DNA from: Aminobacter carboxidus
GTDB taxonomy: Bacteria > Pseudomonadota > Alphaproteobacteria > Rhizobiales > Rhizobiaceae
DNA: 64,000 nucleotides
NCBI RefSeq assembly: GCF_014863355.1
Contig: NZ_JACZEP010000019.1
Span: 1-64,000, forward strand
Direction: 5' to 3'
Below the pieces are notes generated by a model that saw only the letters and a program-made list of their open reading frames with translations, was not told the DNA's origin and did not search any database. The first letter of the stretch is position 1; the number at the start of each line of letters is the position of its first letter. Shown here piece by piece: positions 1 to 64,000 of this stretch. The position numbers and the translations under genes were made by a program.

Positions 1-150
1 AGGCGAAGCGGCATCATGCCTATGGCCAACTGTTCCGGGCCAACTCGCGCTGTATCGCGATCTAACCGGGAACACCCTGCCAAACGGCTAAGTAACGTGG
101 TTAAGTATTTCTAAATAGCTGATTTTTCTAAGTTTTGCTGAATGAACCAA
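1..150. other. gene-free stretch beyond fliP
   Basis: No coding frame is supported here. Bases 90-145 are clearly AT-richer than the surroundings, as expected of a promoter or leader. In S. meliloti a flagellin gene follows fliP, so this could be the start of a flagellin leader on the minus strand, but that gene is not visible. Confidence 0.3.
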
Positions 151-174
151 AGCCCTCGGCGTCGGCCGAGGGCT
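151..174 (-). terminator. hairpin downstream of fliP
   Basis: A perfect 10-bp inverted repeat (151-160 AGCCCTCGGC against 165-174) encloses a 4-base loop, about 35 bases past the fliP stop. Read on the minus strand it is followed by TTGGTTCATT, only a weak U-run. It most likely ends or trims the flagellar transcript. Confidence 0.6.
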
Positions 175-207
175 GGAGGGGAGCGTCACTGGTGATCGTG
201 AAAGTTG

Positions 208-939
208 CTACGTGAAAGATCGCACGAGGCTGCCGACGAGCAGGTTCCAGCCGTCGATGAGGACGAAGAACAATATCTTGAACGGCAGCGACACGACCGT
301 CGGCGGCAGCATCATCATGCCCATGGCCATGGTGATGGTGGCGACGATCAGGTCGATGACGAGGAAGGGCAGCACGATCAGGAAGCCGATCTCGAAGCCG
401 CGGCGGATTTCGGAGATCATGAAGGCAGGCACCAGGATGCGCAGGTCGACCTTATCTTCCGACACCGTCTGGCCGCGCTCGCGGGCGAGGTCGGCGAACA
501 GGTTGAAGTCCTTGTCGCGGACGTTGCGCATCATGAAGGTGCGGAACGGATCGGAAATGCGGTCGATGGCTTGCGCCTGGGTGATCTGGTTGTCCATCAG
601 CGGCTTGACGCCGTTCTGCCAGGCCTGATCGAAGGTCGGCGACATGACGTAGAAGGTCATGAACAGCGACAGAGAGATGAGGATCAGGTTGGCCGGGGTC
701 GACTGCAGGCCGATGCCGGTGCGCAGGATCGAAAAGGCGATGACGAAGCGGGTGAAGCTCGTCACCATGATCAACAGGCCCGGCGCCACCGAAAGCACGG
801 TCAGCAGGCCGAACATCTGGATGATGTAGCCGATGGTGGCGCCGTCGGTATTGCCGAGCGCGCTCAGGTCGAGCTGCTGCGCGCTCGCAGGCACGGCAGC
901 GCCAGCGAGGATGGCTGCGGTGGCCAGGAACTTTTTCAT
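208..939 (-). CDS. fliP: flagellar export gate protein FliP
   Basis: This is a core membrane subunit of the flagellar type III export gate (FliPQR) in the basal body. The 243-residue product starts with a cleavable signal peptide (MKKFLATAAILAGAAVPASA). About four hydrophobic segments follow, together with the FliP hallmarks TSFTRFVIAFSILR near residues 65-80 and a C-terminal MMLPPTVVSLPFKILFF stretch. The ATG at 939 overlaps the fliL stop by 4 bases, so translation is probably coupled. The same frame runs open upstream to about 1818 without being coding. fliQ and fliR are not in the window. Confidence 0.95.
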   Translation of the reverse strand: MKKFLATAAILAGAAVPASAQQLDLSALGNTDGATIGYIIQMFGLLTVLSVAPGLLIMVTSFTRFVIAFSILRTGIGLQSTPANLILISLSLFMTFYVMSPTFDQAWQNGVKPLMDNQITQAQAIDRISDPFRTFMMRNVRDKDFNLFADLARERGQTVSEDKVDLRILVPAFMISEIRRGFEIGFLIVLPFLVIDLIVATITMAMGMMMLPPTVVSLPFKILFFVLIDGWNLLVGSLVRSFT

Positions 940-1445
940 TCGAAGAGCAACGTTCTGATCAGCACTTCCTTGACGTGGCCGTCGCTGCGGATCGCGGCGC
1001 GTTCGTCGAGGTCGGTCTTGAGATGACGGAAAGCGCTGGCGCCCTGGACCTGGTGGATCCTGAGCGTGCGCACGAAGGCGAGCAGGTCCTGGTGGACGCG
1101 CTCGGCGAGATCGGCGGATTGCGGTGCGTCGAGCACCAGCGACACCTCGAGGCGGATCCACATGGTGTCGGGCGCTGCGAGATTGGCGGTGATGGCGGGA
1201 AGCTGGACCAGCGTGCCGGCGGCTTCGCTGGCCGGGCCGTGTTCGGCCGGCGCATCCTTGGCGGGGGTGTGCGCCTTGGGCGCTTCGGCGGCGACCTGTT
1301 CGACAGGCGTGCTTTCGCCCTTGAGGTAGCTGCCCGACAGCCAGCCCATGCCGATGGCGGCAGAGGTCATTACCGCGAGGATGCCGAGCTGGACGACCAG
1401 CGAGGGGCCGGGCTTCTGGGGAAGGAACTGATCTATGTCTGACAT
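936..1445 (-). CDS. fliL: flagellar basal-body associated protein FliL
   Basis: FliL is an inner-membrane protein around the stator that supports motor torque. The 169-residue product has a short cytoplasmic head (MSDIDQFLPQKPGPS), one transmembrane helix at about 15-38, an Ala/Pro-rich linker, and the FliL periplasmic domain ending in RTLLFE. It lies between flgH (9-base gap) and fliP (4-base overlap) in the same operon. The order flgH-fliL-fliP is typical of rhizobia. Confidence 0.92.
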   Translation of the reverse strand: MSDIDQFLPQKPGPSLVVQLGILAVMTSAAIGMGWLSGSYLKGESTPVEQVAAEAPKAHTPAKDAPAEHGPASEAAGTLVQLPAITANLAAPDTMWIRLEVSLVLDAPQSADLAERVHQDLLAFVRTLRIHQVQGASAFRHLKTDLDERAAIRSDGHVKEVLIRTLLFE

Positions 1446-1454
1446 GTCCCGGAC

Positions 1455-2159
1455 CTAGAAGGGGAGGACCTGGTCGAGGAACTGCTGGCCGTAGGGCGGC
1501 TGCTGAACCTCGGTGATGCGGCCGCGGCCGCCATAAGAGATGCGGGCTTCGGCGATGCGCTCGTAAGGAATGGTGTTTTCCGGACCGATGTCGGAGGGGC
1601 GCACGATACCGGCGATGGTCAGCACGCGCAGCTCGGCGTTGACGCGGACCTCCTGCGAACCTCGGATCATCATGTTGCCGTTGGGCAGCACGTCGGTGAC
1701 GACGGCGGCGAGCAGCAGGTTGAGTTTTTCGGAGCGCGTGGTGGCGCCGTCGCCGGAGTAGATCGACTTGGATCCGGCGCTGCCGTCGCCCTTGCCGCCG
1801 GTCTTGGCGCCATCCCATTCGACGTTGAGGCCGGCAGCGATGGTCCGGTTGGTGACCCGGTTACGCTCGGACTCGTTCTGGAAACGGGCGCGGTCGTCGA
1901 TCTCGATCTTGACGGTCAGGATGTCGCCCGGCTGCAGCGCGCGCGGGTCGGTGAACATGCGGCTCTGCTTGTCCTGCCACAGCGAAAAGCGCTTGGGCGG
2001 TGCCGCAGGCGATTCAGGGTAGCGGTACATCGACGAGCTGCCGTCCTCGATGCCGGAACCGACGGCCGACATCGTCGGTTCTTTGCCGATTTCCTTGAGG
2101 TTGGAGCCGCAGCCGGCAAGGCTGGCAAGGGCTGCTGCGAGGAGGGCTTTTCTGATCAT
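1455..2159 (-). CDS. flgH: flagellar L-ring lipoprotein FlgH
   Basis: FlgH is the outer-membrane L-ring protein of the flagellar bushing. The 234-residue product begins with a lipoprotein signal whose lipobox is L14-A-G-C17, so Cys17 would be lipidated. FlgH-type sequence follows, including the LWQDKQSRMFTDPRALQPGDILTV block and the C-terminal GGRGRITEVQQPPYGQQFLD. The start overlaps the motE stop by 4 bases. Length and motifs are normal for the family. Confidence 0.95.
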   Translation of the reverse strand: MIRKALLAAALASLAGCGSNLKEIGKEPTMSAVGSGIEDGSSSMYRYPESPAAPPKRFSLWQDKQSRMFTDPRALQPGDILTVKIEIDDRARFQNESERNRVTNRTIAAGLNVEWDGAKTGGKGDGSAGSKSIYSGDGATTRSEKLNLLLAAVVTDVLPNGNMMIRGSQEVRVNAELRVLTIAGIVRPSDIGPENTIPYERIAEARISYGGRGRITEVQQPPYGQQFLDQVLPF

Positions 2160-2749
2160 GTGGGGTCTTCCCGGCGTGCGGCGCTCGCGATGATGCGGGT
2201 CAGCTCCGCTGCGACCTTGCTTTCCATTTCATTCAGGATGACGCTGGCCTTGCGGGCGTCGAGCTTCATCATGATGGCGGCTGCCAGATCGACATTCATC
2301 ACCGCCAGGCGCTCGGCGGCCGCATCGGGCTTCATGCGCGAATAGATCTGGACCACGCCTTCTTCGGCGCGAGCGAGGAAGACCTCGCGGCGCTTCAGCC
2401 AGGTCTCGTATTCGGTCTTGCGCTCCTCGAGCAGGGCAATGCGTTTGTCGACCTCGGCCTGCAGCTTCTTCAGCTCCTCGGCCTGCAGCTGGTAGCGGCG
2501 GTCGCGGGCAGCGTCGGCGATATTGGAGCAGAAGCGCTCGACCTCGCTCTGCTCGACCGGAGGCACGGCTGCCTCGACAGGTGCTGCCGGCGCCTCCTCG
2601 CGTTCGATGACCCGCGTCGGCGTGCCCTGCACCAGCGGCGTCTTCGGTGCGGCCTGCTCGGCATATGCGGCACTGGCGAACACGATGCCGAGCGCTGCCG
2701 CGGCAAGTGCGTGGCGAGGGAGGTTGGAAAGCGGGTTGGTCATGGCCAT
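2156..2749 (-). CDS. motE: MotE-type flagellar motility chaperone
   Basis: The 197-residue product has a signal peptide (cut near SAAYA) and a Pro/Ala-rich linker. A long charged coiled coil (about 75-130, with repeated ELKKLQAEVDKRIALLEE heptads) is followed by a C-terminal MgtE-N-like helical domain (KPDAAAERLAVMNVDLAAAI). In S. meliloti MotE is a periplasmic chaperone that stabilises the motor protein MotC. Its place between flgI and flgH matches that gene. The start could also be the Met two codons downstream. motB and motC are not in the window. Confidence 0.85.
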   Translation of the reverse strand: MAMTNPLSNLPRHALAAAALGIVFASAAYAEQAAPKTPLVQGTPTRVIEREEAPAAPVEAAVPPVEQSEVERFCSNIADAARDRRYQLQAEELKKLQAEVDKRIALLEERKTEYETWLKRREVFLARAEEGVVQIYSRMKPDAAAERLAVMNVDLAAAIMMKLDARKASVILNEMESKVAAELTRIIASAARREDPT

Positions 2750-2752
2750 GGC

Positions 2753-4027
2753 TTACTGGACCACCAGATCGGCCTGCAGCGCGCCTGCCGACTTGATGCC
2801 CTGGAGAATTGCGATGATGCCATCCGGCTTGACGCCGAGGCGATTGAGGCCGGCGACAAGCGTCTGCAGGTCGGGGCCGTCGAGCAAAGCGAGCTTCGAG
2901 GTCGGCGTTTCCGTCTCGATGACGGTGGCGTCCTCGACTGCGGTTTCGCCACGCGAGAACGGTTCGGGCTGGACGACGCGTGGCTGCTCGGTGATGCGCA
3001 CCGTCAGCGTGCCGTGGCTGATGGCGACGCGCGAGATCTTGACCTCGTTGCCGATGACGATGGTGCCGGTGCGCTCGTCGACGACGACCCTTGCCGGGGT
3101 ATCCGACATGATCATCAGGTTTTCGAGCTCGGCATAAAAACGCGCGGTCGAAACGCCCTCTGGCTTGCGGATGACGACGACACGCGAATCCTGCTCGCCG
3201 GCGACACGCTTGCCGAAACGGTGGCGGGCATAGTCGTTGATGGCGTCGGCGATGCGCACCGAGGTCGAGAAGTCGGGGTTGAACAGCTGCAGGGTGAGCA
3301 CGTTCTCGTCGGCGAAGCGCGCCTTGACCTCACGCTCGACAATGGCGCCGTTGGGCACGCGGCCCGAGGTCGGCACACCTTGCGTGACCTGCTCGGCCTT
3401 GCCTTGCGCGTTGAAACCGGAGACCAGCACCGACCCTTGGGCAACGGCGTAGATCTCGCCGTCGGGCGCCTTGAGCGGGGTCATCACCAGTGTGCCGCCG
3501 GCGAGCGACGAGGCATCGCCGAGCGAGGAGACGTTGATGTCGATGCGGGCGCCGGCCTGGACGAAAGCTGGCAGGTTGGCGGTGACGATGACGGCCGCGA
3601 CGTTTCTGACGCGCGCCCGGCCATCCTCGGAGGCGATGCCGAGATTTTCGAGCATCGCGCGGATCGATTGTTCGGTGAAAGGCGAGTTGCGCAGGCTGTC
3701 GCCCGAACCGTTCAGGCCGATGACGAGACCGTAGCCGACGACCTGGTTGTCGCGGGCTTCCTGAAGCGAGGCGACGTCCTTGATGCGGACGTTGACGAGG
3801 TTGGCGCCGGTGCCCGAGTTGAGGGTCGTCTGGCGGCCGCCGTCGCCTGATGTAGCAATGAAGTCGCCGTCGCCATCGTTGCCGCCGAGCTGCGTTGCGG
3901 CATAGCCGCCGGCCGCAACCTTGCCGCCGGCTTTCAACTGGCCGGCCGGAACGCTGTTGGGACCGTCCGCATAAGCGGTTTGCAGGCCGAACACGGCAAT
4001 TGCGGCGAGCAGCAGTCTACGGATCAT
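2753..4027 (-). CDS. flgI: flagellar P-ring protein FlgI
   Basis: FlgI forms the periplasmic P-ring. The signal peptide [20 protein letters not shown] precedes a core that starts near residue 79 (NVRIKDVASLQEARDNQVVG) and runs to the typical C-terminus DGIIAILQGIKSAGALQADL. At 424 residues it is longer than the usual 370 or so. The extra part is a Gly/Asp-rich stretch at about 21-78 between signal peptide and core, which I do not recognise. It overlaps the flgA stop by 4 bases and sits 3 bases before motE. Confidence 0.94.
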   Translation of the reverse strand: MIRRLLLAAIAVFGLQTAYADGPNSVPAGQLKAGGKVAAGGYAATQLGGNDGDGDFIATSGDGGRQTTLNSGTGANLVNVRIKDVASLQEARDNQVVGYGLVIGLNGSGDSLRNSPFTEQSIRAMLENLGIASEDGRARVRNVAAVIVTANLPAFVQAGARIDINVSSLGDASSLAGGTLVMTPLKAPDGEIYAVAQGSVLVSGFNAQGKAEQVTQGVPTSGRVPNGAIVEREVKARFADENVLTLQLFNPDFSTSVRIADAINDYARHRFGKRVAGEQDSRVVVIRKPEGVSTARFYAELENLMIMSDTPARVVVDERTGTIVIGNEVKISRVAISHGTLTVRITEQPRVVQPEPFSRGETAVEDATVIETETPTSKLALLDGPDLQTLVAGLNRLGVKPDGIIAILQGIKSAGALQADLVVQ

Positions 4028-4506
4028 ATGGCACCCACGCGGATCGAGCCGTCGGCCATGACCGTGCCCGTAAAGACCTTGCCGCTGTCGAGGTTGCGGA
4101 CCTTGACGACGTCGCCGGCAGCACCCGGTTCGAGCGTCACGGCCGCGGCCGAAATCATCAGCGGGCCGGAAGCGAAGACGACCTGAACGGAGGCGCCGCG
4201 GTCGACCAGCCAGGCCTCGCGCAGCGCAGTGATCGGAACATAACGGCCGGGCAGCAGCGTGCGCTTGGCGATGCGGCCATCGAGCTCATCGGCGAGCGTT
4301 GCAACGGCATCGGGGCGCACCTTGCCCGGCTTGAGCGTGATTTCCTTGAGCGAGGACAAGGCAATCGTCTCGCCGGGATAGATGACGCGGTTGGGGACGA
4401 GCACGACCTCCTGGTCGGCAGCCTGCGCTGCGCCGCCAAGCATGGCGAACGCGAGGACCGCCGTGCATATATGGAGGAGGGCGTGCCGTCGCCGCATAAT
4501 CTTCAC
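4024..4506 (-). CDS. flgA: P-ring assembly chaperone FlgA
   Basis: FlgA is the periplasmic chaperone for P-ring assembly. The 160-residue product has an N-terminal signal peptide ending near AAQA and an SAF-type domain ([36 protein letters not shown]). The C-terminal sequence [20 protein letters not shown] is the FlgA signature. It overlaps flgG by 4 bases upstream and flgI by 4 bases downstream, so three genes in a row show ATGA-type coupling. Confidence 0.93.
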
Positions 4507-5291
4507 CGGATGTTCTTGGAGACGACGGCGGCCATTTCGTCGGCCGCCTGGATGACCTTGGAATTCATCTCGTAGGCGCGCTGCGCCGAGATCAGCTCGG
4601 TGATTTCCTTGACCGGATCGACGTTGGAGCTTTCGAGATAGCCCTGGCGGATAGTGGCGTAGCCGGGATCGCCGGGGATGCCGACATTGGCGGCACCGGA
4701 CGCCTCGGTTTCGGCGAAGAGATTGTCGCCGAGCGGTGCCAGGCCGGCCTCATTGGCGAAGTTGGCAAGCGTCAGCTGACCGAGCGGCTGGAGCGCGGTC
4801 TGGTTGTCGAGCCGGGCGAAGACCTGGCCGGAGTTGTTGACGATGACCTCGACGGCATCCTGCGGCACGGTGATCGCCGGGATGACGTTGAAGCCGTCGA
4901 CGGTGACAAGCTGGCCGGTGGCGTTCTTGTTGAAGGAGCCGGCACGGGTATAGAGCGTCTGGCCGTCGGCACCCTCGATCTGGAACCAGCCCTTGCCGGT
5001 CAGCGCGAGATCGTACTCGTTGCCGGTGTTGGTGGGCACGCCCTGGATGTGGACGTTGCGCACCGCCGACGTCTTGACGCCGAGACCGATCGAGACGCCT
5101 TCGGGCACGATCGCCGCATTGGCCCGGTTCGGCACGCCCTGCGTGCGGTCGACCTGGTAGAGCAGGTCGGAAAACTCGGCGCGGGCGCGCTTGTAGCCGG
5201 TGGTGTTGATGTTCGCGATGTTGTTCGCGATCACCTCGAGATTTGTCTGTTGGGCATTCATGCCCGTGGCGGCGATGGCAAGTGCTTTCAT
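4503..5291 (-). CDS. flgG: flagellar distal rod protein FlgG
   Basis: FlgG builds the distal rod. The 262-residue product carries the rod/hook N-terminal motif ([19 protein letters not shown]), the central [24 protein letters not shown] block and the C-terminal heptad region ([24 protein letters not shown]). All three are conserved in FlgG of normal length. It sits 11 bases after fliE on the minus strand and overlaps flgA. Confidence 0.96.
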
Positions 5292-5302
5292 CGGGATGTT
5301 CC

Positions 5303-5614
5303 TCAGATGCCCATGCGGCTGACTTCGAGATAGGCCGTGACGATCTTGTCGCGGATGGCGACGGCGGCCTGCAGGGCCTGTTCCGCGCTCATCACCGCAT
5401 CGACGACCTCACGCGTGTCGGCCTTGCCCTGGAGACCGGCGAGCGACAGCTGCTCGGCCTGGCGCAAGGTCGCCTGCGTCTGCGCAGCGGCATCCGCAAG
5501 GGCTGCCGCGAAGGACGAGGCGACACCGGTACCGGCGGCTGCGCCGGCCTCGGGCACAATGCTGGTCGGCTTGGACAGTAGCTGGGTGCCGACTGGGCTG
5601 ATGCTGCCGATCAT
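5303..5614 (-). CDS. fliE: flagellar hook-basal body protein FliE
   Basis: FliE is the junction protein between MS-ring and rod. The 103-residue product has the FliE C-terminal motif ([43 protein letters not shown], read in segments), which aligns with the family end to end. Its ATG overlaps the flgC stop in a TAATG arrangement, so translation is probably coupled. Size is normal. Confidence 0.94.
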
Positions 5615-6030
5615 TACTGGTTCCTCATAAGATCAATCGTCATGGAAATGAGTTCGCGGGCCTGCTTGATCACTTGCAGGTTGGCTTCATAGGAGCGGTT
5701 GGCCTCGGTCATGTCGGCCATTTCGATGATGACATTGACGTTGGGCATCTTGACGAAGCCGGCGGCGTCGGCGGCCTCGTTGCCGGGCTGGAACTCCAGC
5801 GGAAAGGCCGTCTGGTCATGGCCGATGGAAGCGATCTCGACAGTCGAGGCGCCGGTGGCGCGGTCGAGCTCGGCAGCGAAGCTGACGGTCTTGCGGCGGT
5901 AGGGATCAGCACCTGGCGTGTTGCCGGTCGACTGGGCGTTGGCGAGGTTTTCCGAAACGATGCGAAGACGTTCGGACTGGGCTCCGAGACCGGAGCCTGC
6001 GACCTTGAGGGCGGCGACGAGCGGATCCAT
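5614..6030 (-). CDS. flgC: flagellar proximal rod protein FlgC
   Basis: FlgC is a proximal rod subunit. The 138-residue product shows the rod motif [11 protein letters not shown] near residue 27 and the C-terminal [19 protein letters not shown], with the expected FlgC length. flgB lies 5 bases upstream and fliE overlaps by 1 base downstream. The flgB-flgC-fliE order is near universal. Confidence 0.95.
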
Positions 6031-6035
6031 CCCGG

Positions 6036-6416
6036 TCAGCCCTTCGTGCTCAGCATGATCATGCGGTGGAAGGCCTTGACGATGGCCGTGTTGAGCTCGA
6101 ACGAGCGGCGAACCTCGCCGGCTTTCATGAGCTCGTCTTCAACGGCGACCGTGTTGTCGGATGGCAGGACCGGGTGCTTGGGCTCCTCGGCCTTGATGGC
6201 GTAACCGGCTTCGGTGGCGCCGCCGCTGAGGTGACCCGTCTGGGTCGAGGTCATGGCGACCCGCGAACGGTCGAGCACCTTGTCGAACGGTTCGATGTCG
6301 TTGGTCCGATAGCCGGGTGTGTTGGCGTTGGCGACGTTACCGGCGATGGCGTTCTGGCGCACTGAGAGCCAGCGAGCCTGCTGGGCGGCCAGATCGAACA
6401 GGTTGACGGGGTCCAT
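6036..6416 (-). CDS. flgB: flagellar proximal rod protein FlgB
   Basis: FlgB is a proximal rod subunit. I start it at the ATG at 6416 ([16 protein letters not shown]) because GGAGAT lies about six bases upstream; an in-frame ATG 24 bases earlier would place that sequence inside the gene. The 126-residue product has the rod motif [16 protein letters not shown] and a C-terminal helix with [13 protein letters not shown]. It is the first of a compact flgB-flgC-fliE-flgG run. Confidence 0.93.
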
Positions 6417-6488
6417 GGAAATCTCCGAGCAGATTTCCAAACACTATTGCCCCAGTCTTGCGCGGGCCTTGCGCGGGAGCCAGCGCCG

Positions 6489-7115
6489 CTACTGCGCGAC
6501 CTGGAAGACCTCTTCGCGGGAGGTGACGAGCACCCATTTGCCGTCGCGCTGCTCGATCGAAGCGACGCGGCTCGAGTCGGGAAGGACCGATCCGCGCTGG
6601 ACGACCCAGACGCCAGCATCGTCCTCGACCATGGCGCGGCCGTTGGCGATGTGGACGAGCTTGAACTCGATCCTCGGTCCGGGGAAGGGCTGTTCGGCGA
6701 CGCCGGCGAGACCTTCTTCGTTCTTGTTTGGGCGCAGCGAGCCGGTGGCGAACAGGTCGAGCTTCATTGGCGGAATGTCTTCGACCGACATCGGCGCGCC
6801 GACGCGCTCGACCGGCTGGCCCATCACCAGTGGGACCGCCTGGTCGTTCTGGCCGCCGCCGGAGAATTTCATCGCGCGAATGCCGAACTTGTCCTGGTTG
6901 AAGAAGATGTACCAGGGAAACAGCGCGCAGGTGAGCCCAAGCGCGATGCCGAGGGCGGCAATGATGAAGTCGCTGCGGTGATTGCGCTTTTGGCGCTTGG
7001 GCGTGATGGTCAACGGCGAGCGCTTCAGGCCGATCCGCTGCATCAGCGTGCGCGGCTGGTCCTTGGAACCGATCATCTCAAGGAATTCGCTGGCCGGGTC
7101 ATTCCGCCTGAACAT
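6489..7115 (-). CDS. conserved flagellar-cluster membrane protein of unknown function
   Basis: The 208-residue product has a basic N-terminus (residues 1-46) and one transmembrane helix at about 49-70 (FIIAALGIALGLTCALFPWYIFF). The rest, presumably periplasmic, ends in an SH3-like stretch (VHIANGRAMVEDDAGVWVVQRGSVLPD). Its ATG lies 17 bases inside the end of fliI, and AAGGA sits about nine bases upstream. The same position between fliI and flgB is filled by an uncharacterised gene in S. meliloti. A structural or assembly role is inferred from position only. Confidence 0.75.
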   Translation of the reverse strand: MFRRNDPASEFLEMIGSKDQPRTLMQRIGLKRSPLTITPKRQKRNHRSDFIIAALGIALGLTCALFPWYIFFNQDKFGIRAMKFSGGGQNDQAVPLVMGQPVERVGAPMSVEDIPPMKLDLFATGSLRPNKNEEGLAGVAEQPFPGPRIEFKLVHIANGRAMVEDDAGVWVVQRGSVLPDSSRVASIEQRDGKWVLVTSREEVFQVAQ

Positions 7116-8499
7116 GGGCTCTGTCCTTGGATTTCAGATGGCGTGCGAGGTCGGAGAACGGATCGAGCGAAGGCCCGTCGACAGGCGACTGGCCAAGCGC
7201 CTCGTAGATCACCGGGACCTGCTTCACGGCAAGATCGAGGTCGGGATCGGCGCCGGGCTGGTAGGCGCCGAGCAGGCGGATGTCGCGCGTGTCCTCGAAG
7301 CGCGAGATCAACGCCTTGAGCTTGCCGACCAGCTGACGCTGTTCCGGCGTCCAGGCCTTGCCGGCGAGACGCGAGATCGACGCCAGCGGATTGACCGGCG
7401 GATAGCGGCCCTGCTCGGCGATCGAGCGGTCGAGCACGACGTGGCCGTCGAGGATGCCGCGGACGGAATCGGCCACCGGATCGTTGTGATCGTCGCCGTC
7501 GATGAGCACCGAGATGATCGCGGTGATCGAGCCGGTACCCTCCATGCCGGGGCCGGCACGTTCGAGCAGCTTGGGCAGTTCGGTGAAGACCGATGCGGGA
7601 TAGCCGCGCGCCACCGGCGGTTCGCCGGCGCCGATGGCGACTTCGCGCAGGGCATGGGCAAAACGGGTGATGGAATCGAGCACGAGCAGGACGCGGTGGC
7701 CCTTGTCGCGGAAATGCTCGGCGACACGCATGGCGGTGTCGGGGGCACGACGGCGCATCATCGCGCTCTCGTCCGACGTGGCAACGACAGCGACGGTCTT
7801 GGCCATGGAGGCTGCGCCGATGGTGTCTTCGAGGAATTCGCGCACTTCGCGGCCGCGTTCGCCGATCAGGGCGACGACGACGGTGTCGAAGGCGTCGGCA
7901 CCGGCGAGCATCGCAAGCAGAGTGGATTTGCCGACGCCCGAGCCGGCGAAAATGCCCATGCGCTGGCCGAAGCAGAGCGGGGTGAAAATATCGATGACGC
8001 GAACGCCGGTCAGGAAGCCGGTCTCGACGCGCTGGCGTGCGAGTGCGGCCGGCGGAATGGATTCGGTGGCGTCGTCCTTCATGCTGCGAACCAGCGCGAC
8101 GCCGCCGTCGATGGGACGGCCGAGCGCGTCGATGGCACGGCCGCGCCAGCTCGGATGCGGCGTGATGGCGATCGGTCCGCGGGTGAAGACGGCATCGCCG
8201 ACGCCAACCTCTCCGCTGCTTTCATAAGGTGCGACCAGTACCTCTTCGCGGCCGATCTGGACGATCTCGCCGCGCCGGTTGCGGCCATGGCCGCGATGCT
8301 CGACGATGTCGCCAAGGCGCGCGCTCGATGACAGGCCACCGACCTTGTAATGGGTCGGCGCGATTTCGGTTACTTGTCCACCACGCCTGACCAGCAGGCG
8401 GTCATCGGCGAAGCGATGCTGGATCCGCTCGAGCGCTTCGAGCCGATTGTCGTGGACCGCCTGGGGCTCGTTGCGGATGCTGGCCAGCGAGGTGCTCAC
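7099..8499 (-). CDS. fliI: flagellar export ATPase FliI
   Basis: FliI is the F1-beta-like cytoplasmic ATPase that energises flagellar type III export. The 466-residue product has Walker A GIFAGSGVGKST with Lys at 191, Walker B near VLLVLDSITRFAHALRE, and the export-ATPase LPKLLERAGPG motif. The start is GTG (8499-8497), placed directly against the flgF TAA stop. The ribosome site there is weak, which suggests coupling to flgF. Length is typical. Confidence 0.95.
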   Translation of the reverse strand: MSTSLASIRNEPQAVHDNRLEALERIQHRFADDRLLVRRGGQVTEIAPTHYKVGGLSSSARLGDIVEHRGHGRNRRGEIVQIGREEVLVAPYESSGEVGVGDAVFTRGPIAITPHPSWRGRAIDALGRPIDGGVALVRSMKDDATESIPPAALARQRVETGFLTGVRVIDIFTPLCFGQRMGIFAGSGVGKSTLLAMLAGADAFDTVVVALIGERGREVREFLEDTIGAASMAKTVAVVATSDESAMMRRRAPDTAMRVAEHFRDKGHRVLLVLDSITRFAHALREVAIGAGEPPVARGYPASVFTELPKLLERAGPGMEGTGSITAIISVLIDGDDHNDPVADSVRGILDGHVVLDRSIAEQGRYPPVNPLASISRLAGKAWTPEQRQLVGKLKALISRFEDTRDIRLLGAYQPGADPDLDLAVKQVPVIYEALGQSPVDGPSLDPFSDLARHLKSKDRAHVQAE

Positions 8500-9222
8500 T
8501 TATCGCGAACCGAGAGTCTTGATGGCGTCGGAGAACGAGGCTTCGGTCTGGCGCATCAGGGCGGCGGTGTTTTCGAAGGCGCGCTGCACCATGATGAGCT
8601 TGGTCATCTCCTTGATCGGATTGACGTTGGATTCTTCGACGAAGTTCTGGACGATGCCTGCATCCATCCGGTCGACCACCGGTTCGGGCGCTGTCGGCGG
8701 AATGATGCCGGAATTGCCGTAGCGGACAAAATTGGTGCCCGGATTGAACTCGTAGAGGCCGATGGCGCCGACAAGGCGTCCGTCCTGGCGCAACGAGCCG
8801 TCGGTGCCTGCCGTCGGTGGGCCGGCGCGCGGGTCGAGCTGCATCGGTGCGCCGCCGGCATCGAGCACCGGGTGACCCTCGACGGTGACCAACTGGCCTT
8901 CGGATGTCATGGAGAAGCGGCCGTCGCGTGTCATCACCACGCCAGCCGGTGTTTCGATGCCGAACCAGGCATCGCCACGGATGGCAAAGTCGAATGGGTT
9001 GCCGGTCTCGCGCATGGCGCCATGCTGGGTCGAAAGATAGGTATCGCCCGGCGAGGTGAAGGATACCGACTGTTGCCCGAGGCCGGAAACCACGTCCTCG
9101 AACTTCACGCCGGTGGCGCGGAAGCCGACGGTCGAAGCGTTGGCGACGTTGTCGGCGATGGTGTTGAGACGCTTTTCCAGCGCCACCTGGGCGGAAAGGG
9201 CGACGTAGAGACCGTTCTGCAT
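8500..9222 (-). CDS. flgF: flagellar proximal rod protein FlgF
   Basis: FlgF is a proximal rod protein of the FlgG family. The 240-residue product starts MQNGLYVALSAQVALEKRLN and has the rod motif IADNVANASTVGFRATGVKF. The central FAIRGDAWFGIETPAGVVMTRDGRFSM block and the C-terminal NVNPIKEMTKLIMVQRAFEN follow. It lies between the DUF1217 gene (6 bases away) and fliI (no gap). The shorter length and divergent start separate it from FlgG at 4503. Confidence 0.92.
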   Translation of the reverse strand: MQNGLYVALSAQVALEKRLNTIADNVANASTVGFRATGVKFEDVVSGLGQQSVSFTSPGDTYLSTQHGAMRETGNPFDFAIRGDAWFGIETPAGVVMTRDGRFSMTSEGQLVTVEGHPVLDAGGAPMQLDPRAGPPTAGTDGSLRQDGRLVGAIGLYEFNPGTNFVRYGNSGIIPPTAPEPVVDRMDAGIVQNFVEESNVNPIKEMTKLIMVQRAFENTAALMRQTEASFSDAIKTLGSR

Positions 9223-9228
9223 GATGTC

Positions 9229-10350
9229 TCAGAACCTCATTTTATGCATCGAAAAGAGCAAGTCGGCTGAAATGCCAAAGGACGGTGATTTGCCGAAGAG
9301 CACGCCGACCGACTGCTGTACCGGCGAGGAAGAGTTGTTGATTTCCCAAAGGGCGGTGAAGCGCTTGAGGAAGTCGCCGAGCTTCTTGGGATCTGAAAAA
9401 GTCTCGATCTTGAGCTTGCTCTCGAACAGCTTGACCTGCCTGTCGATGTCGGCTTGGGCAAAGGCTTCGGGCAAGGCGAGCGCGGTGCGCACGACCTTGG
9501 CCAGGGCGGGATCGGCAAGGATTTCGTAGAAGCTGGTGACTGTCTTGGCCTTGCGCTCGAAATAGAGGGCGAGGCGTACGCCCTCATTGCTCTTGCCGGC
9601 GTCTTCCTCGAGCGTCTGGCGCACATATTTGTCAACCGCGGGCCTCTGGGCCGGATTGTAGGTGGTCGCATCCTTGCCGAAGGCCTCGAAATTGTAGGTG
9701 CCGGCGAAAGCGGCGTAGCGCTTGTCCGTCATCTGGTTGGCGAAGCTTTTCGGATCGCGAACGCCGCCGGCCAGGACCTTTTCCATCATCTCCTTGTTGG
9801 GGATCGATGCCTCGATGGCGAAGGATTTCATCGCGAAGGTGTAAAGCCTGTTATCGGCCATCAGGTCCTTGGCCGACTTCACCTTGACGATGTTGTCGAG
9901 GTAGTACTTGACCTCTTGCTGAACGGCAGCGGAGTTGGGGTCTCCCCCTCCCAGCTTGACCTGGGCGAGGTACTTGTCGACCGCGCCCTGCTGCGCCTTG
10001 TTGAAGACGGTGGCCTTGTCGCCGAGCTCGGCGAAGTTGAAGCTCTTGACGAATTCGGCGTAGCGTTTGTCGCTCAGCTTGTTGGCGAAGGCGTCCTTGT
10101 TGGCCAGGCCCTCCTTAAGCGCCTTGGTTATGAACGCCTTGGCGTAGGTCATGTTCTCCAAGCCGTGCGCCTTCATGGCATATCTGAACAGGCGGTCGTT
10201 CTTGACGAACTCGTCGACGCTTTTCACCTTGGTGATGTTCTTGAGGTAGTATTCCGTCTCACGCTCGACCGTCGGTTGGTCCTCGACACGGCCAAGGGCC
10301 CTGTCGAGATCCCGCGCGATCATCTGGTAACTTGTAAAGGTATTGATCAC
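9229..10350 (-). CDS. DUF1217-type flagellar-cluster protein with tandem repeats
   Basis: I start the gene at GTG 10350 (VINTFTSYQMIARDLDRAL), which has GGAAGGG about nine bases upstream; the longer frame adds 35 unlikely residues. The 373-residue product is helical and internally repeated. A unit with YYLKNITKVKSVDEFVKNDRL, FANKLSDKRYAEF and FNKAQQGAVDKYL recurs with YYLDNIVKVKSAKDLMADNRL, FANQMTDKRYAAF and YNPAQRPAVDKYV, then a weaker third copy. This resembles the DUF1217 proteins found next to flgF in rhizobia. No signal peptide is seen. Function is unknown. Confidence 0.8.
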   Translation of the reverse strand: MINTFTSYQMIARDLDRALGRVEDQPTVERETEYYLKNITKVKSVDEFVKNDRLFRYAMKAHGLENMTYAKAFITKALKEGLANKDAFANKLSDKRYAEFVKSFNFAELGDKATVFNKAQQGAVDKYLAQVKLGGGDPNSAAVQQEVKYYLDNIVKVKSAKDLMADNRLYTFAMKSFAIEASIPNKEMMEKVLAGGVRDPKSFANQMTDKRYAAFAGTYNFEAFGKDATTYNPAQRPAVDKYVRQTLEEDAGKSNEGVRLALYFERKAKTVTSFYEILADPALAKVVRTALALPEAFAQADIDRQVKLFESKLKIETFSDPKKLGDFLKRFTALWEINNSSSPVQQSVGVLFGKSPSFGISADLLFSMHKMRF

Positions 10351-10408
10351 GACAACAGCCCTTCCGCCGCAGCATAGACGGGGAAGGCTACGCCCAAATG
10401 CTTGCGCG

Positions 10409-10443
10409 AGGCTGAATCGGCCGACGGCATGTTTCTTCAGCCT
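10409..10443. promoter_or_regulatory. inverted repeat in the divergent flagellar promoter region
   Basis: The 155-base gap between the minus-strand flgF operon and motA must hold both promoters. It contains a perfect 8-bp inverted repeat, AGGCTGAA (10409-10416) and TTCAGCCT (10436-10443), 20 centre-to-centre bases plus arms apart. It could be a regulator site or a leader hairpin. I cannot assign a regulator. Confidence 0.35.
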
Positions 10444-10505
10444 CACACAAGGCACGGCAGCTATCTGTGCCTGTATGTTGCTTTGAATGTGCGGAAGGAC
10501 CTGCT

Positions 10506-11381
10506 GTGGGCATTCTGATCGGACTCGTCGTGACGCTGGGCTGTGTGCTCGGCGGCTTCATGGCGATGGGTGGACACCTGGACGTCCTGATGCAGCCCTG
10601 GGAGGTTGTCATTATTTGCGGTGCAGCCCTCGGAACGTTCCTGGTCGCCAACCCGATGGCCACCGTCAAGGATACCGGCAAGGCGATTGTCGAAGCGCTC
10701 AAGCAGGCGGTGCCGAAAGAGCAGGACTATCTCGAGACACTGGGCGTTCTGCACTCGCTGATGCGCGAGCTGCGCACCAAGACCCGCTCGGAGGTCGAAG
10801 CGCATATCGACAATCCCGACGACTCGCCGATCTTCCAGGCCTATCCGCTGGTGCTCAAGAACTACGACCTGACGCATTTCATCTGCGACTACTGCCGCAT
10901 CATCATCATCGGCAATGCCCGCTCGCACGAGATCGAGGCGCTGATGGACGAAGAAATCCAGACCATCCGCGCCGACAAGCTCAAGTCCTACCACGCGCTG
11001 ATCGCTGTCGGTGACGGCCTGCCGGCACTCGGCATCGTTGCCGCCGTGCTCGGCGTGGTCAAGGCGATGGGCGCGCTCGACCAGTCGCCCGAAATCCTCG
11101 GCGGCTTGATCGGTGCCGCACTCGTCGGCACCTTCCTCGGCATCTTCCTGTCTTATGCCGTGGTCGCGCCGATCGCCACCAAGATCAAGACGGTGCGCGA
11201 AAAGAAGAACCGTCTCTACATCGTCGTCAAGCAGACGCTGCTTGCCTACATGAACGGCTCGCTGCCGCAGGTTGCGATCGAGTTCGGCCGCAAGACGATC
11301 TCGTCTTATGATCGTCCGTCGATCGATTCGGTGGAGCAGAGCACGCTGAATACGGCCATCGTCGATAAGAAGGCGGCCTGA
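10506..11381 (+). CDS. motA: flagellar motor stator protein MotA
   Basis: MotA is the proton-channel stator subunit. I place the start at GTG 10506 ([13 protein letters not shown]), since GGAAGGA lies seven bases upstream. The 291-residue product has four hydrophobic segments (near residues 1-20, 30-55, 170-190, 200-225), the MotA motif [15 protein letters not shown], and a large cytoplasmic loop with [17 protein letters not shown]-like sequence. The C-terminus is hydrophilic. It heads the motA-fliM-fliN-fliG-flhB operon. motB is absent nearby, as in other rhizobia. Confidence 0.95.
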
Positions 11382-11417
11382 GCCAATGCGGGACGCTGAT
11401 AAAGGGCATTGCAAGTC

Positions 11418-12350
11418 ATGAATACCACCGCAAGCCCGGCGGAATCGCGGGATGTCGTCATCGAGCGGCTGCTGGGCGATACCGGCGAACCGGAGAAGGT
11501 GCTTGCCGCAGCGCGCCGTCTGGCCGAACGCGCGGCGTCAGCGGTTGCCGAAGCGATCAACCAGGCGCTGCCGACATCGGTCTTCGTCGAGGTCGGCGAG
11601 GTCAAGCTTGGCCGCATGACCGACGCCAAGGCAGGCAAGAGCAACCAGGCGATGACAGTCGCCCCGACCCGGCTTTCGCCCGATGGCCTGGTGATGACGT
11701 TCGATCCGCAGGCCATCGCCATCCTGGTCAACCTGATGTTCGGCGGCGAACCGACCCGCGATGTCGCCGCGATCGATCGCGATCTGTCTTCGATCGAACT
11801 CGGCGTGGTCTCGCTGCTGATCCAGGACGTGGCGCGTGCGATGAACGCGCAAGGCCCGGACGGCGGGCTCGGCGTCAAGCTGCCGGCGCCCGAAGCGATC
11901 ACCGGCGCGACGATGAAGAAGCATGTGTTTCGCGACGGGCCTTCGGCGCGTATCGTGCTGACGGTCTCGACGACCGCTTCGCGCGGTACGCTGACGCTGA
12001 CGCTGCCGCAACGCGTGCTGGTGTCCGACCGCCGCCCGGCCGAGGTTGAAACCACTGCTGCCCCGACCACCGAATGGCGCTCGCGCTTCTCCGACGAGTT
12101 GATGCGCTCGACCGTGAAGCTGGAGGCCTCGATGCCGATCGGGCGCATGACGCTTGGCGAACTGACCGGGCTCGAGGTTGGGCAGGTCATCGAACTCGCC
12201 GAGAACACCCAGTCCAATGCGGTGATCGCTGCCCGCGGCAAGACGCTGTTTGCCTGCGAGTTCGGCAAGCTCGGCCAGAATTACACTGTACGCATCCGGC
12301 GTCCGTTCGACTCTACCGAAGAAACAATTGAAGGGATCGTCGCGGGTTGA
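11418..12350 (+). CDS. fliM: flagellar motor switch protein FliM
   Basis: FliM is the middle C-ring protein that binds CheY and couples switching to FliG. The 310-residue product has a CheC/X-like middle domain (MTFDPQAIAILVNLMFGGEPTR) and a C-terminal SpoA domain (MPIGRMTLGELTGLEVGQVIEL). A TTG three codons upstream is possible, but its spacing to AAAGGG is too short, so the ATG at 11418 is preferred. As in other alphaproteobacteria the sequence is quite divergent from enteric FliM. Confidence 0.88.
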   Translation: MNTTASPAESRDVVIERLLGDTGEPEKVLAAARRLAERAASAVAEAINQALPTSVFVEVGEVKLGRMTDAKAGKSNQAMTVAPTRLSPDGLVMTFDPQAIAILVNLMFGGEPTRDVAAIDRDLSSIELGVVSLLIQDVARAMNAQGPDGGLGVKLPAPEAITGATMKKHVFRDGPSARIVLTVSTTASRGTLTLTLPQRVLVSDRRPAEVETTAAPTTEWRSRFSDELMRSTVKLEASMPIGRMTLGELTGLEVGQVIELAENTQSNAVIAARGKTLFACEFGKLGQNYTVRIRRPFDSTEETIEGIVAG

Positions 12351-12401
12351 AGTGCTGCCCACAGCATAGGCTACCGCGAACGACAGAACTGGAGAACACC
12401 G

Positions 12402-12806
12402 ATGAGCAAGGCGCAGTCCAAGCCCGAGGTCGACAAGCCCGAAATCGAAGAAGTCGAGGACGATCAGCTCAACCGTGCCATCGAGGAATTGCGCGGCGTG
12501 CTGAGCGAAGAAGAAAAGCGCCCAAGTGCGACGAGCGCGACTACCGCTGCCGGCAACAACAGCGTGATCTTTGGCATTCCTGTCGAAGTGCAGATCGTGC
12601 TCGGCAGCACTGAAATGCCGGTGTCCGAACTGATGGCGTTGCAGAAGGGCTCGACGGTTGCTCTCGACCGCCGCATCGGCGAACCCGTCGATGTCGTGGT
12701 CAATGGCAGGCGTATCGCGCGTGGCGAAATCACGGTACTTGAAAGCGATCCGTCGCGCTTCGGCATCCGCCTGACTGAAATCGTAGCGGCGACGAAGAGC
12801 GCCTGA
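12402..12806 (+). CDS. fliN: flagellar motor switch protein FliN
   Basis: FliN is the basal C-ring protein. The 134-residue product has a charged N-terminus (1-60) and a SpoA domain with the FliN core [21 protein letters not shown], then [21 protein letters not shown] and [10 protein letters not shown]. These are the family's most conserved blocks. It lies between fliM and fliG. Confidence 0.95.
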
Positions 12807-12850
12807 GGACTGTTGACCGTGCTTACCTTTGCTTCCAGAGAGGCCTCCGC

Positions 12851-13864
12851 ATGACCACGTCGCTGGCGTCGCTGACGCGGCCACAGAAGGCCGCGGCCAT
12901 TTTGGTGGCGATGGGCAAGCCCTCGGCCAGCCGTCTGCTGAAATTCTTCAAGCAGGAAGAGCTCAAGGCCTTGATCGAAGGTGCGCGGCTCCTGCGCACG
13001 ATCCCGCAGGCCGATCTGGAACGCATCGTCGCCGAATTCGAGGCCGAGTTCACTGAAGGTGCCGGCCTGCTCGACTCGGCCGACAAGATGGACACGATCC
13101 TCAACGAGTCGCTGTCGGCGGAAGAAATGAACGCCCTGATGGGCAATGGCGAGCCCCTGGCGATCAAGGACAACCTGCCGCCGGTGTGGCCGCAGATCGA
13201 AAGGCTCGAAGCGACGCAGATCGGCGCCTTTCTTGCCAACGAGCATCCGCAGACCGCGGCGATGATCCTGTCCAACCTAGCGCCGACCTATGCGGCAAGG
13301 GTGGTGCTGTCGCTGGACAAGCCGCAGCGCAGCGAGATCATCAAGCGCATGATGGAACTGGCCAACGTGCCTGAGGCCGCGACCAAGCTGGTCGAACAGC
13401 AGCTTCGCAGCCAGGTGCTGACCGAAAGCGCCCAGAAGGATACCTCGGCCGGACAGACGCGCGTTGCCAGCGTCCTCAACGAACTCGACAAGTCGCAACT
13501 CGAAGAAGTCATGAGCGACCTGAGAGAAGTCGGCATGGCCGATCTCGACGCCATCCGCGCCCGGCTGTTTTCCTTCGAAGACATTCCCTCGATGGCGCAG
13601 AAGGCGCGCGTGGCGCTGTTCGACGGGCTGTCGACCGAACTCATCACCATGGCCTTGCGCGGTACCGCACTGCCGCTCGCCGAGGCCGTGCTGTCGTCGA
13701 TCGGCGCGCGCTCGCGCCGCATGATCGAATCCGAACTGAGCCAGGGATCGGAAGGCATCCAGCCCGCCGACATCCTGCGTGCCCGCAAGACCATTGCCTC
13801 CACCGCTTTGCGCATGGCCAACGAGGGTCTCCTCGAATTGCCATCGGCGCAGAACGCCGCCTGA
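12851..13864 (+). CDS. fliG: flagellar motor switch protein FliG
   Basis: FliG is the C-ring protein that contacts MotA and the MS-ring. The 337-residue product has the FliG middle domain (EHPQTAAMILSNLAP with Q-R-S-E-I-I-K-R-M) and a C-terminal torque domain (FEDIPSMAQKARVALFDGL, then IGARSRRMIESELS). An EHPQ motif is present. Charged residues in the C-terminal helix face MotA in the family. Normal length and operon position. Confidence 0.95.
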   Translation: MTTSLASLTRPQKAAAILVAMGKPSASRLLKFFKQEELKALIEGARLLRTIPQADLERIVAEFEAEFTEGAGLLDSADKMDTILNESLSAEEMNALMGNGEPLAIKDNLPPVWPQIERLEATQIGAFLANEHPQTAAMILSNLAPTYAARVVLSLDKPQRSEIIKRMMELANVPEAATKLVEQQLRSQVLTESAQKDTSAGQTRVASVLNELDKSQLEEVMSDLREVGMADLDAIRARLFSFEDIPSMAQKARVALFDGLSTELITMALRGTALPLAEAVLSSIGARSRRMIESELSQGSEGIQPADILRARKTIASTALRMANEGLLELPSAQNAA

Positions 13865-13890
13865 CCTTATCCGGCGCGGTCTGCTGAGCG

Positions 13891-14967
13891 ATGTCGGGCG
13901 AGGACAAAGACTCCAAAACAGAAGAACCGACAGAGAAGAAAATCCGCGACACGATGGAGAAGGGCAAGCTGCCCGTCTCCAAGGAAGTCGCGATCTTCAC
14001 CTCGTTCCTGGCGATCATGGTCTATGCCGTGTTCTTTGTCGGTCCGTCGGTGGCCGAACTCGGCGTCTTCCTTGCCAATTTCCTGGAAAAACCCGAATCC
14101 TGGCCGCTCGGCACCGAGCGCGATGTCATCGAACTCTACCAGGCGGTGGCGGTCGAGGTCGGGCGTGCGGTAGCCAGCCTGTTCCTGATGCTGATCGTTG
14201 CCGGTGTCGGCGCATCGCTGGTCCAGAACGTGCCGCAATTCGTCGGCGAACGCATCCGCCCGCAGGCCGAACGTATCTCGCTGACCAAGGGCTGGAAGCG
14301 CATGTTCGGCGCCCAGGGGCTCGTCGAGTTCCTGAAGTCGCTGTGCAAGCTCGCCTTCGTCATGATCGTGCTCTACTTCGTTTTGTCGGACGACCATCGC
14401 CGGCTGCTGGCCGGCATGATCACCAATCCGGTTGCCTTCGGCGATGTCATCCGCGGCATCACCGTCGATATCCTGGTGGCGATCGTCTTCGTCATGGGCG
14501 CGATCGGCGTCGCCGACATCTTGTGGTCGCGCTTCCACTGGTTCCAGGAACAGCGCATGACCAAGCAGGAGGTCAAAGACGAGATGAAGCAGTCGGAGGG
14601 CGATCCGATCGTCAAGGCCCGCCTGCGCTCGATCGCCCGCGACCGCGCCCGCCAGCGCATGATGACGGCAGTGCCCAGGGCGACCCTGGTCATCGCCAAC
14701 CCGACCCACTTCGCCATCGCGCTGCGCTACGTCCGCAACGAGGACGCAGCACCCGTCGTGCTCGCCAAGGGGCAAGACCTGGTGGCGCTGAAGATCCGCG
14801 AAATTGCCGAACAGAACGGCATCCCGGTATTCGAGGACGTGGCTCTTGCCCGCTCCATGTACAAGCAAGTTTCGGTGGATAGTGTCATTCCATCGCAGTT
14901 CTACCAGGCCGTCGCCGAACTGGTGCGGATCGTTTACGGAAACAAGGCTCAGCACAATCCGTCATGA
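13891..14967 (+). CDS. flhB: flagellar export switch protein FlhB
   Basis: FlhB is the export apparatus membrane protein whose self-cleavage switches substrate class. The 358-residue product begins DKDSKTEEPTEKKIRDTMEKG, the typical FlhB start. Four transmembrane segments lie between about 33 and 210. The autocleavage motif N270-P-T-H273 is intact (VIANPTHFAIALRY). The stop overlaps the next gene by 4 bases. Confidence 0.95.
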   Translation: MSGEDKDSKTEEPTEKKIRDTMEKGKLPVSKEVAIFTSFLAIMVYAVFFVGPSVAELGVFLANFLEKPESWPLGTERDVIELYQAVAVEVGRAVASLFLMLIVAGVGASLVQNVPQFVGERIRPQAERISLTKGWKRMFGAQGLVEFLKSLCKLAFVMIVLYFVLSDDHRRLLAGMITNPVAFGDVIRGITVDILVAIVFVMGAIGVADILWSRFHWFQEQRMTKQEVKDEMKQSEGDPIVKARLRSIARDRARQRMMTAVPRATLVIANPTHFAIALRYVRNEDAAPVVLAKGQDLVALKIREIAEQNGIPVFEDVALARSMYKQVSVDSVIPSQFYQAVAELVRIVYGNKAQHNPS

Positions 14968-15407
14968 AAAATCAGCAGTACGCTTCGACCCGTGAAGTAC
15001 TTGTTGCAACGGCGATCCAGCCGGTGGTGCGCGAATTGCGCCTCGTCGACCTGGCCGACTATATCGCCTTCATCAGGCTCGAGCATTTCGCCAACGTGGC
15101 CGACCTGGTCGATTCAGCGGCGGAGCTCTACTTCATGCCGGGCGCGCTGCGCCTGGGGCTGGGCGGCGAGGCACATGTCAGCTGGACGGGCAGCCCGCGC
15201 ATCGTTCTCGATCTCGAGCTCAGGCCAGAAGGGGCTGTGGTCTATTTCCAGCTGTCGATGACGGCCACCAACGCGTCGGTGGAAGTCCACTACGTGTCGT
15301 TCGAAAAGCCGGACCCCGAGCCCGAAAAGAACACCGAATATCTTGCCGCCGCCATCCAGCACGCGATGATAAGGCGGACGGAAACACCGCAGGCTGAGGC
15401 CGCCTAA
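14964..15407 (+). CDS. conserved flagellar-cluster protein of unknown function
   Basis: The 147-residue product starts at an ATG overlapping the flhB stop (ATGA), so it belongs to the motA operon and closes it. It has no signal peptide or membrane segment. The middle alternates short hydrophobic strands (RIVLDLELRPEGAVVYFQLSM) and the tail is acidic and Pro-rich. In S. meliloti a similar-sized uncharacterised gene lies between flhB and visR. I do not recognise a domain. Confidence 0.75.
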   Translation: MKNQQYASTREVLVATAIQPVVRELRLVDLADYIAFIRLEHFANVADLVDSAAELYFMPGALRLGLGGEAHVSWTGSPRIVLDLELRPEGAVVYFQLSMTATNASVEVHYVSFEKPDPEPEKNTEYLAAAIQHAMIRRTETPQAEAA

Positions 15408-15412
15408 GCTTC

Positions 15413-15437
15413 AGGTGAGGCCGCTTCGGCCTGACCT
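15413..15437. terminator. bidirectional hairpin between the flhB operon and visR
   Basis: The sequence forms AGGT-g-AGGCCG, loop CTT, CGGCCT-g-ACCT: a 10-bp stem with one internal mismatch in the 45-base gap between two convergent genes. U-runs on either side are poor, so it may act as an RNA stabiliser as much as a terminator. Confidence 0.6.
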
Positions 15438-15452
15438 TCATCTCAACATAGG

Positions 15453-16211
15453 TTAGTCGATCAGGCCGAGCCGCAGCGCCTTGGCGACCGCATGCATGCG
15501 GTTGACGGCATTGAGCTTCTGCGTCGTCTGGGTGAGATACTGGTTGGCGGTGTGCACCGAAAGCTTGAGCAGCTTGGCGATCTCTTCGCTGGTGTAGCCG
15601 CGCGAGGTCAGCTTCAGGCACTCAATTTCGCGGCGCGACATGGACGGCAGGTCGCGCGACTGAGTGGAAATGATACGCGACACCGCATCGAACAGCGCAA
15701 AGCAGCGGCCGTGCAGGTCGTGCAGGGTCTGCGGGTTTGGCGAAAGCTCTGGGCCGCCAAATATGAAAAGGCCGACCTGGCCACGATCGGTGTAGACAGG
15801 AAAGGCGATGCCACGGCCGCTCTGTGCCAGCGGTTCGATGCGGCTCGTCCAGGTAAGCGTTGAAAAGGCCAGGGCGGCATCGGCGTCGTCCGCCCACCAG
15901 CATGGCGCCGTCGACTGGCGCGCATGGCGCATCAGGTGTTCGCCGATACCGCCACCAAGCAGGCGGGCAGCGGACATGGTGCTGGGGTAGTCGGAATCAA
16001 AGCATGGCGTCAGCCGGCCGCTGTCGGCTGCCGGGCCTGCCAGGCACAGCGTGAAATCACGGGCGCCAAGGTCGACAGAAATCCAGCGGCAGCGCTTGGC
16101 GGCATCGGCAAGCGTGACGGCGTGCAGGCCGGCTGCGTGCGGTGCGGAGGCGGCGACGTCCTGTTCGAACTCTGGCGCGCGGCTCAGCTGCTTTGCCTGG
16201 GCGTAGCTCAA
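15453..16211 (-). CDS. visR: LuxR-type flagellar master regulator VisR
   Basis: VisR forms a heteromeric master activator of motility genes with VisN in S. meliloti, probably acting through the regulator Rem. The 252-residue product has an N-terminal ligand-binding-like domain and a C-terminal LuxR helix-turn-helix at about 188-250 (SRREIECLKLTSRGYTSEEI, then SVHTANQYLTQTTQKL). The ATG overlaps the visN stop by 4 bases. The assignment of VisR rather than VisN rests on gene order. Confidence 0.85.
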   Translation of the reverse strand: MSYAQAKQLSRAPEFEQDVAASAPHAAGLHAVTLADAAKRCRWISVDLGARDFTLCLAGPAADSGRLTPCFDSDYPSTMSAARLLGGGIGEHLMRHARQSTAPCWWADDADAALAFSTLTWTSRIEPLAQSGRGIAFPVYTDRGQVGLFIFGGPELSPNPQTLHDLHGRCFALFDAVSRIISTQSRDLPSMSRREIECLKLTSRGYTSEEIAKLLKLSVHTANQYLTQTTQKLNAVNRMHAVAKALRLGLID

Positions 16212-16909
16212 ATGATGCCGCTCCTGATTGCGGTCGCAATCGCCATGGCGCGATTGGAAGCCGACAGTTTCTGGATCGCGTGGGTGATGTAGCTATTGAC
16301 GGTGTTGGACGACACGCCAAGGATCAGCGCCACCTCGTCGGTGGTCTTGCCTTCGGAGACCCAGAACAGGCACTCGCGTTCGCGGTCCGACAGCGGGTCC
16401 TGCATCGTCGCGGCGGCCAGCACGCTCGGCGCCTGCGACAGGGCATAGCAGCATTCGAGCTGGGTGCGCGGCATGATATTCGGGTCGATGCGGCCGGCTT
16501 CGGCCGCCGAGAACAGCACGAACAGGCGCTGGCGGCCGACATGCAGGCGGAGCGCGAAGATTTCGGCATGGCCAAGGACCTCGAGCAGGCGGGCTTCCTC
16601 GCCGCCGAGGATGGCCGGCGCCTGAGAGGCCAGCAGGCTTTGCGGGCGTGTACCCGGTGCGCTGGCGAAAGGGCCCTGGGCGAGGCCGGCAATCAGCGCA
16701 TGGCCGGCGAGCTGGATGGCGTCATAGATCCAGTTCGAGGCGATGATCTGGAGATTGTCACGCTCCTGCTCCTGGGCGATGGCGACGAGCATGTAGCCGT
16801 CTGCGCCGATCTCATCGGTCAGGTTCATGAAGAAAGCGGTGAGATCGCTCCTGGATGCGAGCCTAGCTGCGACGTTGGTCTGTTCGTTGCGGGCGGCGAG
16901 GGCGGTCAT
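16208..16909 (-). CDS. visN: LuxR-type flagellar master regulator VisN
   Basis: This is the partner of VisR. I start it at ATG 16909 (MTALAARNEQTNVAARLASR), giving 233 residues; a start 53 codons upstream would add a basic segment unlike the family. The C-terminal LuxR domain at about 165-230 reads LSDRERECLFWVSEGKTTDE and LGVSSNTVNSYITHAIQKL. The N-terminal part resembles autoinducer-binding domains. The gene comes first in the visN-visR operon. Confidence 0.83.
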   Translation of the reverse strand: MTALAARNEQTNVAARLASRSDLTAFFMNLTDEIGADGYMLVAIAQEQERDNLQIIASNWIYDAIQLAGHALIAGLAQGPFASAPGTRPQSLLASQAPAILGGEEARLLEVLGHAEIFALRLHVGRQRLFVLFSAAEAGRIDPNIMPRTQLECCYALSQAPSVLAAATMQDPLSDRERECLFWVSEGKTTDEVALILGVSSNTVNSYITHAIQKLSASNRAMAIATAIRSGII

Positions 16910-17321
16910 TTCAAAAACTTCTGCCGGAATCCATTGTGGAACCAGATTTGGGCGGCGCCCGAACCGGTCGAAAAACTCGTGACTTTTGACGTTAAAAACG
17001 CGACGCGGACGCTTGGGCATCCATCGGCAGAATCCGTGCGGGTCACGCGAAACCTGACGCGCTCTCAACCGAGGAAAATCCCGGCATTTCAGAGAGTTGG
17101 TGGTTCGCCGCGCCCCCCGAGGACCGGCTGATTCGGGTGTAATCTAACCCCTCGCGAATCGCTCCGCAAACATAATTGACAAAAAGTTAATTCAGAGTCC
17201 TTCGACAGACTCAAGGTAGGCAGAAAGGCTGCGGAAACCTTGGGGAAAGCTTCGCAAGAATCGCCATTGATCGACCGACCCATTCGGCTTAACGCTGCGT
17301 CGCCGAGGGCAGGGGGATGCG
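16910..17321. other. 412-base non-coding stretch upstream of visN
   Basis: No supported gene. This must contain the visN promoter (minus strand) and that of the TMEM43-family gene (plus strand). A TTGACA hexamer lies at 17176-17181 in an AT-rich patch, but no convincing -10 follows at 16-18 bases. In S. meliloti fliF lies on this side of visN; it is absent here. Confidence 0.5.
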
Positions 17322-18509
17322 ATGAGCGATCAGTTTCGTGAAGTGACCAGCGTGTCGTGGTTCGGCCGGATCAGGCGTTCGGTCGGCGGGGTGCTGGTCG
17401 GGCTGATCCTCGTCCTTGCCATGGTTGCGGTTCTGTTTTGGAACGAGGGCCGGGCGGTGATCACCGCGCGCTCGCTGGCCGAGGGTGCCGGGGCAGTGGT
17501 GTCGGTGCCTGTCGACAAGATCGACGCCGCCAATGAGGGCGAACTGGTGCACACGACAGGGCCGGTGGAGACCTCGGACGAGGTCAGTGATCCGGACTTC
17601 GCCATCGAAGCCAAGGGCGTGCGCCTCGTGCGCACCGTGGAGATGTTCCAGTGGGTGGAGAACTCCAAGTCGGAGACCAATACCAAGCTCGGTGGCGGTG
17701 AGGAAACCGTCACCACCTACAGTTATGCCAAGGAATGGCAGGACAGGCCGATCGACTCGGCCGAGTTCAAGCAGCCGGCCAACCATCAGAACCCCTCGAT
17801 GGCGCTCGGCTCGCGCACGTTCCAGATCCATGAAGGCAAGCTCGGCGCCTTCACGCTCGACGAGCCGGTGTTCGACCGCATCGGCGACAGCAATCCACTG
17901 ACCATCACGCCGAGCCAGCTGCCTGATATCGCCGCGGCCTATCCCGGCACCGAGCGCGTCAACGTTGTCGACGGGCGCATCTATCTCGGTGCCAATTCGA
18001 CTTCTCCGGCCATCGGCGACTATCGCATCGAGTACCGGCTGGTGCCGCTCGGCGACATCAGCGTCATCGGCCGCCAGACCGGCGACAGGTTTTCGCCCTA
18101 CCAGACGGTCGCCGGCGACGAGCTGCTGCTGGTCGACAGCGGCCGGGTGCCGTCCGACAAGATGTTCGCCGACGCGGTGAGCGCCAACACCATCATCACC
18201 TGGCTGGTGCGCGCCGGCTGCCTGCTGTTGCTGGCGGTCGGCTTCGGGCTGCTGTTGGCGCCGCTCGGCGTGATCGCCGACGTGATCCCGTTCGTCGGGT
18301 CGATCGTGCGCATGGGTACGGGGCTTGTCGCCTTCGTGCTGGCGCTGCTGGTCGGAACGGCGACGATCGCGATTGCCTGGTTCTGGTACCGGCCGCTGCT
18401 TGCGATCGGCATCGCGGTGGCAGGGCTGGCGCTGGCCTATCTGCTGACGCGGTTCGGACGGAAGAAGACGACCGCGCCGGCGGCCGTGGGTCCCGTCTCG
18501 GTACAGTGA
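17322..18509 (+). CDS. TMEM43-family membrane protein
   Basis: The 395-residue product has one N-terminal transmembrane helix (about 21-45, ending VLFWNEGRAV), a large non-cytoplasmic domain (46-285), and three or four hydrophobic helices at 288-385. The sequences LFWNEGRAVITARSLAEGAG and VPSDKMFADAVSANTIITWLVRAGCLLLLAVGFGLL, read in parts, match the TMEM43 (DUF1625) family. Its role in bacteria is unknown. It has its own ribosome site (GGGGGATGCG) and no operon partner. It replaces the expected flagellar neighbour of visN. Confidence 0.8.
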   Translation: MSDQFREVTSVSWFGRIRRSVGGVLVGLILVLAMVAVLFWNEGRAVITARSLAEGAGAVVSVPVDKIDAANEGELVHTTGPVETSDEVSDPDFAIEAKGVRLVRTVEMFQWVENSKSETNTKLGGGEETVTTYSYAKEWQDRPIDSAEFKQPANHQNPSMALGSRTFQIHEGKLGAFTLDEPVFDRIGDSNPLTITPSQLPDIAAAYPGTERVNVVDGRIYLGANSTSPAIGDYRIEYRLVPLGDISVIGRQTGDRFSPYQTVAGDELLLVDSGRVPSDKMFADAVSANTIITWLVRAGCLLLLAVGFGLLLAPLGVIADVIPFVGSIVRMGTGLVAFVLALLVGTATIAIAWFWYRPLLAIGIAVAGLALAYLLTRFGRKKTTAPAAVGPVSVQ

Positions 18510-18574
18510 TTTGAGAGCGGCTCGGCGGCTGGCGCCGCCTCTCATCCGACCCTGAGTTTATCGCCGGGCCGGGA

Positions 18575-18600
18575 CCTTCTCCCCGCAGGCGGGGAGAAGG
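18575..18600. repeat. rhizobial palindromic repeat, probable terminator
   Basis: A perfect 12-bp inverted repeat, CCTTCTCCCCGC / GCGGGGAGAAGG, encloses a 2-base spacer in the gap between two convergent genes. This sequence type is scattered through rhizobial genomes. A degenerate relative lies at 32272-32295. Confidence 0.75.
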
Positions 18601-18610
18601 AGCTTGACGA

Positions 18611-19642
18611 CTAACGGCCTTCGAAGCCGGTGAGCACGCCGACGGCGTTGACGCCGATCTCGTCGACGGCATAGCCGCCCTCCATGACAAAAAGACTGGG
18701 CAGGCCGAGCCTGGCGATGCGGGCGCCGATCTTCGGATAGTCGGCGCTGGTCAGCTTGAAGTGGCTGATCGGGTCCTTCTCGAAGGTATCGACGCCGAGC
18801 GAGACGACGACGACATCGGGCGCATATGCCGCCAGTTTTTGGCAGGCGTCTTCCAGCGCCTCGTTCCACTTCTCCCACGCGGTGCCGAACGGCATCGGGT
18901 AGTTGAGGTTGAAGCCTTCGCCTTCGCCCGCGCCGTGCTCGTCGGCGTGGCCAAGGAAGAACGGATACTCGGTCATCGGGTCACCGTGCAGGTTGATGAC
19001 CTGAACGTCGGCGCGGGCGTAGAAGATTTCCTGCGTGCCGTTGCCATGGTGATAGTCGACGTCGAGGACGGCGACGCGCTTGGCGCCCTGGTCGCGGAAC
19101 CACTGGGCTGCGACGGCGGCATTGTTGATGAAGCAGTAGCCGCCCATGAAGGCAGCACCGGCATGGTGGCCCGGCGGTCTGCACAGCGCGAAAGCGGCGC
19201 GCTCGCCTGACTTGACGAGCTGGGCTGCGGTCAGCCCCACGTCATAGGACGACTTGATGGCGTCCCAGGTGCCCTTCACGAATGAAGCGCCGCCGTCGAA
19301 GGAGTAGTAACCGAGCTGCGCTTCAAGTGTCCCGGGGCGTACGTCTCCGCGCAAGCCGCGCGTCGGCCAGGCAAAGGGAATGGCCGAGCCGGTCTTGCCG
19401 GCGGCTTCCCACTGCGGCCAGACGGTCGGCAGGAAGTCGATGTAGTCGGCGGTGTGCACCCGCTTGGCGGCGGTGAGGTCATGGACCTCGGGCGCCAGGA
19501 TATCCCCCAGCTTCTGATTTTCGATCCGCGCCTTGATGATCTCGGCCCGCGAGGGTTTTTCGAAGCCGGGCACGATGGCGCCGGCGACAAGCTCCATCTG
19601 GCCGCTGTGGCCGGCATGGAGCGGCGAAAAGACTGTCTTCAT
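18611..19642 (-). CDS. aphA: acetylpolyamine amidohydrolase (histone-deacetylase fold)
   Basis: The family removes acetyl groups from acetylputrescine, acetylspermidine and similar amines. The 343-residue product (ATG 19642, AGGAAGGA five bases upstream) has the catalytic pair H159-H160 (RPPGHHAG), zinc ligands D196 and H198 (DVDYHHGNG) and D285 (GVDTFEKDP), and transition-state Tyr324 (EGGYA). Each is one residue offset from the numbering I recall for Mycoplana ramosa APAH, of nearly equal length. tetR lies 17 bases upstream, and a polyamine transporter is encoded across the divergent promoter. Confidence 0.88.
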   Translation of the reverse strand: MKTVFSPLHAGHSGQMELVAGAIVPGFEKPSRAEIIKARIENQKLGDILAPEVHDLTAAKRVHTADYIDFLPTVWPQWEAAGKTGSAIPFAWPTRGLRGDVRPGTLEAQLGYYSFDGGASFVKGTWDAIKSSYDVGLTAAQLVKSGERAAFALCRPPGHHAGAAFMGGYCFINNAAVAAQWFRDQGAKRVAVLDVDYHHGNGTQEIFYARADVQVINLHGDPMTEYPFFLGHADEHGAGEGEGFNLNYPMPFGTAWEKWNEALEDACQKLAAYAPDVVVVSLGVDTFEKDPISHFKLTSADYPKIGARIARLGLPSLFVMEGGYAVDEIGVNAVGVLTGFEGR

Positions 19643-19659
19643 GAAAATCCTTCCTGGTT

Positions 19660-20349
19660 CTAGTTGAGGTCGAGATAAGGGTCGACGAGGGCAAGCCACA
19701 TGGTCTTGACGTCGTCCTGGATGAGATCGAAGGCCTTGCGGTCGCGCTTGAGCCCGACGAGCCGGCAGACGTGGCCGACTTCCATCATCACCACGCCGAG
19801 CCGGCTGGCGATGGAGTCGTCAAGGTCTGGATTCACGTGCCGCAGCCAGGCGGCATAAAGCGCGATGATCTGGTCATCGTACTCGTTCTGGATAGGCCTA
19901 AGATCGGGGTTACCTGTTATGGCCTCGATGACGGGCATCAAGTTGGCGTTGTCGAGATAGAGCCTGGACGTGTCGACGAAGAGCTTGTCCACTTCCAGCT
20001 GGAACTCGTCGCGGTTGGTCGGGCGGGGTGCTGCTATACGCCTGGCGATCACTTCGGGGAAGGCCCCGAGCCAGCGACGGGCGAGATCGAGAAGAATGGC
20101 TTCCTTGTTGGGGAAGTACTGGTAGACCGAACCGACCGATAGGCCGGCGCGCTGCGCAATGGCAAGCGTGGTCGGTGTCTTGGTTCCCTGTTCCCGGGTC
20201 AGGATCAGGGCGGCATTGAGGATCCTGTCGACGACCTTGCTCGACCGTTCCTGTCGCGGCTGCTTGCGCGGGCTAAGCGCCGTCGTGGCCTTCTTTGTGA
20301 GACTGCGATTCACGGACTGAACTTCTCGCTCCCTGGGCGCCTGCATCAT
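19660..20349 (-). CDS. TetR-family transcriptional regulator
   Basis: The product has about 229 residues from ATG 20349. GGAGGA lies some ten bases upstream and falls inside the longer frame, which argues against the earlier ATG at 20379. The TetR helix-turn-helix lies near residues 45-85 (TPTTLAIAQRAGLSVGSVYQYFPNKEAILLDL). The C-terminal ligand domain is unassigned. It is co-transcribed with aphA and divergent from the amidohydrolase-pot operon, so it probably regulates both from the palindrome at 20399-20414. Confidence 0.88.
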   Translation of the reverse strand: MMQAPREREVQSVNRSLTKKATTALSPRKQPRQERSSKVVDRILNAALILTREQGTKTPTTLAIAQRAGLSVGSVYQYFPNKEAILLDLARRWLGAFPEVIARRIAAPRPTNRDEFQLEVDKLFVDTSRLYLDNANLMPVIEAITGNPDLRPIQNEYDDQIIALYAAWLRHVNPDLDDSIASRLGVVMMEVGHVCRLVGLKRDRKAFDLIQDDVKTMWLALVDPYLDLN

Positions 20350-20389
20350 ACACGACGGCGTCCTCCACAACGCCTCCAAGAATCCCGCA

Positions 20390-20395
20390 TTGACA
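20390..20395 (+). promoter_or_regulatory. candidate -35 element
   Basis: A consensus TTGACA lies in the tetR/amidohydrolase intergenic region, just before the palindrome at 20399-20414. A -10 at 17 bases spacing would read GCATTT, which is poor, so the exact promoter is uncertain. Confidence 0.35.
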
Positions 20396-20398
20396 AAC

Positions 20399-20414
20399 GC
20401 GAATAATTAGTCGC
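20399..20414. promoter_or_regulatory. candidate TetR operator palindrome
   Basis: GCGAATAATTAGTCGC is a 16-bp palindrome with a single mismatched pair (GCGA-x-TAATTA-x-TCGC). It lies 3 bases after a TTGACA hexamer in the gap between tetR and the divergent amidohydrolase gene. Size, symmetry and position suit a TetR dimer site that would repress both directions. Confidence 0.6.
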
Positions 20415-20569
20415 ATTTTTTCAGAGTGCTGTCTTTAGGGAAACTTAGGGGAATTCCTGGGGCAGCGTACCGGCCCAGCCTTCCAGTCTGGTTGCGACAC
20501 TCCGTGGAAAATGGGGGGCAGCCGATGCAGGTTTGAGCGGTCTCAGTCAGTCAAGAGCGCGGAGTCGCG

Positions 20570-22246
20570 ATGTCTGTCCAAACGGTTCGCAATGCCGATC
20601 TGATCGTCATCAACGGCCGCGTATTGACCATGGACCAGACCCGTCCGACCGCGGAAGCAGTGGCGATCACCGATGGCCTGATCACCGCAGTCGACGACAA
20701 GACAACAATCGAAGCACTGCGCGGACCCGACACGAAGGTCATCGATGCCCGCGGCGGCTCGGTGGTTCCGGGCTTCATCGAAGCACACATGCATCTGTTT
20801 TCGGGTGCCGCGGAACTTGCGCACCTGCAGCTTTCCGGCATCCATGGCTTCGATGCCTTGCGCGAGGCGGTGCTGGCTTATGCGGCTGCCTATCCGAACC
20901 AGCGCATGCTGGTCGCCCAGGGGGCTGACTACACCATCCTGGGCAGCGAACGCGTGACGCGGCATCACCTCGACGCCATCCTGCCCGACCGGGCATTCCT
21001 GATGGCTGCGCCCGACCATCACACCTATTGGGCAAATACCAGGGCGCTCGAGATGGCCGATGTGTTGCGCGGGCGCGAATTGACGCCCGGCAACGAGATC
21101 GTCATGGGCGCCGACGGCCTAGCCGAGGGCGAATTGCGTGAGAACGAGGCGTTCAACCCGGTGCTCAAGCTTGCGGGTGAGGAGCGGGTGCGGCTCGGAC
21201 TGTCTACCGGCGGCGAGCCCGATCCGATGCCAAGTACGGAGGAGCGCGCCGGCGACCGCGCCATCATGCGCCGCGGCCTCGACTGGTGCGCGCGCCACGG
21301 CATCACCTCTATCCAGAACATGGACGGCAATTTCTACCAACTGGAACTTCTCTCGGAGGTCGAGGCCGAGGGCGACCTGATCTGCCGGGTGAAGATCCCG
21401 TTCCACTACAAGAACTTCATGACACCAGACATGCTGGACAAGGCGTCCACCATGGCCGAGCGCTATGACAGCGAGTGGCTGTCGTCGCGTATGGTCAAGC
21501 TGTTCTACGACGGCGTGCTGGACTCCTGGACGGCTGTCATGATCGAGCCTTATGCCGATCGTCCGGACTGGGTCGGCGAGCCGCTGTTTTCGGCCGAGGA
21601 ATTCAAGCGCATCGCTATCGAGATCGACCGGCGCGGCCTGCAGATCGCCGTGCATTCGATTGGCGACGGCGCCACACGTGCCGTGCTCGACGGTTACGAA
21701 GCGGCCGCGAAGGCCAACGGCAAGCGCGACAGCCGCCACCGCGTCGAGCATGTCGAACTGACCACCGCCGCTGACATCGAGCGCTTCGTCGATCTTGGCG
21801 TGATTGCCTCGATGCAGCCTCCGCATCCGCCGGGCGCGATGAGCTTTCCGCTGGAGCCGACGGTGTCGCGCATCGGCCGCGCGCGCTGGCCTTATGCCTA
21901 TCCGACCCGGACGCTGATCGAGGCCGGCGCGCATGTGGTGTTCGCTTCCGATTGGCCGGTGGCGCCGATCGATCCGATCGAGGGCATGCAAGCGGCGATG
22001 CTGCGCAGGCCGTGGGCGCACGACATGCCCGACCAGAGCGTTTCGCTGCACCAGGCGCTATCCGGTTACACCGTCGAGGGCGCCTATGCCGAGTTCATGG
22101 AAGATCGGAAGGGCCGGCTGAAGCCAGGCTATTTCGGCGATCTTGTCGTGCTCTCTGCCGACATGGAAGCAACAGATCCGGCGCTCCTGCACGAGGTGCG
22201 GCCGGTGACGACGATCTGCGGGGGACGGGTGACCTACCAGGCGTGA
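20570..22246 (+). CDS. YtcJ-like metal-dependent amidohydrolase
   Basis: The 558-residue product belongs to the amidohydrolase superfamily (Amidohydro_3, YtcJ type). It has the N-terminal DLIVINGRVLTMDQTRPTAEA strand and metal-binding H73-M-H75 in GFIEAHMHLFSG. Later histidines occur in the HSIGDGATRAVLDGYE and HRVEHVELT blocks, and a C-terminal Asp in FASDWPVAPIDP. These proteins hydrolyse amide or carbamate bonds; the substrate here is unknown. It is followed by the polyamine transporter operon, so an N-acyl amine is a reasonable guess. GGAG lies five bases before the ATG. Confidence 0.85.
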   Translation: MSVQTVRNADLIVINGRVLTMDQTRPTAEAVAITDGLITAVDDKTTIEALRGPDTKVIDARGGSVVPGFIEAHMHLFSGAAELAHLQLSGIHGFDALREAVLAYAAAYPNQRMLVAQGADYTILGSERVTRHHLDAILPDRAFLMAAPDHHTYWANTRALEMADVLRGRELTPGNEIVMGADGLAEGELRENEAFNPVLKLAGEERVRLGLSTGGEPDPMPSTEERAGDRAIMRRGLDWCARHGITSIQNMDGNFYQLELLSEVEAEGDLICRVKIPFHYKNFMTPDMLDKASTMAERYDSEWLSSRMVKLFYDGVLDSWTAVMIEPYADRPDWVGEPLFSAEEFKRIAIEIDRRGLQIAVHSIGDGATRAVLDGYEAAAKANGKRDSRHRVEHVELTTAADIERFVDLGVIASMQPPHPPGAMSFPLEPTVSRIGRARWPYAYPTRTLIEAGAHVVFASDWPVAPIDPIEGMQAAMLRRPWAHDMPDQSVSLHQALSGYTVEGAYAEFMEDRKGRLKPGYFGDLVVLSADMEATDPALLHEVRPVTTICGGRVTYQA

Positions 22247-22371
22247 GCCGCATGGCAAGCACCTGGCAACGAGACTGCGAGCCGTTGTTGCCAAGCCTGA
22301 CGGCCTATGGTGACAATTGAACGGGGAAAAAAGTTCCACCGTGAAGGTGGGCGAAACAATGGGGCGTTTGC

Positions 22372-23466
22372 GTGCCGGACACACCGGGTAAGAATGCGAT
22401 CGAGGTTCGCGGGGTTAGAAAAGTGTTCGGGACGGGAGAGGCGCAGGTCGCGGCGCTTGACACCGTTTCAGTGTCGATCAGGGAAAACGAGTTCTTCACG
22501 CTGCTTGGACCTTCCGGCTGCGGCAAGACCACGCTTCTGCGCCTGATCGCCGGTTTCGACTTCCCGTCGGAAGGTGAGATCCTGCTTTATGGCAGCGATA
22601 TCGCACCGCTGCCGCCGTTCAAGCGGCCGGTCAACACGGTGTTCCAGTCCTACGCCTTGTTCCCGCACATGACCGTGGCCGAGAATATCGGCTTCGGGCT
22701 CGAGATGCTGGGCAAGCCGCGTGCCGAGATCGACGCCCGCGTCGCCGAGATGCTGAAGCTGGTGCGCATGGAAAAGCTTGCCAAGCGCCGCACCAGCCAG
22801 ATCTCGGGCGGCCAGCAGCAGCGCGTAGCACTCGCCCGCGCACTTGCGCCGCAGCCCAAGGTGCTGCTGCTCGACGAGCCGCTGTCGGCACTCGACTACA
22901 AGCTGCGCAAGGAAATGCAGATCGAGCTCAAGCGGCTGCAGCATGAGACCGGCATCACCTTCATCTTCGTCACCCACGACCAGGAAGAGGCGCTGACCAT
23001 GTCGGACCGCATCGCGGTGATGTCGTCGGGCAAGATCCTGCAGGTTGGATCGGCGCGCGAGATCTACGACCGGCCGGCGGTTCGTTTCGTCGCTGACTTC
23101 ATCGGCGAAACGAACTTCCTCGACGCCAGTATCGACAGCATCGATGGCGGCAAGGCCAAGGTGACGCTGAAGTCGGGCGCGACGATTTCGGCGACCGTGG
23201 CCGACGGCTTCAAGCCCGACGGCGACGCCACCGTCGTCATCCGGCCCGAGCACGCCAAGGCGGTGAAGGGCACGGGCGACATCTCCGGCGTGGTCGAAAA
23301 CGTCGTCTATTTCGGCACCGACACGCATGTTCATGTCAGGCTGGACGACGGCGAGACCTTCACCGTGCGCCAGCAGAACACGCGCGGCGCCATGATGGAG
23401 TTTGAGCGCGGCGAGCGCGTCGGCATCGTCATCGGGGACGATGCGGCCCAGATCCTGAAGGACTGA
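22372..23466 (+). CDS. potA: spermidine/putrescine ABC transporter ATPase PotA
   Basis: The 364-residue product has Walker [10 protein letters not shown] (Lys52), signature SGGQQQR at about 145-151, Walker B VLLLDEP at about 164-170, and a C-terminal TOBE domain ([20 protein letters not shown]). The [19 protein letters not shown] block is characteristic of PotA/PotG. It starts with GTG; GGGG lies about seven bases upstream. The stop is 3 bases before potB. Confidence 0.92.
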
Positions 23467-23469
23467 GCC

Positions 23470-24390
23470 ATGGCAACCGCAGCCGAAATCGAAAAACAGG
23501 CAGAGGCGCGGGAGGTCAGGAACCGCTGGTTTCTCTCGGCGCCGGCGCTGATCATCATCCTTCTGGCCGCATCAGGCCCGCTTTTGATCGTGCTTTTCTA
23601 TTCGTTCCTGACGCCCGGGCCCTATGGCGACGTCGTCTGGAAATTCTCGACCGAAGGCTGGGTCTCGGTCTTCCTCGAACGCGACATCTTCGACGACACG
23701 CTGTCGTTTGCCAGTGCCCATCTCACCATCTTCTGGCGGTCGCTGAAGCTCGCCCTCATGGCGACGGTGGCGACGCTGGTCTTCGGCTTTCCGACCGCCT
23801 ATTTCATCGCCACGCGGCCGGAGCGGACGCGTGACATCTGGCTGTTCTTGATCACCATCCCGTTCTGGACCAACCTTCTGATCCGCACCTTTGCCGTGCT
23901 GCAGGTGATCCGCAACGAAGGCCTCATCAACACGGCGCTGATCAATCTCGGCATCATCGATCAGCCGATCCAGATGCTCTACACCGACTTCGCCATCATG
24001 GTGGGCATGGTCTATGTCTATCTGCCGCTGATGGTGCTGCCGCTCTATGCCAGCATGGAAAAACTGGACTTCCGCCTCGTCGAGGCAGGCTACGACCTCT
24101 ATGCCACACGCTGGCAGGTGCTGAAGCGGATCATCTTTCCCCTGGTCAGGCCCGGCGTCGTCGCCGGATCGATCCTGGTGTTCATCCCGGCCATCGGCGC
24201 CTATGTCACGCCAAGCGTCCTGGGCGGCGGCAAGAACATGATGTTTGCCAACCTGATCGAACTGCAGTTCGGGCAAGGGCGCAACTGGCCGCTCGGGGCA
24301 GCCCTTTCGATCACCGTGATGGCGATCGTCATGGTGGCGCTGCTGGTCTATGTCCGCAACACCTCGGGCTCGGAGGTGCGTCATGGCTAA
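23470..24390 (+). CDS. potB: polyamine ABC transporter permease PotB
   Basis: The 306-residue inner-membrane permease has six hydrophobic segments. The binding-protein-dependent transport signature lies near residues 200-225 (LDFRLVEAGYDLYATRWQVL with EAG). SVLGGGKNMMFANLIELQFG is typical of PotB/PotH. It overlaps potC by 8 bases. Confidence 0.92.
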   Translation: MATAAEIEKQAEAREVRNRWFLSAPALIIILLAASGPLLIVLFYSFLTPGPYGDVVWKFSTEGWVSVFLERDIFDDTLSFASAHLTIFWRSLKLALMATVATLVFGFPTAYFIATRPERTRDIWLFLITIPFWTNLLIRTFAVLQVIRNEGLINTALINLGIIDQPIQMLYTDFAIMVGMVYVYLPLMVLPLYASMEKLDFRLVEAGYDLYATRWQVLKRIIFPLVRPGVVAGSILVFIPAIGAYVTPSVLGGGKNMMFANLIELQFGQGRNWPLGAALSITVMAIVMVALLVYVRNTSGSEVRHG

Positions 24391-25183
24391 GCGCTTTTCG
24401 ATCAAGCAGCAGACCGGTTTCACGACGATCGCCTTCGCCTGCTTCTTCCTGCTTTACCTGCCGATCGCCGTGCTGGTGATCTATGCCTTCAACGAGTCGA
24501 GTTCGGTCTCCGATTGGGGCGGTTTCTCGCTACGCTGGTTTGCTGCTGCCTGGTCCAACCAGCAGGTCGTCGACGCTTCCTGGCGGTCGCTGAAGATCGC
24601 CTCTTCGGCGGCCATCATCGCGACGATTGCGGCGACGATGGCGGCGCTGGCGACGACCCGCACGCGGGCTTATCGCGGGCTGACGTTCAAATACGCCTTC
24701 ATCAACCAGCCGTTGATGGTGCCCGAGATCGTCACCGGCGTGGCGCTGCTGATCTTTTTCGCCCAGATCAAGATCAGCAGCGGCTACACCGGCCTCGGCT
24801 ACCTGATCGCTGCGCATACGGCGTTCTGTATCCCCTTCGCCTATCTGCCGATCCGGGCGCGGCTCGAGAACATGGACCTGACGCTCGAACGCGCCGCGGC
24901 CGATCTCTACGCCACGCCATGGAAGGCGTTCCGCCGGGTGACGTTGCCGCTTTTGTGGCCGGGCATCATCGCCGGGCTGATGCTGGCCTTCGTCATCTCG
25001 CTCGACGACGTGGTCATCACCGAATTCGTCAAGTCGGGCGGGCAGGACACGCTGCCCACCTACATGCTGGGGCAGATCCGCCGCGGCATCACGCCGGAGG
25101 TCAATGCGATATCGACCGTCTTCCTGCTCTTGTCGGTCGTCATCGTCACGCTGTTCTTCTTCATGAGCAGGAAACGGGATTAA
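24383..25183 (+). CDS. potC: polyamine ABC transporter permease PotC
   Basis: This is the 266-residue second permease. I start at ATG 24383 (MAKRFSIKQQTG), which has GGAGG six bases upstream inside the end of potB. Six transmembrane segments are visible. The EAA-type loop reads LTLERAAADLYATPWKAFRR and the C-terminal region has FVISLDDVVITEFVKSGGQD, a PotC/PotI hallmark. Confidence 0.92.
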   Translation: MAKRFSIKQQTGFTTIAFACFFLLYLPIAVLVIYAFNESSSVSDWGGFSLRWFAAAWSNQQVVDASWRSLKIASSAAIIATIAATMAALATTRTRAYRGLTFKYAFINQPLMVPEIVTGVALLIFFAQIKISSGYTGLGYLIAAHTAFCIPFAYLPIRARLENMDLTLERAAADLYATPWKAFRRVTLPLLWPGIIAGLMLAFVISLDDVVITEFVKSGGQDTLPTYMLGQIRRGITPEVNAISTVFLLLSVVIVTLFFFMSRKRD

Positions 25184-25200
25184 TCAACGGGAGTGAGATG

Positions 25201-26235
25201 ATGAACCTGAAATCCATGTCGATGGCAGCCGGCGTTGCGCTGCTGGCATCGACCAGCCTCGCCTCGGCTGAAGGCGCGCTGAACATCTACAACTGGGGCA
25301 ACTACATCAGCCCCGACATGATCAAGAAGTTCGAGGAGAAATACAGCGTCAAGGTCACCGTGACCGACTACGACTCGAACGACACCGCACTCGCCAAGGT
25401 GCGCCAGGGCGGTACCGGCTTCGACGTCGCCATGCCGTCGCAGACCTATGTGCCGATCTGGATCCAGGAAGGGCTCATCCTCGAGACCAATCCCGGCGGC
25501 ATGGAGAACTTCAAGAACGTGGCGCCCGAATGGGCCAACCCGGCCTTCGATCCGGGCCGCAAGTATACCGTGCCGTGGGCCTGGGGCACCGTCGGCGTGG
25601 TAGTCAACACCGACGTCTACAAGGGCGACATCAACACCTGGAAGATCGTCTTCGACACGCCTGAGGAGCTGAAGGGCAAGGTCAACGTCGTCCCCGAGAT
25701 GAACGACGTCATGCACGCCGCGATCAAGTATGTCGGCGGCGAGCAGTGCACCGGCGACAAGGAAGTGCTGAAGAAGGTGCGCGACGTGCTCGTCGCCGCC
25801 AAGCCGAACTGGATCGCCATGGAATACAACACCATCGAGAAGATGGGCGCCGGCGACTTCAAGGCAACCAGCGACTGGAACGGCTCGGCACTGCGCCAGC
25901 GGCTGAAGACCCCGGCCATCCACTACGGCTATCCGGTCGAGGGCTTCCAGTACTGGTCCGACAACGTCGTGGTGCTCAAGGAAGCCAAGAACGTCGACAA
26001 CGCCAAGCTGTTCCAGAACTTTATGATGGATCCGGAAAACGCGGCGATGAACTCGGCCTTCCACCGCTACGCCAACGGCATCGCCGGCTCGGAGAAGTTC
26101 ATGCCGGCCGACATGACCACGGCACCGGAGGTCATCGTGCCGGAGGAGTTCAAGAAGAACGGCGAGATCCTGCAGACCTGCGCGCCTGAAGTGACGGCGC
26201 TCTACACCAAGATCTGGACCGAACTGCAGAAGTAA
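25201..26235 (+). CDS. potD: polyamine-binding periplasmic protein PotD, first copy
   Basis: The 344-residue extracellular solute-binding protein has a signal peptide ending near SLASA. The mature start GALNIYNWGNYISPDMIKKF is typical of PotD/PotF. Acidic and aromatic residues of the binding cleft include TDYDSNDTALAKVRQG and PWAWGTVGV. Two ATGs lie side by side (25198 and 25201); GGGAG gives seven bases of spacing to the second. A closely related gene follows directly. Confidence 0.9.
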   Translation: MNLKSMSMAAGVALLASTSLASAEGALNIYNWGNYISPDMIKKFEEKYSVKVTVTDYDSNDTALAKVRQGGTGFDVAMPSQTYVPIWIQEGLILETNPGGMENFKNVAPEWANPAFDPGRKYTVPWAWGTVGVVVNTDVYKGDINTWKIVFDTPEELKGKVNVVPEMNDVMHAAIKYVGGEQCTGDKEVLKKVRDVLVAAKPNWIAMEYNTIEKMGAGDFKATSDWNGSALRQRLKTPAIHYGYPVEGFQYWSDNVVVLKEAKNVDNAKLFQNFMMDPENAAMNSAFHRYANGIAGSEKFMPADMTTAPEVIVPEEFKKNGEILQTCAPEVTALYTKIWTELQK

Positions 26236-26255
26236 GTTCTGCGCGGACAATGCAG

Positions 26256-26281
26256 CCGGGGTCGACGAAAATCGATCCCGG
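26256..26281 (+). terminator. hairpin between the two potD copies
   Basis: CCGGGGTCGA (26256-26265) pairs with TCGATCCCGG (26272-26281) around a CGAAAA loop, with one G-U pair. There is no U-run. It may set the relative mRNA levels of the two binding-protein genes rather than end transcription. Confidence 0.5.
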
Positions 26282-26342
26282 TTGTCACCCACTTCTTATC
26301 TGCCGCTGGCAGAAGAAATCATATCAATGAAAGGACATTGCC

Positions 26343-27377
26343 ATGAACCCGAGATTGTCCGCGGCCACCGCCGTCCTGGCGCTGCTGGCTGCAACTGGCT
26401 TCGCCCGCGCCGAAGGCCAGCTCAACATCTACAACTGGGGCAACTACACCAATCCCGAAATGATCAAGAAGTTCGAGGACAAATACAAGGTCAAGGTGAC
26501 GATCACCGACTACGACTCGAACGACACGGCACTCGCCAAGGTGCGTCAGGGCGGCAGCGGTTTCGACATTGCCGTTCCCTCCCAGACGCACCTGCCGATC
26601 TGGATCAAGGAGGGACTGCTGCTCGAGACCAATCCGGGCGGCATGGAGAACTTCAAAAACGTGTCGCCCGACTGGGCCAATCCCGAGTTCGACCCCGGCC
26701 GCAAATTTTCGGTGCCGTGGGCCTGGGGTACCGTCGGCACGGTGGTCAACACCAGCACCTACAAGGGCGACATCAACACCTGGAAGATCATCTTCGAGAC
26801 GCCTGACGAGCTGAAGGGCAAGGTCAATGTCGTCCCCGAGATGAAGGACGTTGTGACAGCGGCGATCCGCTATGTCGGCGGCGAACAGTGCACGGCCGAC
26901 AAGGAGGTGCTGAAGAAGGCGCGCGACCTGCTGGTGGCGGCCAAGCCCAACTGGGTGGCCATGGAATATGGCGCCATCGACAAGATGAAGGCAGGTGACT
27001 TCCAGGCCTCGACAACCTGGAATGGGGCCGCGCTGCGCATCCGACTGGCACGTCCTGACGTGAACTTCGGTTATCCGAAGGAAGGCTTCACCTACTGGAG
27101 CGACAATGTCGTGGTGCTGAAGGACGCCAAGAACGTCGAGAACGCCAAGCTGTTCCAGAACTTCATCATGGATCCCGAGATCGCGGCCGGGCTTTCGACC
27201 TTTCACCGCTATGCCAACGGCATCGCCGGCTCGGAAAAGTTCATGCCGGCCGAGATGAAGGATGCACCCGAGATCGTCATTCCGGAGGCCAGCAAGGCGC
27301 ATGGTACGATGGCCATGATGTGCCCGCCGGAGGTCGATGCGATCTATACCAAGATCTGGACCGACCTGCAGAAGTGA
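26343..27377 (+). CDS. potD: polyamine-binding periplasmic protein PotD, second copy
   Basis: The 344-residue product is the same length as the first copy and clearly paralogous. Shared blocks include LNIYNWGNY, DYDSNDTALAKVRQGG, NPGGMENFKNV, PWAWGTVG and RYANGIAGSEKFMPA. It has its own signal peptide (ending FARA) and ribosome site (AAGGA). The copies differ most in the regions KEVLKK...NWVAMEYGAIDKMKAGD and the C-terminus, where EASKAHGTMAMMCPPEV replaces EEFKKNGEILQTCAPEV. This suggests a second substrate range served by one PotABC. Confidence 0.9.
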   Translation: MNPRLSAATAVLALLAATGFARAEGQLNIYNWGNYTNPEMIKKFEDKYKVKVTITDYDSNDTALAKVRQGGSGFDIAVPSQTHLPIWIKEGLLLETNPGGMENFKNVSPDWANPEFDPGRKFSVPWAWGTVGTVVNTSTYKGDINTWKIIFETPDELKGKVNVVPEMKDVVTAAIRYVGGEQCTADKEVLKKARDLLVAAKPNWVAMEYGAIDKMKAGDFQASTTWNGAALRIRLARPDVNFGYPKEGFTYWSDNVVVLKDAKNVENAKLFQNFIMDPEIAAGLSTFHRYANGIAGSEKFMPAEMKDAPEIVIPEASKAHGTMAMMCPPEVDAIYTKIWTDLQK

Positions 27378-27389
27378 ACGTTCGACAGC

Positions 27390-27415
27390 GGGGTTCGGCG
27401 TCCGCGCCTGACCCC
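27390..27415 (+). terminator. hairpin after the second potD
   Basis: GGGGT...GGCG, loop TCC, CGCC...ACCCC (27390-27415) forms an interrupted GC-rich stem 12 bases after the potD stop. It lacks a U-run. It may separate the transporter genes from the hydrolase genes. Confidence 0.45.
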
Positions 27416-27443
27416 ATGCTCGCCTAAAGCGTGAGGTGATGCG

Positions 27444-28640
27444 ATGAGCTCCTACCGCAACAGCGACGTGCCGCCCCCCATCATGCAGGGCTCGCCGCCC
27501 GCAATGCCTGTGCCGAAGACAGCCTGGGATATGCCGCCATGGAACCGCTGGGCGTTCCAGCATGTGCGCGAGATCGTGCCGACAGCGGAGGTGTGGCGCG
27601 GTGAAGGTCCGGTGCGTGCATTGCCACGCCTGGAGACGGATCTCGATGGGCTTGATGTCGTCGACAGCGAGGGCAAGCCGACGCCGCTTTCGGGCCTGCT
27701 CGACGAGACCTACACCGACGGCTTCCTCGTGCTCAAGGACGGCAAGATCGCCTATGAGCGCTACTTCAACGGCATGACGGCGCGCACGCTGCATCTGTCG
27801 CAATCGGTGGCGAAATCAGTGACGGGAACGGTGTTCGGCATCCTCGCCGGGCAAGGCATCGTCGACCCGAAGAAGCTTGTGACCGACTATCTGCCAGAAT
27901 TGGCAACGACCGGCTGGAAAGGTGGCACTGTCCAGCAGGTGCTCGACATGACCACCGGCGTGCGCTTCAGCGAAGCCTACACCGATCCTTATTCCGATAT
28001 CGGTCAGGTCGATGTCGCTTGTGGCTGGAAGCCGATCCCCTCCGGCACCGATCCCGGTTTCCAATGGCCGCGGCATATGTTCGAGCTGATCCAGCGCCTC
28101 AGCGAAACGACGCGGCCGCATGGCGCTGCCTTCGAGTACCGCTCGATCGAGACAGACGTGCTCGCTTTCATCATGGAACGCGCCACCGGCAAGCGGCTGC
28201 CGCAGCTGGTTTCGGAAGAGCTGTGGCAGAAGATCGGCGCCGAAGAGAGCGCCTGTTTCACCGTCGACAGCGCTGGCTACGCGGTGGCCGACGGCGGCTT
28301 CAACGCGACGCTGCGCGACTATGCCCGCTTCGGCCAGACGATCCTCGAAGACGGGGCCGGCATCGTGCCCGCCGATTGGATCGCCGACACGCGGAATGGC
28401 GTGCATGGCCCGAACTTCAGCACGTCGATGCCGGAGGCGAGCTACCGCAACCAGTTCTGGATCGAGGACCCGCGCTCGCGGGCGCTGATGTGCCGCGGCG
28501 TGTTCGGGCAACTGATCCATATCGACTTCGACGCCGCGATGGTGACGGTGAAGCTGTCGACCTGGCCCGACTTCACCTCGGTGCCCTATTCAGTGGCGAC
28601 CTTGAAGGCCGTGCACGCGATTTCAGCCGCACTCGCCTGA
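27444..28640 (+). CDS. SxxK serine hydrolase, beta-lactamase/NylB-like, first copy
   Basis: The 398-residue product has the serine hydrolase motif S121-V-A-K124 (LSQSVAKSVTG) and a Y232-R-S motif in the position of the YxN tyrosine. DGGFNATLRDYARFGQ near residue 285 is the third conserved block. This is the class C beta-lactamase fold, in the branch with 6-aminohexanoate-dimer hydrolase and carboxylesterases. No signal peptide is seen, so it is probably cytoplasmic. The context of a polyamine transporter and amidohydrolases suggests an amide substrate. A paralogue follows 28 bases later. Confidence 0.85.
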   Translation: MSSYRNSDVPPPIMQGSPPAMPVPKTAWDMPPWNRWAFQHVREIVPTAEVWRGEGPVRALPRLETDLDGLDVVDSEGKPTPLSGLLDETYTDGFLVLKDGKIAYERYFNGMTARTLHLSQSVAKSVTGTVFGILAGQGIVDPKKLVTDYLPELATTGWKGGTVQQVLDMTTGVRFSEAYTDPYSDIGQVDVACGWKPIPSGTDPGFQWPRHMFELIQRLSETTRPHGAAFEYRSIETDVLAFIMERATGKRLPQLVSEELWQKIGAEESACFTVDSAGYAVADGGFNATLRDYARFGQTILEDGAGIVPADWIADTRNGVHGPNFSTSMPEASYRNQFWIEDPRSRALMCRGVFGQLIHIDFDAAMVTVKLSTWPDFTSVPYSVATLKAVHAISAALA

Positions 28641-28668
28641 CCGGAACAACAAGCAGCAAGGACATATC

Positions 28669-29847
28669 ATGACGTCATCAACCGCCTTCGAGCAGGCATT
28701 CGGTTTTGCGCGCACGGATGTGACGCTCGGCAACTGGCGCGAACAGCCGTTCAACCGCTGGGCGTTCCAGAATATCGGCGAGATGGTGCGCAGCGCGCGG
28801 ATCCCTGCCGGCGAGGGCAAGGTCGAGCGCGCGCCGGTCGAGCTCGGAGGGCTTCTGGCTGAAACCGTTGCGATCAATGGCCGAAGCGAGACCGTGGCTG
28901 GTTTCCTCGAGCGCTCATCGACGGATGCGTTCGCGGTGATGAAGAAGGGGCGCTTCATCGGCGACTGGTTCGCGCCGACGATGCCGCCCGAAGCGCGGCA
29001 CGTCATTTTCTCGATCTCGAAGTCGCTGACGGCGATCCTTGCCGGCGCGCTGGAAGGCGAGGGCAAGCTCGATCCAAATGCACCGGTGACTGATTACGTG
29101 CCGGAGGCCAAAGGCTCGGTCTATGCCAATGCCACCGTGCGGCACGTGCTCGACATGACCGTCAGCCTCGATTTCGATGAGGCCTATCTCGATCCCGAAA
29201 GCGCGTTTGCGCGCTATCGCCGCGCCACGATGTGGAACCCGGGCGGCGGGTCGGAGACGCTGCGCGAGTTCCTCGTTTCGCTGCATCAGCTGGACGAGCC
29301 GCATGGCCGGACCTTCCGCTACCGTTCGCCCAATTCCGACCTGCTTGGCATCGTCGTCGAGCGCGCCTCGGGACAGCGTTATGCCGACCTGATGTCGGAC
29401 AAGCTGTGGCGGCCGCTGGGTGCGGTGCGCGACGGCTTTGTCAGCGTCGACGCGGAAGGCTCTGCGCGCGCCGCCGGTGGCGTGTCGGTGGCGGTGCGCG
29501 ATCTTGCCCGCGTCGGCGAAATGATGCGCCAGGGGGGTGCCGCCGAAGGTGGGCGGATCGTGCCGCAGGTCTGGGTCGAGGACACCATCCATGGCGGCGA
29601 TGCCGAAGTGTGGCAGCGTGGCACGATGACCAACCTGTTTGCCCATGGGCGCTATCGCAACAAATGGTACCAGAGCGCCAATGCGAGCGGCGCCTATTGC
29701 GGCATCGGCATCCACGGCCAATGGCTCTATGTCGACCCCAAGGCCGAGCTGGTCATCTCCAAGATGTCGTCGCAGGCGCTGCCGGTGGACGATCCGCTCG
29801 ACCTCGACAATGTCGCGTTTTTCGAGGCGATCTGCGCAAGGGTTTGA
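28669..29847 (+). CDS. SxxK serine hydrolase, beta-lactamase/NylB-like, second copy
   Basis: The 392-residue product is a paralogue of the preceding gene with the same layout: FNRWAFQNIGEMVRSA near the start, S115-I-S-K118 (IFSISKSLTA), Y218-R-S and AAGGVSVAVRDLARVGEMM. No signal peptide is seen. It has its own ribosome site (AAGGA). The duplication with clear divergence points to different acyl-amine substrates. The gene ends convergent to gbpR. Confidence 0.85.
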   Translation: MTSSTAFEQAFGFARTDVTLGNWREQPFNRWAFQNIGEMVRSARIPAGEGKVERAPVELGGLLAETVAINGRSETVAGFLERSSTDAFAVMKKGRFIGDWFAPTMPPEARHVIFSISKSLTAILAGALEGEGKLDPNAPVTDYVPEAKGSVYANATVRHVLDMTVSLDFDEAYLDPESAFARYRRATMWNPGGGSETLREFLVSLHQLDEPHGRTFRYRSPNSDLLGIVVERASGQRYADLMSDKLWRPLGAVRDGFVSVDAEGSARAAGGVSVAVRDLARVGEMMRQGGAAEGGRIVPQVWVEDTIHGGDAEVWQRGTMTNLFAHGRYRNKWYQSANASGAYCGIGIHGQWLYVDPKAELVISKMSSQALPVDDPLDLDNVAFFEAICARV

Positions 29848-29893
29848 GGATGCCTGGCTTTTGATCGAATAACCTCTCTCCGTCACGGCGTTG

Positions 29894-30880
29894 CTACGCG
29901 ATTTCGCGCAGGATGTGGTCGTGCAGCAGCTGTGCCGTCGGTGACAGCGTGCGCCCGCGCACCGTGATCAGGCTGTAGGGCTGGACGTTGATGTCAAAGG
30001 CGATCGGCAGGATCTCGATCGCGCCGGCCAGCCCGCTCTCGCTGTTGACGAATTTGGCGACGTCGATGGCGATGGGGGCAATGGCATCGGACTGCGCGAC
30101 CATCACCAGCGTCAGCAACAGCGAGCTGGTGTTGAGGATGCGGTCGGGCATGCGAACGTTGCGGCTCATGAAGATGCCTTGCACCGTCTGGCGCAGCAGC
30201 GAGCCGCCAGGCTGGAACACCCAGTCGAATTCGGCGAGACGCTCGAGCGCGATGGTGCCGGACCCGGCCAGCGGATGGCCGCGGCGGACGATGAGGCAGG
30301 CTTTTTCGATGCCGATGATGCGGCTTTCAAACAGCCGCGGGTCGAGATCGTCGGGCACGCGGGCGACGATGAAATCGTGGCGTGACGCCAGCAATTCGCG
30401 TGCCAGCACGGCACTGGTCTCGATCTGGACGCTTATTTCGATGCGCGGGTAGCGCTCGCGGATCTTGCGGATGGCGGGCACGGCGAGCTCGATCGCAGGG
30501 GCGGTGACGGCACCCATCGCAACCGAGCCGCCCTTGCCGGATTTGAGATCCGAAATCTCGCGGTCGACCTGCTGCATCTCGAGCAGGATGGCGCGGCCGC
30601 GGCGAGCGAGGGCCGCGCCATAAGGCGTCAGCCGGATGCCGCGCGGCAGCCTTTCGCAGATCTGCACGCCGAGGATATCCTCGATCTCGGAGATCATGCG
30701 CGATGCGGCGGGCTGGGAGATGTTCATCACCTGGGCTGCGGCGCTGATCTGGCCATGATCCTCGAGCGCCACCACCATGCGCATGTGGCGCAGCTTGAGG
30801 CCGCTGCGCAGCAGGGTCTCGTTGTCGCTGATACGCACGCTGGAGCCGGTTATGCGAGCGTCATTCTGGATGTCGACCAT
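29894..30880 (-). CDS. gbpR: LysR-family regulator, GbpR type
   Basis: The 328-residue product (ATG 30880, GGGAGG nine bases upstream) has a LysR helix-turn-helix near residues 25-70 (LEDHGQISAAAQVMNISQPA) and a LysR substrate domain. In Agrobacterium GbpR lies next to chvE and controls it in response to sugars. Here it is divergent from chvE, with an 8-4-8 palindrome between them. The GbpR name rests on this context plus general similarity. Confidence 0.8.
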   Translation of the reverse strand: MVDIQNDARITGSSVRISDNETLLRSGLKLRHMRMVVALEDHGQISAAAQVMNISQPAASRMISEIEDILGVQICERLPRGIRLTPYGAALARRGRAILLEMQQVDREISDLKSGKGGSVAMGAVTAPAIELAVPAIRKIRERYPRIEISVQIETSAVLARELLASRHDFIVARVPDDLDPRLFESRIIGIEKACLIVRRGHPLAGSGTIALERLAEFDWVFQPGGSLLRQTVQGIFMSRNVRMPDRILNTSSLLLTLVMVAQSDAIAPIAIDVAKFVNSESGLAGAIEILPIAFDINVQPYSLITVRGRTLSPTAQLLHDHILREIA

Positions 30881-30929
30881 AGCACCATGCCTCCCGTGCC
30901 GGCCGGTCACCCCGGCCAGACAGAGAAAA

Positions 30930-30949
30930 GCATATCAGAAATGATATGC
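30930..30949. promoter_or_regulatory. palindrome between gbpR and chvE
   Basis: GCATATCA-gaaa-TGATATGC is a perfect 8-bp inverted repeat with a 4-base centre, 50 bases upstream of gbpR and about 230 upstream of chvE. Position and symmetry suit a LysR-type (GbpR) autoregulatory site. The remaining 227 bases to chvE hold a TTGACT hexamer at 30969 but no clear -10. Confidence 0.55.
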
Positions 30950-31176
30950 CATGGAGCTGAATTTGCATTTGACTGTTATGTCACTCTCCCTGAGGTTGAG
31001 GGTCGTCGCGAGTTCGATGTCAGCCAGCCCGACGCTGGCGCATCGAGCGGAGGAAACGCAGGGCTCGCGGCCTTTTGGGAGAAAGTCACAGAATTTGGCT
31101 TAGCCGCGCCGTTCATGGCGGGGCCACGCGCGAGCGCTTGCGTCCGCGCGCCGGCACTTCACAAGGGAGAGAGAAG

Positions 31177-32244
31177 GTGAAGATCATCAAGACGTTCGTA
31201 GCCGCCCTGGCGGTTGGCCTATCGGCCATGACCTTTGCGGCCCAGGCCCAGGACAAGGGCCTGGTTGGCATCGCCATGCCGAACAAGTCCTCGCTGCGCT
31301 GGATCGCAGATGGCGACGCGCTCAAGGCGGCACTGGAATCCAAGGGCTACACCGTCGACATGCAGTATGCCGAAGACGATATCCCCAACCAGCTCGCCCA
31401 GATCGAGAACCTTGTGACCAAGGACGCCAAGGCGCTGATCATCGCATCGATCGACGGGACGACGCTTTCGGCGGTGCTGCAGCAGGCAGCCGACAAGGGC
31501 GTCAAGGTCATCGCCTATGACCGCCTGATCCGCGAGAGCGGCAATGTCGACTATTACACCACCTTCGACAACTTCAAGGTTGGCGTGCTGCAGGCCGAGT
31601 CGCTGCTCAAGGGCCTCGGCTATCCCGAAAAGCCCGGTCCGTTCAACGTCGAGCTGTTCGGCGGTTCGCCCGACGACAACAACGCCTTCTTCTTCTACGA
31701 CGGCGCCATGTCGGTGCTGCAGCCGCTGATCGACAAGGGCACGCTGGTCGTCAAGTCGGGCCAGATGGGCATGGAAAAGGTTGGCACGCTGCGCTGGGAT
31801 GCGGCGGTGGCGCAGGCCCGCATGGACAACATCCTGTCGGCCAACTACTCGGACGGCAGCCGCGTCGACGCGGTGCTGGCGCCCTATGACGGCCTGTCGC
31901 GCGGCATCATCTCGTCGCTCCGCGGCGTTGGCTACGGCACTGCCGAACAGCCATGGCCGATCATCTCGGGCCAGGATGCCGAAGTACCTTCGGTCAAGGC
32001 GATCATCGCCGGCGAACAGTATTCGACGGTGTTCAAGGACACCCGCGAACTGGCCAAGGTGACGGCAAATCTCGTCGATGCCGTGCTTGCTGGCGGCAAG
32101 CCGGAGATCAACGACGAAAAGACCTACAACAACGGTGTCAAGATCGTTCCGTCCTACCTGCTGGTCCCGGTTTCGGTCGACAAGTCCAACTACGAGCAGA
32201 TCGTGGTCGGCTCCGGCTACATCAAGGCGGAAGAGCTGAAGTAA
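31177..32244 (+). CDS. chvE: ChvE-type periplasmic sugar-binding protein
   Basis: The 355-residue product starts at GTG 31177; a GGGAGAG ribosome site lies upstream and the longer frame has no signal. The signal peptide is [24 protein letters not shown]-like with V at position 1. Mature blocks include [37 protein letters not shown] and [21 protein letters not shown]. ChvE binds galactose, arabinose and other aldoses for uptake and chemotaxis and, in Agrobacterium, for virulence sensing. It heads the ggu operon. Confidence 0.92.
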
Positions 32245-32271
32245 CTCAACGCGCCCTCTCGGACCTCACCC

Positions 32272-32295
32272 CTTCTCCCGCGACAGCGGGGGAAG
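32272..32295. repeat. degenerate rhizobial palindromic repeat
   Basis: CTTCTCCCGC and GCGGGGGAAG form a 10-bp stem with one mismatch and a 4-base loop, in the 242-base gap after chvE. It resembles the element at 18575-18600. Such a hairpin after a binding-protein gene would favour high chvE mRNA relative to gguA. Confidence 0.6.
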
Positions 32296-32486
32296 TGGCA
32301 GGGTCCAAGCACAGGCGTTTTCTTCTCTCCAGAAGTGCGGCAGACTGCGATGTCTGTTGTATCAGAGCGCCGCGCGCCCGAACGACGCACATGACCGCTC
32401 TAGCACTTTGAATTTGCACGTCTTGCCACCGCCAAGTGACGTCACTTAGCTGCAAGATGCGCGGCCATGCTGGATCGAGAGCTCGA

Positions 32487-34028
32487 ATGACGAACAGCAC
32501 CATTCTGGAAATGCGCGGCATCACCAAGACGTTTCCCGGCGTCAAGGCGCTGGAACAGGTCAATCTGCAGGTCAAGCGCGGCGAAATCCACGCCATCTGC
32601 GGCGAGAATGGCGCAGGCAAGTCGACGCTGATGAAGGTGCTCTCCGGCGTCTACCCTTTCGGCAGCTACGAGGGCGAGGTCGAATACGAGGGCAAGGAGT
32701 GCCGCTTCAATGGCATTCACGACTCCGAAAAGCTCGGCATCGTCATCATCCACCAGGAACTGGCGCTGGTGCCGCTGTTGTCGATCGCCGAGAACATCTT
32801 CCTCGGCAATGAGCAGGCAAGCCGCGGCATCATCAACTGGGACAAGGTGCAGCGCCGTGCCGGCGAGTTGCTGAAGAAGGTCGGCCTGAAGGAGGCCCCC
32901 GACACGCTGATCACCAACATCGGCACCGGCAAGCAGCAACTGGTTGAAATCGCCAAGGCGCTGGCCAAGGACGTCAAGCTGCTCATTCTCGATGAGCCGA
33001 CAGCCTCGCTGTCGGAAAAAGACAGCCATGCGCTTCTCGACCTGCTGCTTGAGTTCAAGACGCAAGGCATCACCTCGATCATGATTTCGCACAAGCTAAA
33101 CGAGATCAAACGGATCGCCGACCAGATCACCGTCATTCGCGACGGCAAGTCGATCGAGACGATGGACAAGGCGGATATCACCGAAGACCGCATCGTTACC
33201 TCGATGGTCGGTCGCGCCTTGGAAAACCGCTACCCGTCGCGCACGCCGAAAATTGGCGAAACCATCTTCGAGTTGAAGAACTGGTCGGTCTATCACCCGC
33301 TTAACCTCGAACGGCAGGTCATCAAGAACGTCAATCTGTCGGTGCGCAAAGGCGAGGTGGTCGGCATTGCCGGGCTGATGGGAGCAGGGCGCACGGAACT
33401 GGCGATGAGCGTCTTTGGCCGCACCTATGGCGCCAAGATTTCCGGCGAGGTTTTCCTGCATGGCAAGCCGTCTGACACCAGCAATGTCGGCAAGGCCGTT
33501 GCTGCCGGGCTCGCTTACGCCACCGAGGACCGCAAGGTCTACGGCCTCAATCTGATCGACCACATCAAGCACAATGTGACGATCGCCAACCTGCCCGGCA
33601 TTTCGTCGAAGTCAGGCGTCATCGACGACAACTGCGAGGTCAAGGCGGCCAACGAATATCGCAAGAAGACCAACATCCGTTCGTCCAGCATCTATCAGAT
33701 CACCGGCAACCTTTCAGGCGGCAATCAGCAGAAGGTGGTGCTGTCGAAGTGGTTGTTTGCCAACCCCGACGTGCTGATCCTCGACGAGCCGACACGCGGC
33801 ATCGATGTCGGGGCTAAGTACGAGATCTACACGATCATCAACAAGCTCGCGGAGGAGGGCAAAGGCATCCTGATGATCTCTTCGGAAATGCCTGAGCTGC
33901 TCGGCATCTGCGACCGCATCTACGTGCTGAACGAGGGTCGCATCGTCGGCGAACTCTCAGGCGAGGAAGCATCACAGGAAAAGATCATGCGGGCGATCGT
34001 CCGCGGCGAAGAGAAGGTAGCGTCATGA
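32487..34028 (+). CDS. gguA: sugar ABC transporter ATPase GguA
   Basis: The 513-residue product is a double-domain sugar ATPase. The first Walker A reads GENGAGKST and the signature is [15 protein letters not shown]. The second domain has [12 protein letters not shown] and [15 protein letters not shown]. The start is ATG 32487 ([16 protein letters not shown]). It ends in a 4-base overlap with gguB. GguA works with ChvE and GguB for aldose import in Agrobacterium. Confidence 0.92.
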
Positions 34029-35281
34029 GCACCGAAACCGCACCGCCCGTCGTCAACGCCGCCAAGGCCTCGATGCAAGGTGCCATGAAGGAAAACTTGC
34101 GCGAATACGGCCTGGTTTTGGCGCTCGTCATCATCATGGTCTTCTTCCAGGTGATGACCAACGGCATCCTGTTCTTGCCGGTCAACCTCACCAATGTCGT
34201 TCTCCAGAATTCCTACATCATCGTCATGGCGCTCGGCATGCTGCTGGTCATCGTGGCCGGCCACATCGATCTGTCGGTTGGCGCAGTGGCGGGTTTCATT
34301 GGAGCGGTGGCAGCACTGCTCATGGTCGACTACGGCGTCAATCCGTTGCTTGCCGGCCTGTTGTGCATCGCGTTGGGTGCCGCCATCGGCGGCGTGCAAG
34401 GCTATTTCATCGCCTATATGAAAATCCCGTCCTTCATCGTCACCCTGGCGGGCATGCTGGTGTTCAAGGGGCTATTGCTCAACGTTCTCAGCGGCCGTTC
34501 GGTCGGCCCGTTTCCGCCGGTGTTCCAGCTGCTCAGCGCCGGCTTCATTCCCGACTTCCTGGGACCGGTGACCCTTGTGGCGCCAAGGCTCAACGCAGCC
34601 GGCGGACCGACGCCGGGAACGGGCATCGTGCTGCATTCGACAACGATGCTGATCGGCATCCTGATCGTTGCGGCGATGCTCTACTTCGCCTTGAAGAGCC
34701 GCCGGAACCGCGAAGAGCACGGTTATGCCGCCGAGCCGTTCTCGTTCTTTGTCGTCAAGAACCTCGTCTTGTCGGGGATTATCCTGTTTTTGATGTACAA
34801 GTTCGCCTCGTTCAAGGGCTTGCCCAACGTCCTTGTCGTCATGGGGATACTGATCGCCTTGTTCGTCTTCGTGACCAAGCGCATGACGTTCGGCCGGCGC
34901 ATCTATGCCATGGGCGGCAATGAGAAGGCGGCCAAGCTGTCGGGCATCCAGACCGAAAGGCTGACATTCTACATCTTCGTCATCATGGGCATGCTGGCGG
35001 CCCTTGCTGGCCTGATCTATTCCGCGCGCCTCAATATGGCGACACCCAAGGCGGGTGCGGGGCTTGAACTCGACGTCATCGCCGCGGTGTTTGTTGGCGG
35101 GGCGTCCGCACTCGGCGGTGTCGGCCAGGTTGCCGGCGCGGTCATCGGCGCCTTCATCATGGGTGTCATGAACAACGGCATGGGGGTGATGGGCATCAAC
35201 ATCGACTGGCAGCAGGTGATCAAGGGCCTGGTGCTGCTCGGCGCTGTCGCCTTCGATCTCTACAACAAGAAGAAGGCCTAG
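34025..35281 (+). CDS. gguB: sugar ABC transporter permease GguB
   Basis: The 418-residue integral membrane permease of the ribose/xylose class has about ten hydrophobic segments. The motif [18 protein letters not shown] near residues 77-95 and the C-terminal [21 protein letters not shown] are typical. It is longer than RbsC (about 320) because of a cytoplasmic insert near residues 190-250, as is usual for the GguB/MmsB group. Confidence 0.92.
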
Positions 35282-35438
35282 GCCGCAAGGAGAGCGCGGC
35301 CGACTGCGGCGCCTGGAGGAGCGGGCCTCGCAATCTCGAAAGAAACGTAATCAGGCGTGCGGCGTCGAGGCGTTGCGCGACGGGGAGGTTTTGCCGATCG
35401 CCGCAAGCCGGCTGGGGCGAACCGAAAGGAGTGCAGGA

Positions 35439-36434
35439 ATGTTGATGTCCCAGATCATCTCCACCGACGGCAAGAGCCGGGTGGCCGTGCGAGAAGGCGG
35501 TACGGCGCGGCTGGTCAACGACGCCAAGTCGATCTACGCGCTGGCATTGGAGGCGGTGCGCGCCGGGACCACGCTTGCCACCGTCGTCTCGGACCGCGGC
35601 CTTGGCGAGGCCGTCGATCTCGAAGCGGCCATACGCGCTGGGCAGGTGCTGTCGCCGGTCAGGCATCCCGACCCCGCACATCTGCATCTCACCGGCACCG
35701 GGCTTACCCATCTCGGCTCGGCGGCGACACGCGACAGCATGCACAAGAAGCTCGACGCGGAGGGCGAGCAGGCGCTGACGGATTCCATGAAGATGTTCCG
35801 AATGGGCCTTGAAGGCGGCAAGCCGGGGCGCGGGCAGGCAGGCGTGCAGCCGGAATGGTTCTACAAGGGCAACGGCAATATGGTCGTAGATCCCGGCAAG
35901 GCGCTGGTGTCGCCGCACTTCGCGCTCGATGCCGGCGAAGAGCCGGAGATCGCCGGCATCTACCTTGTCGGCGACGACGGCACGCCCTACCGCATCGGCT
36001 TTGCGCTTGCCAACGAGTTTTCCGACCACGTCACCGAGCGCATCAACTATCTCTACCTTGCCCATTCCAAGCTGCGGAATGCCGCCTTCGGTCCGGAGAT
36101 CCTCGTCGGCGACCTACCCGCTGATGTCAGGGGCACGTCGCGTATCGTCCGCGCCGGCAAGACGATCTGGGAAAAGCCGTTCCTGTCGGGCGAGGCCAAC
36201 ATGTCCCACTCGATCGCCAATCTCGAGCACCATCATTTCAAGTATGGTGTGTTCCGCCAGCCGGGCGACGTACATGTGCACATGTTCGGCACCGCGACGC
36301 TGTCCTTCGCCGATGGCGTGAAAGCCGAGCCGGGCGACGTGTTCGAGATCGAGGCGGCGGCGTTCGGGCTGCCATTGCGCAATTCGCTCAAGCTGGCGCG
36401 GGCGACCGCACCTGTTGCCGTGCGAACTCTCTAG
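35439..36434 (+). CDS. gguC: GguC family protein (FAH-like fold)
   Basis: The 331-residue product has a fumarylacetoacetate-hydrolase-like C-terminal half. The GguC/AraD1 group includes dehydratases of 2-keto-3-deoxy sugar acids, such as L-2-keto-3-deoxyarabonate, so this may process oxidised pentose or galactose. Visible blocks are TGTGLTHLGSAATRDSMHKK, YLVGDDGTPYRIGFALANEF and FGTATLSFADGVKAEPGDVF. The start is ATG 35439, with AAGGAG seven bases upstream. It is 8 bases before the SDR gene. Confidence 0.87.
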   Translation: MLMSQIISTDGKSRVAVREGGTARLVNDAKSIYALALEAVRAGTTLATVVSDRGLGEAVDLEAAIRAGQVLSPVRHPDPAHLHLTGTGLTHLGSAATRDSMHKKLDAEGEQALTDSMKMFRMGLEGGKPGRGQAGVQPEWFYKGNGNMVVDPGKALVSPHFALDAGEEPEIAGIYLVGDDGTPYRIGFALANEFSDHVTERINYLYLAHSKLRNAAFGPEILVGDLPADVRGTSRIVRAGKTIWEKPFLSGEANMSHSIANLEHHHFKYGVFRQPGDVHVHMFGTATLSFADGVKAEPGDVFEIEAAAFGLPLRNSLKLARATAPVAVRTL

Positions 36435-36442
36435 GGATCCAA

Positions 36443-37216
36443 ATGATGACCATCGAGATCATGGGGCGTTATCCGAGCCTGGCCGGCCGGCGGGTGCTGG
36501 TTTCAGGCGGAGCGTCCGGGATCGGCGAAGCGTTGGTGCGGAACTTCGCCGCGCAAGGCGCCAAGGTCGGCTTCATCGACCTCGCCGAGATGGAAGGCAA
36601 TGCGCTTGCCGATGAGCTGACCGCCACAGGCGCGACAGTGGCGTTCCGCTGCTGCGACATCACCGACATCGAGGCCTATCGCAAGGCGATTTCAGCGATC
36701 GAGGCGCTGCACGGTCCGACGCTGGCGCTGGTCAACAATGCCGCCAACGACATCAGGCACGACTGGCGCGAGGTCACGCCTGACTATTTCGATGCCCGCG
36801 TCGCGGTGAACCTGCGGCACGCGTTCTTCGCCATCCAGGCGGTGGTACCCGGCATGATCGCCGCCGGCGAGGGCGCGATCGTCAATCTGGGCTCGATCGG
36901 CTGGATGAAGGCATCAGGCGGTTATCCCATCTATGCCGCGTCCAAGGCGGCGGTGCACGGCATGACGCGTTCCTTCGCCCGCGACCTCGGCAAGCATGGC
37001 ATCCGGGTCAACACGCTGGTCCCGGGCTGGGTGATGACCAAACGCCAGATCGACCTTTGGGTCGACGATGCGGCGAATGCCGAGATCGACAAGGCCCAGT
37101 GCCTGGCCGGGCGTGTCTTGCCCGACGACATCGCGCGCATGGCGCTGTTCCTCGCCGCCGACGATTCAAGGATGTGTACGGCACAGAATTTCGTCGTCGA
37201 CGGCGGCTGGGTCTAG
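36443..37216 (+). CDS. SDR-family sugar dehydrogenase
   Basis: The 257-residue short-chain dehydrogenase has the dinucleotide motif SGGASGIGEALV near residue 20, NNAAND at about 95-100, a catalytic Ser in NLGSIGWMKAS and the Y-x-x-x-K motif in PIYAASKAAVHG. The C-terminal SRMCTAQNFVVDGGWV is typical. As part of the chvE-ggu operon it probably oxidises an aldose such as galactose or arabinose at C1. GguC would then act on the dehydrated acid. The exact sugar is inferred. Confidence 0.8.
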   Translation: MMTIEIMGRYPSLAGRRVLVSGGASGIGEALVRNFAAQGAKVGFIDLAEMEGNALADELTATGATVAFRCCDITDIEAYRKAISAIEALHGPTLALVNNAANDIRHDWREVTPDYFDARVAVNLRHAFFAIQAVVPGMIAAGEGAIVNLGSIGWMKASGGYPIYAASKAAVHGMTRSFARDLGKHGIRVNTLVPGWVMTKRQIDLWVDDAANAEIDKAQCLAGRVLPDDIARMALFLAADDSRMCTAQNFVVDGGWV

Positions 37217-37219
37217 CAG

Positions 37220-38239
37220 CTATTCGGCCATCGAGAAGCGATACTCGGTGACCTGCGTGTAGATCTCGTCCGGCCTCAGCATGGCACTCGGAAAATGCGG
37301 CTGGTGGATGGCGTCGGGGAAACGCTGCGGCTCTAGGCACAGTGCGCCGTGGCGCACCGGCTCGATGCCGCCGCGCAATGGCGGGGCGACCGGCAGGAAG
37401 GCGCCGTCATAGAGCTGCAGCCCGGGTTCCGTGGTCCACAGGTCAAGCCGGATGCCCGATAGCGGACCTTCCAACCGAGCGGCGTGCCATGGCTCGGGCG
37501 CCGGCTGCATGGCAAGCACCCAGTTGTGGTCGTAAGCATTGTGCGCGTCGTCCGGACCGTTGCGGATGGGGCGAAGCTCGCGGAAATCGAAAATGGTGTC
37601 GTCCACGGCGAGCACCTCGCCGGTCGGGATGTTGCGATCGTCCACCGGGGTGTAGGCCTCGGCGGCGATCCTGAGGCGATGATCGAGGATCGAGCCGCCG
37701 CCGTCGAGATTGAAGTAGGCGTGGGCGGCAAGGTTGACCAGCGTCGGCGCATCGGTGCGGGCACCGAGCGCGATGCGCAAGCCGCCGGAATCGAGCGAAT
37801 AGCGGCAGGTGGCGATGACCTTGCCGGGGTATCCCTGGTCGCCGTCGGGTGAGATCAGGGCGAGCAGGACCGAGCTGTCATCAGCGTCGACAGTGATCCA
37901 GTTGCGGCGGAAAAACCCGTCGCCGCCGCCATGAAGATGGGTGTGGCCGGCTTCGTTGAGGTCGAGCCGGAAGTCCTGTCCGTCAAGCGAGAAGCGGCCG
38001 CCGGCGATACGGTTGGCGCAACGTCCGGCAATGGCGCCGAAGTAGCCGCCATGGCTGAGGTAGCCGGATAGATCGTCAAAGCCGAGGATGACCGAGCGCG
38101 GGCCGCTGGGCGTGGCGACGATCAGATCGGCAAGCGTCGCGCCGAAGGTCAGGATTTTTGCCTCGATGCCGTCGGCGGCGATGGTGATCGCCTGCACCAC
38201 GCTGTCGTCGGGCATTCGACCGAATTCGCTGATCGGCAT
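37220..38239 (-). CDS. galM: aldose 1-epimerase (mutarotase)
   Basis: The 339-residue product interconverts alpha and beta aldoses. It has the galactose mutarotase fold with HTHLHGGGDGFFRRNW near residues 97-112, a catalytic His in NLAAHAYFNLDGGGSILDH, and a Glu in LCLEPQRFPDAIHQP. It ends 3 bases from the SDR gene, convergently. It lies 75 bases after mocF on the same strand, so it may be the last gene of the moc operon while serving the neighbouring sugar pathway. Confidence 0.9.
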   Translation of the reverse strand: MPISEFGRMPDDSVVQAITIAADGIEAKILTFGATLADLIVATPSGPRSVILGFDDLSGYLSHGGYFGAIAGRCANRIAGGRFSLDGQDFRLDLNEAGHTHLHGGGDGFFRRNWITVDADDSSVLLALISPDGDQGYPGKVIATCRYSLDSGGLRIALGARTDAPTLVNLAAHAYFNLDGGGSILDHRLRIAAEAYTPVDDRNIPTGEVLAVDDTIFDFRELRPIRNGPDDAHNAYDHNWVLAMQPAPEPWHAARLEGPLSGIRLDLWTTEPGLQLYDGAFLPVAPPLRGGIEPVRHGALCLEPQRFPDAIHQPHFPSAMLRPDEIYTQVTEYRFSMAE

Positions 38240-38314
38240 CTTGGTTCGCTCCGCGCGGCCATCGGGCCCCGCGCAGCGTCCTGCAAACCGACACGATTCT
38301 CAAGTGGCTTTTGC

Positions 38315-39547
38315 CTAGGCGGCAAGCAGGCTCTTGAGCTTGACCGACGGCGCGGCCAGTGCGTCGATGTCGGGGTGCGCCGATCTCGCAATCAGCATCT
38401 CGGCCAGGCGGATGTCGCGCGCGACCGCATTGCCGGGACCGATACCGCTGGCAGCGACGAGGCGGCCATCGTGCTTGAGGTGGAACAGGATGAAGGCGCC
38501 GTCGTCCAGATCGCGGCGGATGGTGTGCTCGCCTTCGTCGGGCAGGCCGGCGATCTGCAGGCTGAGCCCGTACTGGTCGGACCAGAACCAGGGCACGCCG
38601 GCATGGACCTCGTCGGCACCGAGCATGTTGCGGGCGGCGAGCGCACCGTGTTCCTGGGCGCTGCGCCAGGCCTCCAGCCGGACCCGCCGTCCGCCATAGA
38701 CGGCAAGCGGAAACGAGCAGCAGTCACCGGCGGCGAAGATGTTGGGATCGCTGGTGCGCAGTTGCGCGTCGACAGCGATGCCATTGTTGAGGGTGAGGCC
38801 AGCGGTTTCGGCAAGTGCCGTCACCGGGATGGCGCCGATGCCGATGATGGCGAGGTCGGCTGCAACGGCACGACCGCTGGCCAGCGCGATGCGGACGGAC
38901 GTGCCGTCGTCGTTGACGGCAGCGATGCCGTTGCCGCAGATGAAATCTACGCCTTCGGCTGCGTGAGCTTCGTGGACGACAGCAGCGATTTCCGCTGGTA
39001 CGCCGCGCATCAGGATGCGGGGCTGCGCCTCGATGACGGTGACGTCGGCCCCCAACTTGCGGGCGGACGCAGCGAGTTCGAGGCCGATAAAGCCGCCGCC
39101 GATGATGGCGATGTGTGCGCCGGCACGTAAATAGCCACGGATGGCGAGGGCATCGTCGAAGGTGCGGAGATAAACGCAGCGGGCACCCAGGCCCGGAAGC
39201 GTCAACATCCGCGGGGTGGCACCGGTGGCAACCAGCAGCTTGTCGTAGTCGAGATCAGATCCATCGCTCAGGCGGATCGAACGGTTGGCGCGGTCGATCG
39301 AGGTGGCAGAGCTCGCGCCGAGCAGGTCGATGCGATGTTCGCTGAGGCGAGCTGCATCCGAAATGGCCTTGATGGAAGGTGTCTCGGAAGCGACCATCGC
39401 GTCCTTGGACAGTGGCGGCCGTTCGTAAGGCAGGTGCGCTTCAGCGCCGACCAGCGTGACGGTGCCGTCGTAGCCCATTTCCCGCAGGGCGAAGGCAGCG
39501 CGTGTGCCGCACTCGCCCGCACCGATGATGACCATTCCCGCCGACAT
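38315..39547 (-). CDS. mocF: FAD-dependent ferredoxin reductase, MocF type
   Basis: The 410-residue product has an N-terminal FAD motif (VIIGAGECGTRAAFAL), a central NAD motif (IAIIGGGFIGLELAAS), the NIFAAGDCCSFP block and a C-terminal reductase domain. It is of the BphA4/rhodocoxin reductase class that passes electrons from NADH to a [2Fe-2S] ferredoxin. The ferredoxin gene is 4 bases upstream and the oxygenase gene before that, matching rhizobial mocDEF. Confidence 0.88.
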   Translation of the reverse strand: MSAGMVIIGAGECGTRAAFALREMGYDGTVTLVGAEAHLPYERPPLSKDAMVASETPSIKAISDAARLSEHRIDLLGASSATSIDRANRSIRLSDGSDLDYDKLLVATGATPRMLTLPGLGARCVYLRTFDDALAIRGYLRAGAHIAIIGGGFIGLELAASARKLGADVTVIEAQPRILMRGVPAEIAAVVHEAHAAEGVDFICGNGIAAVNDDGTSVRIALASGRAVAADLAIIGIGAIPVTALAETAGLTLNNGIAVDAQLRTSDPNIFAAGDCCSFPLAVYGGRRVRLEAWRSAQEHGALAARNMLGADEVHAGVPWFWSDQYGLSLQIAGLPDEGEHTIRRDLDDGAFILFHLKHDGRLVAASGIGPGNAVARDIRLAEMLIARSAHPDIDALAAPSVKLKSLLAA

Positions 39548-39551
39548 CGGG

Positions 39552-39866
39552 TCAGCCCAACTGGACGAAGACCTTGCCGGCGTCGACTTTCACCGGATAG
39601 GTCCTGAGGTTGACGCAGACGGGCGCGCCGCGGGCAGCACCGGTCTTGTAGTTGAAGCGGCCATTGTGCTTGGGGCACTCGATAATGTCGCCCATGACCA
39701 GCCCCTGCGACAGGTGGATTTGCTCGTGCGTGCACAGGCCGTCAGTGGCGAAGAACTCGTCCTCCGGACTGCGGTAGAGCGCGAAAGTGCGCCCGGCATG
39801 GTCGAAGCGGATGACGTCTTCCTCGTCGATGTCGTCGGCCGCGCAGGCCTCGATCCAGTCGCTCAT
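39552..39866 (-). CDS. mocE: Rieske [2Fe-2S] ferredoxin, MocE type
   Basis: The 104-residue soluble Rieske protein binds its cluster by C45-x-H47 (GLCTHEQIH) and C64-x-x-H67 (ECPKHNGRF). There is no signal peptide or membrane anchor, so it is a ferredoxin, not a bc1 subunit. It carries electrons from the reductase to the MocD oxygenase. The gene sits between the two with 26 and 4 bases spacing. Confidence 0.9.
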   Translation of the reverse strand: MSDWIEACAADDIDEEDVIRFDHAGRTFALYRSPEDEFFATDGLCTHEQIHLSQGLVMGDIIECPKHNGRFNYKTGAARGAPVCVNLRTYPVKVDAGKVFVQLG

Positions 39867-39892
39867 GTCTTTGTCCCCTGATGTTTCGAAAG

Positions 39893-40981
39893 CTATTCGG
39901 CGGCTAGCGCCGTCTCGCTATGGAACTCGTCGCGATAGGGCCGCGCCGTAGGCGGCAGTTCGCGCTTGACGAAATAGTCGTCGTTGCGGAGCTGGCGGAC
40001 GAAGGCTGGCAACATCTCGCGATAGCCGGCCCAGATCGACTGACAGGGTGCCGGCAGGTCGTGCTTGATCATTGCGTGCAGCTTGGGCAGCGCGTGATAG
40101 GGCACCATCGGGAACATGTGGTGTTCGACGTGATAGTTCATGTTCCAGTAGATGAAGCGGCTGACCGGGTTCATCAGCACGGTGCGGCTGTTGAGCCGGT
40201 GGTCGATGACGTTGTCGGCGAGACCGCCATGCTGCAGCAGGCCGGTGAGCACATGATGCCAGGCGCCGTAGAGCCGCGGCAGGCCGATCAGCATCAATGG
40301 CAGCCACGAGCCGAGATAGACGGCGAGCGCGATGGTCGCGGCATAGATCGCCACCCAGATACGGGCGATGCGGATGGCCCTTGGCTGCTCGCTTTCGGGG
40401 ATGAAGGTCTTTTCCTCGGCGCCGATCACACCTGATGCGTTGCGGAACATGTCGACCATGGCATGCCAGGCATCGAGCAGGCCAAAGAAGTTCAGTACGA
40501 CACGCAGCAGATCCGGCGGGCGCATGACTGATATTTCGGGGTCGCGACCGACGATGACGGTGTCGGTGTGATGGCGGGTGTGGCTCCAGCGCCAGGTCAC
40601 CGGATTGCGCATGATCATGAAGCAGGCGATCTGGTAGACCGCGTCGTTCATCCAAGGCGTCTTGAAGGCGGTGCCGTGGCCGCATTCATGCCAGCGCGAG
40701 TCGGTGGCCGAGCCGTAGAGCACGCCGTAGCAGACGAAGAACGGCACGCACCACCAGCTGCCCCAGAGCGCTGCACCGGCAGCGCCGAAAGCAACGAGCA
40801 GGCCGAGCCAGATCGCGGTGTCGCGGATGGCCGGGCCGTCGGAGCGCTGCATCAGCTCCTTCATCTGCTTGCGCGGAATGTCGGTGTGGTACCACTCGGC
40901 GGCGGCGAGGCCGCTGTCGATGGCGCGGCGCGCGCTGTCTCCCACAAGACTGTAGTCGCGCGCCGAAGGCGTCACGGTCAT
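39893..40981 (-). CDS. mocD: fatty-acid-desaturase-like di-iron oxygenase, MocD type
   Basis: The 362-residue membrane protein has three histidine boxes: H98-ECG-H102, H134-TR-HH138 and H284-VE-HH288. These are the ligands of the desaturase/alkane-hydroxylase di-iron centre. Hydrophobic pairs lie near 55-90 and 205-238. I start at ATG 40981 (MTVTPSARDY, GGGAGAG upstream). In rhizopine users MocDEF is thought to demethylate 3-O-methyl-scyllo-inosamine. Linkage here to inositol genes supports an O-methyl inositol substrate. A plain lipid desaturase is less likely given its ferredoxin and reductase partners. Confidence 0.85.
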   Translation of the reverse strand: MTVTPSARDYSLVGDSARRAIDSGLAAAEWYHTDIPRKQMKELMQRSDGPAIRDTAIWLGLLVAFGAAGAALWGSWWCVPFFVCYGVLYGSATDSRWHECGHGTAFKTPWMNDAVYQIACFMIMRNPVTWRWSHTRHHTDTVIVGRDPEISVMRPPDLLRVVLNFFGLLDAWHAMVDMFRNASGVIGAEEKTFIPESEQPRAIRIARIWVAIYAATIALAVYLGSWLPLMLIGLPRLYGAWHHVLTGLLQHGGLADNVIDHRLNSRTVLMNPVSRFIYWNMNYHVEHHMFPMVPYHALPKLHAMIKHDLPAPCQSIWAGYREMLPAFVRQLRNDDYFVKRELPPTARPYRDEFHSETALAAE

Positions 40982-40999
40982 GGCTCTCTCCCTGGAAGT

Positions 41000-41013
41000 C
41001 GGAAACGGTTCCG
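41000..41013. promoter_or_regulatory. palindrome upstream of mocD
   Basis: CGGAAACGGTTCCG is a 14-bp palindrome with one mismatched pair, 19 bases upstream of the mocD start in the mocD/lacI divergent region. Its symmetry and central CG resemble LacI-family operators. It is a separate motif from the ATGATGG repeats nearby. Confidence 0.45.
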
Positions 41014-41079
41014 CGATGGGCGCTGGAGATCGTTCACTGCAAGGATGGTAACGCATGATGATATTTTTTCAATCATAGC

Positions 41080-41106
41080 ATGATGGTTTCTATCATTTTC
41101 CATCAT
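41080..41106. promoter_or_regulatory. ATGATGG inverted repeat between mocD and lacI
   Basis: ATGATGG (41080-41086) and CCATCAT (41100-41106) form a perfect 7-bp inverted repeat in an AT-rich patch 36 bases upstream of the LacI regulator gene. A closely similar element (ATGATGG...TCATT) occurs at 42219-42237 before the IolI-like gene. The recurrence suggests a shared regulator, possibly the LacI protein encoded between them. Confidence 0.5.
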
Positions 41107-41142
41107 TGTGAGCTATGGTGGGTGCCTGCTGCAGGAGCGGAC

Positions 41143-42174
41143 ATGAGCAAGCGCCCGACCATCACCGATCTCGCCAACGCCTCGGGCGTCAGCGTCGCCA
41201 CCGTCGACCGGGTGCTGAACGGGCGCCTGCCGGTGCGCGAGGAAACGCAGCGTCGTGTCTACGAAGCCGCGACATCAATCGGCTATCACGCCGCCGGGCT
41301 GATTGCGCAGCGCATGCGCAAGGAGCTGCCGGTGCACCGTCTCGGCTTCGTGCTGCTGCGCCCAAAGGATGTGTTCTACCGTGCCTTCGCCAGCGAACTG
41401 GAGAAGGCGATCGCCCAGGCGTCGGGTTTCCGCGGCACCGCGGTGATCGAATTCGCCGATACGCTGGCGCCGGAAGAGATTGTGGAGCGGCTGCGGCGGC
41501 TGGCGGCGAGCTGCGATGCGGTGGCACTGGTCAGTCCCGACCATCCAACGGTGACGGCGGCGGTGACTGAGTTGAAGGAGCGCGGCGTTCCCGTGTTCTC
41601 GCTGCTGTCCGACTTCGCGTCAGGCATTCGCGAGGGTTATGTCGGCATCGACAACCTCAAGGTCGGTCGTACGGCGGCATGGATGATCTCGAAATGCGCC
41701 CGCAAGCCGGGCAAGGTGGCGCTGTTTGTCGGTAGCCATCGTTTCCATGGCCACGAACTGCGCGAGATCGGTTTTCGCGCCTTCTTTCGCGAGCACGCGC
41801 CCGATTTCACGCTGCTCGAGACGATCGTCAACCACGAGTCGCATGAGGTCACCCATGAGGTTGTCAAAGACCTGCTGCGGCAGCATGACGACGTCGTCGG
41901 CTGCTATGTCGCCGGCGGTGGCATCGAAGGCGCGATCTCGGCGCTGCGGCAGGCGAGGCCCGATCCGCTGCCAGTGCTGATCTGCAACGAAATCACCAAC
42001 GACACGCGCGCAGCGCTTGCCGACAATCTGGCTGTCATGGTGATCGCAACGCCGTTGGGGCCATTGTGCCGTGAGCTCATCGGGCTGATGGCGCATTCGA
42101 TCGAGGAGGGGTCGGCCAATGCCCCCGGCCAGACCTTCCTGCCGTTTGACGTCTTCCTGCCGGAAAACATCTAA
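41143..42174 (+). CDS. LacI-family transcriptional regulator
   Basis: The 343-residue product (ATG 41143, AGGAG six bases upstream) starts with the LacI helix-turn-helix (PTITDLANASGVSVATVDRVLNG, in parts). A periplasmic-binding-protein-like effector domain from about 60 to 335 follows. It is divergent from mocDEF and 148 bases before the IolI-like gene. It probably responds to the inositol derivative handled by these genes. IolR of rhizobia is an RpiR-type protein, so this is a different regulator. Confidence 0.87.
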   Translation: MSKRPTITDLANASGVSVATVDRVLNGRLPVREETQRRVYEAATSIGYHAAGLIAQRMRKELPVHRLGFVLLRPKDVFYRAFASELEKAIAQASGFRGTAVIEFADTLAPEEIVERLRRLAASCDAVALVSPDHPTVTAAVTELKERGVPVFSLLSDFASGIREGYVGIDNLKVGRTAAWMISKCARKPGKVALFVGSHRFHGHELREIGFRAFFREHAPDFTLLETIVNHESHEVTHEVVKDLLRQHDDVVGCYVAGGGIEGAISALRQARPDPLPVLICNEITNDTRAALADNLAVMVIATPLGPLCRELIGLMAHSIEEGSANAPGQTFLPFDVFLPENI

Positions 42175-42218
42175 CCGGCGTTGACGTGCTGCGACTGGCC
42201 GTTCGAATCTATCAGAGA

Positions 42219-42237
42219 ATGATGGATTTTCGTCATT
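42219..42237. promoter_or_regulatory. ATGATGG element upstream of the IolI-like gene
   Basis: ATGATGG-ATTTTCG-TCATT recurs here, matching ATGATGG-TTTCTA-TCATT at 41080-41097 apart from one base of spacing. It lies just upstream of a likely promoter at 42245-42272. Confidence 0.45.
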
Positions 42238-42244
42238 ATTCAGA

Positions 42245-42272
42245 TTGACTATTCCATTTGATAGGTAGATTG
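42245..42272 (+). promoter_or_regulatory. sigma-70-type promoter for the IolI-like gene
   Basis: TTGACT (42245-42250), 16 bases, then TAGATT (42267-42272) gives a plausible housekeeping promoter 50 bases before the ATG at 42323. The leader contains GGAGGA, about ten bases from the start codon. Confidence 0.5.
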
Positions 42273-42322
42273 GAACGAAAATATCGTAGCTTGTCGACCG
42301 CGATCCGGAGGAACAAATCGGC

Positions 42323-43138
42323 ATGACCAGCACGCTCAATTTCGCGCTCAATCACATGGCGGCGCCAGGCTTGTCGCCGGCGGACTTCTTTGCGCTGAGC
42401 AAGAAGCTCGGCATTTCCAATGTTGAAATCCGCAACGATCTCGCCAGCAACGCGATCCTCGACGGCACGCCCGCCGGGGTCATTCGCGACCTGGCCGCGG
42501 AAACTGGAATATCCATAACGAGCATCAACGCGCTGCAGCGCTTCAATGAGTGGAATGCGACGCGCGCGGCCGAAGCGATCGCGCTTGCCGATTATGCCCG
42601 CGACGTCGGTGCTGCGGCTCTGGTGCTGGTGCCCGTCAATGACGGGTCGGGGCAGGGCGATGGCGAGCGCCAGCGCAACGTCAGGGGCGCGCTGTCAGCA
42701 CTGAAGACCATCCTCGGCGACCGCGGCGTGCGTGGTCTTGTCGAGCCGCTCGGGTTCGAAGTCTGTTCCTTGCGTTCCAAGCGCGAAGCGGCAGAAGCGA
42801 TCGCCGATGTCGGCGGCCTCGACGTTTTCCGTATGGTGCATGACACGTTCCACCACCATCTTGCCGGCGAGCCCGACATTTTCCCCGGGATGACTGGCCT
42901 TGTGCACATTTCCGGCGTCGACGATCCGGTAGTCGGTGTCGCCGACATGCGCGATCCACACCGTATCCTTGTCGATGCCGGCGACAGGCTCGACAATGTC
43001 GGGCAGATCCGCGCGCTGGTCGCCGGCGGCTATTCCGGGCTGTTGTCGTTCGAGCCGTTTTCGCCTGCCGTGCACCGGCTTGCCGATCCGCAGGCGGCGT
43101 TGGCCCAGAGCATCGCCTTTATCGGCTCGCGGCTCTGA
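42323..43138 (+). CDS. iolI: xylose-isomerase-like TIM barrel, probable inosose isomerase
   Basis: The 271-residue TIM-barrel protein begins LNFALNHMAAPGLSPADFFA and has acidic metal-type residues at strand ends: VEPLGFEVCS, RMVHDTFHHHL, HISGVDD and LLSFEPFS. It belongs to the sugar isomerase family with IolI, IolE and hydroxypyruvate isomerase. IolI converts 2-keto-myo-inositol and 1-keto-D-chiro-inositol. A separate IolE is encoded at 52493, so IolI is the best fit. The MocC-like protein of rhizopine clusters is an alternative. Confidence 0.72.
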   Translation: MTSTLNFALNHMAAPGLSPADFFALSKKLGISNVEIRNDLASNAILDGTPAGVIRDLAAETGISITSINALQRFNEWNATRAAEAIALADYARDVGAAALVLVPVNDGSGQGDGERQRNVRGALSALKTILGDRGVRGLVEPLGFEVCSLRSKREAAEAIADVGGLDVFRMVHDTFHHHLAGEPDIFPGMTGLVHISGVDDPVVGVADMRDPHRILVDAGDRLDNVGQIRALVAGGYSGLLSFEPFSPAVHRLADPQAALAQSIAFIGSRL

Positions 43139-43448
43139 CGGCCTTTCAAAACAACTGACAACCAAGGGTCGGCCACGCCAGGCCGGCCCGCTTTTGCCTG
43201 TGGGCAAGATTGATCGCGCCGAAATGGAATATCGCTTGACGTTCGCATGGAATATGGAATAAACATTTCATATTATAAAAACACGGCCCGAACATTCTGA
43301 AATCAGGGTCGGCACCATCGGGAGGCGGGCGGCACTTCGACATCGCAGAGGAGCGATGGTGGCGCCCGTGGATATGAGCCTTCGGCGCAGCTGCGGGCTT
43401 CCGGCACTGTGAGGTGCAGCCGGGCACCATTCGTGGAGGAGAGTAATC
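43139..43448. other. 310-base regulatory gap before the inositol-binding protein gene
   Basis: No gene is supported. It contains a TTGACG hexamer at 43236, tandem TGGAATA units, the IolR-like box at 43256-43269, and about 170 bases of leader with a strong GGAGGAG ribosome site just before the ATG. No riboswitch fold was recognised. Confidence 0.6.
43256..43269. promoter_or_regulatory. IolR-like box upstream of the inositol-binding protein gene
   Basis: GGAA-TAAACA-TTTC matches the published rhizobial IolR motif GGAA-N6-TTCC with one mismatch. It sits 18 bases after TTGACG (43236-43241), where it would cover the promoter -10. The wider sequence ATATGGAAT/ATTTCATAT is an inverted repeat. Confidence 0.6.
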
Positions 43449-44384
43449 ATGAAGAAGTATTTGCTCGGCGCTGCCTTGTCGGCGCTGATGACGGGTTCCG
43501 CGCTTGCTGGCGACATCGGCGTCAGCATGGCGAATTCGGACACCTTCCTGACCGTCCTGCGCAAGGGCATCGAAAAGGCCGCGGCCGACGCCAGCCAGCC
43601 TGTCGTCATCGAAATTGCCGACGACGACGTCAACAAGCAGCTCAGCCAGGTCCAGAACTTCATCGCCGCCAAGGTTGACGCAATCATCGTCAACGCCGTC
43701 GACACCTCGGCGACCACGCCGATGACCAAGCTTGCCAATGACGCCGGCATTCCGATCGTCTACGTCAACCGCCAGCCGATCGACGTCGATGCGCTTGGCG
43801 AAAAGGGCGCGTTCGTCGCTTCCGACGAGGCCGAATCCGGCACGCTCGAGACCAAGGAAGCCTGCCGCCTGCTGAAAGCGGCCGGCAAGACCGAAGCCGG
43901 CATCCTGGTGATGCAGGGCGACCTCGCCAACCAGGCCGCCGTGATGCGTACCAAGGACGTCCACGACGTGATCGCGACGCCGGATTGCTCTTTCATCAAG
44001 ATCATCGACGAGCAGACGGCCGGCTGGGATCCGGTCAAGGCACAGGATCTGATGACCAACTGGATCGCTGCCGGCCACAAGCCGGATGCCGTGATCGCCA
44101 ACAACGACAACATGGCGATCGGCGCGATCAACGCCATGAAGGCTGCCGGTTGGGACATGAAGGACGTCATCGTCGGCGGTGTCGATGCGACCCAGGAAGC
44201 GCTTGCCTACATGAAGGCTGGCGACCTCGACGTGACCGTGTTCCAGGACGCGGCCGGCCAGGGTGGCGGCGCCATCAAGGCGGCGATGTCTCTGGCCAAG
44301 GGCGAAAAGGTCGAGCCCAAGGTCTGGATCCCGTTCCAGTTGGTGACGCCTGAGAACATGGACCAGTTCGTTTCCAAGAACTGA
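43449..44384 (+). CDS. mocB: periplasmic inositol/rhizopine-binding protein, MocB/IbpA type
   Basis: The 311-residue substrate-binding protein has the signal peptide [20 protein letters not shown]. The ribose/inositol-binding fold shows as [48 protein letters not shown]-like residues and [19 protein letters not shown]. MocB in rhizobia binds rhizopine and its relatives bind myo-inositol. The downstream ATPase, permease and iol genes make inositol the safer substrate. GGAGGAG precedes the ATG. Confidence 0.85.
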
Positions 44385-44396
44385 TACGATCCATGA

Positions 44397-44425
44397 GATG
44401 CGCCGCCGAGCGGCGGTGGCGCATC
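44397..44425 (+). terminator. hairpin after mocB
   Basis: GATGCGCC (44397-44404) pairs with GGCGCATC (44418-44425) with further GCCG/CGGC pairing inside. It follows the mocB stop by 12 bases. There is no U-run, so partial termination or mRNA protection is likely, raising binding protein above ATPase. Confidence 0.55.
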
Positions 44426-44584
44426 TTCCCTCCGTGCGTGACCCTGGAAATCGGGATCGATTTTCGAAGAAGTTCATGCACGGATTTGAGTTGTCGCGGC
44501 GTCCTTTGCGCATCCATGGGACGCGCAGCGCTGTGGGATACAGCGCCTCAAGCCAAGCTTGAGCCGGGTCTGGGAGGACCGATT

Positions 44585-46123
44585 ATGCAAAGCCCTGGCA
44601 TGACCGAGGCAGCGCGCGAAAGCGGTGCTGCGCCTGCTCCTGATTACCTTCTCGAAGTCGCCGACGTGCGCAAGGAATTCCCCGGCGTTCTGGCCCTCGA
44701 CAACGTCCAGCTTCGGCTCAAGCGCGGCAGCGTCCATGCGCTGATGGGCGAGAACGGTGCCGGCAAGTCGACCCTGATGAAGATCGTTGCCGGCATCTAT
44801 ACGCCCGATTCTGGCACCTTCAAGCTGCGCGGCAAGGACATCCGGCTCAACGGTCCGCTCGACGCGCTCGAAAACGGCATCGCCATGATCCATCAGGAGC
44901 TCAACCTGATGGCACCGATGACGGTGGCCGAAAACATCTGGATCCGGCGCGAGCCGACGAGCCGCTTCGGCTTCGTCGATCACGGCGAGATGCGGCGCAA
45001 GACGGTCGCGCTGTTCAAGCGTCTCAACATCGACATCGATCCCGACATCGAGGTCGGCACGCTGAGCGTCGCCAACCGCCAGATGGTCGAGATCGCCAAG
45101 GCGGTGTCCTACGAATCCGACGTGCTGATCATGGACGAGCCGACGTCGGCGCTAACCGAGCGCGAGGTCGACCACCTGTTCACGATCATCCGGACGCTGC
45201 GGGAGCAGGGGAAGGGCATCATCTACATCACCCACAAGATGAATGAGCTGTTCGAGATCGCCGACGAATTTTCGGTGTTCCGGGACGGCAAGTACATCGC
45301 AACAAAGCTTTCACACGAGGTAACGCGCGACGACATCATCAGGATGATGGTCGGGCGTGAGATCACCCAGATGTTCCCCAAGGAAGAAGTGCCGATCGGC
45401 GAGGTGGTGCTGTCGGCCAAGGGGCTGACGCTGAAGGGCGTCTTCTCCGACGTTTCGTTCGATCTCCGCGCCGGCGAGATTCTCGGCATTGCCGGGCTGG
45501 TCGGCTCCGGCCGGTCGAACATCGCTGAAACGATCTTTGGAGTGACCCCCGCCACTTCAGGCACGATCGAGCTTTTCGGCAAGACCGTGCGTGTCGACAG
45601 TCCCTCGACGGCGATGAGCCATGGCTTGGCGTTTCTTACAGAGGACCGCAAGGAAACCGGTTGCTTCCTTTTGCTCGACATCCAGGAAAACACCCAGATG
45701 GCGGTGCTGCAGTCGGGCTACGTCAAAAACGGCTTCGTCAAGCAGACGCAACTGTCCAAGGATTCGAAAGAGATCAGCGCGGCGCTGAGGGTGAAGACGC
45801 CCGACATGGCCGAGCCGATCATCAATCTGTCGGGCGGTAACCAGCAGAAGGTGCTGATCGGCCGCTGGCTGCTGACCAAGCCCAAGATCCTGATCCTCGA
45901 CGAGCCGACCCGCGGCATCGACGTCGGCGCCAAGGCCGAGATCCACAGGCTGATTTCCAAGCTCGCGGGTCAAGGTGTGGGGGTCATCATGATCTCGTCG
46001 GAAATGCCCGAGGTTCTGGGCATGAGCGACCGCATCATGGTGGTGCATGAGGGAAAAGTGACCGGCTTCCTCGATCGCGCCGAAGCCAACCAGGTCAAGA
46101 TCATGGAACTCGCGTCGCACTGA
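44585..46123 (+). CDS. iatA: inositol ABC transporter ATPase
   Basis: The 512-residue double-domain sugar ATPase starts at ATG 44585, with GGGAGGA eight bases upstream. Walker A is GENGAGKST, the first signature region is [15 protein letters not shown], and the second domain carries [12 protein letters not shown] and [15 protein letters not shown]. It resembles the inositol/ribose/xylose class (RbsA/MglA). It couples with the adjacent binding protein and permease. Confidence 0.88.
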
Positions 46124-46153
46124 CGGCGCCAAGAGCTCAAGGGTGGAAGAACC

Positions 46154-47197
46154 ATGTCGACGAACGAGATTGCCAGCCCAACAAGTGTCATTGGAAGCAA
46201 GAAGCGCCTGCCGCCTGAGGTATCGATCCTGGCCGTGCTGATCGGTATTGCCATCGTCTTCGAGATTCTTGGCTGGATCATCGTCGGCGACAGCTTCCTC
46301 GCCAACAAGCAGCGTCTTTCGATCATCATCCTGCAGGTGTCGGTGATCGGCATCATCGCGGTCGGGGTGACGCAGGTAATCATCACCGCCGGTGTCGACC
46401 TGTCCTCGGGATCGGTCGTCGGTCTCGCCGCCATGGTGGCAGCGAGCCTGGCACAGACCTCGCTCAATCCCAGGGCGGTCTACCCTTCGCTCACTGACAT
46501 TTCACCGATCTGGGCGATCCTCGCTGGCCTTGGCGTCGGCCTTCTCGCCGGCTCGGTCAACGGCTTTCTGATCGCCCGAACCAAGATACCGCCCTTCATC
46601 GCCACGCTCGGCATGATGGTTTCAGCGCGCGGCCTTGCCAAATGGTACACGCTCGGCCAGCCCGTGGCGCTGCTCGACGACAGCTTCACCTGGCTCGGCA
46701 AGAGCTTCAATATCATGGGCTTTCCGCTGCCGCTGCCGGTGATCGTCTTTCTTGTCGTTGCTGTCATTTTCCACATTGCGCTGGGTTATACCCGCTACGG
46801 CAAGTTCACCTACGCCATCGGCGCCAACCCGCAGGCGGCACGCGTCTCGGGCATCAACATCGGCGGCCATCTGATCAAGGTCTATGCCATTGCCGGCCTG
46901 CTTTCAGGCCTGGCAGGGGTGATGACCGCGGCCCGCGCCGCCTCCGGCCAGCCGGGCATGGGCGTCGCCTACGAACTGGATGCCATTGCGGCGGCGGTTA
47001 TCGGTGGCACCTCGCTGTCGGGCGGCGTCGGGCGCATCACCGGCACGGTCATCGGCACGATCATCCTCGGCGTCCTGACGTCGGGCTTCACCTTCCTCAA
47101 GGTCGGCGCCTATTATCAGGAAATCATCAAGGGCATGATCATCGTGGCGGCCGTGATCATCGACCAGCACCGCCAGAACAAGCGCAAGAAGGCGTAA
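46154..47197 (+). CDS. iatP: inositol ABC transporter permease
   Basis: The 347-residue permease of the RbsC/XylH class has about nine hydrophobic segments. Class motifs are ITAGVDLSSGSVVGLAAMVA near residues 75-95 and GARVSGINIGGHLIK-like sequence in ANPQAARVSGINIG. The C-terminal YYQEIIKGMIIVAAVIIDQ is typical. It lies 30 bases after the ATPase gene. Confidence 0.88.
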   Translation: MSTNEIASPTSVIGSKKRLPPEVSILAVLIGIAIVFEILGWIIVGDSFLANKQRLSIIILQVSVIGIIAVGVTQVIITAGVDLSSGSVVGLAAMVAASLAQTSLNPRAVYPSLTDISPIWAILAGLGVGLLAGSVNGFLIARTKIPPFIATLGMMVSARGLAKWYTLGQPVALLDDSFTWLGKSFNIMGFPLPLPVIVFLVVAVIFHIALGYTRYGKFTYAIGANPQAARVSGINIGGHLIKVYAIAGLLSGLAGVMTAARAASGQPGMGVAYELDAIAAAVIGGTSLSGGVGRITGTVIGTIILGVLTSGFTFLKVGAYYQEIIKGMIIVAAVIIDQHRQNKRKKA

Positions 47198-47211
47198 TCG
47201 ACGTTGCCTGG

Positions 47212-47247
47212 GACGTGATCTTGTCCGAAAACCTTTGGGATCACGTC
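47212..47247. repeat. rhizobial GATC-arm palindromic repeat
   Basis: GACGTGATC (47212-47220) and GATCACGTC (47239-47247) form a perfect 9-bp inverted repeat around TTGTCCGAAAACC. I recognise this as a shortened form of a very common rhizobial intergenic element (core TGATCTTGTCCGAAAACC). It lies between iatP and idhA and may act as a terminator. Confidence 0.7.
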
Positions 47248-47348
47248 AGAACTCGGGCCGCCCGGCATCCCGTCGGCGGGCGGCTCCATCCCTCCCAGAT
47301 CAAGATATGCAGTGCCCGGACGGTGCGGGTCACGGAAATGAGGTTGTC

Positions 47349-48344
47349 ATGACAGTTCGGTTTGGTGTCCTGGGCGCAGGCCGCATCGGCAAGGTCCACG
47401 CCAAGGCGGTGGCGTCCAATGCTTCGGCAAGGCTCGTTGCGGTGGCGGACGCCTTCGAAAAGGCGGCGAACGATCTCGCCGAGGCCTATGGCTGCGACGT
47501 ACGCTCGATCGAGCAGATCGAGGAAGCATCTGATATCGACGCGGTGGTGATCTGCACGCCGACCGATACCCATGCCGACCTGATCGAGCGTTTTGTGCTC
47601 GCCGGCAAGGCGGTGTTCTGCGAAAAGCCGATCGACCTCGATGCCAAGCGCGTCGAACAGTGCCTCGCCGTCGTCGACAAGGCGGGCGGCACGCTGATGG
47701 TCGGTTTCAACCGGCGCTTCGACCCGCATTTCGCCGCCGTGCGCAAGGCGATCGACGACGGCGCCGTCGGCAAGGTCGAACAGGTGGTGATCACCTCGCG
47801 CGATCCCGGCCCGCCGCCGGCGGAATACATCACGCGTTCGGGCGGCATCTTCCGCGACATGACGATCCACGATTTCGACATGGCGCGCTTCCTGCTCGGT
47901 GCCGAGCCGGTGGCAGTGACGGCGACAGCGTCGGTGCTTGTCGACAAGAAGATCGGCGAGCTCGGCGATTTCGACAGCGTCAGCGTCATCCTGGAGACGG
48001 CGAGCGGCCAGCAATGTGTCATCACCAATTCGCGCCGCGCCACCTATGGCTATGACCAGCGCATCGAGGTGCATGGATCGGACGGCATGGTGGCGGCCGA
48101 GAACCAGCGCGCCGTGTCGATCGAGGTCGCCAACGGCAAGGGCTACACGCGCCCGCCGCTGCACGACTTCTTCATGACCCGTTACACCGAGGCCTATGCC
48201 GCCGAGATCGCTGCCTTCGTCGCCTCGGTGACCAAGGGCGCGAAAGTTTCGCCAAGCGGCCGCGACGGGCTGATTGCGCTGCAGCTTGCCGATGCCGCGC
48301 TGAAATCTGCCAAGGAAGGCAAAACGGTCCGCCTCAAGGGTTGA
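47349..48344 (+). CDS. idhA: myo-inositol 2-dehydrogenase (Gfo/Idh family)
   Basis: The 331-residue enzyme oxidises myo-inositol to 2-keto-myo-inositol with NAD. It has the Rossmann motif GVLGAGRIGKVHAKAV, the catalytic Lys of the EKP motif (CEKPIDLD near residue 95) and Asp/His of HDFDMARFLLG near 173-181. Length equals rhizobial IdhA. The start at ATG 47349 has GAGG five bases upstream. It is also in the family of MocA of rhizopine clusters. It lies between transporter and iolC genes. Confidence 0.9.
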   Translation: MTVRFGVLGAGRIGKVHAKAVASNASARLVAVADAFEKAANDLAEAYGCDVRSIEQIEEASDIDAVVICTPTDTHADLIERFVLAGKAVFCEKPIDLDAKRVEQCLAVVDKAGGTLMVGFNRRFDPHFAAVRKAIDDGAVGKVEQVVITSRDPGPPPAEYITRSGGIFRDMTIHDFDMARFLLGAEPVAVTATASVLVDKKIGELGDFDSVSVILETASGQQCVITNSRRATYGYDQRIEVHGSDGMVAAENQRAVSIEVANGKGYTRPPLHDFFMTRYTEAYAAEIAAFVASVTKGAKVSPSGRDGLIALQLADAALKSAKEGKTVRLKG

Positions 48345-48357
48345 TCGTGCGGCAACA

Positions 48358-48388
48358 CCACCCCTCGACCGCAACAGGCCAGGGGTGG
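48358..48388 (+). terminator. hairpin after idhA
   Basis: CCACCCCT (48358-48365) and AGGGGTGG (48381-48388) form a perfect 8-bp stem with a 15-base loop, 13 bases after the idhA stop. It lacks a clear U-run. It separates the transport-idhA unit from the iolC promoter region. Confidence 0.5.
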
Positions 48389-48407
48389 CGAAGCACAATC
48401 CGTCAAA

Positions 48408-48421
48408 GGAATAAATATTCC
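48408..48421. promoter_or_regulatory. IolR-like box, exact GGAA-N6-TTCC
   Basis: GGAA-TAAATA-TTCC is an exact match to the motif published for rhizobial IolR repression of inositol genes. It sits directly upstream of TTGACT (48424-48429) and 92 bases before the iolC start. Confidence 0.7.
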
Positions 48422-48423
48422 GA

Positions 48424-48452
48424 TTGACTGTATTGTGGAATTGAAATTTCAT
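48424..48452 (+). promoter_or_regulatory. iolC promoter
   Basis: TTGACT (48424-48429), 17 bases, then TTTCAT (48447-48452; four of six matches). The spacer and -10 are covered by the second IolR-like box, so repression by steric block is expected. Confidence 0.5.
48437..48450. promoter_or_regulatory. second IolR-like box upstream of iolC
   Basis: GGAA-TTGAAA-TTTC matches GGAA-N6-TTCC with one mismatch and lies 29 bases from the first box, start to start (nearly three helical turns). It overlaps the likely iolC -10. Confidence 0.6.
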
Positions 48453-48512
48453 TGTTTGGCCTGCTGCACCAAACAAGGCAGGCCGGCGCGGCGGAGCGAC
48501 CGGGAGGAACAC

Positions 48513-50447
48513 ATGGCCGATCCCAACACCCAGCCTACAGCGCAACTCGACGTGATCACCATCGGCCGCGCCTCGGTCGATCTCTATGGCCAGCAGACCG
48601 GTTCGCGGCTCGAGGATGTCGCGTCCTTCGCCAAGTCGGTCGGCGGCTGCCCGGCCAACATCGCAATCGGCACGGCAAGGCTGGGCCTGCGCTCCGCACT
48701 TCTGACACGCGTCGGCGACGAGCATATGGGCCGCTACATCAGCGAGCAGATGCGGCGCGAGGGCGTTTGCGTCGACGGGCTGGTGACCGACAAGGAGCGG
48801 CTGACGGCGCTGGTATTGCTGTCGGTCGAGAACGACCGCACCTTCCCGCTGATCTTCTACCGCGAGAACTGCGCCGACATGGCGCTCGTCGAAGACGACA
48901 TCGACCCTGATTTCATCCGGTCGGCCCGGGCGATCGTCGTCACGGGCACGCATTTTTCACGACCCTCCACCGATGCCGCCCAGCGCAAGGCGATGCGGCT
49001 CATCAAGGAGGTCGGCGGCAAGGTGGTGTTCGACATCGACTACCGTCCGAATCTTTGGGGGCTGGCCGGCCATGCGGCGGGCGAAAGCCGCTACATCGCC
49101 TCCGATGCGGTTTCCAACCACCTCAAGGGTGTGCTGGCCGATTGCGACCTGATCGTCGGCACCGAAGAAGAGGTGATGATCGCGTCCGGCGAAGGCGAAC
49201 TTCTGGACGCGCTGAAGACCATCCGCGCGCTGTCGGACGCGACAATCGTGCTCAAGCGCGGCCCGATGGGCTGCATCGTCTATGACGGGCCGATATCAGA
49301 CGACCTCGAGGCCGGCATCGTCGGCAAGGGGTTTCCGATCGAGGTCTACAACGTGCTTGGCGCGGGTGACGCCTTCATGTCGGGCTTCCTGCGTGGCTGG
49401 CTGGGCGGTGAAAGCCTGGCCACCTCAGCGACCTGGGCCAATGCCTGCGGCGCCTTTGCGGTGTCGCGGCTGCTTTGTTCGCCGGAAATCCCGACCTTCG
49501 AGGAGCTGCAGTTCTTCCTCAGCAACGGCAGCAAGCAGCACGCTCTGCGCAAGGACGAGGCGATCAACCACGTGCACTGGGCAACCACCCGGCGCAACGA
49601 GATCCCCTCGATGATGGCGCTGGCCTGCGACCACCGCAGCCAGCTCGAAGATGTCGCCGCGCGCACCGGCACCGACCCGGCGCGCATCCGCGACTTCAAG
49701 GTTCTGGCGGTCAAGGCGGCGGCCAAGGTTGCCGGCGGGCGCGACGGCTACGGAATGCTGATCGATGAAAAGCATGGCCGCGAGGCGATGTTCGAATTCG
49801 CCCGTCATACCTTCGGCTGGCTCGGCCGGCCGGTGGAGCTGCCGGGCTCGCGGCCGCTGCGTTTCGAATTCTCGCAGGATATTGGCTCGCAGCTCGTCGA
49901 ATGGCCGCTCGACCACACCATCAAGTGCCTGTGCTTCTACCACCCCGACGATCCGGCGGAACTCAAGGCCGAGCAGCAGCAGAAGCTGCGCACCCTGTTC
50001 GAGGCCGCGCGCAAGGTGGGTCGCGAACTGCTGATCGAGATCATTGCTGGCAAGCACGGCAAGCTCGATGAGGACACCATTCCGCGCGCGCTGGAAGAGC
50101 TCTATGCGATCGGCATCAAGCCCGACTGGTGGAAGCTCGAACCGCAGGCTTCAGCCGGCGCGTGGAAGAAGATCGAGGCGGTCATCACCGGCAACGACCC
50201 TTATTGCCGTGGCGTCGTGCTGCTCGGGCTCGAGGCGCCATTGGCCGAATTGGAAGTGGCGTTTGCCGCGACCGCCGATGCATCGGTGGTCAAGGGCTTC
50301 GCGGTCGGGCGCAGCATCTTTGCCTATGCGGCGGAAGAGTGGATGGCCGGCCGGATGAACGACCAGGCCGCGGTCGACGACATGGCCCAGCGTTTCGAAC
50401 AGCTGACCAAGGCATGGCTTGCCGCACGCGACAGTCGGGCGGCATAA
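48513..50447 (+). CDS. iolC: fused 5-dehydro-2-deoxygluconokinase with DUF2090 aldolase-like domain
   Basis: The 644-residue product has a PfkB kinase domain (about 15-335; VSFAKSVGGCPANIAIG and the anion-hole motif LGAGDAFMSGF near 281-291). It phosphorylates 2-deoxy-5-keto-gluconate. The C-terminal DUF2090 domain (about 345-640) has MMALACDHRSQLEDVAART, YGMLIDEKHGREAM and VKGFAVGRSIF. It resembles class I aldolases and is annotated in relatives as the next step, cleavage of the phosphorylated product. No separate iolJ is present, which fits the fusion. ATG 48513 has GGGAGGA upstream. Confidence 0.92.
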   Translation: MADPNTQPTAQLDVITIGRASVDLYGQQTGSRLEDVASFAKSVGGCPANIAIGTARLGLRSALLTRVGDEHMGRYISEQMRREGVCVDGLVTDKERLTALVLLSVENDRTFPLIFYRENCADMALVEDDIDPDFIRSARAIVVTGTHFSRPSTDAAQRKAMRLIKEVGGKVVFDIDYRPNLWGLAGHAAGESRYIASDAVSNHLKGVLADCDLIVGTEEEVMIASGEGELLDALKTIRALSDATIVLKRGPMGCIVYDGPISDDLEAGIVGKGFPIEVYNVLGAGDAFMSGFLRGWLGGESLATSATWANACGAFAVSRLLCSPEIPTFEELQFFLSNGSKQHALRKDEAINHVHWATTRRNEIPSMMALACDHRSQLEDVAARTGTDPARIRDFKVLAVKAAAKVAGGRDGYGMLIDEKHGREAMFEFARHTFGWLGRPVELPGSRPLRFEFSQDIGSQLVEWPLDHTIKCLCFYHPDDPAELKAEQQQKLRTLFEAARKVGRELLIEIIAGKHGKLDEDTIPRALEELYAIGIKPDWWKLEPQASAGAWKKIEAVITGNDPYCRGVVLLGLEAPLAELEVAFAATADASVVKGFAVGRSIFAYAAEEWMAGRMNDQAAVDDMAQRFEQLTKAWLAARDSRAA

Positions 50448-50505
50448 ACAGACAGCTGAAGCGAGGCCTGCATCCCCGGATGCACTGCTGCAGCGGGAGG
50501 AGGAT

Positions 50506-52359
50506 ATGATGACCAAGACCGTTCGCCTGACGATGGCGCAGGCGCTGACGCGCTACCTGACGCGGCAGATGACCGTGATCGACGGCAAGAAACTGCCGCT
50601 GTTCGGGGGTGTCTGGGCGATCTTCGGCCATGGCAATGTCGCCGGCATCGGTGAAGCGCTGTACCAGCTACGTGACGAGCTGCCGACCTATCGCGCCCAC
50701 AATGAGCAGGCGATGGCGCATGCGGCGATCGCTTTTGCCAAGACCAATTTCCGCCAGCGGATAATGGCGGCGACCAGCTCCATCGGTCCGGGCGCGGTCA
50801 ACATGGTGACGGCGGCGGCACTGGCCCACGTCAACCGGCTGCCGGTGCTGTTGTTGCCCGGCGACGTGTTCGCCAACCGCGTGCCCGATCCGGTGCTGCA
50901 GCAGGTCGAGGATTTCGGCGACGGCACGGTATCAGCCAATGACTGCTTCCGCCCGGTGTCGCGCTATTTCGACCGCATCACGCGGCCCGAGCAGATCATT
51001 GCGGCGCTGGCGCGCGCCATGCAGGTGCTGACCGACCCGGCCGATTGCGGGCCGGTGACGCTGTCGCTTTGCCAGGACGTTCAGGCCGAGGCTTATGATT
51101 ATCCCGAGAGCTTCTTCGCCAAGAAGGTGTGGTCGCAGCGCCGGCCACGGCCGGACCGTGATGAACTCGCAGCAGCAGCCGAAGCGTTGAAGGCAGCAAA
51201 GAAGCCGCTGATCGTCGCCGGTGGCGGCGTGCTCTATTCCGGCGCATCCAAGCAACTCGACCGCTTCGTCCAGGCCACCGGCATTCCGGTTTGCGAGACA
51301 CAGGGCGGCAAGTCGGCGCTGACCGATGAACATGAGCTCAACATGGCCGCTGTCGGCGTCACCGGCACATCGGCTGCCAACCGGCTGGCCGAAGAAGCGG
51401 ACGTCGTGCTCGCTGTCGGCACCCGGCTGCAGGATTTCACCACCGGCTCATGGTCGCTGTTCAAGAACGCAGGCAAGACCATCATCGGCCTCAATGTCCA
51501 GCCGTTCGATGCCGCCAAGCACAAGGCGTTGCCGCTGGTGGCGGACGCCAGGGAAGGGCTTGCCGAACTCGGCGCCGCGGTCGCCGCCTACAAGGCGCCG
51601 GCATCGTGGACCGAGAATGCCAGGAGCGGAAAAGCCGAGTGGCGCAAGGCGGCCGCCAAGGTGACGGCCGCGACCAACGCAGCACTACCCTCCGACGCGC
51701 AAGTAATCGGTGCGGTCCAGCGTACGCTGGGCAGCGAGGTCATCGTGCTGCATGCGGCTGGCGGCCTGCCGGGCGAGATGCACAAGCTGTGGCGGGCGGG
51801 GAGCCCCGGCTCCTACCACTCCGAATATGGCTTCTCCTGCATGGGCTACGAGATCGCAGGTGGGCTGGGTGCCAAGATGGCGCGGCCTGACAGGGAGGTC
51901 GTCATCATGATCGGCGACGGCTCCTACCTGATGCTGAACTCGGAGATCGCGACTTCGGTGATGCTCGGCCTCAAGCTCACTATCGTGCTGCTCGACAATC
52001 GTGGCTATGGCTGCATCAACCGACTGCAGATGGCCACCGGTGGCGCCAGCTTCAACAATCTCCTGCGCGACAGCCGCCATGAGGTGCTGCCTGACATCGA
52101 CTTCGTGGCGCATGCCAAGAGCCTTGGAGCTCATGCCGAGAAGGCGTCGTCCATCGCCGATTTTGAGGCAGCGCTCGACCGCGCCCGCAAGAGCGACCGG
52201 ACGACTGTCGTTTTGATCGATACCGATCCGTTGATCTCGACCGACGCGGGTGGGCACTGGTGGGACGTCGCGGTGCCTGAGGTGAGCGCCCGTCCTGAAG
52301 TGAATGTTGCGCGCAAGGGCTATGAGGAAAAGCTCAAGCTGCAGCGGGTTGGGGACTGA
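50506..52359 (+). CDS. iolD: 3D-(3,5/4)-trihydroxycyclohexane-1,2-dione hydrolase
   Basis: The 617-residue thiamine-diphosphate enzyme opens the ring of the dehydrated inosose. The N-terminal glutamate region is YRAHNEQAMAHAAIAFAK. The thiamine/magnesium motif is GDGSYLMLNSEIATSVMLGL...NRGYGCINRLQ at about 470-510. Two adjacent ATGs (50506 and 50509) follow a strong GGGAGGAGG site. It lies between iolC and iolE as in S. meliloti. Confidence 0.94.
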   Translation: MMTKTVRLTMAQALTRYLTRQMTVIDGKKLPLFGGVWAIFGHGNVAGIGEALYQLRDELPTYRAHNEQAMAHAAIAFAKTNFRQRIMAATSSIGPGAVNMVTAAALAHVNRLPVLLLPGDVFANRVPDPVLQQVEDFGDGTVSANDCFRPVSRYFDRITRPEQIIAALARAMQVLTDPADCGPVTLSLCQDVQAEAYDYPESFFAKKVWSQRRPRPDRDELAAAAEALKAAKKPLIVAGGGVLYSGASKQLDRFVQATGIPVCETQGGKSALTDEHELNMAAVGVTGTSAANRLAEEADVVLAVGTRLQDFTTGSWSLFKNAGKTIIGLNVQPFDAAKHKALPLVADAREGLAELGAAVAAYKAPASWTENARSGKAEWRKAAAKVTAATNAALPSDAQVIGAVQRTLGSEVIVLHAAGGLPGEMHKLWRAGSPGSYHSEYGFSCMGYEIAGGLGAKMARPDREVVIMIGDGSYLMLNSEIATSVMLGLKLTIVLLDNRGYGCINRLQMATGGASFNNLLRDSRHEVLPDIDFVAHAKSLGAHAEKASSIADFEAALDRARKSDRTTVVLIDTDPLISTDAGGHWWDVAVPEVSARPEVNVARKGYEEKLKLQRVGD

Positions 52360-52401
52360 GGCTGAGCCCGGAATTTGTGAATGTTGGCGCTGCCCCTCAC
52401 T

Positions 52402-52426
52402 GTCCTGCCGGACTGTCCGGCAGGAC
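52402..52426. terminator. strong hairpin between iolD and iolE
   Basis: GTCCTGCCGGA and TCCGGCAGGAC form a perfect 11-bp stem with a CTG loop, 42 bases after the iolD stop. No U-run follows. It may be a mobile-type palindrome or an mRNA processing element inside the iol operon. Confidence 0.6.
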
Positions 52427-52492
52427 CAGCGCAGACGATGACGAACACACGCTGTCCGACGTGATAGCCGGCAATGACACTGGAGAATTGAA

Positions 52493-53410
52493 GTGAAAGC
52501 CAAACTGGGCATGTCCCCCATTGCATGGTGGAATGACGATCTTGCGGAACTGAGTGATGACGTGTCGCTGGAGGAATGCCTTCGCCAGTCTCGGTCAGCC
52601 GGCTTCACCGGCATGGAGCAGGGGCGCCGGTTCCCGACTACGCCGGGCGAGATGCTGCCGATCCTGAAGAAGGCCGACGTGACTTTGTGCGGTGGCTGGT
52701 TCTCGGGCACGCTGGTCAATGACGAACTGGCCGGAAACAAGGATCGTATCCAGCCGATGATCGATTTGTTCAAGGCGGTCGACGCGCCGTGCATCGTCTA
52801 TGGCGAGGTCGGCCGCTCGATCCAGGGCGATCGCTCCGGGCCGCTCGCCGGCAAGGCGGTACTCTCCGATGACGAGATGAAAGTCTATGCTCGCAAGCTG
52901 ACCGCGTTCGGCGAATGGTGCGCCGAACAGGGCATGCCGCTGTCTTACCACCACCACATGGCGGCGGTGGTGCAGTTCGAGCATGAGCTCGACGCCTTCA
53001 TGAGACATTCTGGCGAAGGTATCCCGCTGCTGCTCGACGCCGGCCATCTCGCCTTTGCCGGTGGCGACGTGCTGCGCGCCATCGACAATCATCACAAGCG
53101 CATCAACCATGTGCATGTGAAGGACGTGCGCATGGACGTCATTGGCGCGCTCGACTGGACGAAGCAGTCGTTCCTCGACGCCGTGGCGCTCGGGGCATTC
53201 ACCGTGCCCGGCGACGGCTCGCTCGACTTCGGCAAGATCGTCCAGAAGTTCGCCGACTACGGCTATGAGGGCTGGTTCGTCGTTGAAGCCGAGCAGGACC
53301 CGAAAAAGAACCCGCCGTTGAAGATGGCCGAGGTCGGCCATGCCGAGCTGATGCGGGTGATGACCGCCGCCGGTTACACGGTAGAGACCCAGGGCTTCCC
53401 CAACGCATGA
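52493..53410 (+). CDS. iolE: myo-inosose-2 dehydratase
   Basis: The 305-residue TIM-barrel enzyme dehydrates 2-keto-myo-inositol. IolE-type sequences are LGMSPIAWWNDDLAELSDD, MSLSYHHHMAAVVQFEHELD-like sequence near residue 143, LLDAGHLAFAGGDVLRAIDNH and FVVEAEQDPKKNPPL near the C-terminus. The start is GTG 52493 with GGAG seven bases upstream. Confidence 0.94.
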   Translation: MKAKLGMSPIAWWNDDLAELSDDVSLEECLRQSRSAGFTGMEQGRRFPTTPGEMLPILKKADVTLCGGWFSGTLVNDELAGNKDRIQPMIDLFKAVDAPCIVYGEVGRSIQGDRSGPLAGKAVLSDDEMKVYARKLTAFGEWCAEQGMPLSYHHHMAAVVQFEHELDAFMRHSGEGIPLLLDAGHLAFAGGDVLRAIDNHHKRINHVHVKDVRMDVIGALDWTKQSFLDAVALGAFTVPGDGSLDFGKIVQKFADYGYEGWFVVEAEQDPKKNPPLKMAEVGHAELMRVMTAAGYTVETQGFPNA

Positions 53411-53570
53411 CCCGCAAGAGTGCTGCCTGTCATCTCTGGGGACCATGCTTCAATTCAAGGCATTGCGGCAGTCTGTGTCCGTCATGGATGCGAGGCGCCG
53501 CGGTGCTTGAGCATGGTGCCGGGGCCAGCTACGATCCCATCAGGATCACAGGCGAGGCATTGCGAAATTG

Positions 53571-53771
53571 ATGAACGATCAGAACCATCCGTTCCTTCGC
53601 CCGTTGTGGAGGCGCATAGCGCTTGTTGTTTTCTGCGCGGCCTGGTCGATTTTCGAGTTCGCCACCGGATCGGCTTTCTGGGGCACGCTCGCCGGCGGCA
53701 TGGCGGTCGTCGGCGCCTATCAGTTCCTGATTGCCTACAAACCCGGCGACGACGCCACCGACAAGGAGTGA
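53571..53771 (+). CDS. small two-helix membrane protein in the iol operon
   Basis: The 66-residue product starts MNDQNHPFLRPLWRRIALVV and has two hydrophobic segments (about 15-33 and 36-54), with a short charged tail. It resembles DUF3329-type small proteins, but I am not sure. It ends 6 bases before iolB, so it is probably co-translated. Function is unknown; a role with an inositol membrane protein is only a guess. Confidence 0.65.
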   Translation: MNDQNHPFLRPLWRRIALVVFCAAWSIFEFATGSAFWGTLAGGMAVVGAYQFLIAYKPGDDATDKE

Positions 53772-53777
53772 GAGACC

Positions 53778-54590
53778 ATGTCGAAACTGCTGATCAAGCC
53801 CAAGCATGGCACCGGACGTGTCACCCATGTGACGCCTGAAACCGCCGGCTGGACCTATGTCGGCTTCGACCTGCACAAGCTCGAGCCTGGCGACACGTTC
53901 GGTGACTGGACGGCCGACCGCGAGACCTGCCTGGTGCTGGTCACCGGCAAGGCGCATGTCAGGGTCGGCGACGACGATCTTGGAACGCTGGGCGAGCGCA
54001 TGTCGCCATTCGAAGGTAAGCCGTGGTCGGTCTACGTGCCTGCGGGCGGCGACTGGTCGGTGCGGGCGGAGACCAATGTCGAGCTCGCAGTGTGCACCGC
54101 TCCGGGCCTCGGCGGCAACCTGCCGGTGCGGGTGATCGGCCCCGACGACGTCAAGCAGGAGACGCGCGGCAAGGGCACCAACACGCGTTACGTCACCAAC
54201 ATCCTGCCGGAAGGCGAGCCGGCGGATTCGCTGCTGGTGGTCGAGGTCATCACACCAGGTGGCCATAGCTCGAGCTACCCGCCGCACAAGCACGACCAGG
54301 ACAACCTTCCAGCTGAATCACTGCTGGAGGAAACCTATTATCATCGGCTCAACCCGCCGCAGGGTTTCGCCTTCCAGCGCGTCTACACCGAGTTCAACGA
54401 TGCCGGCCATCGCGAGCTCGACGAAGCGATGGCGATCGAGGACGGCGACGTGACGCTGGTGCCCAAGGGCTACCATCCCTGTGCGGCCTGCCACGGTTAC
54501 GACCTTTATTATCTCAACGTCATGGCCGGGCCGAAGCGGACGTGGAAGTTCCACAACGCCAAAGAGCATGAGTGGCTGCTGAAGGCCTGA
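53778..54590 (+). CDS. iolB: 5-deoxyglucuronate isomerase
   Basis: The 270-residue cupin enzyme converts 5-deoxy-glucuronate to 2-deoxy-5-keto-gluconate. IolB motifs are THVTPETAGWTYVGFDLHKL, GGHSSSYPPHKHDQDNLP (metal-binding histidines) with the downstream Glu in LEETYYHRLNPPQGF, and VPKGYHPCAACHGYDLYYLNVMAG. AAGGAG precedes the ATG. Confidence 0.94.
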   Translation: MSKLLIKPKHGTGRVTHVTPETAGWTYVGFDLHKLEPGDTFGDWTADRETCLVLVTGKAHVRVGDDDLGTLGERMSPFEGKPWSVYVPAGGDWSVRAETNVELAVCTAPGLGGNLPVRVIGPDDVKQETRGKGTNTRYVTNILPEGEPADSLLVVEVITPGGHSSSYPPHKHDQDNLPAESLLEETYYHRLNPPQGFAFQRVYTEFNDAGHRELDEAMAIEDGDVTLVPKGYHPCAACHGYDLYYLNVMAGPKRTWKFHNAKEHEWLLKA

Positions 54591-54633
54591 AGGGCCGACG
54601 CAGCTTGCACATTCCCGAACCGAGGAGAAAACG

Positions 54634-55440
54634 ATGGCACGCAACAGGCCAACGGTCGCGGACCTGCGCGCGCTGAAAGGCAAGCGGCAACTGTCGAAGC
54701 TCAGGGTGACGACGCTCGAAGAAGCCGAGGCTGCCGAGCGTGCCGGCATCGACCTATTGTCGGTGACCTACGGGCTGATGCTCGACAAGGGCTTTCGCGA
54801 CGCGGCTCCGACCTGCTTTGCCGTGCCCGGCGACGAATACGGCATGATGGGAGCGACGACAGCCGAGGTCCTGCGCACGGCGGTCAAGCTGAAGGCGGCG
54901 AGTGCTGATGCCGTCTATTGCTCGGCGAGCTTCAAGACGATCCGACGGCTGCGCGACGAGCACATCCCGGTCTGTGGCCATGTCGGCCTGATCCCGACGC
55001 ACTCGACCTGGACCGGCGGCTTCCGGGCCGTGGGCAAGACGGCAGAGACAGCGGCGCTGGTGTGGAAGCAGGTCAAGGATCTCGAAGACGCCGGCGCCTT
55101 TGCCGCCGAGATCGAGGTCGTGCCGGCTGAGGTGGCGAGCGCAATCTCCAGGCGCACGCCATTGGTGCTAATCTCGATGGGCGCGGGCGCGGGCTGCGAC
55201 GCGCAGTATCTGTTTGCCGAAGATGTGCTTGGGCTCAATCGCGGCCACACTCCGCGCCACGCCAAGGTCTATCGCAATCTGGCTGTGGAATATGACCGCA
55301 TCCAGCAGGAGCGGATTGCGGCGTTTCAGGAATATGCCGGCGACGTCGCCAGCGGTGCCTATCCGGCAGCGGGCCACACGGTCGGCATCGACGCCGCCGA
55401 GATGCGCAAATTCGAGGAATTTCTGAGCGGGCAGGCCTAG
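54634..55440 (+). CDS. divergent PanB-family (PEP mutase-like) TIM-barrel protein
   Basis: The 268-residue product matches ketopantoate hydroxymethyltransferase in its second half: IPVCGHVGLIPTHSTWTGGF, EIEVVPAEVASAISRRTPLV and SMGAGAGCDAQYLF. The first half is altered. The family VGDS magnesium site is replaced by SVTYG, the DxPF site by a PGDEYGMM stretch, and the catalytic VKIEGG by VYCSAS. True pantothenate synthesis is therefore doubtful. It closes the iol operon (43 bases after iolB), so an aldol step in inositol carbon flow is plausible but unproven. Confidence 0.75.
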   Translation: MARNRPTVADLRALKGKRQLSKLRVTTLEEAEAAERAGIDLLSVTYGLMLDKGFRDAAPTCFAVPGDEYGMMGATTAEVLRTAVKLKAASADAVYCSASFKTIRRLRDEHIPVCGHVGLIPTHSTWTGGFRAVGKTAETAALVWKQVKDLEDAGAFAAEIEVVPAEVASAISRRTPLVLISMGAGAGCDAQYLFAEDVLGLNRGHTPRHAKVYRNLAVEYDRIQQERIAAFQEYAGDVASGAYPAAGHTVGIDAAEMRKFEEFLSGQA

Positions 55441-55452
55441 GCCTGCCCGCTC
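55425..55452. terminator. perfect bidirectional terminator palindrome after the iol operon
   Basis: A 13-bp arm (55425-55437) pairs perfectly with 55440-55452 around a 2-base TA centre, overlapping the stop codon of the PanB-like gene. It sits between two convergent operons and probably ends both. Confidence 0.7.
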
Positions 55453-55477
55453 CGGAAGACGGTTCGCACGCCAGCGC

Positions 55478-57121
55478 CTAAAGCGCGGTACTCAGAACTC
55501 GCGTCACTGCCTTCCGATCCGGATTGAGCATGATGTAGCTCGGCCGGTTATCGAATTTGAGCTGCCTGAGCAGCGATCTGGTCTTGACCAGCAGCATGTC
55601 GTCGCGCGAAGCCGCTTCGAGTTTGTTCTGCAATGCGTCCAGCGTTTCGATGGCGTCTTCGCTGCGCTCCAGCGCGACAAGGCTCTTGGCCAGCAGGAAC
55701 TCCGCGCCAGCGAAATCGGGCGCCAGCTGCAGCACCTTGCGGAATGCATCCGCTGCTTCGATGTGCCGGGACAGCGCCTGGAATTCCATTCCCACGCGCA
55801 GCCATGCCTTGGACGAGGTCGGCACGGATGTTGCCAGTGTTTGGAAATGAGCCAGCGCCTCGCGGTGATCGCCCTTGGCCGACAGCAACTGGCCGATGCC
55901 ATAGAGCGCGCGCGAATGAAGGGAGTCGGTGGCGAGTATCTGGCGGTATCCGTTTTCCGCTCTCGCCAGTTGCCCCTGCTGATGGAAGCGCGTGACCTCG
56001 GCGAAGATGCCGTTGAGCGAACGGGGATCGAGGCGGTCACCATTGTTGCGCCCGCTCTGGGTGTAGATCTGAGCGCAGTTGATCTTGCTCTCGGTCACGC
56101 CGAAGGCGAACTTGTAAGGCTCGTCGCCACGCAGGAAATCATAGCTCGTGAGGCCGTTCTCGATGGCCAGCTTGATGCAGTGGCCATGCAGGATCAGGCC
56201 GGCGGGGATAGAGGGCACGGTCTCGTCGCGGCCGGCCATGAAGAACAGCAACGCCTTCTTGACCGGGTCGACGAAGATGGCAAGCCCGCCCAGCGGCCGG
56301 TCGCCCTGCCACAGGACCGGCAGGTACAGCGTGCCATTGCGGAAACTGTCGCGCAACACGCGGCGATTGTTGTGCAGGATGGCGGCCAGCCGGTCGCCCT
56401 TGCGGGCGCCCCACTTCACCCGCCACAGTTCAAGCAGCGTGTCGATGTCGCGCTCGTAGGTGTTTGCGTCGGCACGGGTGATGCGCAGTTCGCCGGCATC
56501 GACCTTGCGCAGGAAGCGTCGCAGCTTCTGCCTGGTGTTGGTACTCAGCACATTGTCGAGATAGCCGTCGAAGGTGTCGGGCAGGGCGGCCGCGAAACAG
56601 CGGCAGTTGTCGACATTGTCGGCGGCATTGACGCGGCTGAACTCGCGCATCGCAAAGATGTCGCGCGAGAACTGGCCGATGAAGGCGAAGACGCGCTCCC
56701 GTGACATGCGCAGGTTTTCGAGATTGAGCCGTGCCCAACCCATCTGCGCGACGTGGCGGCCGAAGGCCTGCAACGCCTTTTCGGCATGCTCCGGATCGCA
56801 GATGGCGCCGGTGTAGTCGGCGGCATTGTTGCCGGCCATGCTGATTTCGTTGAAGAACAGGCCGGTCTTGCCGCTCATGCGGGTGCGCATGCGCAACGGC
56901 ATCAGCGCGACATAAGGCGATCCCGGATCGCCAAGGCGCGCGGCGAGCACGAACCATGCGCCCTTGTAGAAGCGCATATAGGGCACCAGCCAACTCCATG
57001 AGACGAAGAACTGCGCCTCCGGGTCGGCCTTGTACAGGCGCTCCCAGTCCTGCTGCAGCTTGGCCAGCGTTTCAACATCGGTAATGACGTCGACCTGCAT
57101 CTGTGTCCCCCTCGATGACAT
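55478..57121 (-). CDS. GNAT/FemAB-like acyltransferase fused to TPR repeats
   Basis: The 547-residue product has an N-terminal acetyltransferase of the BcsL/CelD type (Acetyltransf_6, about 10-345): WERLYKADPEAQFFVSWSWL, GLFFNEISMAGNNAADYTGA, RQKLRRFLRKVDAG and SYDFLRGDEPYKFAFGV. TPR repeats follow at about 355-500. It lies 14 bases after the HlyD gene, last in the secretion operon. It may acylate an exported protein or glycan; the TPR part would bind a partner. ATG 57100 is an alternative start with its own GAGGGG site. Confidence 0.8.
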   Translation of the reverse strand: MSSRGTQMQVDVITDVETLAKLQQDWERLYKADPEAQFFVSWSWLVPYMRFYKGAWFVLAARLGDPGSPYVALMPLRMRTRMSGKTGLFFNEISMAGNNAADYTGAICDPEHAEKALQAFGRHVAQMGWARLNLENLRMSRERVFAFIGQFSRDIFAMREFSRVNAADNVDNCRCFAAALPDTFDGYLDNVLSTNTRQKLRRFLRKVDAGELRITRADANTYERDIDTLLELWRVKWGARKGDRLAAILHNNRRVLRDSFRNGTLYLPVLWQGDRPLGGLAIFVDPVKKALLFFMAGRDETVPSIPAGLILHGHCIKLAIENGLTSYDFLRGDEPYKFAFGVTESKINCAQIYTQSGRNNGDRLDPRSLNGIFAEVTRFHQQGQLARAENGYRQILATDSLHSRALYGIGQLLSAKGDHREALAHFQTLATSVPTSSKAWLRVGMEFQALSRHIEAADAFRKVLQLAPDFAGAEFLLAKSLVALERSEDAIETLDALQNKLEAASRDDMLLVKTRSLLRQLKFDNRPSYIMLNPDRKAVTRVLSTAL

Positions 57122-57135
57122 GGCTTCCCCCTTGT

Positions 57136-58479
57136 TCAGCGCTCCATGAATGCGCGCGACATGCTGTCGGCGATCGGCTTGGTCAGATATCTGAAGAATG
57201 TCCGCTCCTCGGTCTGGACCAGCACCTCGGCCGGCATGCCCGGCGTCGGCGTGAAGCCGTGGACGCGCGAAATCTGGTCCGCCGGCAGGCTGACTCGAGC
57301 GACATAGACCTCGCGTGCGACGGGACCCGATGTATCGGGAAGGGCATCGGCGGAGACATAAATCACCTGGCCTTCGAGCACCGGTGTGGTGCGCCGGTTG
57401 AGCGCGGTAAGCTGCACTGTTGCCTTCTGGCCGACGCGGACGCTGTCGATGTCCGTACGCGAGATCAGCGCCTCGATCACCAGCGGTACGTCCGACGGCA
57501 GGATCTCGACGATCGGCTTGCCGCTTTCGATGACGCCGCCTGATGTGTGGTAGTACATGCGCACGATGGTGCCGGCGACCGGTGCGTTGATAGTCACACG
57601 GCTGAGGATGCTCTTGGCCTGGCGAAGCTGCTCGCGGATGGTGTCGAGGTCGCCCTCCAGGTTCTGTAACTGCTCGAGCGCGGCCTGCTTGTAGGCATCC
57701 TCTGTCTGCTTGATCTGCTGGTTGAGCTTGATGACCTCGGCGCCGATTTCGGAAACCTGGGCGGCGAGGCGGCCGATCTGCCCCTCGGCATCGGCCATGG
57801 CGCGTTGGATCGCCTTGATTTCAGTTGCCCTGAGCAGTCCCTTGTCGAGCAACTTCTTCTTGCCGGCATATTCTTCCTTCATCAAAGCCAGCTGCCGTTG
57901 CACCGCGTCATGCTGTTGCTGATAGCCGTCGGCGCGGTAGCGGTAGGCGGCGATGTTTTGCTGCAGCAGGCCAATCTCGCTTTGAAGCTTGCCACGCGCT
58001 GCGGTGAAGTTCAGCTGCTGGCCGTCGACGATCGGCTTGATCTCCGGATCGTCGATGTTGTCGCTGACGTTGTTGGGGAAAGTGATTTGGGGCGCGCCGC
58101 TGATCTCGGCATGCAGCCGGGCGGCGATGGCATCGAGGCGGACCTGACGCAGGAAGAGCTGACGCTCGCTGGCTTCGGCTGCCGTTTCATCGAGGCGGAC
58201 AAGAGGCTGGTCGTAGGTGACGACATCACCTTCGCTAACCAGCAGGTCTTTGATGATTCCGCCTTCCAGATGCTGGACGATCTTGTTCTGGCCGGCGGCG
58301 ACGAACGAACCCTGGGCGATGATGGCGGCGGCGAGCGGCGCCGTGAAAGCCCAGGTGCCGAAGCCGCCAAAAGTGAGCGCTATGAGCAGGAGGCCGATCT
58401 TGGTCTGCTTGCCGATCGAGCGCGGCACGTCGGCGTACCATTCGAGGTCGTGGACCTTGACGATTGCCGTATCGCTCAT
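57136..58479 (-). CDS. HlyD-family type I secretion periplasmic adaptor
   Basis: The 447-residue membrane fusion protein has a cytoplasmic start (1-25), one transmembrane helix at about 27-47, a lipoyl-like strand pair (GGIIKDLLVSEGDVVTYDQP) and a long coiled coil (about 95-300). The C-terminal beta-domain has VTINAPVAGTIVRMYYHTSG and MPAEVLVQTEERTFFRYL. It bridges the ABC exporter to an outer-membrane channel. No TolC-type gene is in the window. It starts 12 bases after the ABC gene. Confidence 0.9.
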   Translation of the reverse strand: MSDTAIVKVHDLEWYADVPRSIGKQTKIGLLLIALTFGGFGTWAFTAPLAAAIIAQGSFVAAGQNKIVQHLEGGIIKDLLVSEGDVVTYDQPLVRLDETAAEASERQLFLRQVRLDAIAARLHAEISGAPQITFPNNVSDNIDDPEIKPIVDGQQLNFTAARGKLQSEIGLLQQNIAAYRYRADGYQQQHDAVQRQLALMKEEYAGKKKLLDKGLLRATEIKAIQRAMADAEGQIGRLAAQVSEIGAEVIKLNQQIKQTEDAYKQAALEQLQNLEGDLDTIREQLRQAKSILSRVTINAPVAGTIVRMYYHTSGGVIESGKPIVEILPSDVPLVIEALISRTDIDSVRVGQKATVQLTALNRRTTPVLEGQVIYVSADALPDTSGPVAREVYVARVSLPADQISRVHGFTPTPGMPAEVLVQTEERTFFRYLTKPIADSMSRAFMER

Positions 58480-58491
58480 GATTTTGTCCCC

Positions 58492-60978
58492 TTACGGAAT
58501 CTGGTGGCCGAACGAACCGCCCTCGATGCTCAACCCGCGCTGGGCAAGCGCCTGCAGCACGTCTTGCCGCTGACCGAAGAGGGCGACCGTTCCGTTCACC
58601 AGAAGCAGAATCTTGTCGACGCTGTGCAGCAGTGCCGGCCGTTGCGTGATGGTGATGACGGTGATCTTGTTTTCCTTGGCGTGCTGGAGTGCACGGGCAA
58701 GTGCTACGTCGCCGGCGGCGTCGAGGTTGGAGTTCGGCTCGTCGAGCACGACCATCCGCGGATTGCCGAAGAAGGCGCGGGCGAGAGCGATGCGCTGCTT
58801 CTGGCCACCCGAAAGAGGCGCGCCGTCGGCGGCGACGAAGGTCTCGTAGCCATGCGGCAAGGTGGCGATCATCTCATGCACGTCGGCGAGCATGGCCGCC
58901 TGGTAGATGTCGGCGTCGCTGGCATCGTCGCGCATGCGGGCGATGTTGGCCTTGATCGTGGCTGGGAACAGTTGAACGTCCTGCGGCAGATAGCCGATGT
59001 TCTCGCCGAATTGCCGCTGATCCCAGTTGCGCAGGTCCATCAGGTCGAGGCGCACATTGCCTGACGTCGGCAGGATCGAGCCAACCAGCATCTTGCCGAG
59101 CGTGGTCTTGCCGGCGCCCGAGTTGCCGATGATGGCAAGGGAGTCGCCCGGTGCGAGGGCAAAGGTGATGCCGTTGAGTACGACCCGCTTGGTACCCTGG
59201 GGCACGAACAGCAGACGTTCGACGTCGAGCCGGCCTTCCGGACGCGGCAGGTTCAGCCGTTCGAAGTTGAGCGGCGAGCTTTGCAGCAGGCTGGCAATGC
59301 GGCCGTAGGCGGCACGCGACTGCACGACCTGGTTCCAGCCTTCGATGGCGCCCTCGATCGGGCCGAGCGCGCGGCCGGCGATGATCGACGCGGCAATCAC
59401 CATGCCGCCGCTGAGATGGCCATCCAGGGCGAGATGCGCGCCCCAGCCGAGCATGGCGACTTGCGTCAGCAACCGGACTGCCTTGGACGTCGCGGCGAAG
59501 GCGATGTTGCGGTCCTGTGCGAGGACTTGCGCCCTGAGCGAGCCGGCGGTGTCCTTGCCCCAGATGCGCACGGCTTCCGGGATCATGGCCAGAGCGTTGA
59601 TGATCTGCGAATTCCGCGACATCGAGTCGAGATGCAGGTTGGCCTTGCTCTGGAACGAATTGGCTTCGCTGAAGGAGGCAGCCGTCGAGCGCTGGTTGAT
59701 GATCGTGATCAGCAGCAGCAGCAACGCCGATGTGACGACGATGAAGCCGAGATGCGGATGCACAAGAAACACGGCAAGCACGAACAATGGGGCAAGCGGT
59801 GCATCAAGCAAGGACAGCAAGGTGCCCGAAACGAGGAAAGAGCGCAGTTGCCCGAGGTCGCTGAGTGTCTGGTATTCACGGCCGTTGCTGTGGAGCGCGG
59901 CGCGCGCTGCGGCACTCAGGATCGGCGCGCCGAGCTGGGCGGCCACTTCGACGGCGGTACGCATCAGGATGAAGCGGCGGATCGCGTCGAACATCGCCTG
60001 GAGGATCACGGCGCCGACGATCACGATCGTCAGCATGACCAGGGTGTCGACCGAACGGCTGGTCAGCACGCGATCGGAGATCTGGAACAGATAGAGCGGG
60101 ATTGCGAGCACAAGCACGTTGCTGGCCAGCGTGAACAACATGACGATCAGCAGGTTGCGCTTGACGACGCTGAGGCCGGTCTTCAGCGAGGCTGAGAAAT
60201 CGATCGGGCCGAGGCGTTTGTGGAAGACACCGCCACCGCCACCGCCTCCACCGCCGCCACCACCGCCGCTGTCGATGTCGCCGCCGTTCGGACCTTTGGC
60301 TTCAGGCAGTTTTTCCCTTGCCTTGATCGGGCCATTGTCGGCATCGATCACCTTGCCGACCGGCATCGACGTGTCCTTCATTTCAGGCTTGGCCGGCGCT
60401 TGCGGTTCGCTTACCCGCATGTCGGGGGCCGGGGAAGCCGATGCCGCCGGTTGCGGCGCCTCTTTGGGGGCTGGCCTGGTTTGAGCAGCCGCAGCCTGGG
60501 ATTGGGGTGCGGCAGTGGGTTCCTCCGGAGCTGCACGCTGAGCCGGTTGGGGCGGCGTGCCGGGCGCTGTTTCGGCGGGGGCAGACGCTGGGGGGCGTTG
60601 AGCCGTAGCGCTCCGCTCCGGAGGTATGATCGAGGGCTCTGAAGGCCTCTGGGATGGCTGATCTGCGTGCGCCGCTCTGGCTCTCGCCTGGGGAGCCTGC
60701 GGCGCAGGCGCCGGAGCCTCCGCCGACTTGCGCTCTGCCTGGGTGGCCTGGGCTGCCGGCTTGTCGCCGGCGGCGTCATGCAACTCGCCCACCACGTTTT
60801 CGATGTAGCGTTCCAGCCTGTCCAACGCCTGCTCCTGGGGAGCTACGGCATTCGACAGTCGCGGTCGGGCAACCGGCTTGGCTTCGGTTGACCGAGCGCC
60901 TGCCTGCTGGCTGTCCTGGTTATCGCCTTCATCAGGCAAATTATGAAAACCACTCCAGCCTTCACGGTCGTCAGTCAT
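58492..60978 (-). CDS. type I secretion ABC permease/ATPase with a long low-complexity N-terminus
   Basis: The 828-residue product has the PrtD/PrsD-type exporter at about 255-828: six transmembrane helices from about 268, Walker A GNSGAGKTT near 612-621, signature LSGGQKQRIALARAFFGNP near 720, Walker B VVLDEPNSNLD near 740. Family members are about 570-600 residues. The first 250 are extra: acidic start, Ala/Pro/Gln-rich 75-190, then 13 consecutive glycines (238-250). That part is probably a flexible cytoplasmic arm. It follows the repeat-protein gene by 21 bases. Confidence 0.9.
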   Translation of the reverse strand: MTDDREGWSGFHNLPDEGDNQDSQQAGARSTEAKPVARPRLSNAVAPQEQALDRLERYIENVVGELHDAAGDKPAAQATQAERKSAEAPAPAPQAPQARARAAHADQPSQRPSEPSIIPPERSATAQRPPASAPAETAPGTPPQPAQRAAPEEPTAAPQSQAAAAQTRPAPKEAPQPAASASPAPDMRVSEPQAPAKPEMKDTSMPVGKVIDADNGPIKAREKLPEAKGPNGGDIDSGGGGGGGGGGGGGVFHKRLGPIDFSASLKTGLSVVKRNLLIVMLFTLASNVLVLAIPLYLFQISDRVLTSRSVDTLVMLTIVIVGAVILQAMFDAIRRFILMRTAVEVAAQLGAPILSAAARAALHSNGREYQTLSDLGQLRSFLVSGTLLSLLDAPLAPLFVLAVFLVHPHLGFIVVTSALLLLLITIINQRSTAASFSEANSFQSKANLHLDSMSRNSQIINALAMIPEAVRIWGKDTAGSLRAQVLAQDRNIAFAATSKAVRLLTQVAMLGWGAHLALDGHLSGGMVIAASIIAGRALGPIEGAIEGWNQVVQSRAAYGRIASLLQSSPLNFERLNLPRPEGRLDVERLLFVPQGTKRVVLNGITFALAPGDSLAIIGNSGAGKTTLGKMLVGSILPTSGNVRLDLMDLRNWDQRQFGENIGYLPQDVQLFPATIKANIARMRDDASDADIYQAAMLADVHEMIATLPHGYETFVAADGAPLSGGQKQRIALARAFFGNPRMVVLDEPNSNLDAAGDVALARALQHAKENKITVITITQRPALLHSVDKILLLVNGTVALFGQRQDVLQALAQRGLSIEGGSFGHQIP

Positions 60979-60999
60979 CTTGTGCCCCTCTAATTCGGC

Positions 61000-63045
61000 T
61001 CAGCCCAGCATGTGCTGCATGACGTCGGCCGATCCGGAATCGGCGGCTTGCGGTGCGATGTTGTTGCCTTGGGAAGCGTCGCCGGTGTCGTCGCCATTGC
61101 CGTCGTCGAGGAAAGCCACGGCTTCGTTGACGAGTGTATCCGGGTCCTGCCCGCCCAGATCCGGCTCGCTCGACACAAGGTTGGCCTGGATCAGGATCTC
61201 GTCGGAGTAGCTGTCGCCACCGACATAGATCTTGGAGTAGCCGTCGACATCGACGATGGTGGCGTCGTTGACCAACTGGTTGCCGCCGGTTGTGATCGTC
61301 CATTCCGCATCGGGATTGGCGACCATCTGGTTCATGGCAAGCGCCACCTGGTCGCTGTCGCCCACCACGGTGGTCTGCTTGATGTACTGCAGATTGTAGA
61401 TGTCGCCGGAGATGTAGAGCACACGCAGCACGCCGATGCCGGCGAATGCGGCGTCCTGGAGGATTGAGTTCGGCAATTCCTTGTTGCCGGCCGCGAGATC
61501 GGCGGCTGCGGTGTCGTAGCCATCGGGCAGCGGCTCGCAGGTGCCTGCGCCGACATTGACGATGCTCGCCTGGTTCCACAGAAGGTTCCCGCCCGTCGAG
61601 GCGGAGCCTTCGCCCGTCGTCTCGAAGCCGTCGACGGCGCCTATCATGTCGTTATCGAGCAGCAGGTTGAGCTGACAGATGATGCTGGCGTCGTAGACGT
61701 TGCCACCGACGATGATGAGGTCGTAGTAGCTGCCGAGCTCGTACAGGCTGAGGCCATTGAAGGCGGTGTTTTCGCCGGTCGAAACGACCGACTGCACCCC
61801 GGACGAGGAAGCGATGACGACGTCATTGTCCATGACGAACGCATATTGCTCGATCCAGTTCATCATGAGCAGGTCGCCCGAAATTTCGGTGACCACGTAG
61901 TAGGCCGGGAAACCGGCAGGTGGAGGCGCGGCCTCGCCCTCGGTGTCGGCGGAAGGGTCGATGTGCTTGAACATCGCGATGTTGAAGCTCTGGTTTTCAC
62001 CGCCTGGGTCGAACGGCCAGCCGCCAACCGCCGAGCCGACGCTGTCGACATCGCAGGTGCCGTTGATCTGGACGATCGCGTTCAGCGAGATGTGGTCGCC
62101 CATGACGGCCAAGACCTCTGCCGAGACCCACTCGTTGACGACGACGGCATTGTTGATGACGGAGTTGCCGCCCGTGCTGATTTCGACGCTCGGGTTCACC
62201 GTGCCGTCGCCCCAGCCGTCCATGAAGTCGCCGGAATCAGGAGGTGTGTCCATGTCGAGCGGACCGTCCGGTCCAGCTACGTCCTCGTCATCGTCCTGTT
62301 CCTTCAGGAAGTTGACGTAGTCCTCCATCTTGGGAACATCGGCCTCCTCGACCAGCTGGCCGTTGAGGTATGTGCCTTCGATGGTCTCGCCCTTCACGCT
62401 GAAGACGTCGGCGTTGCCATGGTCGGCCGCATCGAATGCCTCGAACCGGTCCACGGCGGTGGTCACGAACGTCGCCATCTCCTCGGTCGTGCCTGGAAGT
62501 GTCAGGTCGTCGATCGGCGACAAGTCGGCCGCTGCCTGTTGCAACTCGTCCAGCGCGCTGTTATCCGGCGCTGCCGGAGTGAACTTCAATCCGCTGCCGC
62601 CGAAGCCGACATAGTCGTCGTCGGAGAGCTGGATTTCCTGGATGATGATGGCGGCCAGGTCGCCTGGCGGGTCGATCTGTGGCAGGACGACGCCACCCGA
62701 CCCGACCGTCGTGCTATCGGGGAGGCGGGTGAAGTCGTGCAGGAATGGCCCGTCGGGGACGGGTACTTCAGGAGGAGTGAAGGCAACCTTCGACCAGACG
62801 GTGACCTGCTCGATCTCGGGCCGCATTGCCAGATACGGTACGTTCGGATCAAAATCCTTGAGGGTGTGGGAGGCGTCGACCTTGATGGCGACGGTTTCAG
62901 GGTCCGGAAGCTGCTTTTCTGCCTCTTGGGTCGCCTTGAAGCCATCATAGGCCTGCTTCTGGCGCGCTGCCTCGACGTTCATATCGAAGAGCCCGACGAA
63001 GTGGGCTATCGCGTCAGAGACCTTGTCCAAATAAACGGAATTCAT
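61000..63045 (-). CDS. large repeat protein, probable type I secretion substrate
   Basis: The 681-residue acidic protein has no signal peptide. Residues 1-285 are mixed; after that come about five imperfect repeats (290-333, 347-408, 422-466, 483-566, 586-624). Each opens with a [ST]TGGN or GEN turn and N-x-A-x-[IV] and ends near [IV]-x-G-[GD]-x-Y...I-x-Q-x-N. This looks like a beta-solenoid. There are no RTX nonapeptides (GGxGxDxxx), so calcium-RTX type secretion is not evident. GGAGG lies eight bases before the ATG; the exporter gene follows at once. Confidence 0.75.
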   Translation of the reverse strand: MNSVYLDKVSDAIAHFVGLFDMNVEAARQKQAYDGFKATQEAEKQLPDPETVAIKVDASHTLKDFDPNVPYLAMRPEIEQVTVWSKVAFTPPEVPVPDGPFLHDFTRLPDSTTVGSGGVVLPQIDPPGDLAAIIIQEIQLSDDDYVGFGGSGLKFTPAAPDNSALDELQQAAADLSPIDDLTLPGTTEEMATFVTTAVDRFEAFDAADHGNADVFSVKGETIEGTYLNGQLVEEADVPKMEDYVNFLKEQDDDEDVAGPDGPLDMDTPPDSGDFMDGWGDGTVNPSVEISTGGNSVINNAVVVNEWVSAEVLAVMGDHISLNAIVQINGTCDVDSVGSAVGGWPFDPGGENQSFNIAMFKHIDPSADTEGEAAPPPAGFPAYYVVTEISGDLLMMNWIEQYAFVMDNDVVIASSSGVQSVVSTGENTAFNGLSLYELGSYYDLIIVGGNVYDASIICQLNLLLDNDMIGAVDGFETTGEGSASTGGNLLWNQASIVNVGAGTCEPLPDGYDTAAADLAAGNKELPNSILQDAAFAGIGVLRVLYISGDIYNLQYIKQTTVVGDSDQVALAMNQMVANPDAEWTITTGGNQLVNDATIVDVDGYSKIYVGGDSYSDEILIQANLVSSEPDLGGQDPDTLVNEAVAFLDDGNGDDTGDASQGNNIAPQAADSGSADVMQHMLG

Positions 63046-63077
63046 CTGCCTAGCCTCCGCCCTTTGTGAACGGAGCA

Positions 63078-63095
63078 GCAGCGCCTAGGCGCTGC
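63078..63095. terminator. palindrome between the two repeat-protein genes
   Basis: GCAGCGCC-TA-GGCGCTGC is a perfect palindrome with a 2-base centre, inside the 141-base gap. Together with the larger hairpin at 63112-63139 it may cut or slow transcription between the Gly-rich gene and the 681-residue gene. Confidence 0.45.
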
Positions 63096-63111
63096 CGCCG
63101 GTCACGTTTGA

Positions 63112-63139
63112 GGACTGCGCGGAAAACTCCGCGCAGTCC
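63112..63139. terminator. 12-bp stem hairpin downstream of the Gly-rich gene
   Basis: GGACTGCGCGGA and TCCGCGCAGTCC form a perfect 12-bp stem around AAAC, 48 bases after the Gly-rich gene's stop in its reading direction. No strong U-run follows on the minus strand. Partial termination is likely, giving different amounts of the two exported proteins. Confidence 0.55.
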
Positions 63140-63186
63140 GTTTCGTTTGGCTGTTGGTCGCAAATCATTCGACCGGCGCCAGGCGA

Positions 63187-64000
63187 TCAGGCGTTGTCGT
63201 CTTCGCCCGTCAGCGTCTCGGTGAAGTTGCCGCCGACAACGGTCATGTCGACCGTATTGCCTTGCAGGTTGGCACCCATCACGATCTGCTGGTTGAAGGC
63301 GCTGGTGTCGATGATGGCGTCGGCGCTGGCGAAGCTTTCACCAGTGACGTAGCCGTCGTCGGAATTGCCCGAGCCCCAGTTGCCGCCTGCGCCACCTGCG
63401 CCACCGGCTCCACCAGTCGCTGCGCCGACCGTGCCGCCGCCGCCGCCGCCGCCAGCCCAGGCTGCGCCGCCAGTAGCATTGCCGCCAGTACCGTCAGCCC
63501 AGGCACCGCTCAGCGCGTTGCCGCCGTCGCCGTCGCCATAGGCCCATGCGCCACCGCTGGTGCTTGCGCCACCTGTTGCTGCGCCTGCGGTCGCCGAACC
63601 ACCGGTCCCTGCACCGCCACCGCCACCGCCGCCGCCATTGCCTTCACCGGAGCCTTCGCCATAGCCTGCGCCGAAGCCGGCACCGAAGCCTGCGCTGAGT
63701 GCATCGCCGGTATCGCCCTTGGCGTCGCCGCCATTGGCGTTGGCGTCGCCACTGTCGGCGTCTGCCTTACCGGAATCGGCGTCGCCGCCGCGGCCGGTGT
63801 CGGAGTTGGCGTTGCCGCCGTCGCCCTTGGCGTCGCCGCCTTCACCGAAGTTCAGGACCGGGATGATCGGCACGAATGCGTCGATGCCGTCGCCAGCGTC
63901 GCCCTTGGCGTCGCCGCCTTCGGTGTCGTCGATGTCGCCGCCATTGCCCGCATCGGCCTTGCCGGAATCGGCATTGGCGTCGCCGCTGTCGGCCTTGGCG
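63187..64000 (-). CDS. Gly/Asp/Asn/Ala-rich repeat protein, 5' end cut by the window
   Basis: The frame stays open from the stop at 63187 to the window edge, so the start is outside; a GTG at 63873 is not needed as a start. Upstream residues keep the same repeat style (GGDAKGDAGDGIDAF, ADSGDANADSGKAD). The visible part has GGDAKGDGGNAN-type repeats, then Gly/Ala blocks, a GGGGGGG run, and a C-terminal non-repetitive end with SADAIIDTSAFNQQIVMGAN. This end resembles the adjacent 681-residue protein in style (VVGGN turns). It is probably a secreted structural or adhesive protein. Confidence 0.7.
   Translation of the reverse strand, partial: AKADSGDANADSGKADAGNGGDIDDTEGGDAKGDAGDGIDAFVPIIPVLNFGEGGDAKGDGGNANSDTGRGGDADSGKADADSGDANANGGDAKGDTGDALSAGFGAGFGAGYGEGSGEGNGGGGGGGGAGTGGSATAGAATGGASTSGGAWAYGDGDGGNALSGAWADGTGGNATGGAAWAGGGGGGGTVGAATGGAGGAGGAGGNWGSGNSDDGYVTGESFASADAIIDTSAFNQQIVMGANLQGNTVDMTVVGGNFTETLTGEDDNA

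Follow-up and report, generated by a model that had tools for sequence, protein, structure and literature searches.

In the 64,000-nucleotide stretch of Aminobacter carboxidus DNA analysed here (the window; positions count from its first letter), the genes of the MocDEF oxygenase set are joined to those of an inositol-type transporter and an inositol catabolic pathway. We think it fairly probable that this whole unit serves growth on O-methylated inositols, by the following scheme: (i) the ABC transporter would import the cyclitol, (ii) electrons would pass from MocF through MocE to MocD, and (iii) MocD would hydroxylate the O-methyl carbon, giving a hemiacetal that splits into free inositol and formaldehyde. 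From a pinitol-type substrate the product would be D-chiro-inositol, which IdhA would oxidise and whose ketone an IolI2-type TIM barrel would isomerise; IolE, IolD, IolB and IolC, together with an iolA product encoded elsewhere in the genome, would complete the route. A divergently encoded LacI regulator of the FixV class would control mocDEF and the isomerase gene via two DNA elements (E1 and E2), and a PanB-like protein, PanBL, would take up the C1 unit that is released, for instance by aiding its condensation with tetrahydrofolate.

Gene content and conservation of the unit

The reverse strand carries galM (aldose 1-epimerase; 37220..38239; PF01263, PRK11055 at 248.5 bits), mocF (FAD ferredoxin reductase; 38315..39547; PF07992 and PF14759), mocE (Rieske-type 2Fe-2S ferredoxin; 39552..39866; TIGR02377 at 184.3 bits, curated cut-off 136.15) and mocD (non-haem oxygenase of the FA_desaturase family; 39893..41056; PF00487 at 125 bits). 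The MocE-family ferredoxin, the oxygenase and the reductase are encoded in one operon. MocD, present as a single copy in the genome, displays the three His boxes of its family (HECGH, HTRHH and HVEHH); it has no match among PDB sequences at E<=1, and its predicted structure was poor (mean pLDDT 51) and was set aside.

The forward strand carries lacI (41080..42174; LacI/GalR family, PF00356 and PF13407), a gene for an Msi119-like TIM-barrel isomerase/epimerase (42323..43138; PF01261), and genes for a periplasmic binding protein of the MocB/inositol type (43449..44384; PF13407), an ABC transporter ATPase (44393..46123; PF00005 twice, with the domain beginning at residue 83 and the true start further downstream) and a permease (46154..47197; PF02653). 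These are followed by idhA/iolG, encoding inositol 2-dehydrogenase (47235..48344; TIGR04380, 419 bits, cut-off 355), iolC with a fused aldolase domain (48435..50447; NF047869, 727 bits, cut-off 600; TIGR04382 above cut-off), iolD (50419..52359; TIGR04377, 952 bits, cut-off 715), iolE (52493..53410; TIGR04379, 364 bits, cut-off 290), iolB (53778..54590; TIGR04378, 323 bits, cut-off 205) and the PanBL gene (54634..55440; PF02548, 137 bits). All five inositol genes exceed their curated cut-offs in profile searches of the window, and the genome encodes one iolE-family protein above cut-off.

These profile matches bear out the gene content described in an earlier, sequence-only reading of this DNA (mocD-mocE-mocF, a divergent lacI, an isomerase, an inositol-type ABC transporter, idhA and iolCDEB). 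Its further statement that genes in the window cover every step is not supported: iolA is absent from the window genes examined, and its candidate (TIGR01722, 653.5 bits, cut-off 448.5) was found on contig C12 in a profile search of the genome; the fate of the C1 unit was overlooked; and the isomerase is probably of the IolI2 type. While the "IolI-like" protein is indeed a TIM-barrel isomerase by PF01261, it is closer to 2q02/4hgx, which we take to be IolI2 (Salmonella STM4435), than to IolI (1i60): the PDB matches score 138 and 24 bits, respectively. Putative metal-ligand motifs are kept at positions 140, 173, 194 and 243. The best PDB match of the binding protein is 4yo7 (214 bits), presumably an inositol-bound structure. 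In excerpts of PMC10783015, iolI2 is called uncharacterised.

The arrangement was compared with the best 80 of 565 relative loci; all are close (72–94% identity), such that the tallies describe the close clade only, and several have flanks that end at contig ends. Divergent lacI accompanies mocD at 78 of these 80 loci, and one locus is of the rhizopine type. The isomerase gene lies within the fetched stretch at 44 of the 80 loci and elsewhere in 29 of the 36 remaining genomes (seven of the 36 have none at E<=1e-35), giving 73 of 80 genomes with the gene; purU and folD occur at 20 and seven of the 80 loci, respectively. All five other Aminobacter genomes listed (L019–L023) keep the arrangement up to the limits of the 10-kb flanks, and iol-joined orders also occur on a Rhodobacterales plasmid (L013, MocD 69%), in a Devosia MAG (L098) and in two Phyllobacterium (L085 and L090). 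In a class-wide sample, iolD exceeds its cut-off in 11 of 14 genomes with MocD versus 45 of 371 others (Fisher p 6e-8; 3e-7 once the window genome is left out; related genomes do not count as independent); three of the 14 have no iolD above cut-off. The retained order in Aminobacter, together with the enrichment of iolD in MocD genomes, indicates that the arrangement is not due to chance.

A FixV-class LacI regulator and its candidate elements

The N-termini conserved in relatives indicate that mocD and lacI probably start at 40981 and 41140, respectively, leaving a 158 bp gap. This gap contains E1, TGATGGTTTCTATCA (41081..41095), a candidate LacI operator; the related element E2, CTATCAGAGAATGATGG (42209..42225), lies upstream of the isomerase gene. 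E1 has no other exact match in the 64 kb (0.01 expected), and E2 none on either strand. With at most one mismatch, E1 recurs in 69 of 78 mocD-lacI gaps among the best 80 of 565 relatives (0.35 in shuffles). Of 30 isomerase genes that lie outside the listed mocD loci, 17 also have E1 in the 400 bp upstream. E2 occurs in lacI-isomerase gaps exactly in 17 of 39 cases and with at most one mismatch in 33 of 39 (shuffles 0 and 0.4); both elements were spotted by eye in the same set of related loci that was used for counting. A first pattern, ATGAT-N5-9-ATCAT, matched no more than 16 of the 78 mocD-lacI and 14 of the 39 lacI-isomerase gaps, and neither element emerged from a simple search for palindromes between the window's genes. 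E1 and E2 are related, and recur at mocD and isomerase promoters.

Upstream of the binding-protein gene, idhA and iolC, the window gaps have neither element at up to one mismatch, and these genes may answer to IolR instead. A GGAA-N6-TTCC motif, an IolR-type box, precedes iolC (48408..48421). Such boxes are only suggestive, since the window contains two against 0.92 expected, and 24 of 100 shuffles reach two.

Twenty full-length Mesorhizobium copies share 55–74% identity with the lacI product; three of them (58% identity) precede a NifA-type gene. Members of this class adjoin mocD and/or an Msi119-type isomerase gene, with shared DNA elements. FixV (Msi360) itself is a LacI-family activator of nifA2 in Mesorhizobium loti (PMC3538637), and one of the elements lies inside the previously mapped nifA2 promoter interval. 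The E1-like site beside fixV was considered as the nifA2 control site and rejected: if the start codon is placed so as to leave a gap of 558 bp, the site falls just outside a 536-bp clone that is still Fix+, and hence would not be required. By its position, E2 fits a role in nifA2 control. The FixV link makes the inducer of M. loti nifA2 directly testable.

PanBL, a PanB-like companion of MocDEF

The PanB-like gene that closes the unit was left uninterpreted in the sequence-only reading. In the window, as in all five other Aminobacter, the iol operon ends with PanBL. Among the best 80 of 565 relatives PanBL is the commonest downstream neighbour of mocF, directly following it at 47 of the 80 loci. 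Of the 33 genomes without an adjacent copy, 26 carry PanBL elsewhere; at E<=1e-30 the other seven, including five from the R. tropici/lusitanum group, show no copy at all. Conversely, 25 PanBL copies were collected from 398 genomes sampled across the phylum, and 19 of them lie within ~1.5 kb of mocD, mocE or mocF. Beside more distant MocDs (52–64%; L122–L127, six genomes of the class sample) PanBL is absent from the fetched stretch; two of these loci were annotated, with M20 peptidase genes (L123) and ABC transport and metalloenzyme genes (L122) as neighbours, although genome G070 carries a PanBL elsewhere.

PanBL has a predicted PanB fold (Foldseek 1.6e-18; TM 0.70 to 3vav; model mean pLDDT 80). 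The motifs VGDS, VDMP and KLEGG, read from the genome's own PanB, contain positions that we take to be its metal-ligand acids; all three acids are absent in 28 of 28 close PanBLs. In a wider set of seven, the second and third are absent throughout and the first in six, with L121 keeping Asp there; the PanBL of L013 likewise has Asp at that position.

Condensation of formaldehyde with tetrahydrofolate is usually treated as spontaneous. PMC7073904 judges the spontaneous reaction too slow for growth. The most likely role of PanBL is to deal with the C1 unit set free by MocD, and promoting this condensation would be one way of doing so; it offers a concrete candidate for an enzyme that joins formaldehyde to tetrahydrofolate. 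A bolder proposal, which we put forward as speculative and rather unlikely in its entirety, is that (i) PanBL is a dedicated enzyme loading formaldehyde from O-demethylation onto tetrahydrofolate, (ii) MocD-PanBL is a widespread alphaproteobacterial demethylation module for O-methyl polyols and sugars, of which rhizopine use would be a late offshoot, and (iii) the FixV-class LacI senses a methyl-inositol or its catabolite, and was rewired in M. loti to nifA2 such that a plant nodule cyclitol would gate nitrogen fixation.

Substrate of the unit and comparison with known systems

MocDEF is probably an O-demethylase of plant methyl-inositols. MocD shares ~80% identity with its counterpart in S. 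meliloti KH35c (L018), a locus of the rhizopine type, and thus its exact substrate is not readable from sequence; this qualifies the pinitol-type route proposed earlier, which agrees with the elements shared by mocD and the isomerase gene and with expression in root exudate. Excerpts of PMC5789663 give increases of 1.5–2.1x for mocDEF, 4–4.7x for a mocB-type ABC operon and 2.4x for idhA in an exudate where pinitol was the most concentrated listed compound (145 uM; inositol 0.73 uM; fructose and gluconate about 110 uM); iol genes also rise, and the authors attribute these increases to rhizopine catabolism. Legumes commonly contain pinitol, ononitol or both, and these cyclitols build up in their nodules (PMC8730688). 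Pinitol itself is a plausible substrate. Titles and abstract openings in the open-access literature yielded no bacterial pinitol demethylase, and the main text of PMC6421345 contains nothing on moc, pinitol or rhizopine; the unit offers a candidate, with its regulator, DNA elements and partner protein.

MocDEF might instead demethylate O-methyl-myo-inositols (ononitol, sequoyitol or bornesitol) to myo-inositol, with the isomerase serving another cyclitol. Ononitol occurs in legumes as noted, PMC8730688 also gives it as a rhizopine precursor, and myo-inositol would feed IdhA directly. We nevertheless regard this as unlikely, if credible: myo-inositol needs no isomerase, yet the isomerase gene shares elements with mocD and accompanies it in 73 of 80 genomes (best 80 of 565), and a product that requires isomerisation (of the chiro-inositol type, as from pinitol) therefore fits better. 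An O-methyl sugar as the substrate, with galM and the neighbouring sugar cluster as partners and the iol genes merely adjacent, is less likely again. The mutarotase gene does sit 75 bp after mocF, and distant MocD-like genes in genome G161 adjoin gluconolactonase, IlvD/EDD dehydratase, GH4 and ABC sugar genes, but galM lies near mocF only in Aminobacter (five of the best 80 loci), while PanBL, so often found after mocF, ends the iol operon. As an Aminobacter-only neighbour, galM was rejected as a functional partner of mocDEF; it probably belongs to the sugar cluster.

Catabolism of rhizopine (3-O-methyl-scyllo-inosamine), from which mocDEF takes its name, is very improbable here. The S. meliloti L5-30 mocD promoter is inducible by scyllo-inosamine (PMC10107442, in part), and the binding protein shares 58% identity with that of a rhizopine-type locus; however, this MocB-like protein is the only one of the MocR, MocA, MocB and MocC types recognised beside mocDEF. 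The earlier remark that aminotransferase and MocR-type genes are missing agrees with their absence, and that of a MocA/MocC-type gene, among the chosen window proteins put to Pfam/NCBIfam. The single iolE-family protein and the LacI in place of MocR at 78 of 80 loci also argue against it, and with MocR, MocA and MocC unrecognised among the window proteins examined this reading was rejected. The link of MocDEF to inositol catabolism rather than to rhizopine, as first proposed, is upheld by the same LacI loci, the iolD enrichment and the shared elements, and methyl-inositol is favoured over rhizopine as the substrate. We give least credence to MocD being a lipid desaturase or hydroxylase with no tie to cyclitols: its Pfam family is FA_desaturase, but the MocE-family ferredoxin in its operon, the iol linkage, the elements shared with the isomerase gene, and rhizopine genetics (in part PMC10107442) all speak against it.

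The methyl-inositol unit proposed here resembles four known systems in part. In the iol pathway of B. subtilis, a D-chiro-inositol branch runs via IolG/IolI; the window likewise has idhA, iolC, iolD, iolE, iolB and a TIM-barrel isomerase gene, and differs in the IolI2 type of that isomerase, the upstream demethylase and PanBL. Compared with PanB (ketopantoate hydroxymethyltransferase), PanBL shares the predicted fold (TM about 0.7) and keeps the active-site His and Glu, but it is without the metal-ligand acids and has a C-terminal extension and invariant motifs of its own. The FixV-Msi119 module of M. loti has a similar LacI (58% to the copies preceding the NifA-type gene), isomerase homologues (44–70% in Mesorhizobium) and E2 in common with the window, whereas the M. 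loti LacI drives nifA2 rather than a catabolic operon. Finally, mocCABR-mocDEF of S. meliloti L5-30 and R. leguminosarum, compared via L018, has the same oxygenase-ferredoxin-reductase set, a related binding protein and, in L018, PanBL after mocF. In contrast, the window has LacI instead of MocR, no recognised MocA or MocC, and its own isomerase gene joined to idhA and iolCDEB. The MocDs of rhizopine-type loci group among those of LacI-type loci, and we suggest regarding the 'rhizopine' genes as one particular form of methyl-inositol use.

The mocDEF–inositol gene cluster and its relatives

The cluster of interest runs from 37220 to 55440. It begins, on the minus strand, with galM, mocF, mocE and mocD in that order; the plus strand carries lacI, genes for a TIM-barrel isomerase, a periplasmic binding protein, an ABC ATPase and a permease, and then idhA, iolC (with a fused aldolase), iolD, iolE, iolB and a gene for a PanB-like protein (PanBL; 54634–55440). 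The sequence-only reading had described a mocDEF-lacI-isomerase-transporter-idhA-iolCDEB cluster, and this observation is correct: MocE, IdhA, IolC, IolD, IolE and IolB all score above curated cut-offs. The window belongs to contig C11 of a 6.29 Mb genome that contains one copy of MocD, one IolE above cut-off, a strong iolA-type dehydrogenase match outside the window, and a panB gene separate and distinct from PanBL. A small putative membrane protein ORF lies between iolE and iolB (about 53569–53770, plus strand; coordinates counted by eye). Convergent with galM are sugar ABC transport genes, an AraD1-type (GguC) gene and a xylose-dehydrogenase-like SDR gene (31075–37216), and beyond the unit, on the opposite strand, lie genes for a PrtD-type type I secretion ABC transporter and an HlyD adaptor (57136–60978).

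A scan of genome contigs yielded 565 MocD relatives, the best 80 of which were taken as close MocD loci; among these, the highest identities to the window MocD (89–94%) belong to five Aminobacter records, four of named species and one of a strain without a species name. The neighbourhood of these 80 is conserved: mocE is present in all 80, mocF in 78, a divergent lacI in 78, PanBL directly downstream in 47, a binding protein (at least 50% identity) in 45, the isomerase gene within the fetched stretch in 44 and idhA (at least 60% identity) in 36. In five, the Aminobacter, galM is present. Since LacI is found in 78 of the 80 and MocA/MocC-type genes in one (Rhizobium bangladeshense, L086), a rhizopine-type layout is exceptional among these loci. 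MocA/MocC-type genes also occur in the plasmid records, at S. meliloti KH35c (L018), and one locus, L095, has neither LacI nor MocA/MocC-type genes.

In a MocD tree (FastTree, 126 rows), the window protein is placed among the Aminobacter MocDs; judged by MocD, the genome is therefore probably that of an Aminobacter. The two rhizopine-type MocDs (L018 and L086) fall inside an 84-row clade that is otherwise of LacI type except L095 (local support 95), and within a 53-row subclade thereof (local support 95); L018 groups with two S. meliloti MocDs from LacI-type loci, and L086 branches off at an open fork at the subclade base. The window MocD shares 80% identity with that of a rhizopine-type locus, which limits what its sequence says about the substrate. 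A second mocD, 66–71% identical to the window's and with PanBL adjoining, was seen at further loci, mostly of Mesorhizobium (L148–L163); it forms its own clade and may have a different substrate from the first.

The association extends beyond the Rhizobiales. On a Rhodobacterales plasmid (L013), LacI, mocD (69%), mocE, PanBL and a second LacI are consecutive, and the row continues with isomerase, ABC transporter, idhA, iolC, iolD and iolE. Of 385 genomes sampled across the class, 14 have MocD (E≤1e-60); iolD is above cut-off in 56 genomes overall, namely in 11/14 with MocD versus 45/371 without (Fisher p 6e-8, or 3e-7 without the window genome; both values are optimistic, because three of the 14 share one family and two another).

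Shared DNA elements and the likely substrate

Two related, recurring elements, candidate LacI operators, were first spotted by eye and afterwards counted: E1 (TGATRG-N3/4-CYATCA) and E2 (CTWTCA-N3-5-TGAWRG). With at most one mismatch, E1 occurs in 69 of 78 mocD-lacI gaps and 22 of 39 lacI-isomerase gaps (mononucleotide shuffles average 0.35 and 0.15; background elsewhere in the loci 0.096 per kb), and E2 in 33 of 39 lacI-isomerase gaps, 17 of them exact (shuffles 0.4 and 0), but in no more than 19 of 78 mocD-lacI gaps (shuffles 0.78). These counts and those below are descriptive, since they come from related loci on which the elements themselves were defined. Each has one exact copy in the 64-kb window: E1 at 41081–41095 (any exact E1 arises in 1 of 100 dinucleotide shuffles) and E2 at 42209–42225 (both strands scanned). 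In 30 isomerase loci from genomes lacking the isomerase at the listed mocD locus (one of which, L202, adjoins another mocD), one-mismatch E1 and E2 lie within 400 bp upstream of the isomerase in 17 and 14, respectively. Four of five Sinorhizobium isomerase-transporter loci (L196–L200) have E1, and in six of eight Mesorhizobium loci (L225–L230, L232, L233) it occupies the gap from lacI to the binding-protein gene. Because the isomerase has E1 and E2 in common with mocD, a chiro-type product is favoured over myo-inositol.

Published expression data bear on the substrate. According to PMC5789663, R. mesoamericanum exposed to Mimosa pudica root exudate upregulates mocDEF 1.5–2.1-fold, a mocB-type ABC operon 4–4.7-fold and idhA 2.4-fold, with iol genes also up, from which its authors inferred rhizopine catabolism. 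Pinitol is the most concentrated exudate compound listed there (145 µM; inositol 0.73 µM), and in our view fits the response better than rhizopine, though fructose and gluconate are also abundant (near 110 µM). The proposal that mocDEF and the inositol pathway form a methyl-inositol (pinitol-type) catabolic unit is thus well supported by gene context and by this re-reading of published expression data, with pinitol the leading candidate substrate.

PanBL, a companion of MocDEF

Two things are new in this picture: PanBL, which the sequence-only reading overlooked, and the LacI elements. Among the 33 genomes from the best 80 of 565 without an adjacent PanBL, 26 carry it elsewhere, the best copy lying beside mocD, mocE or mocF in 18 (in Mesorhizobium, beside the second mocD), at the end of iolE-iolB in five Aminobacter, near folD and/or purU only in two, and near neither in one; the other seven have no copy at E≤1e-30. 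In a phylum sample of 398 genomes, 19 genomes, all of the window's own class, hold 25 PanBL copies between them, counting that of the window; 19 copies have mocD, mocE or mocF within a flank of about 1.5 kb and six, including the window copy after iolB, do not. In Aminobacter the usual neighbour of mocDEF ends the iol operon, a further sign that both operons belong to one pathway.

MocD-like genes of only about 35–40% identity also have PanBL adjoining or no more than 1.5 kb away in small AT-rich genomes (L131, L132, L133, L135, L136). In three of 1.4 Mb (G337, G259 and G030; L131, L132 and L136) a MocD-like gene (38–39%) adjoins PanBL; L136 also has a Rieske oxygenase gene close by, and iolD is above cut-off in G337 and G030. 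A fourth (G161; 1.6 Mb, GC about 0.30; L133–L135) has five MocD-like and two PanBL genes, neighboured by ABC sugar transport, gluconolactonase, IlvD/EDD dehydratase, GH4, fatty-acid-hydroxylase-type and aldehyde dehydrogenase genes, which looks like a set for O-methyl sugar demethylation.

PanBL, encoded by the last gene of the window's iol operon, matches PF02548, and the best 28 Foldseek matches to its model (pLDDT 80) are all PanB chains (TM about 0.7). Three acids, in the motifs VGDS, VDMP and KLEGG, which we take to be the PanB metal ligands, are kept in the genome's own PanB; all three are replaced in 28/28 close PanBL proteins, which retain the active-site His and Glu (28/28). In a wider set of seven, the second and third acids are missing in all and the first in six; Asp occupies the first position in L121, of this set, and in the L013 PanBL. 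Because these presumed ligands are replaced, it is unlikely that PanBL forms ketopantoate through the established mechanism.

O-demethylation by an oxygenase releases formaldehyde, and FolD and PurU convert methylene-THF to formate; purU (20/80) and folD (7/80) are close to mocD in a minority of the best 80 of 565 loci. PanBL may promote the condensation of formaldehyde with THF. Aminobacter species are described as methylotrophs that pass methylene-THF into the serine cycle (PMC8235418). An ordinary PanB is disfavoured as the condensing enzyme, since deletion of panB and ltaE in E. coli left the result unaltered in a study that judged the spontaneous reaction too slow for growth (PMC7073904). 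Alternatively, PanBL could have an aldol acceptor role or a non-catalytic one. Whichever applies, it is not indispensable to MocDEF, because some genomes have MocDEF without it. At six class-sample loci (L122–L127; MocD 52–64%) the fetched stretch contains no PanBL; of the two annotated for MocD neighbours, L123 has M20 peptidases and L122 has genes for ABC transport and metalloenzymes. G070, the one genome of these six that was searched, encodes PanBL elsewhere.

Comparison with FixV of Mesorhizobium loti

In M. loti R7A, the LacI-family regulator FixV activates nifA2 (PMC3538637). Three Mesorhizobium loci (L240, L241, L245) encode a LacI homologue with 58% identity to that of the window; the next gene carries a sigma-54-activator motif, and an exact E2 lies between the two. 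The NifA profile was run on L240 alone, where TIGR01817 identifies the downstream gene as NifA at 262 bits, a score below the full-length cut-off and obtained on a sequence truncated where the locus ends. The L240 gap is 558 bp, matching the published one, when measured to the second of two adjacent Met codons; E2 starts 522 bp before this codon and 510 bp before the first. In the same study a 536-bp deletion construct is Fix+ and a 426-bp one Fix-. E2 thus falls inside the former and outside the latter, in the interval on which nitrogen fixation depends, with the sequence being that of L240 and the constructs those of R7A; other sequences in this interval could be the nifA2 control site. The study also places FixV homologues next to mocDEF and Msi119-type epimerase genes, and suggests an inositol derivative as the inducer.
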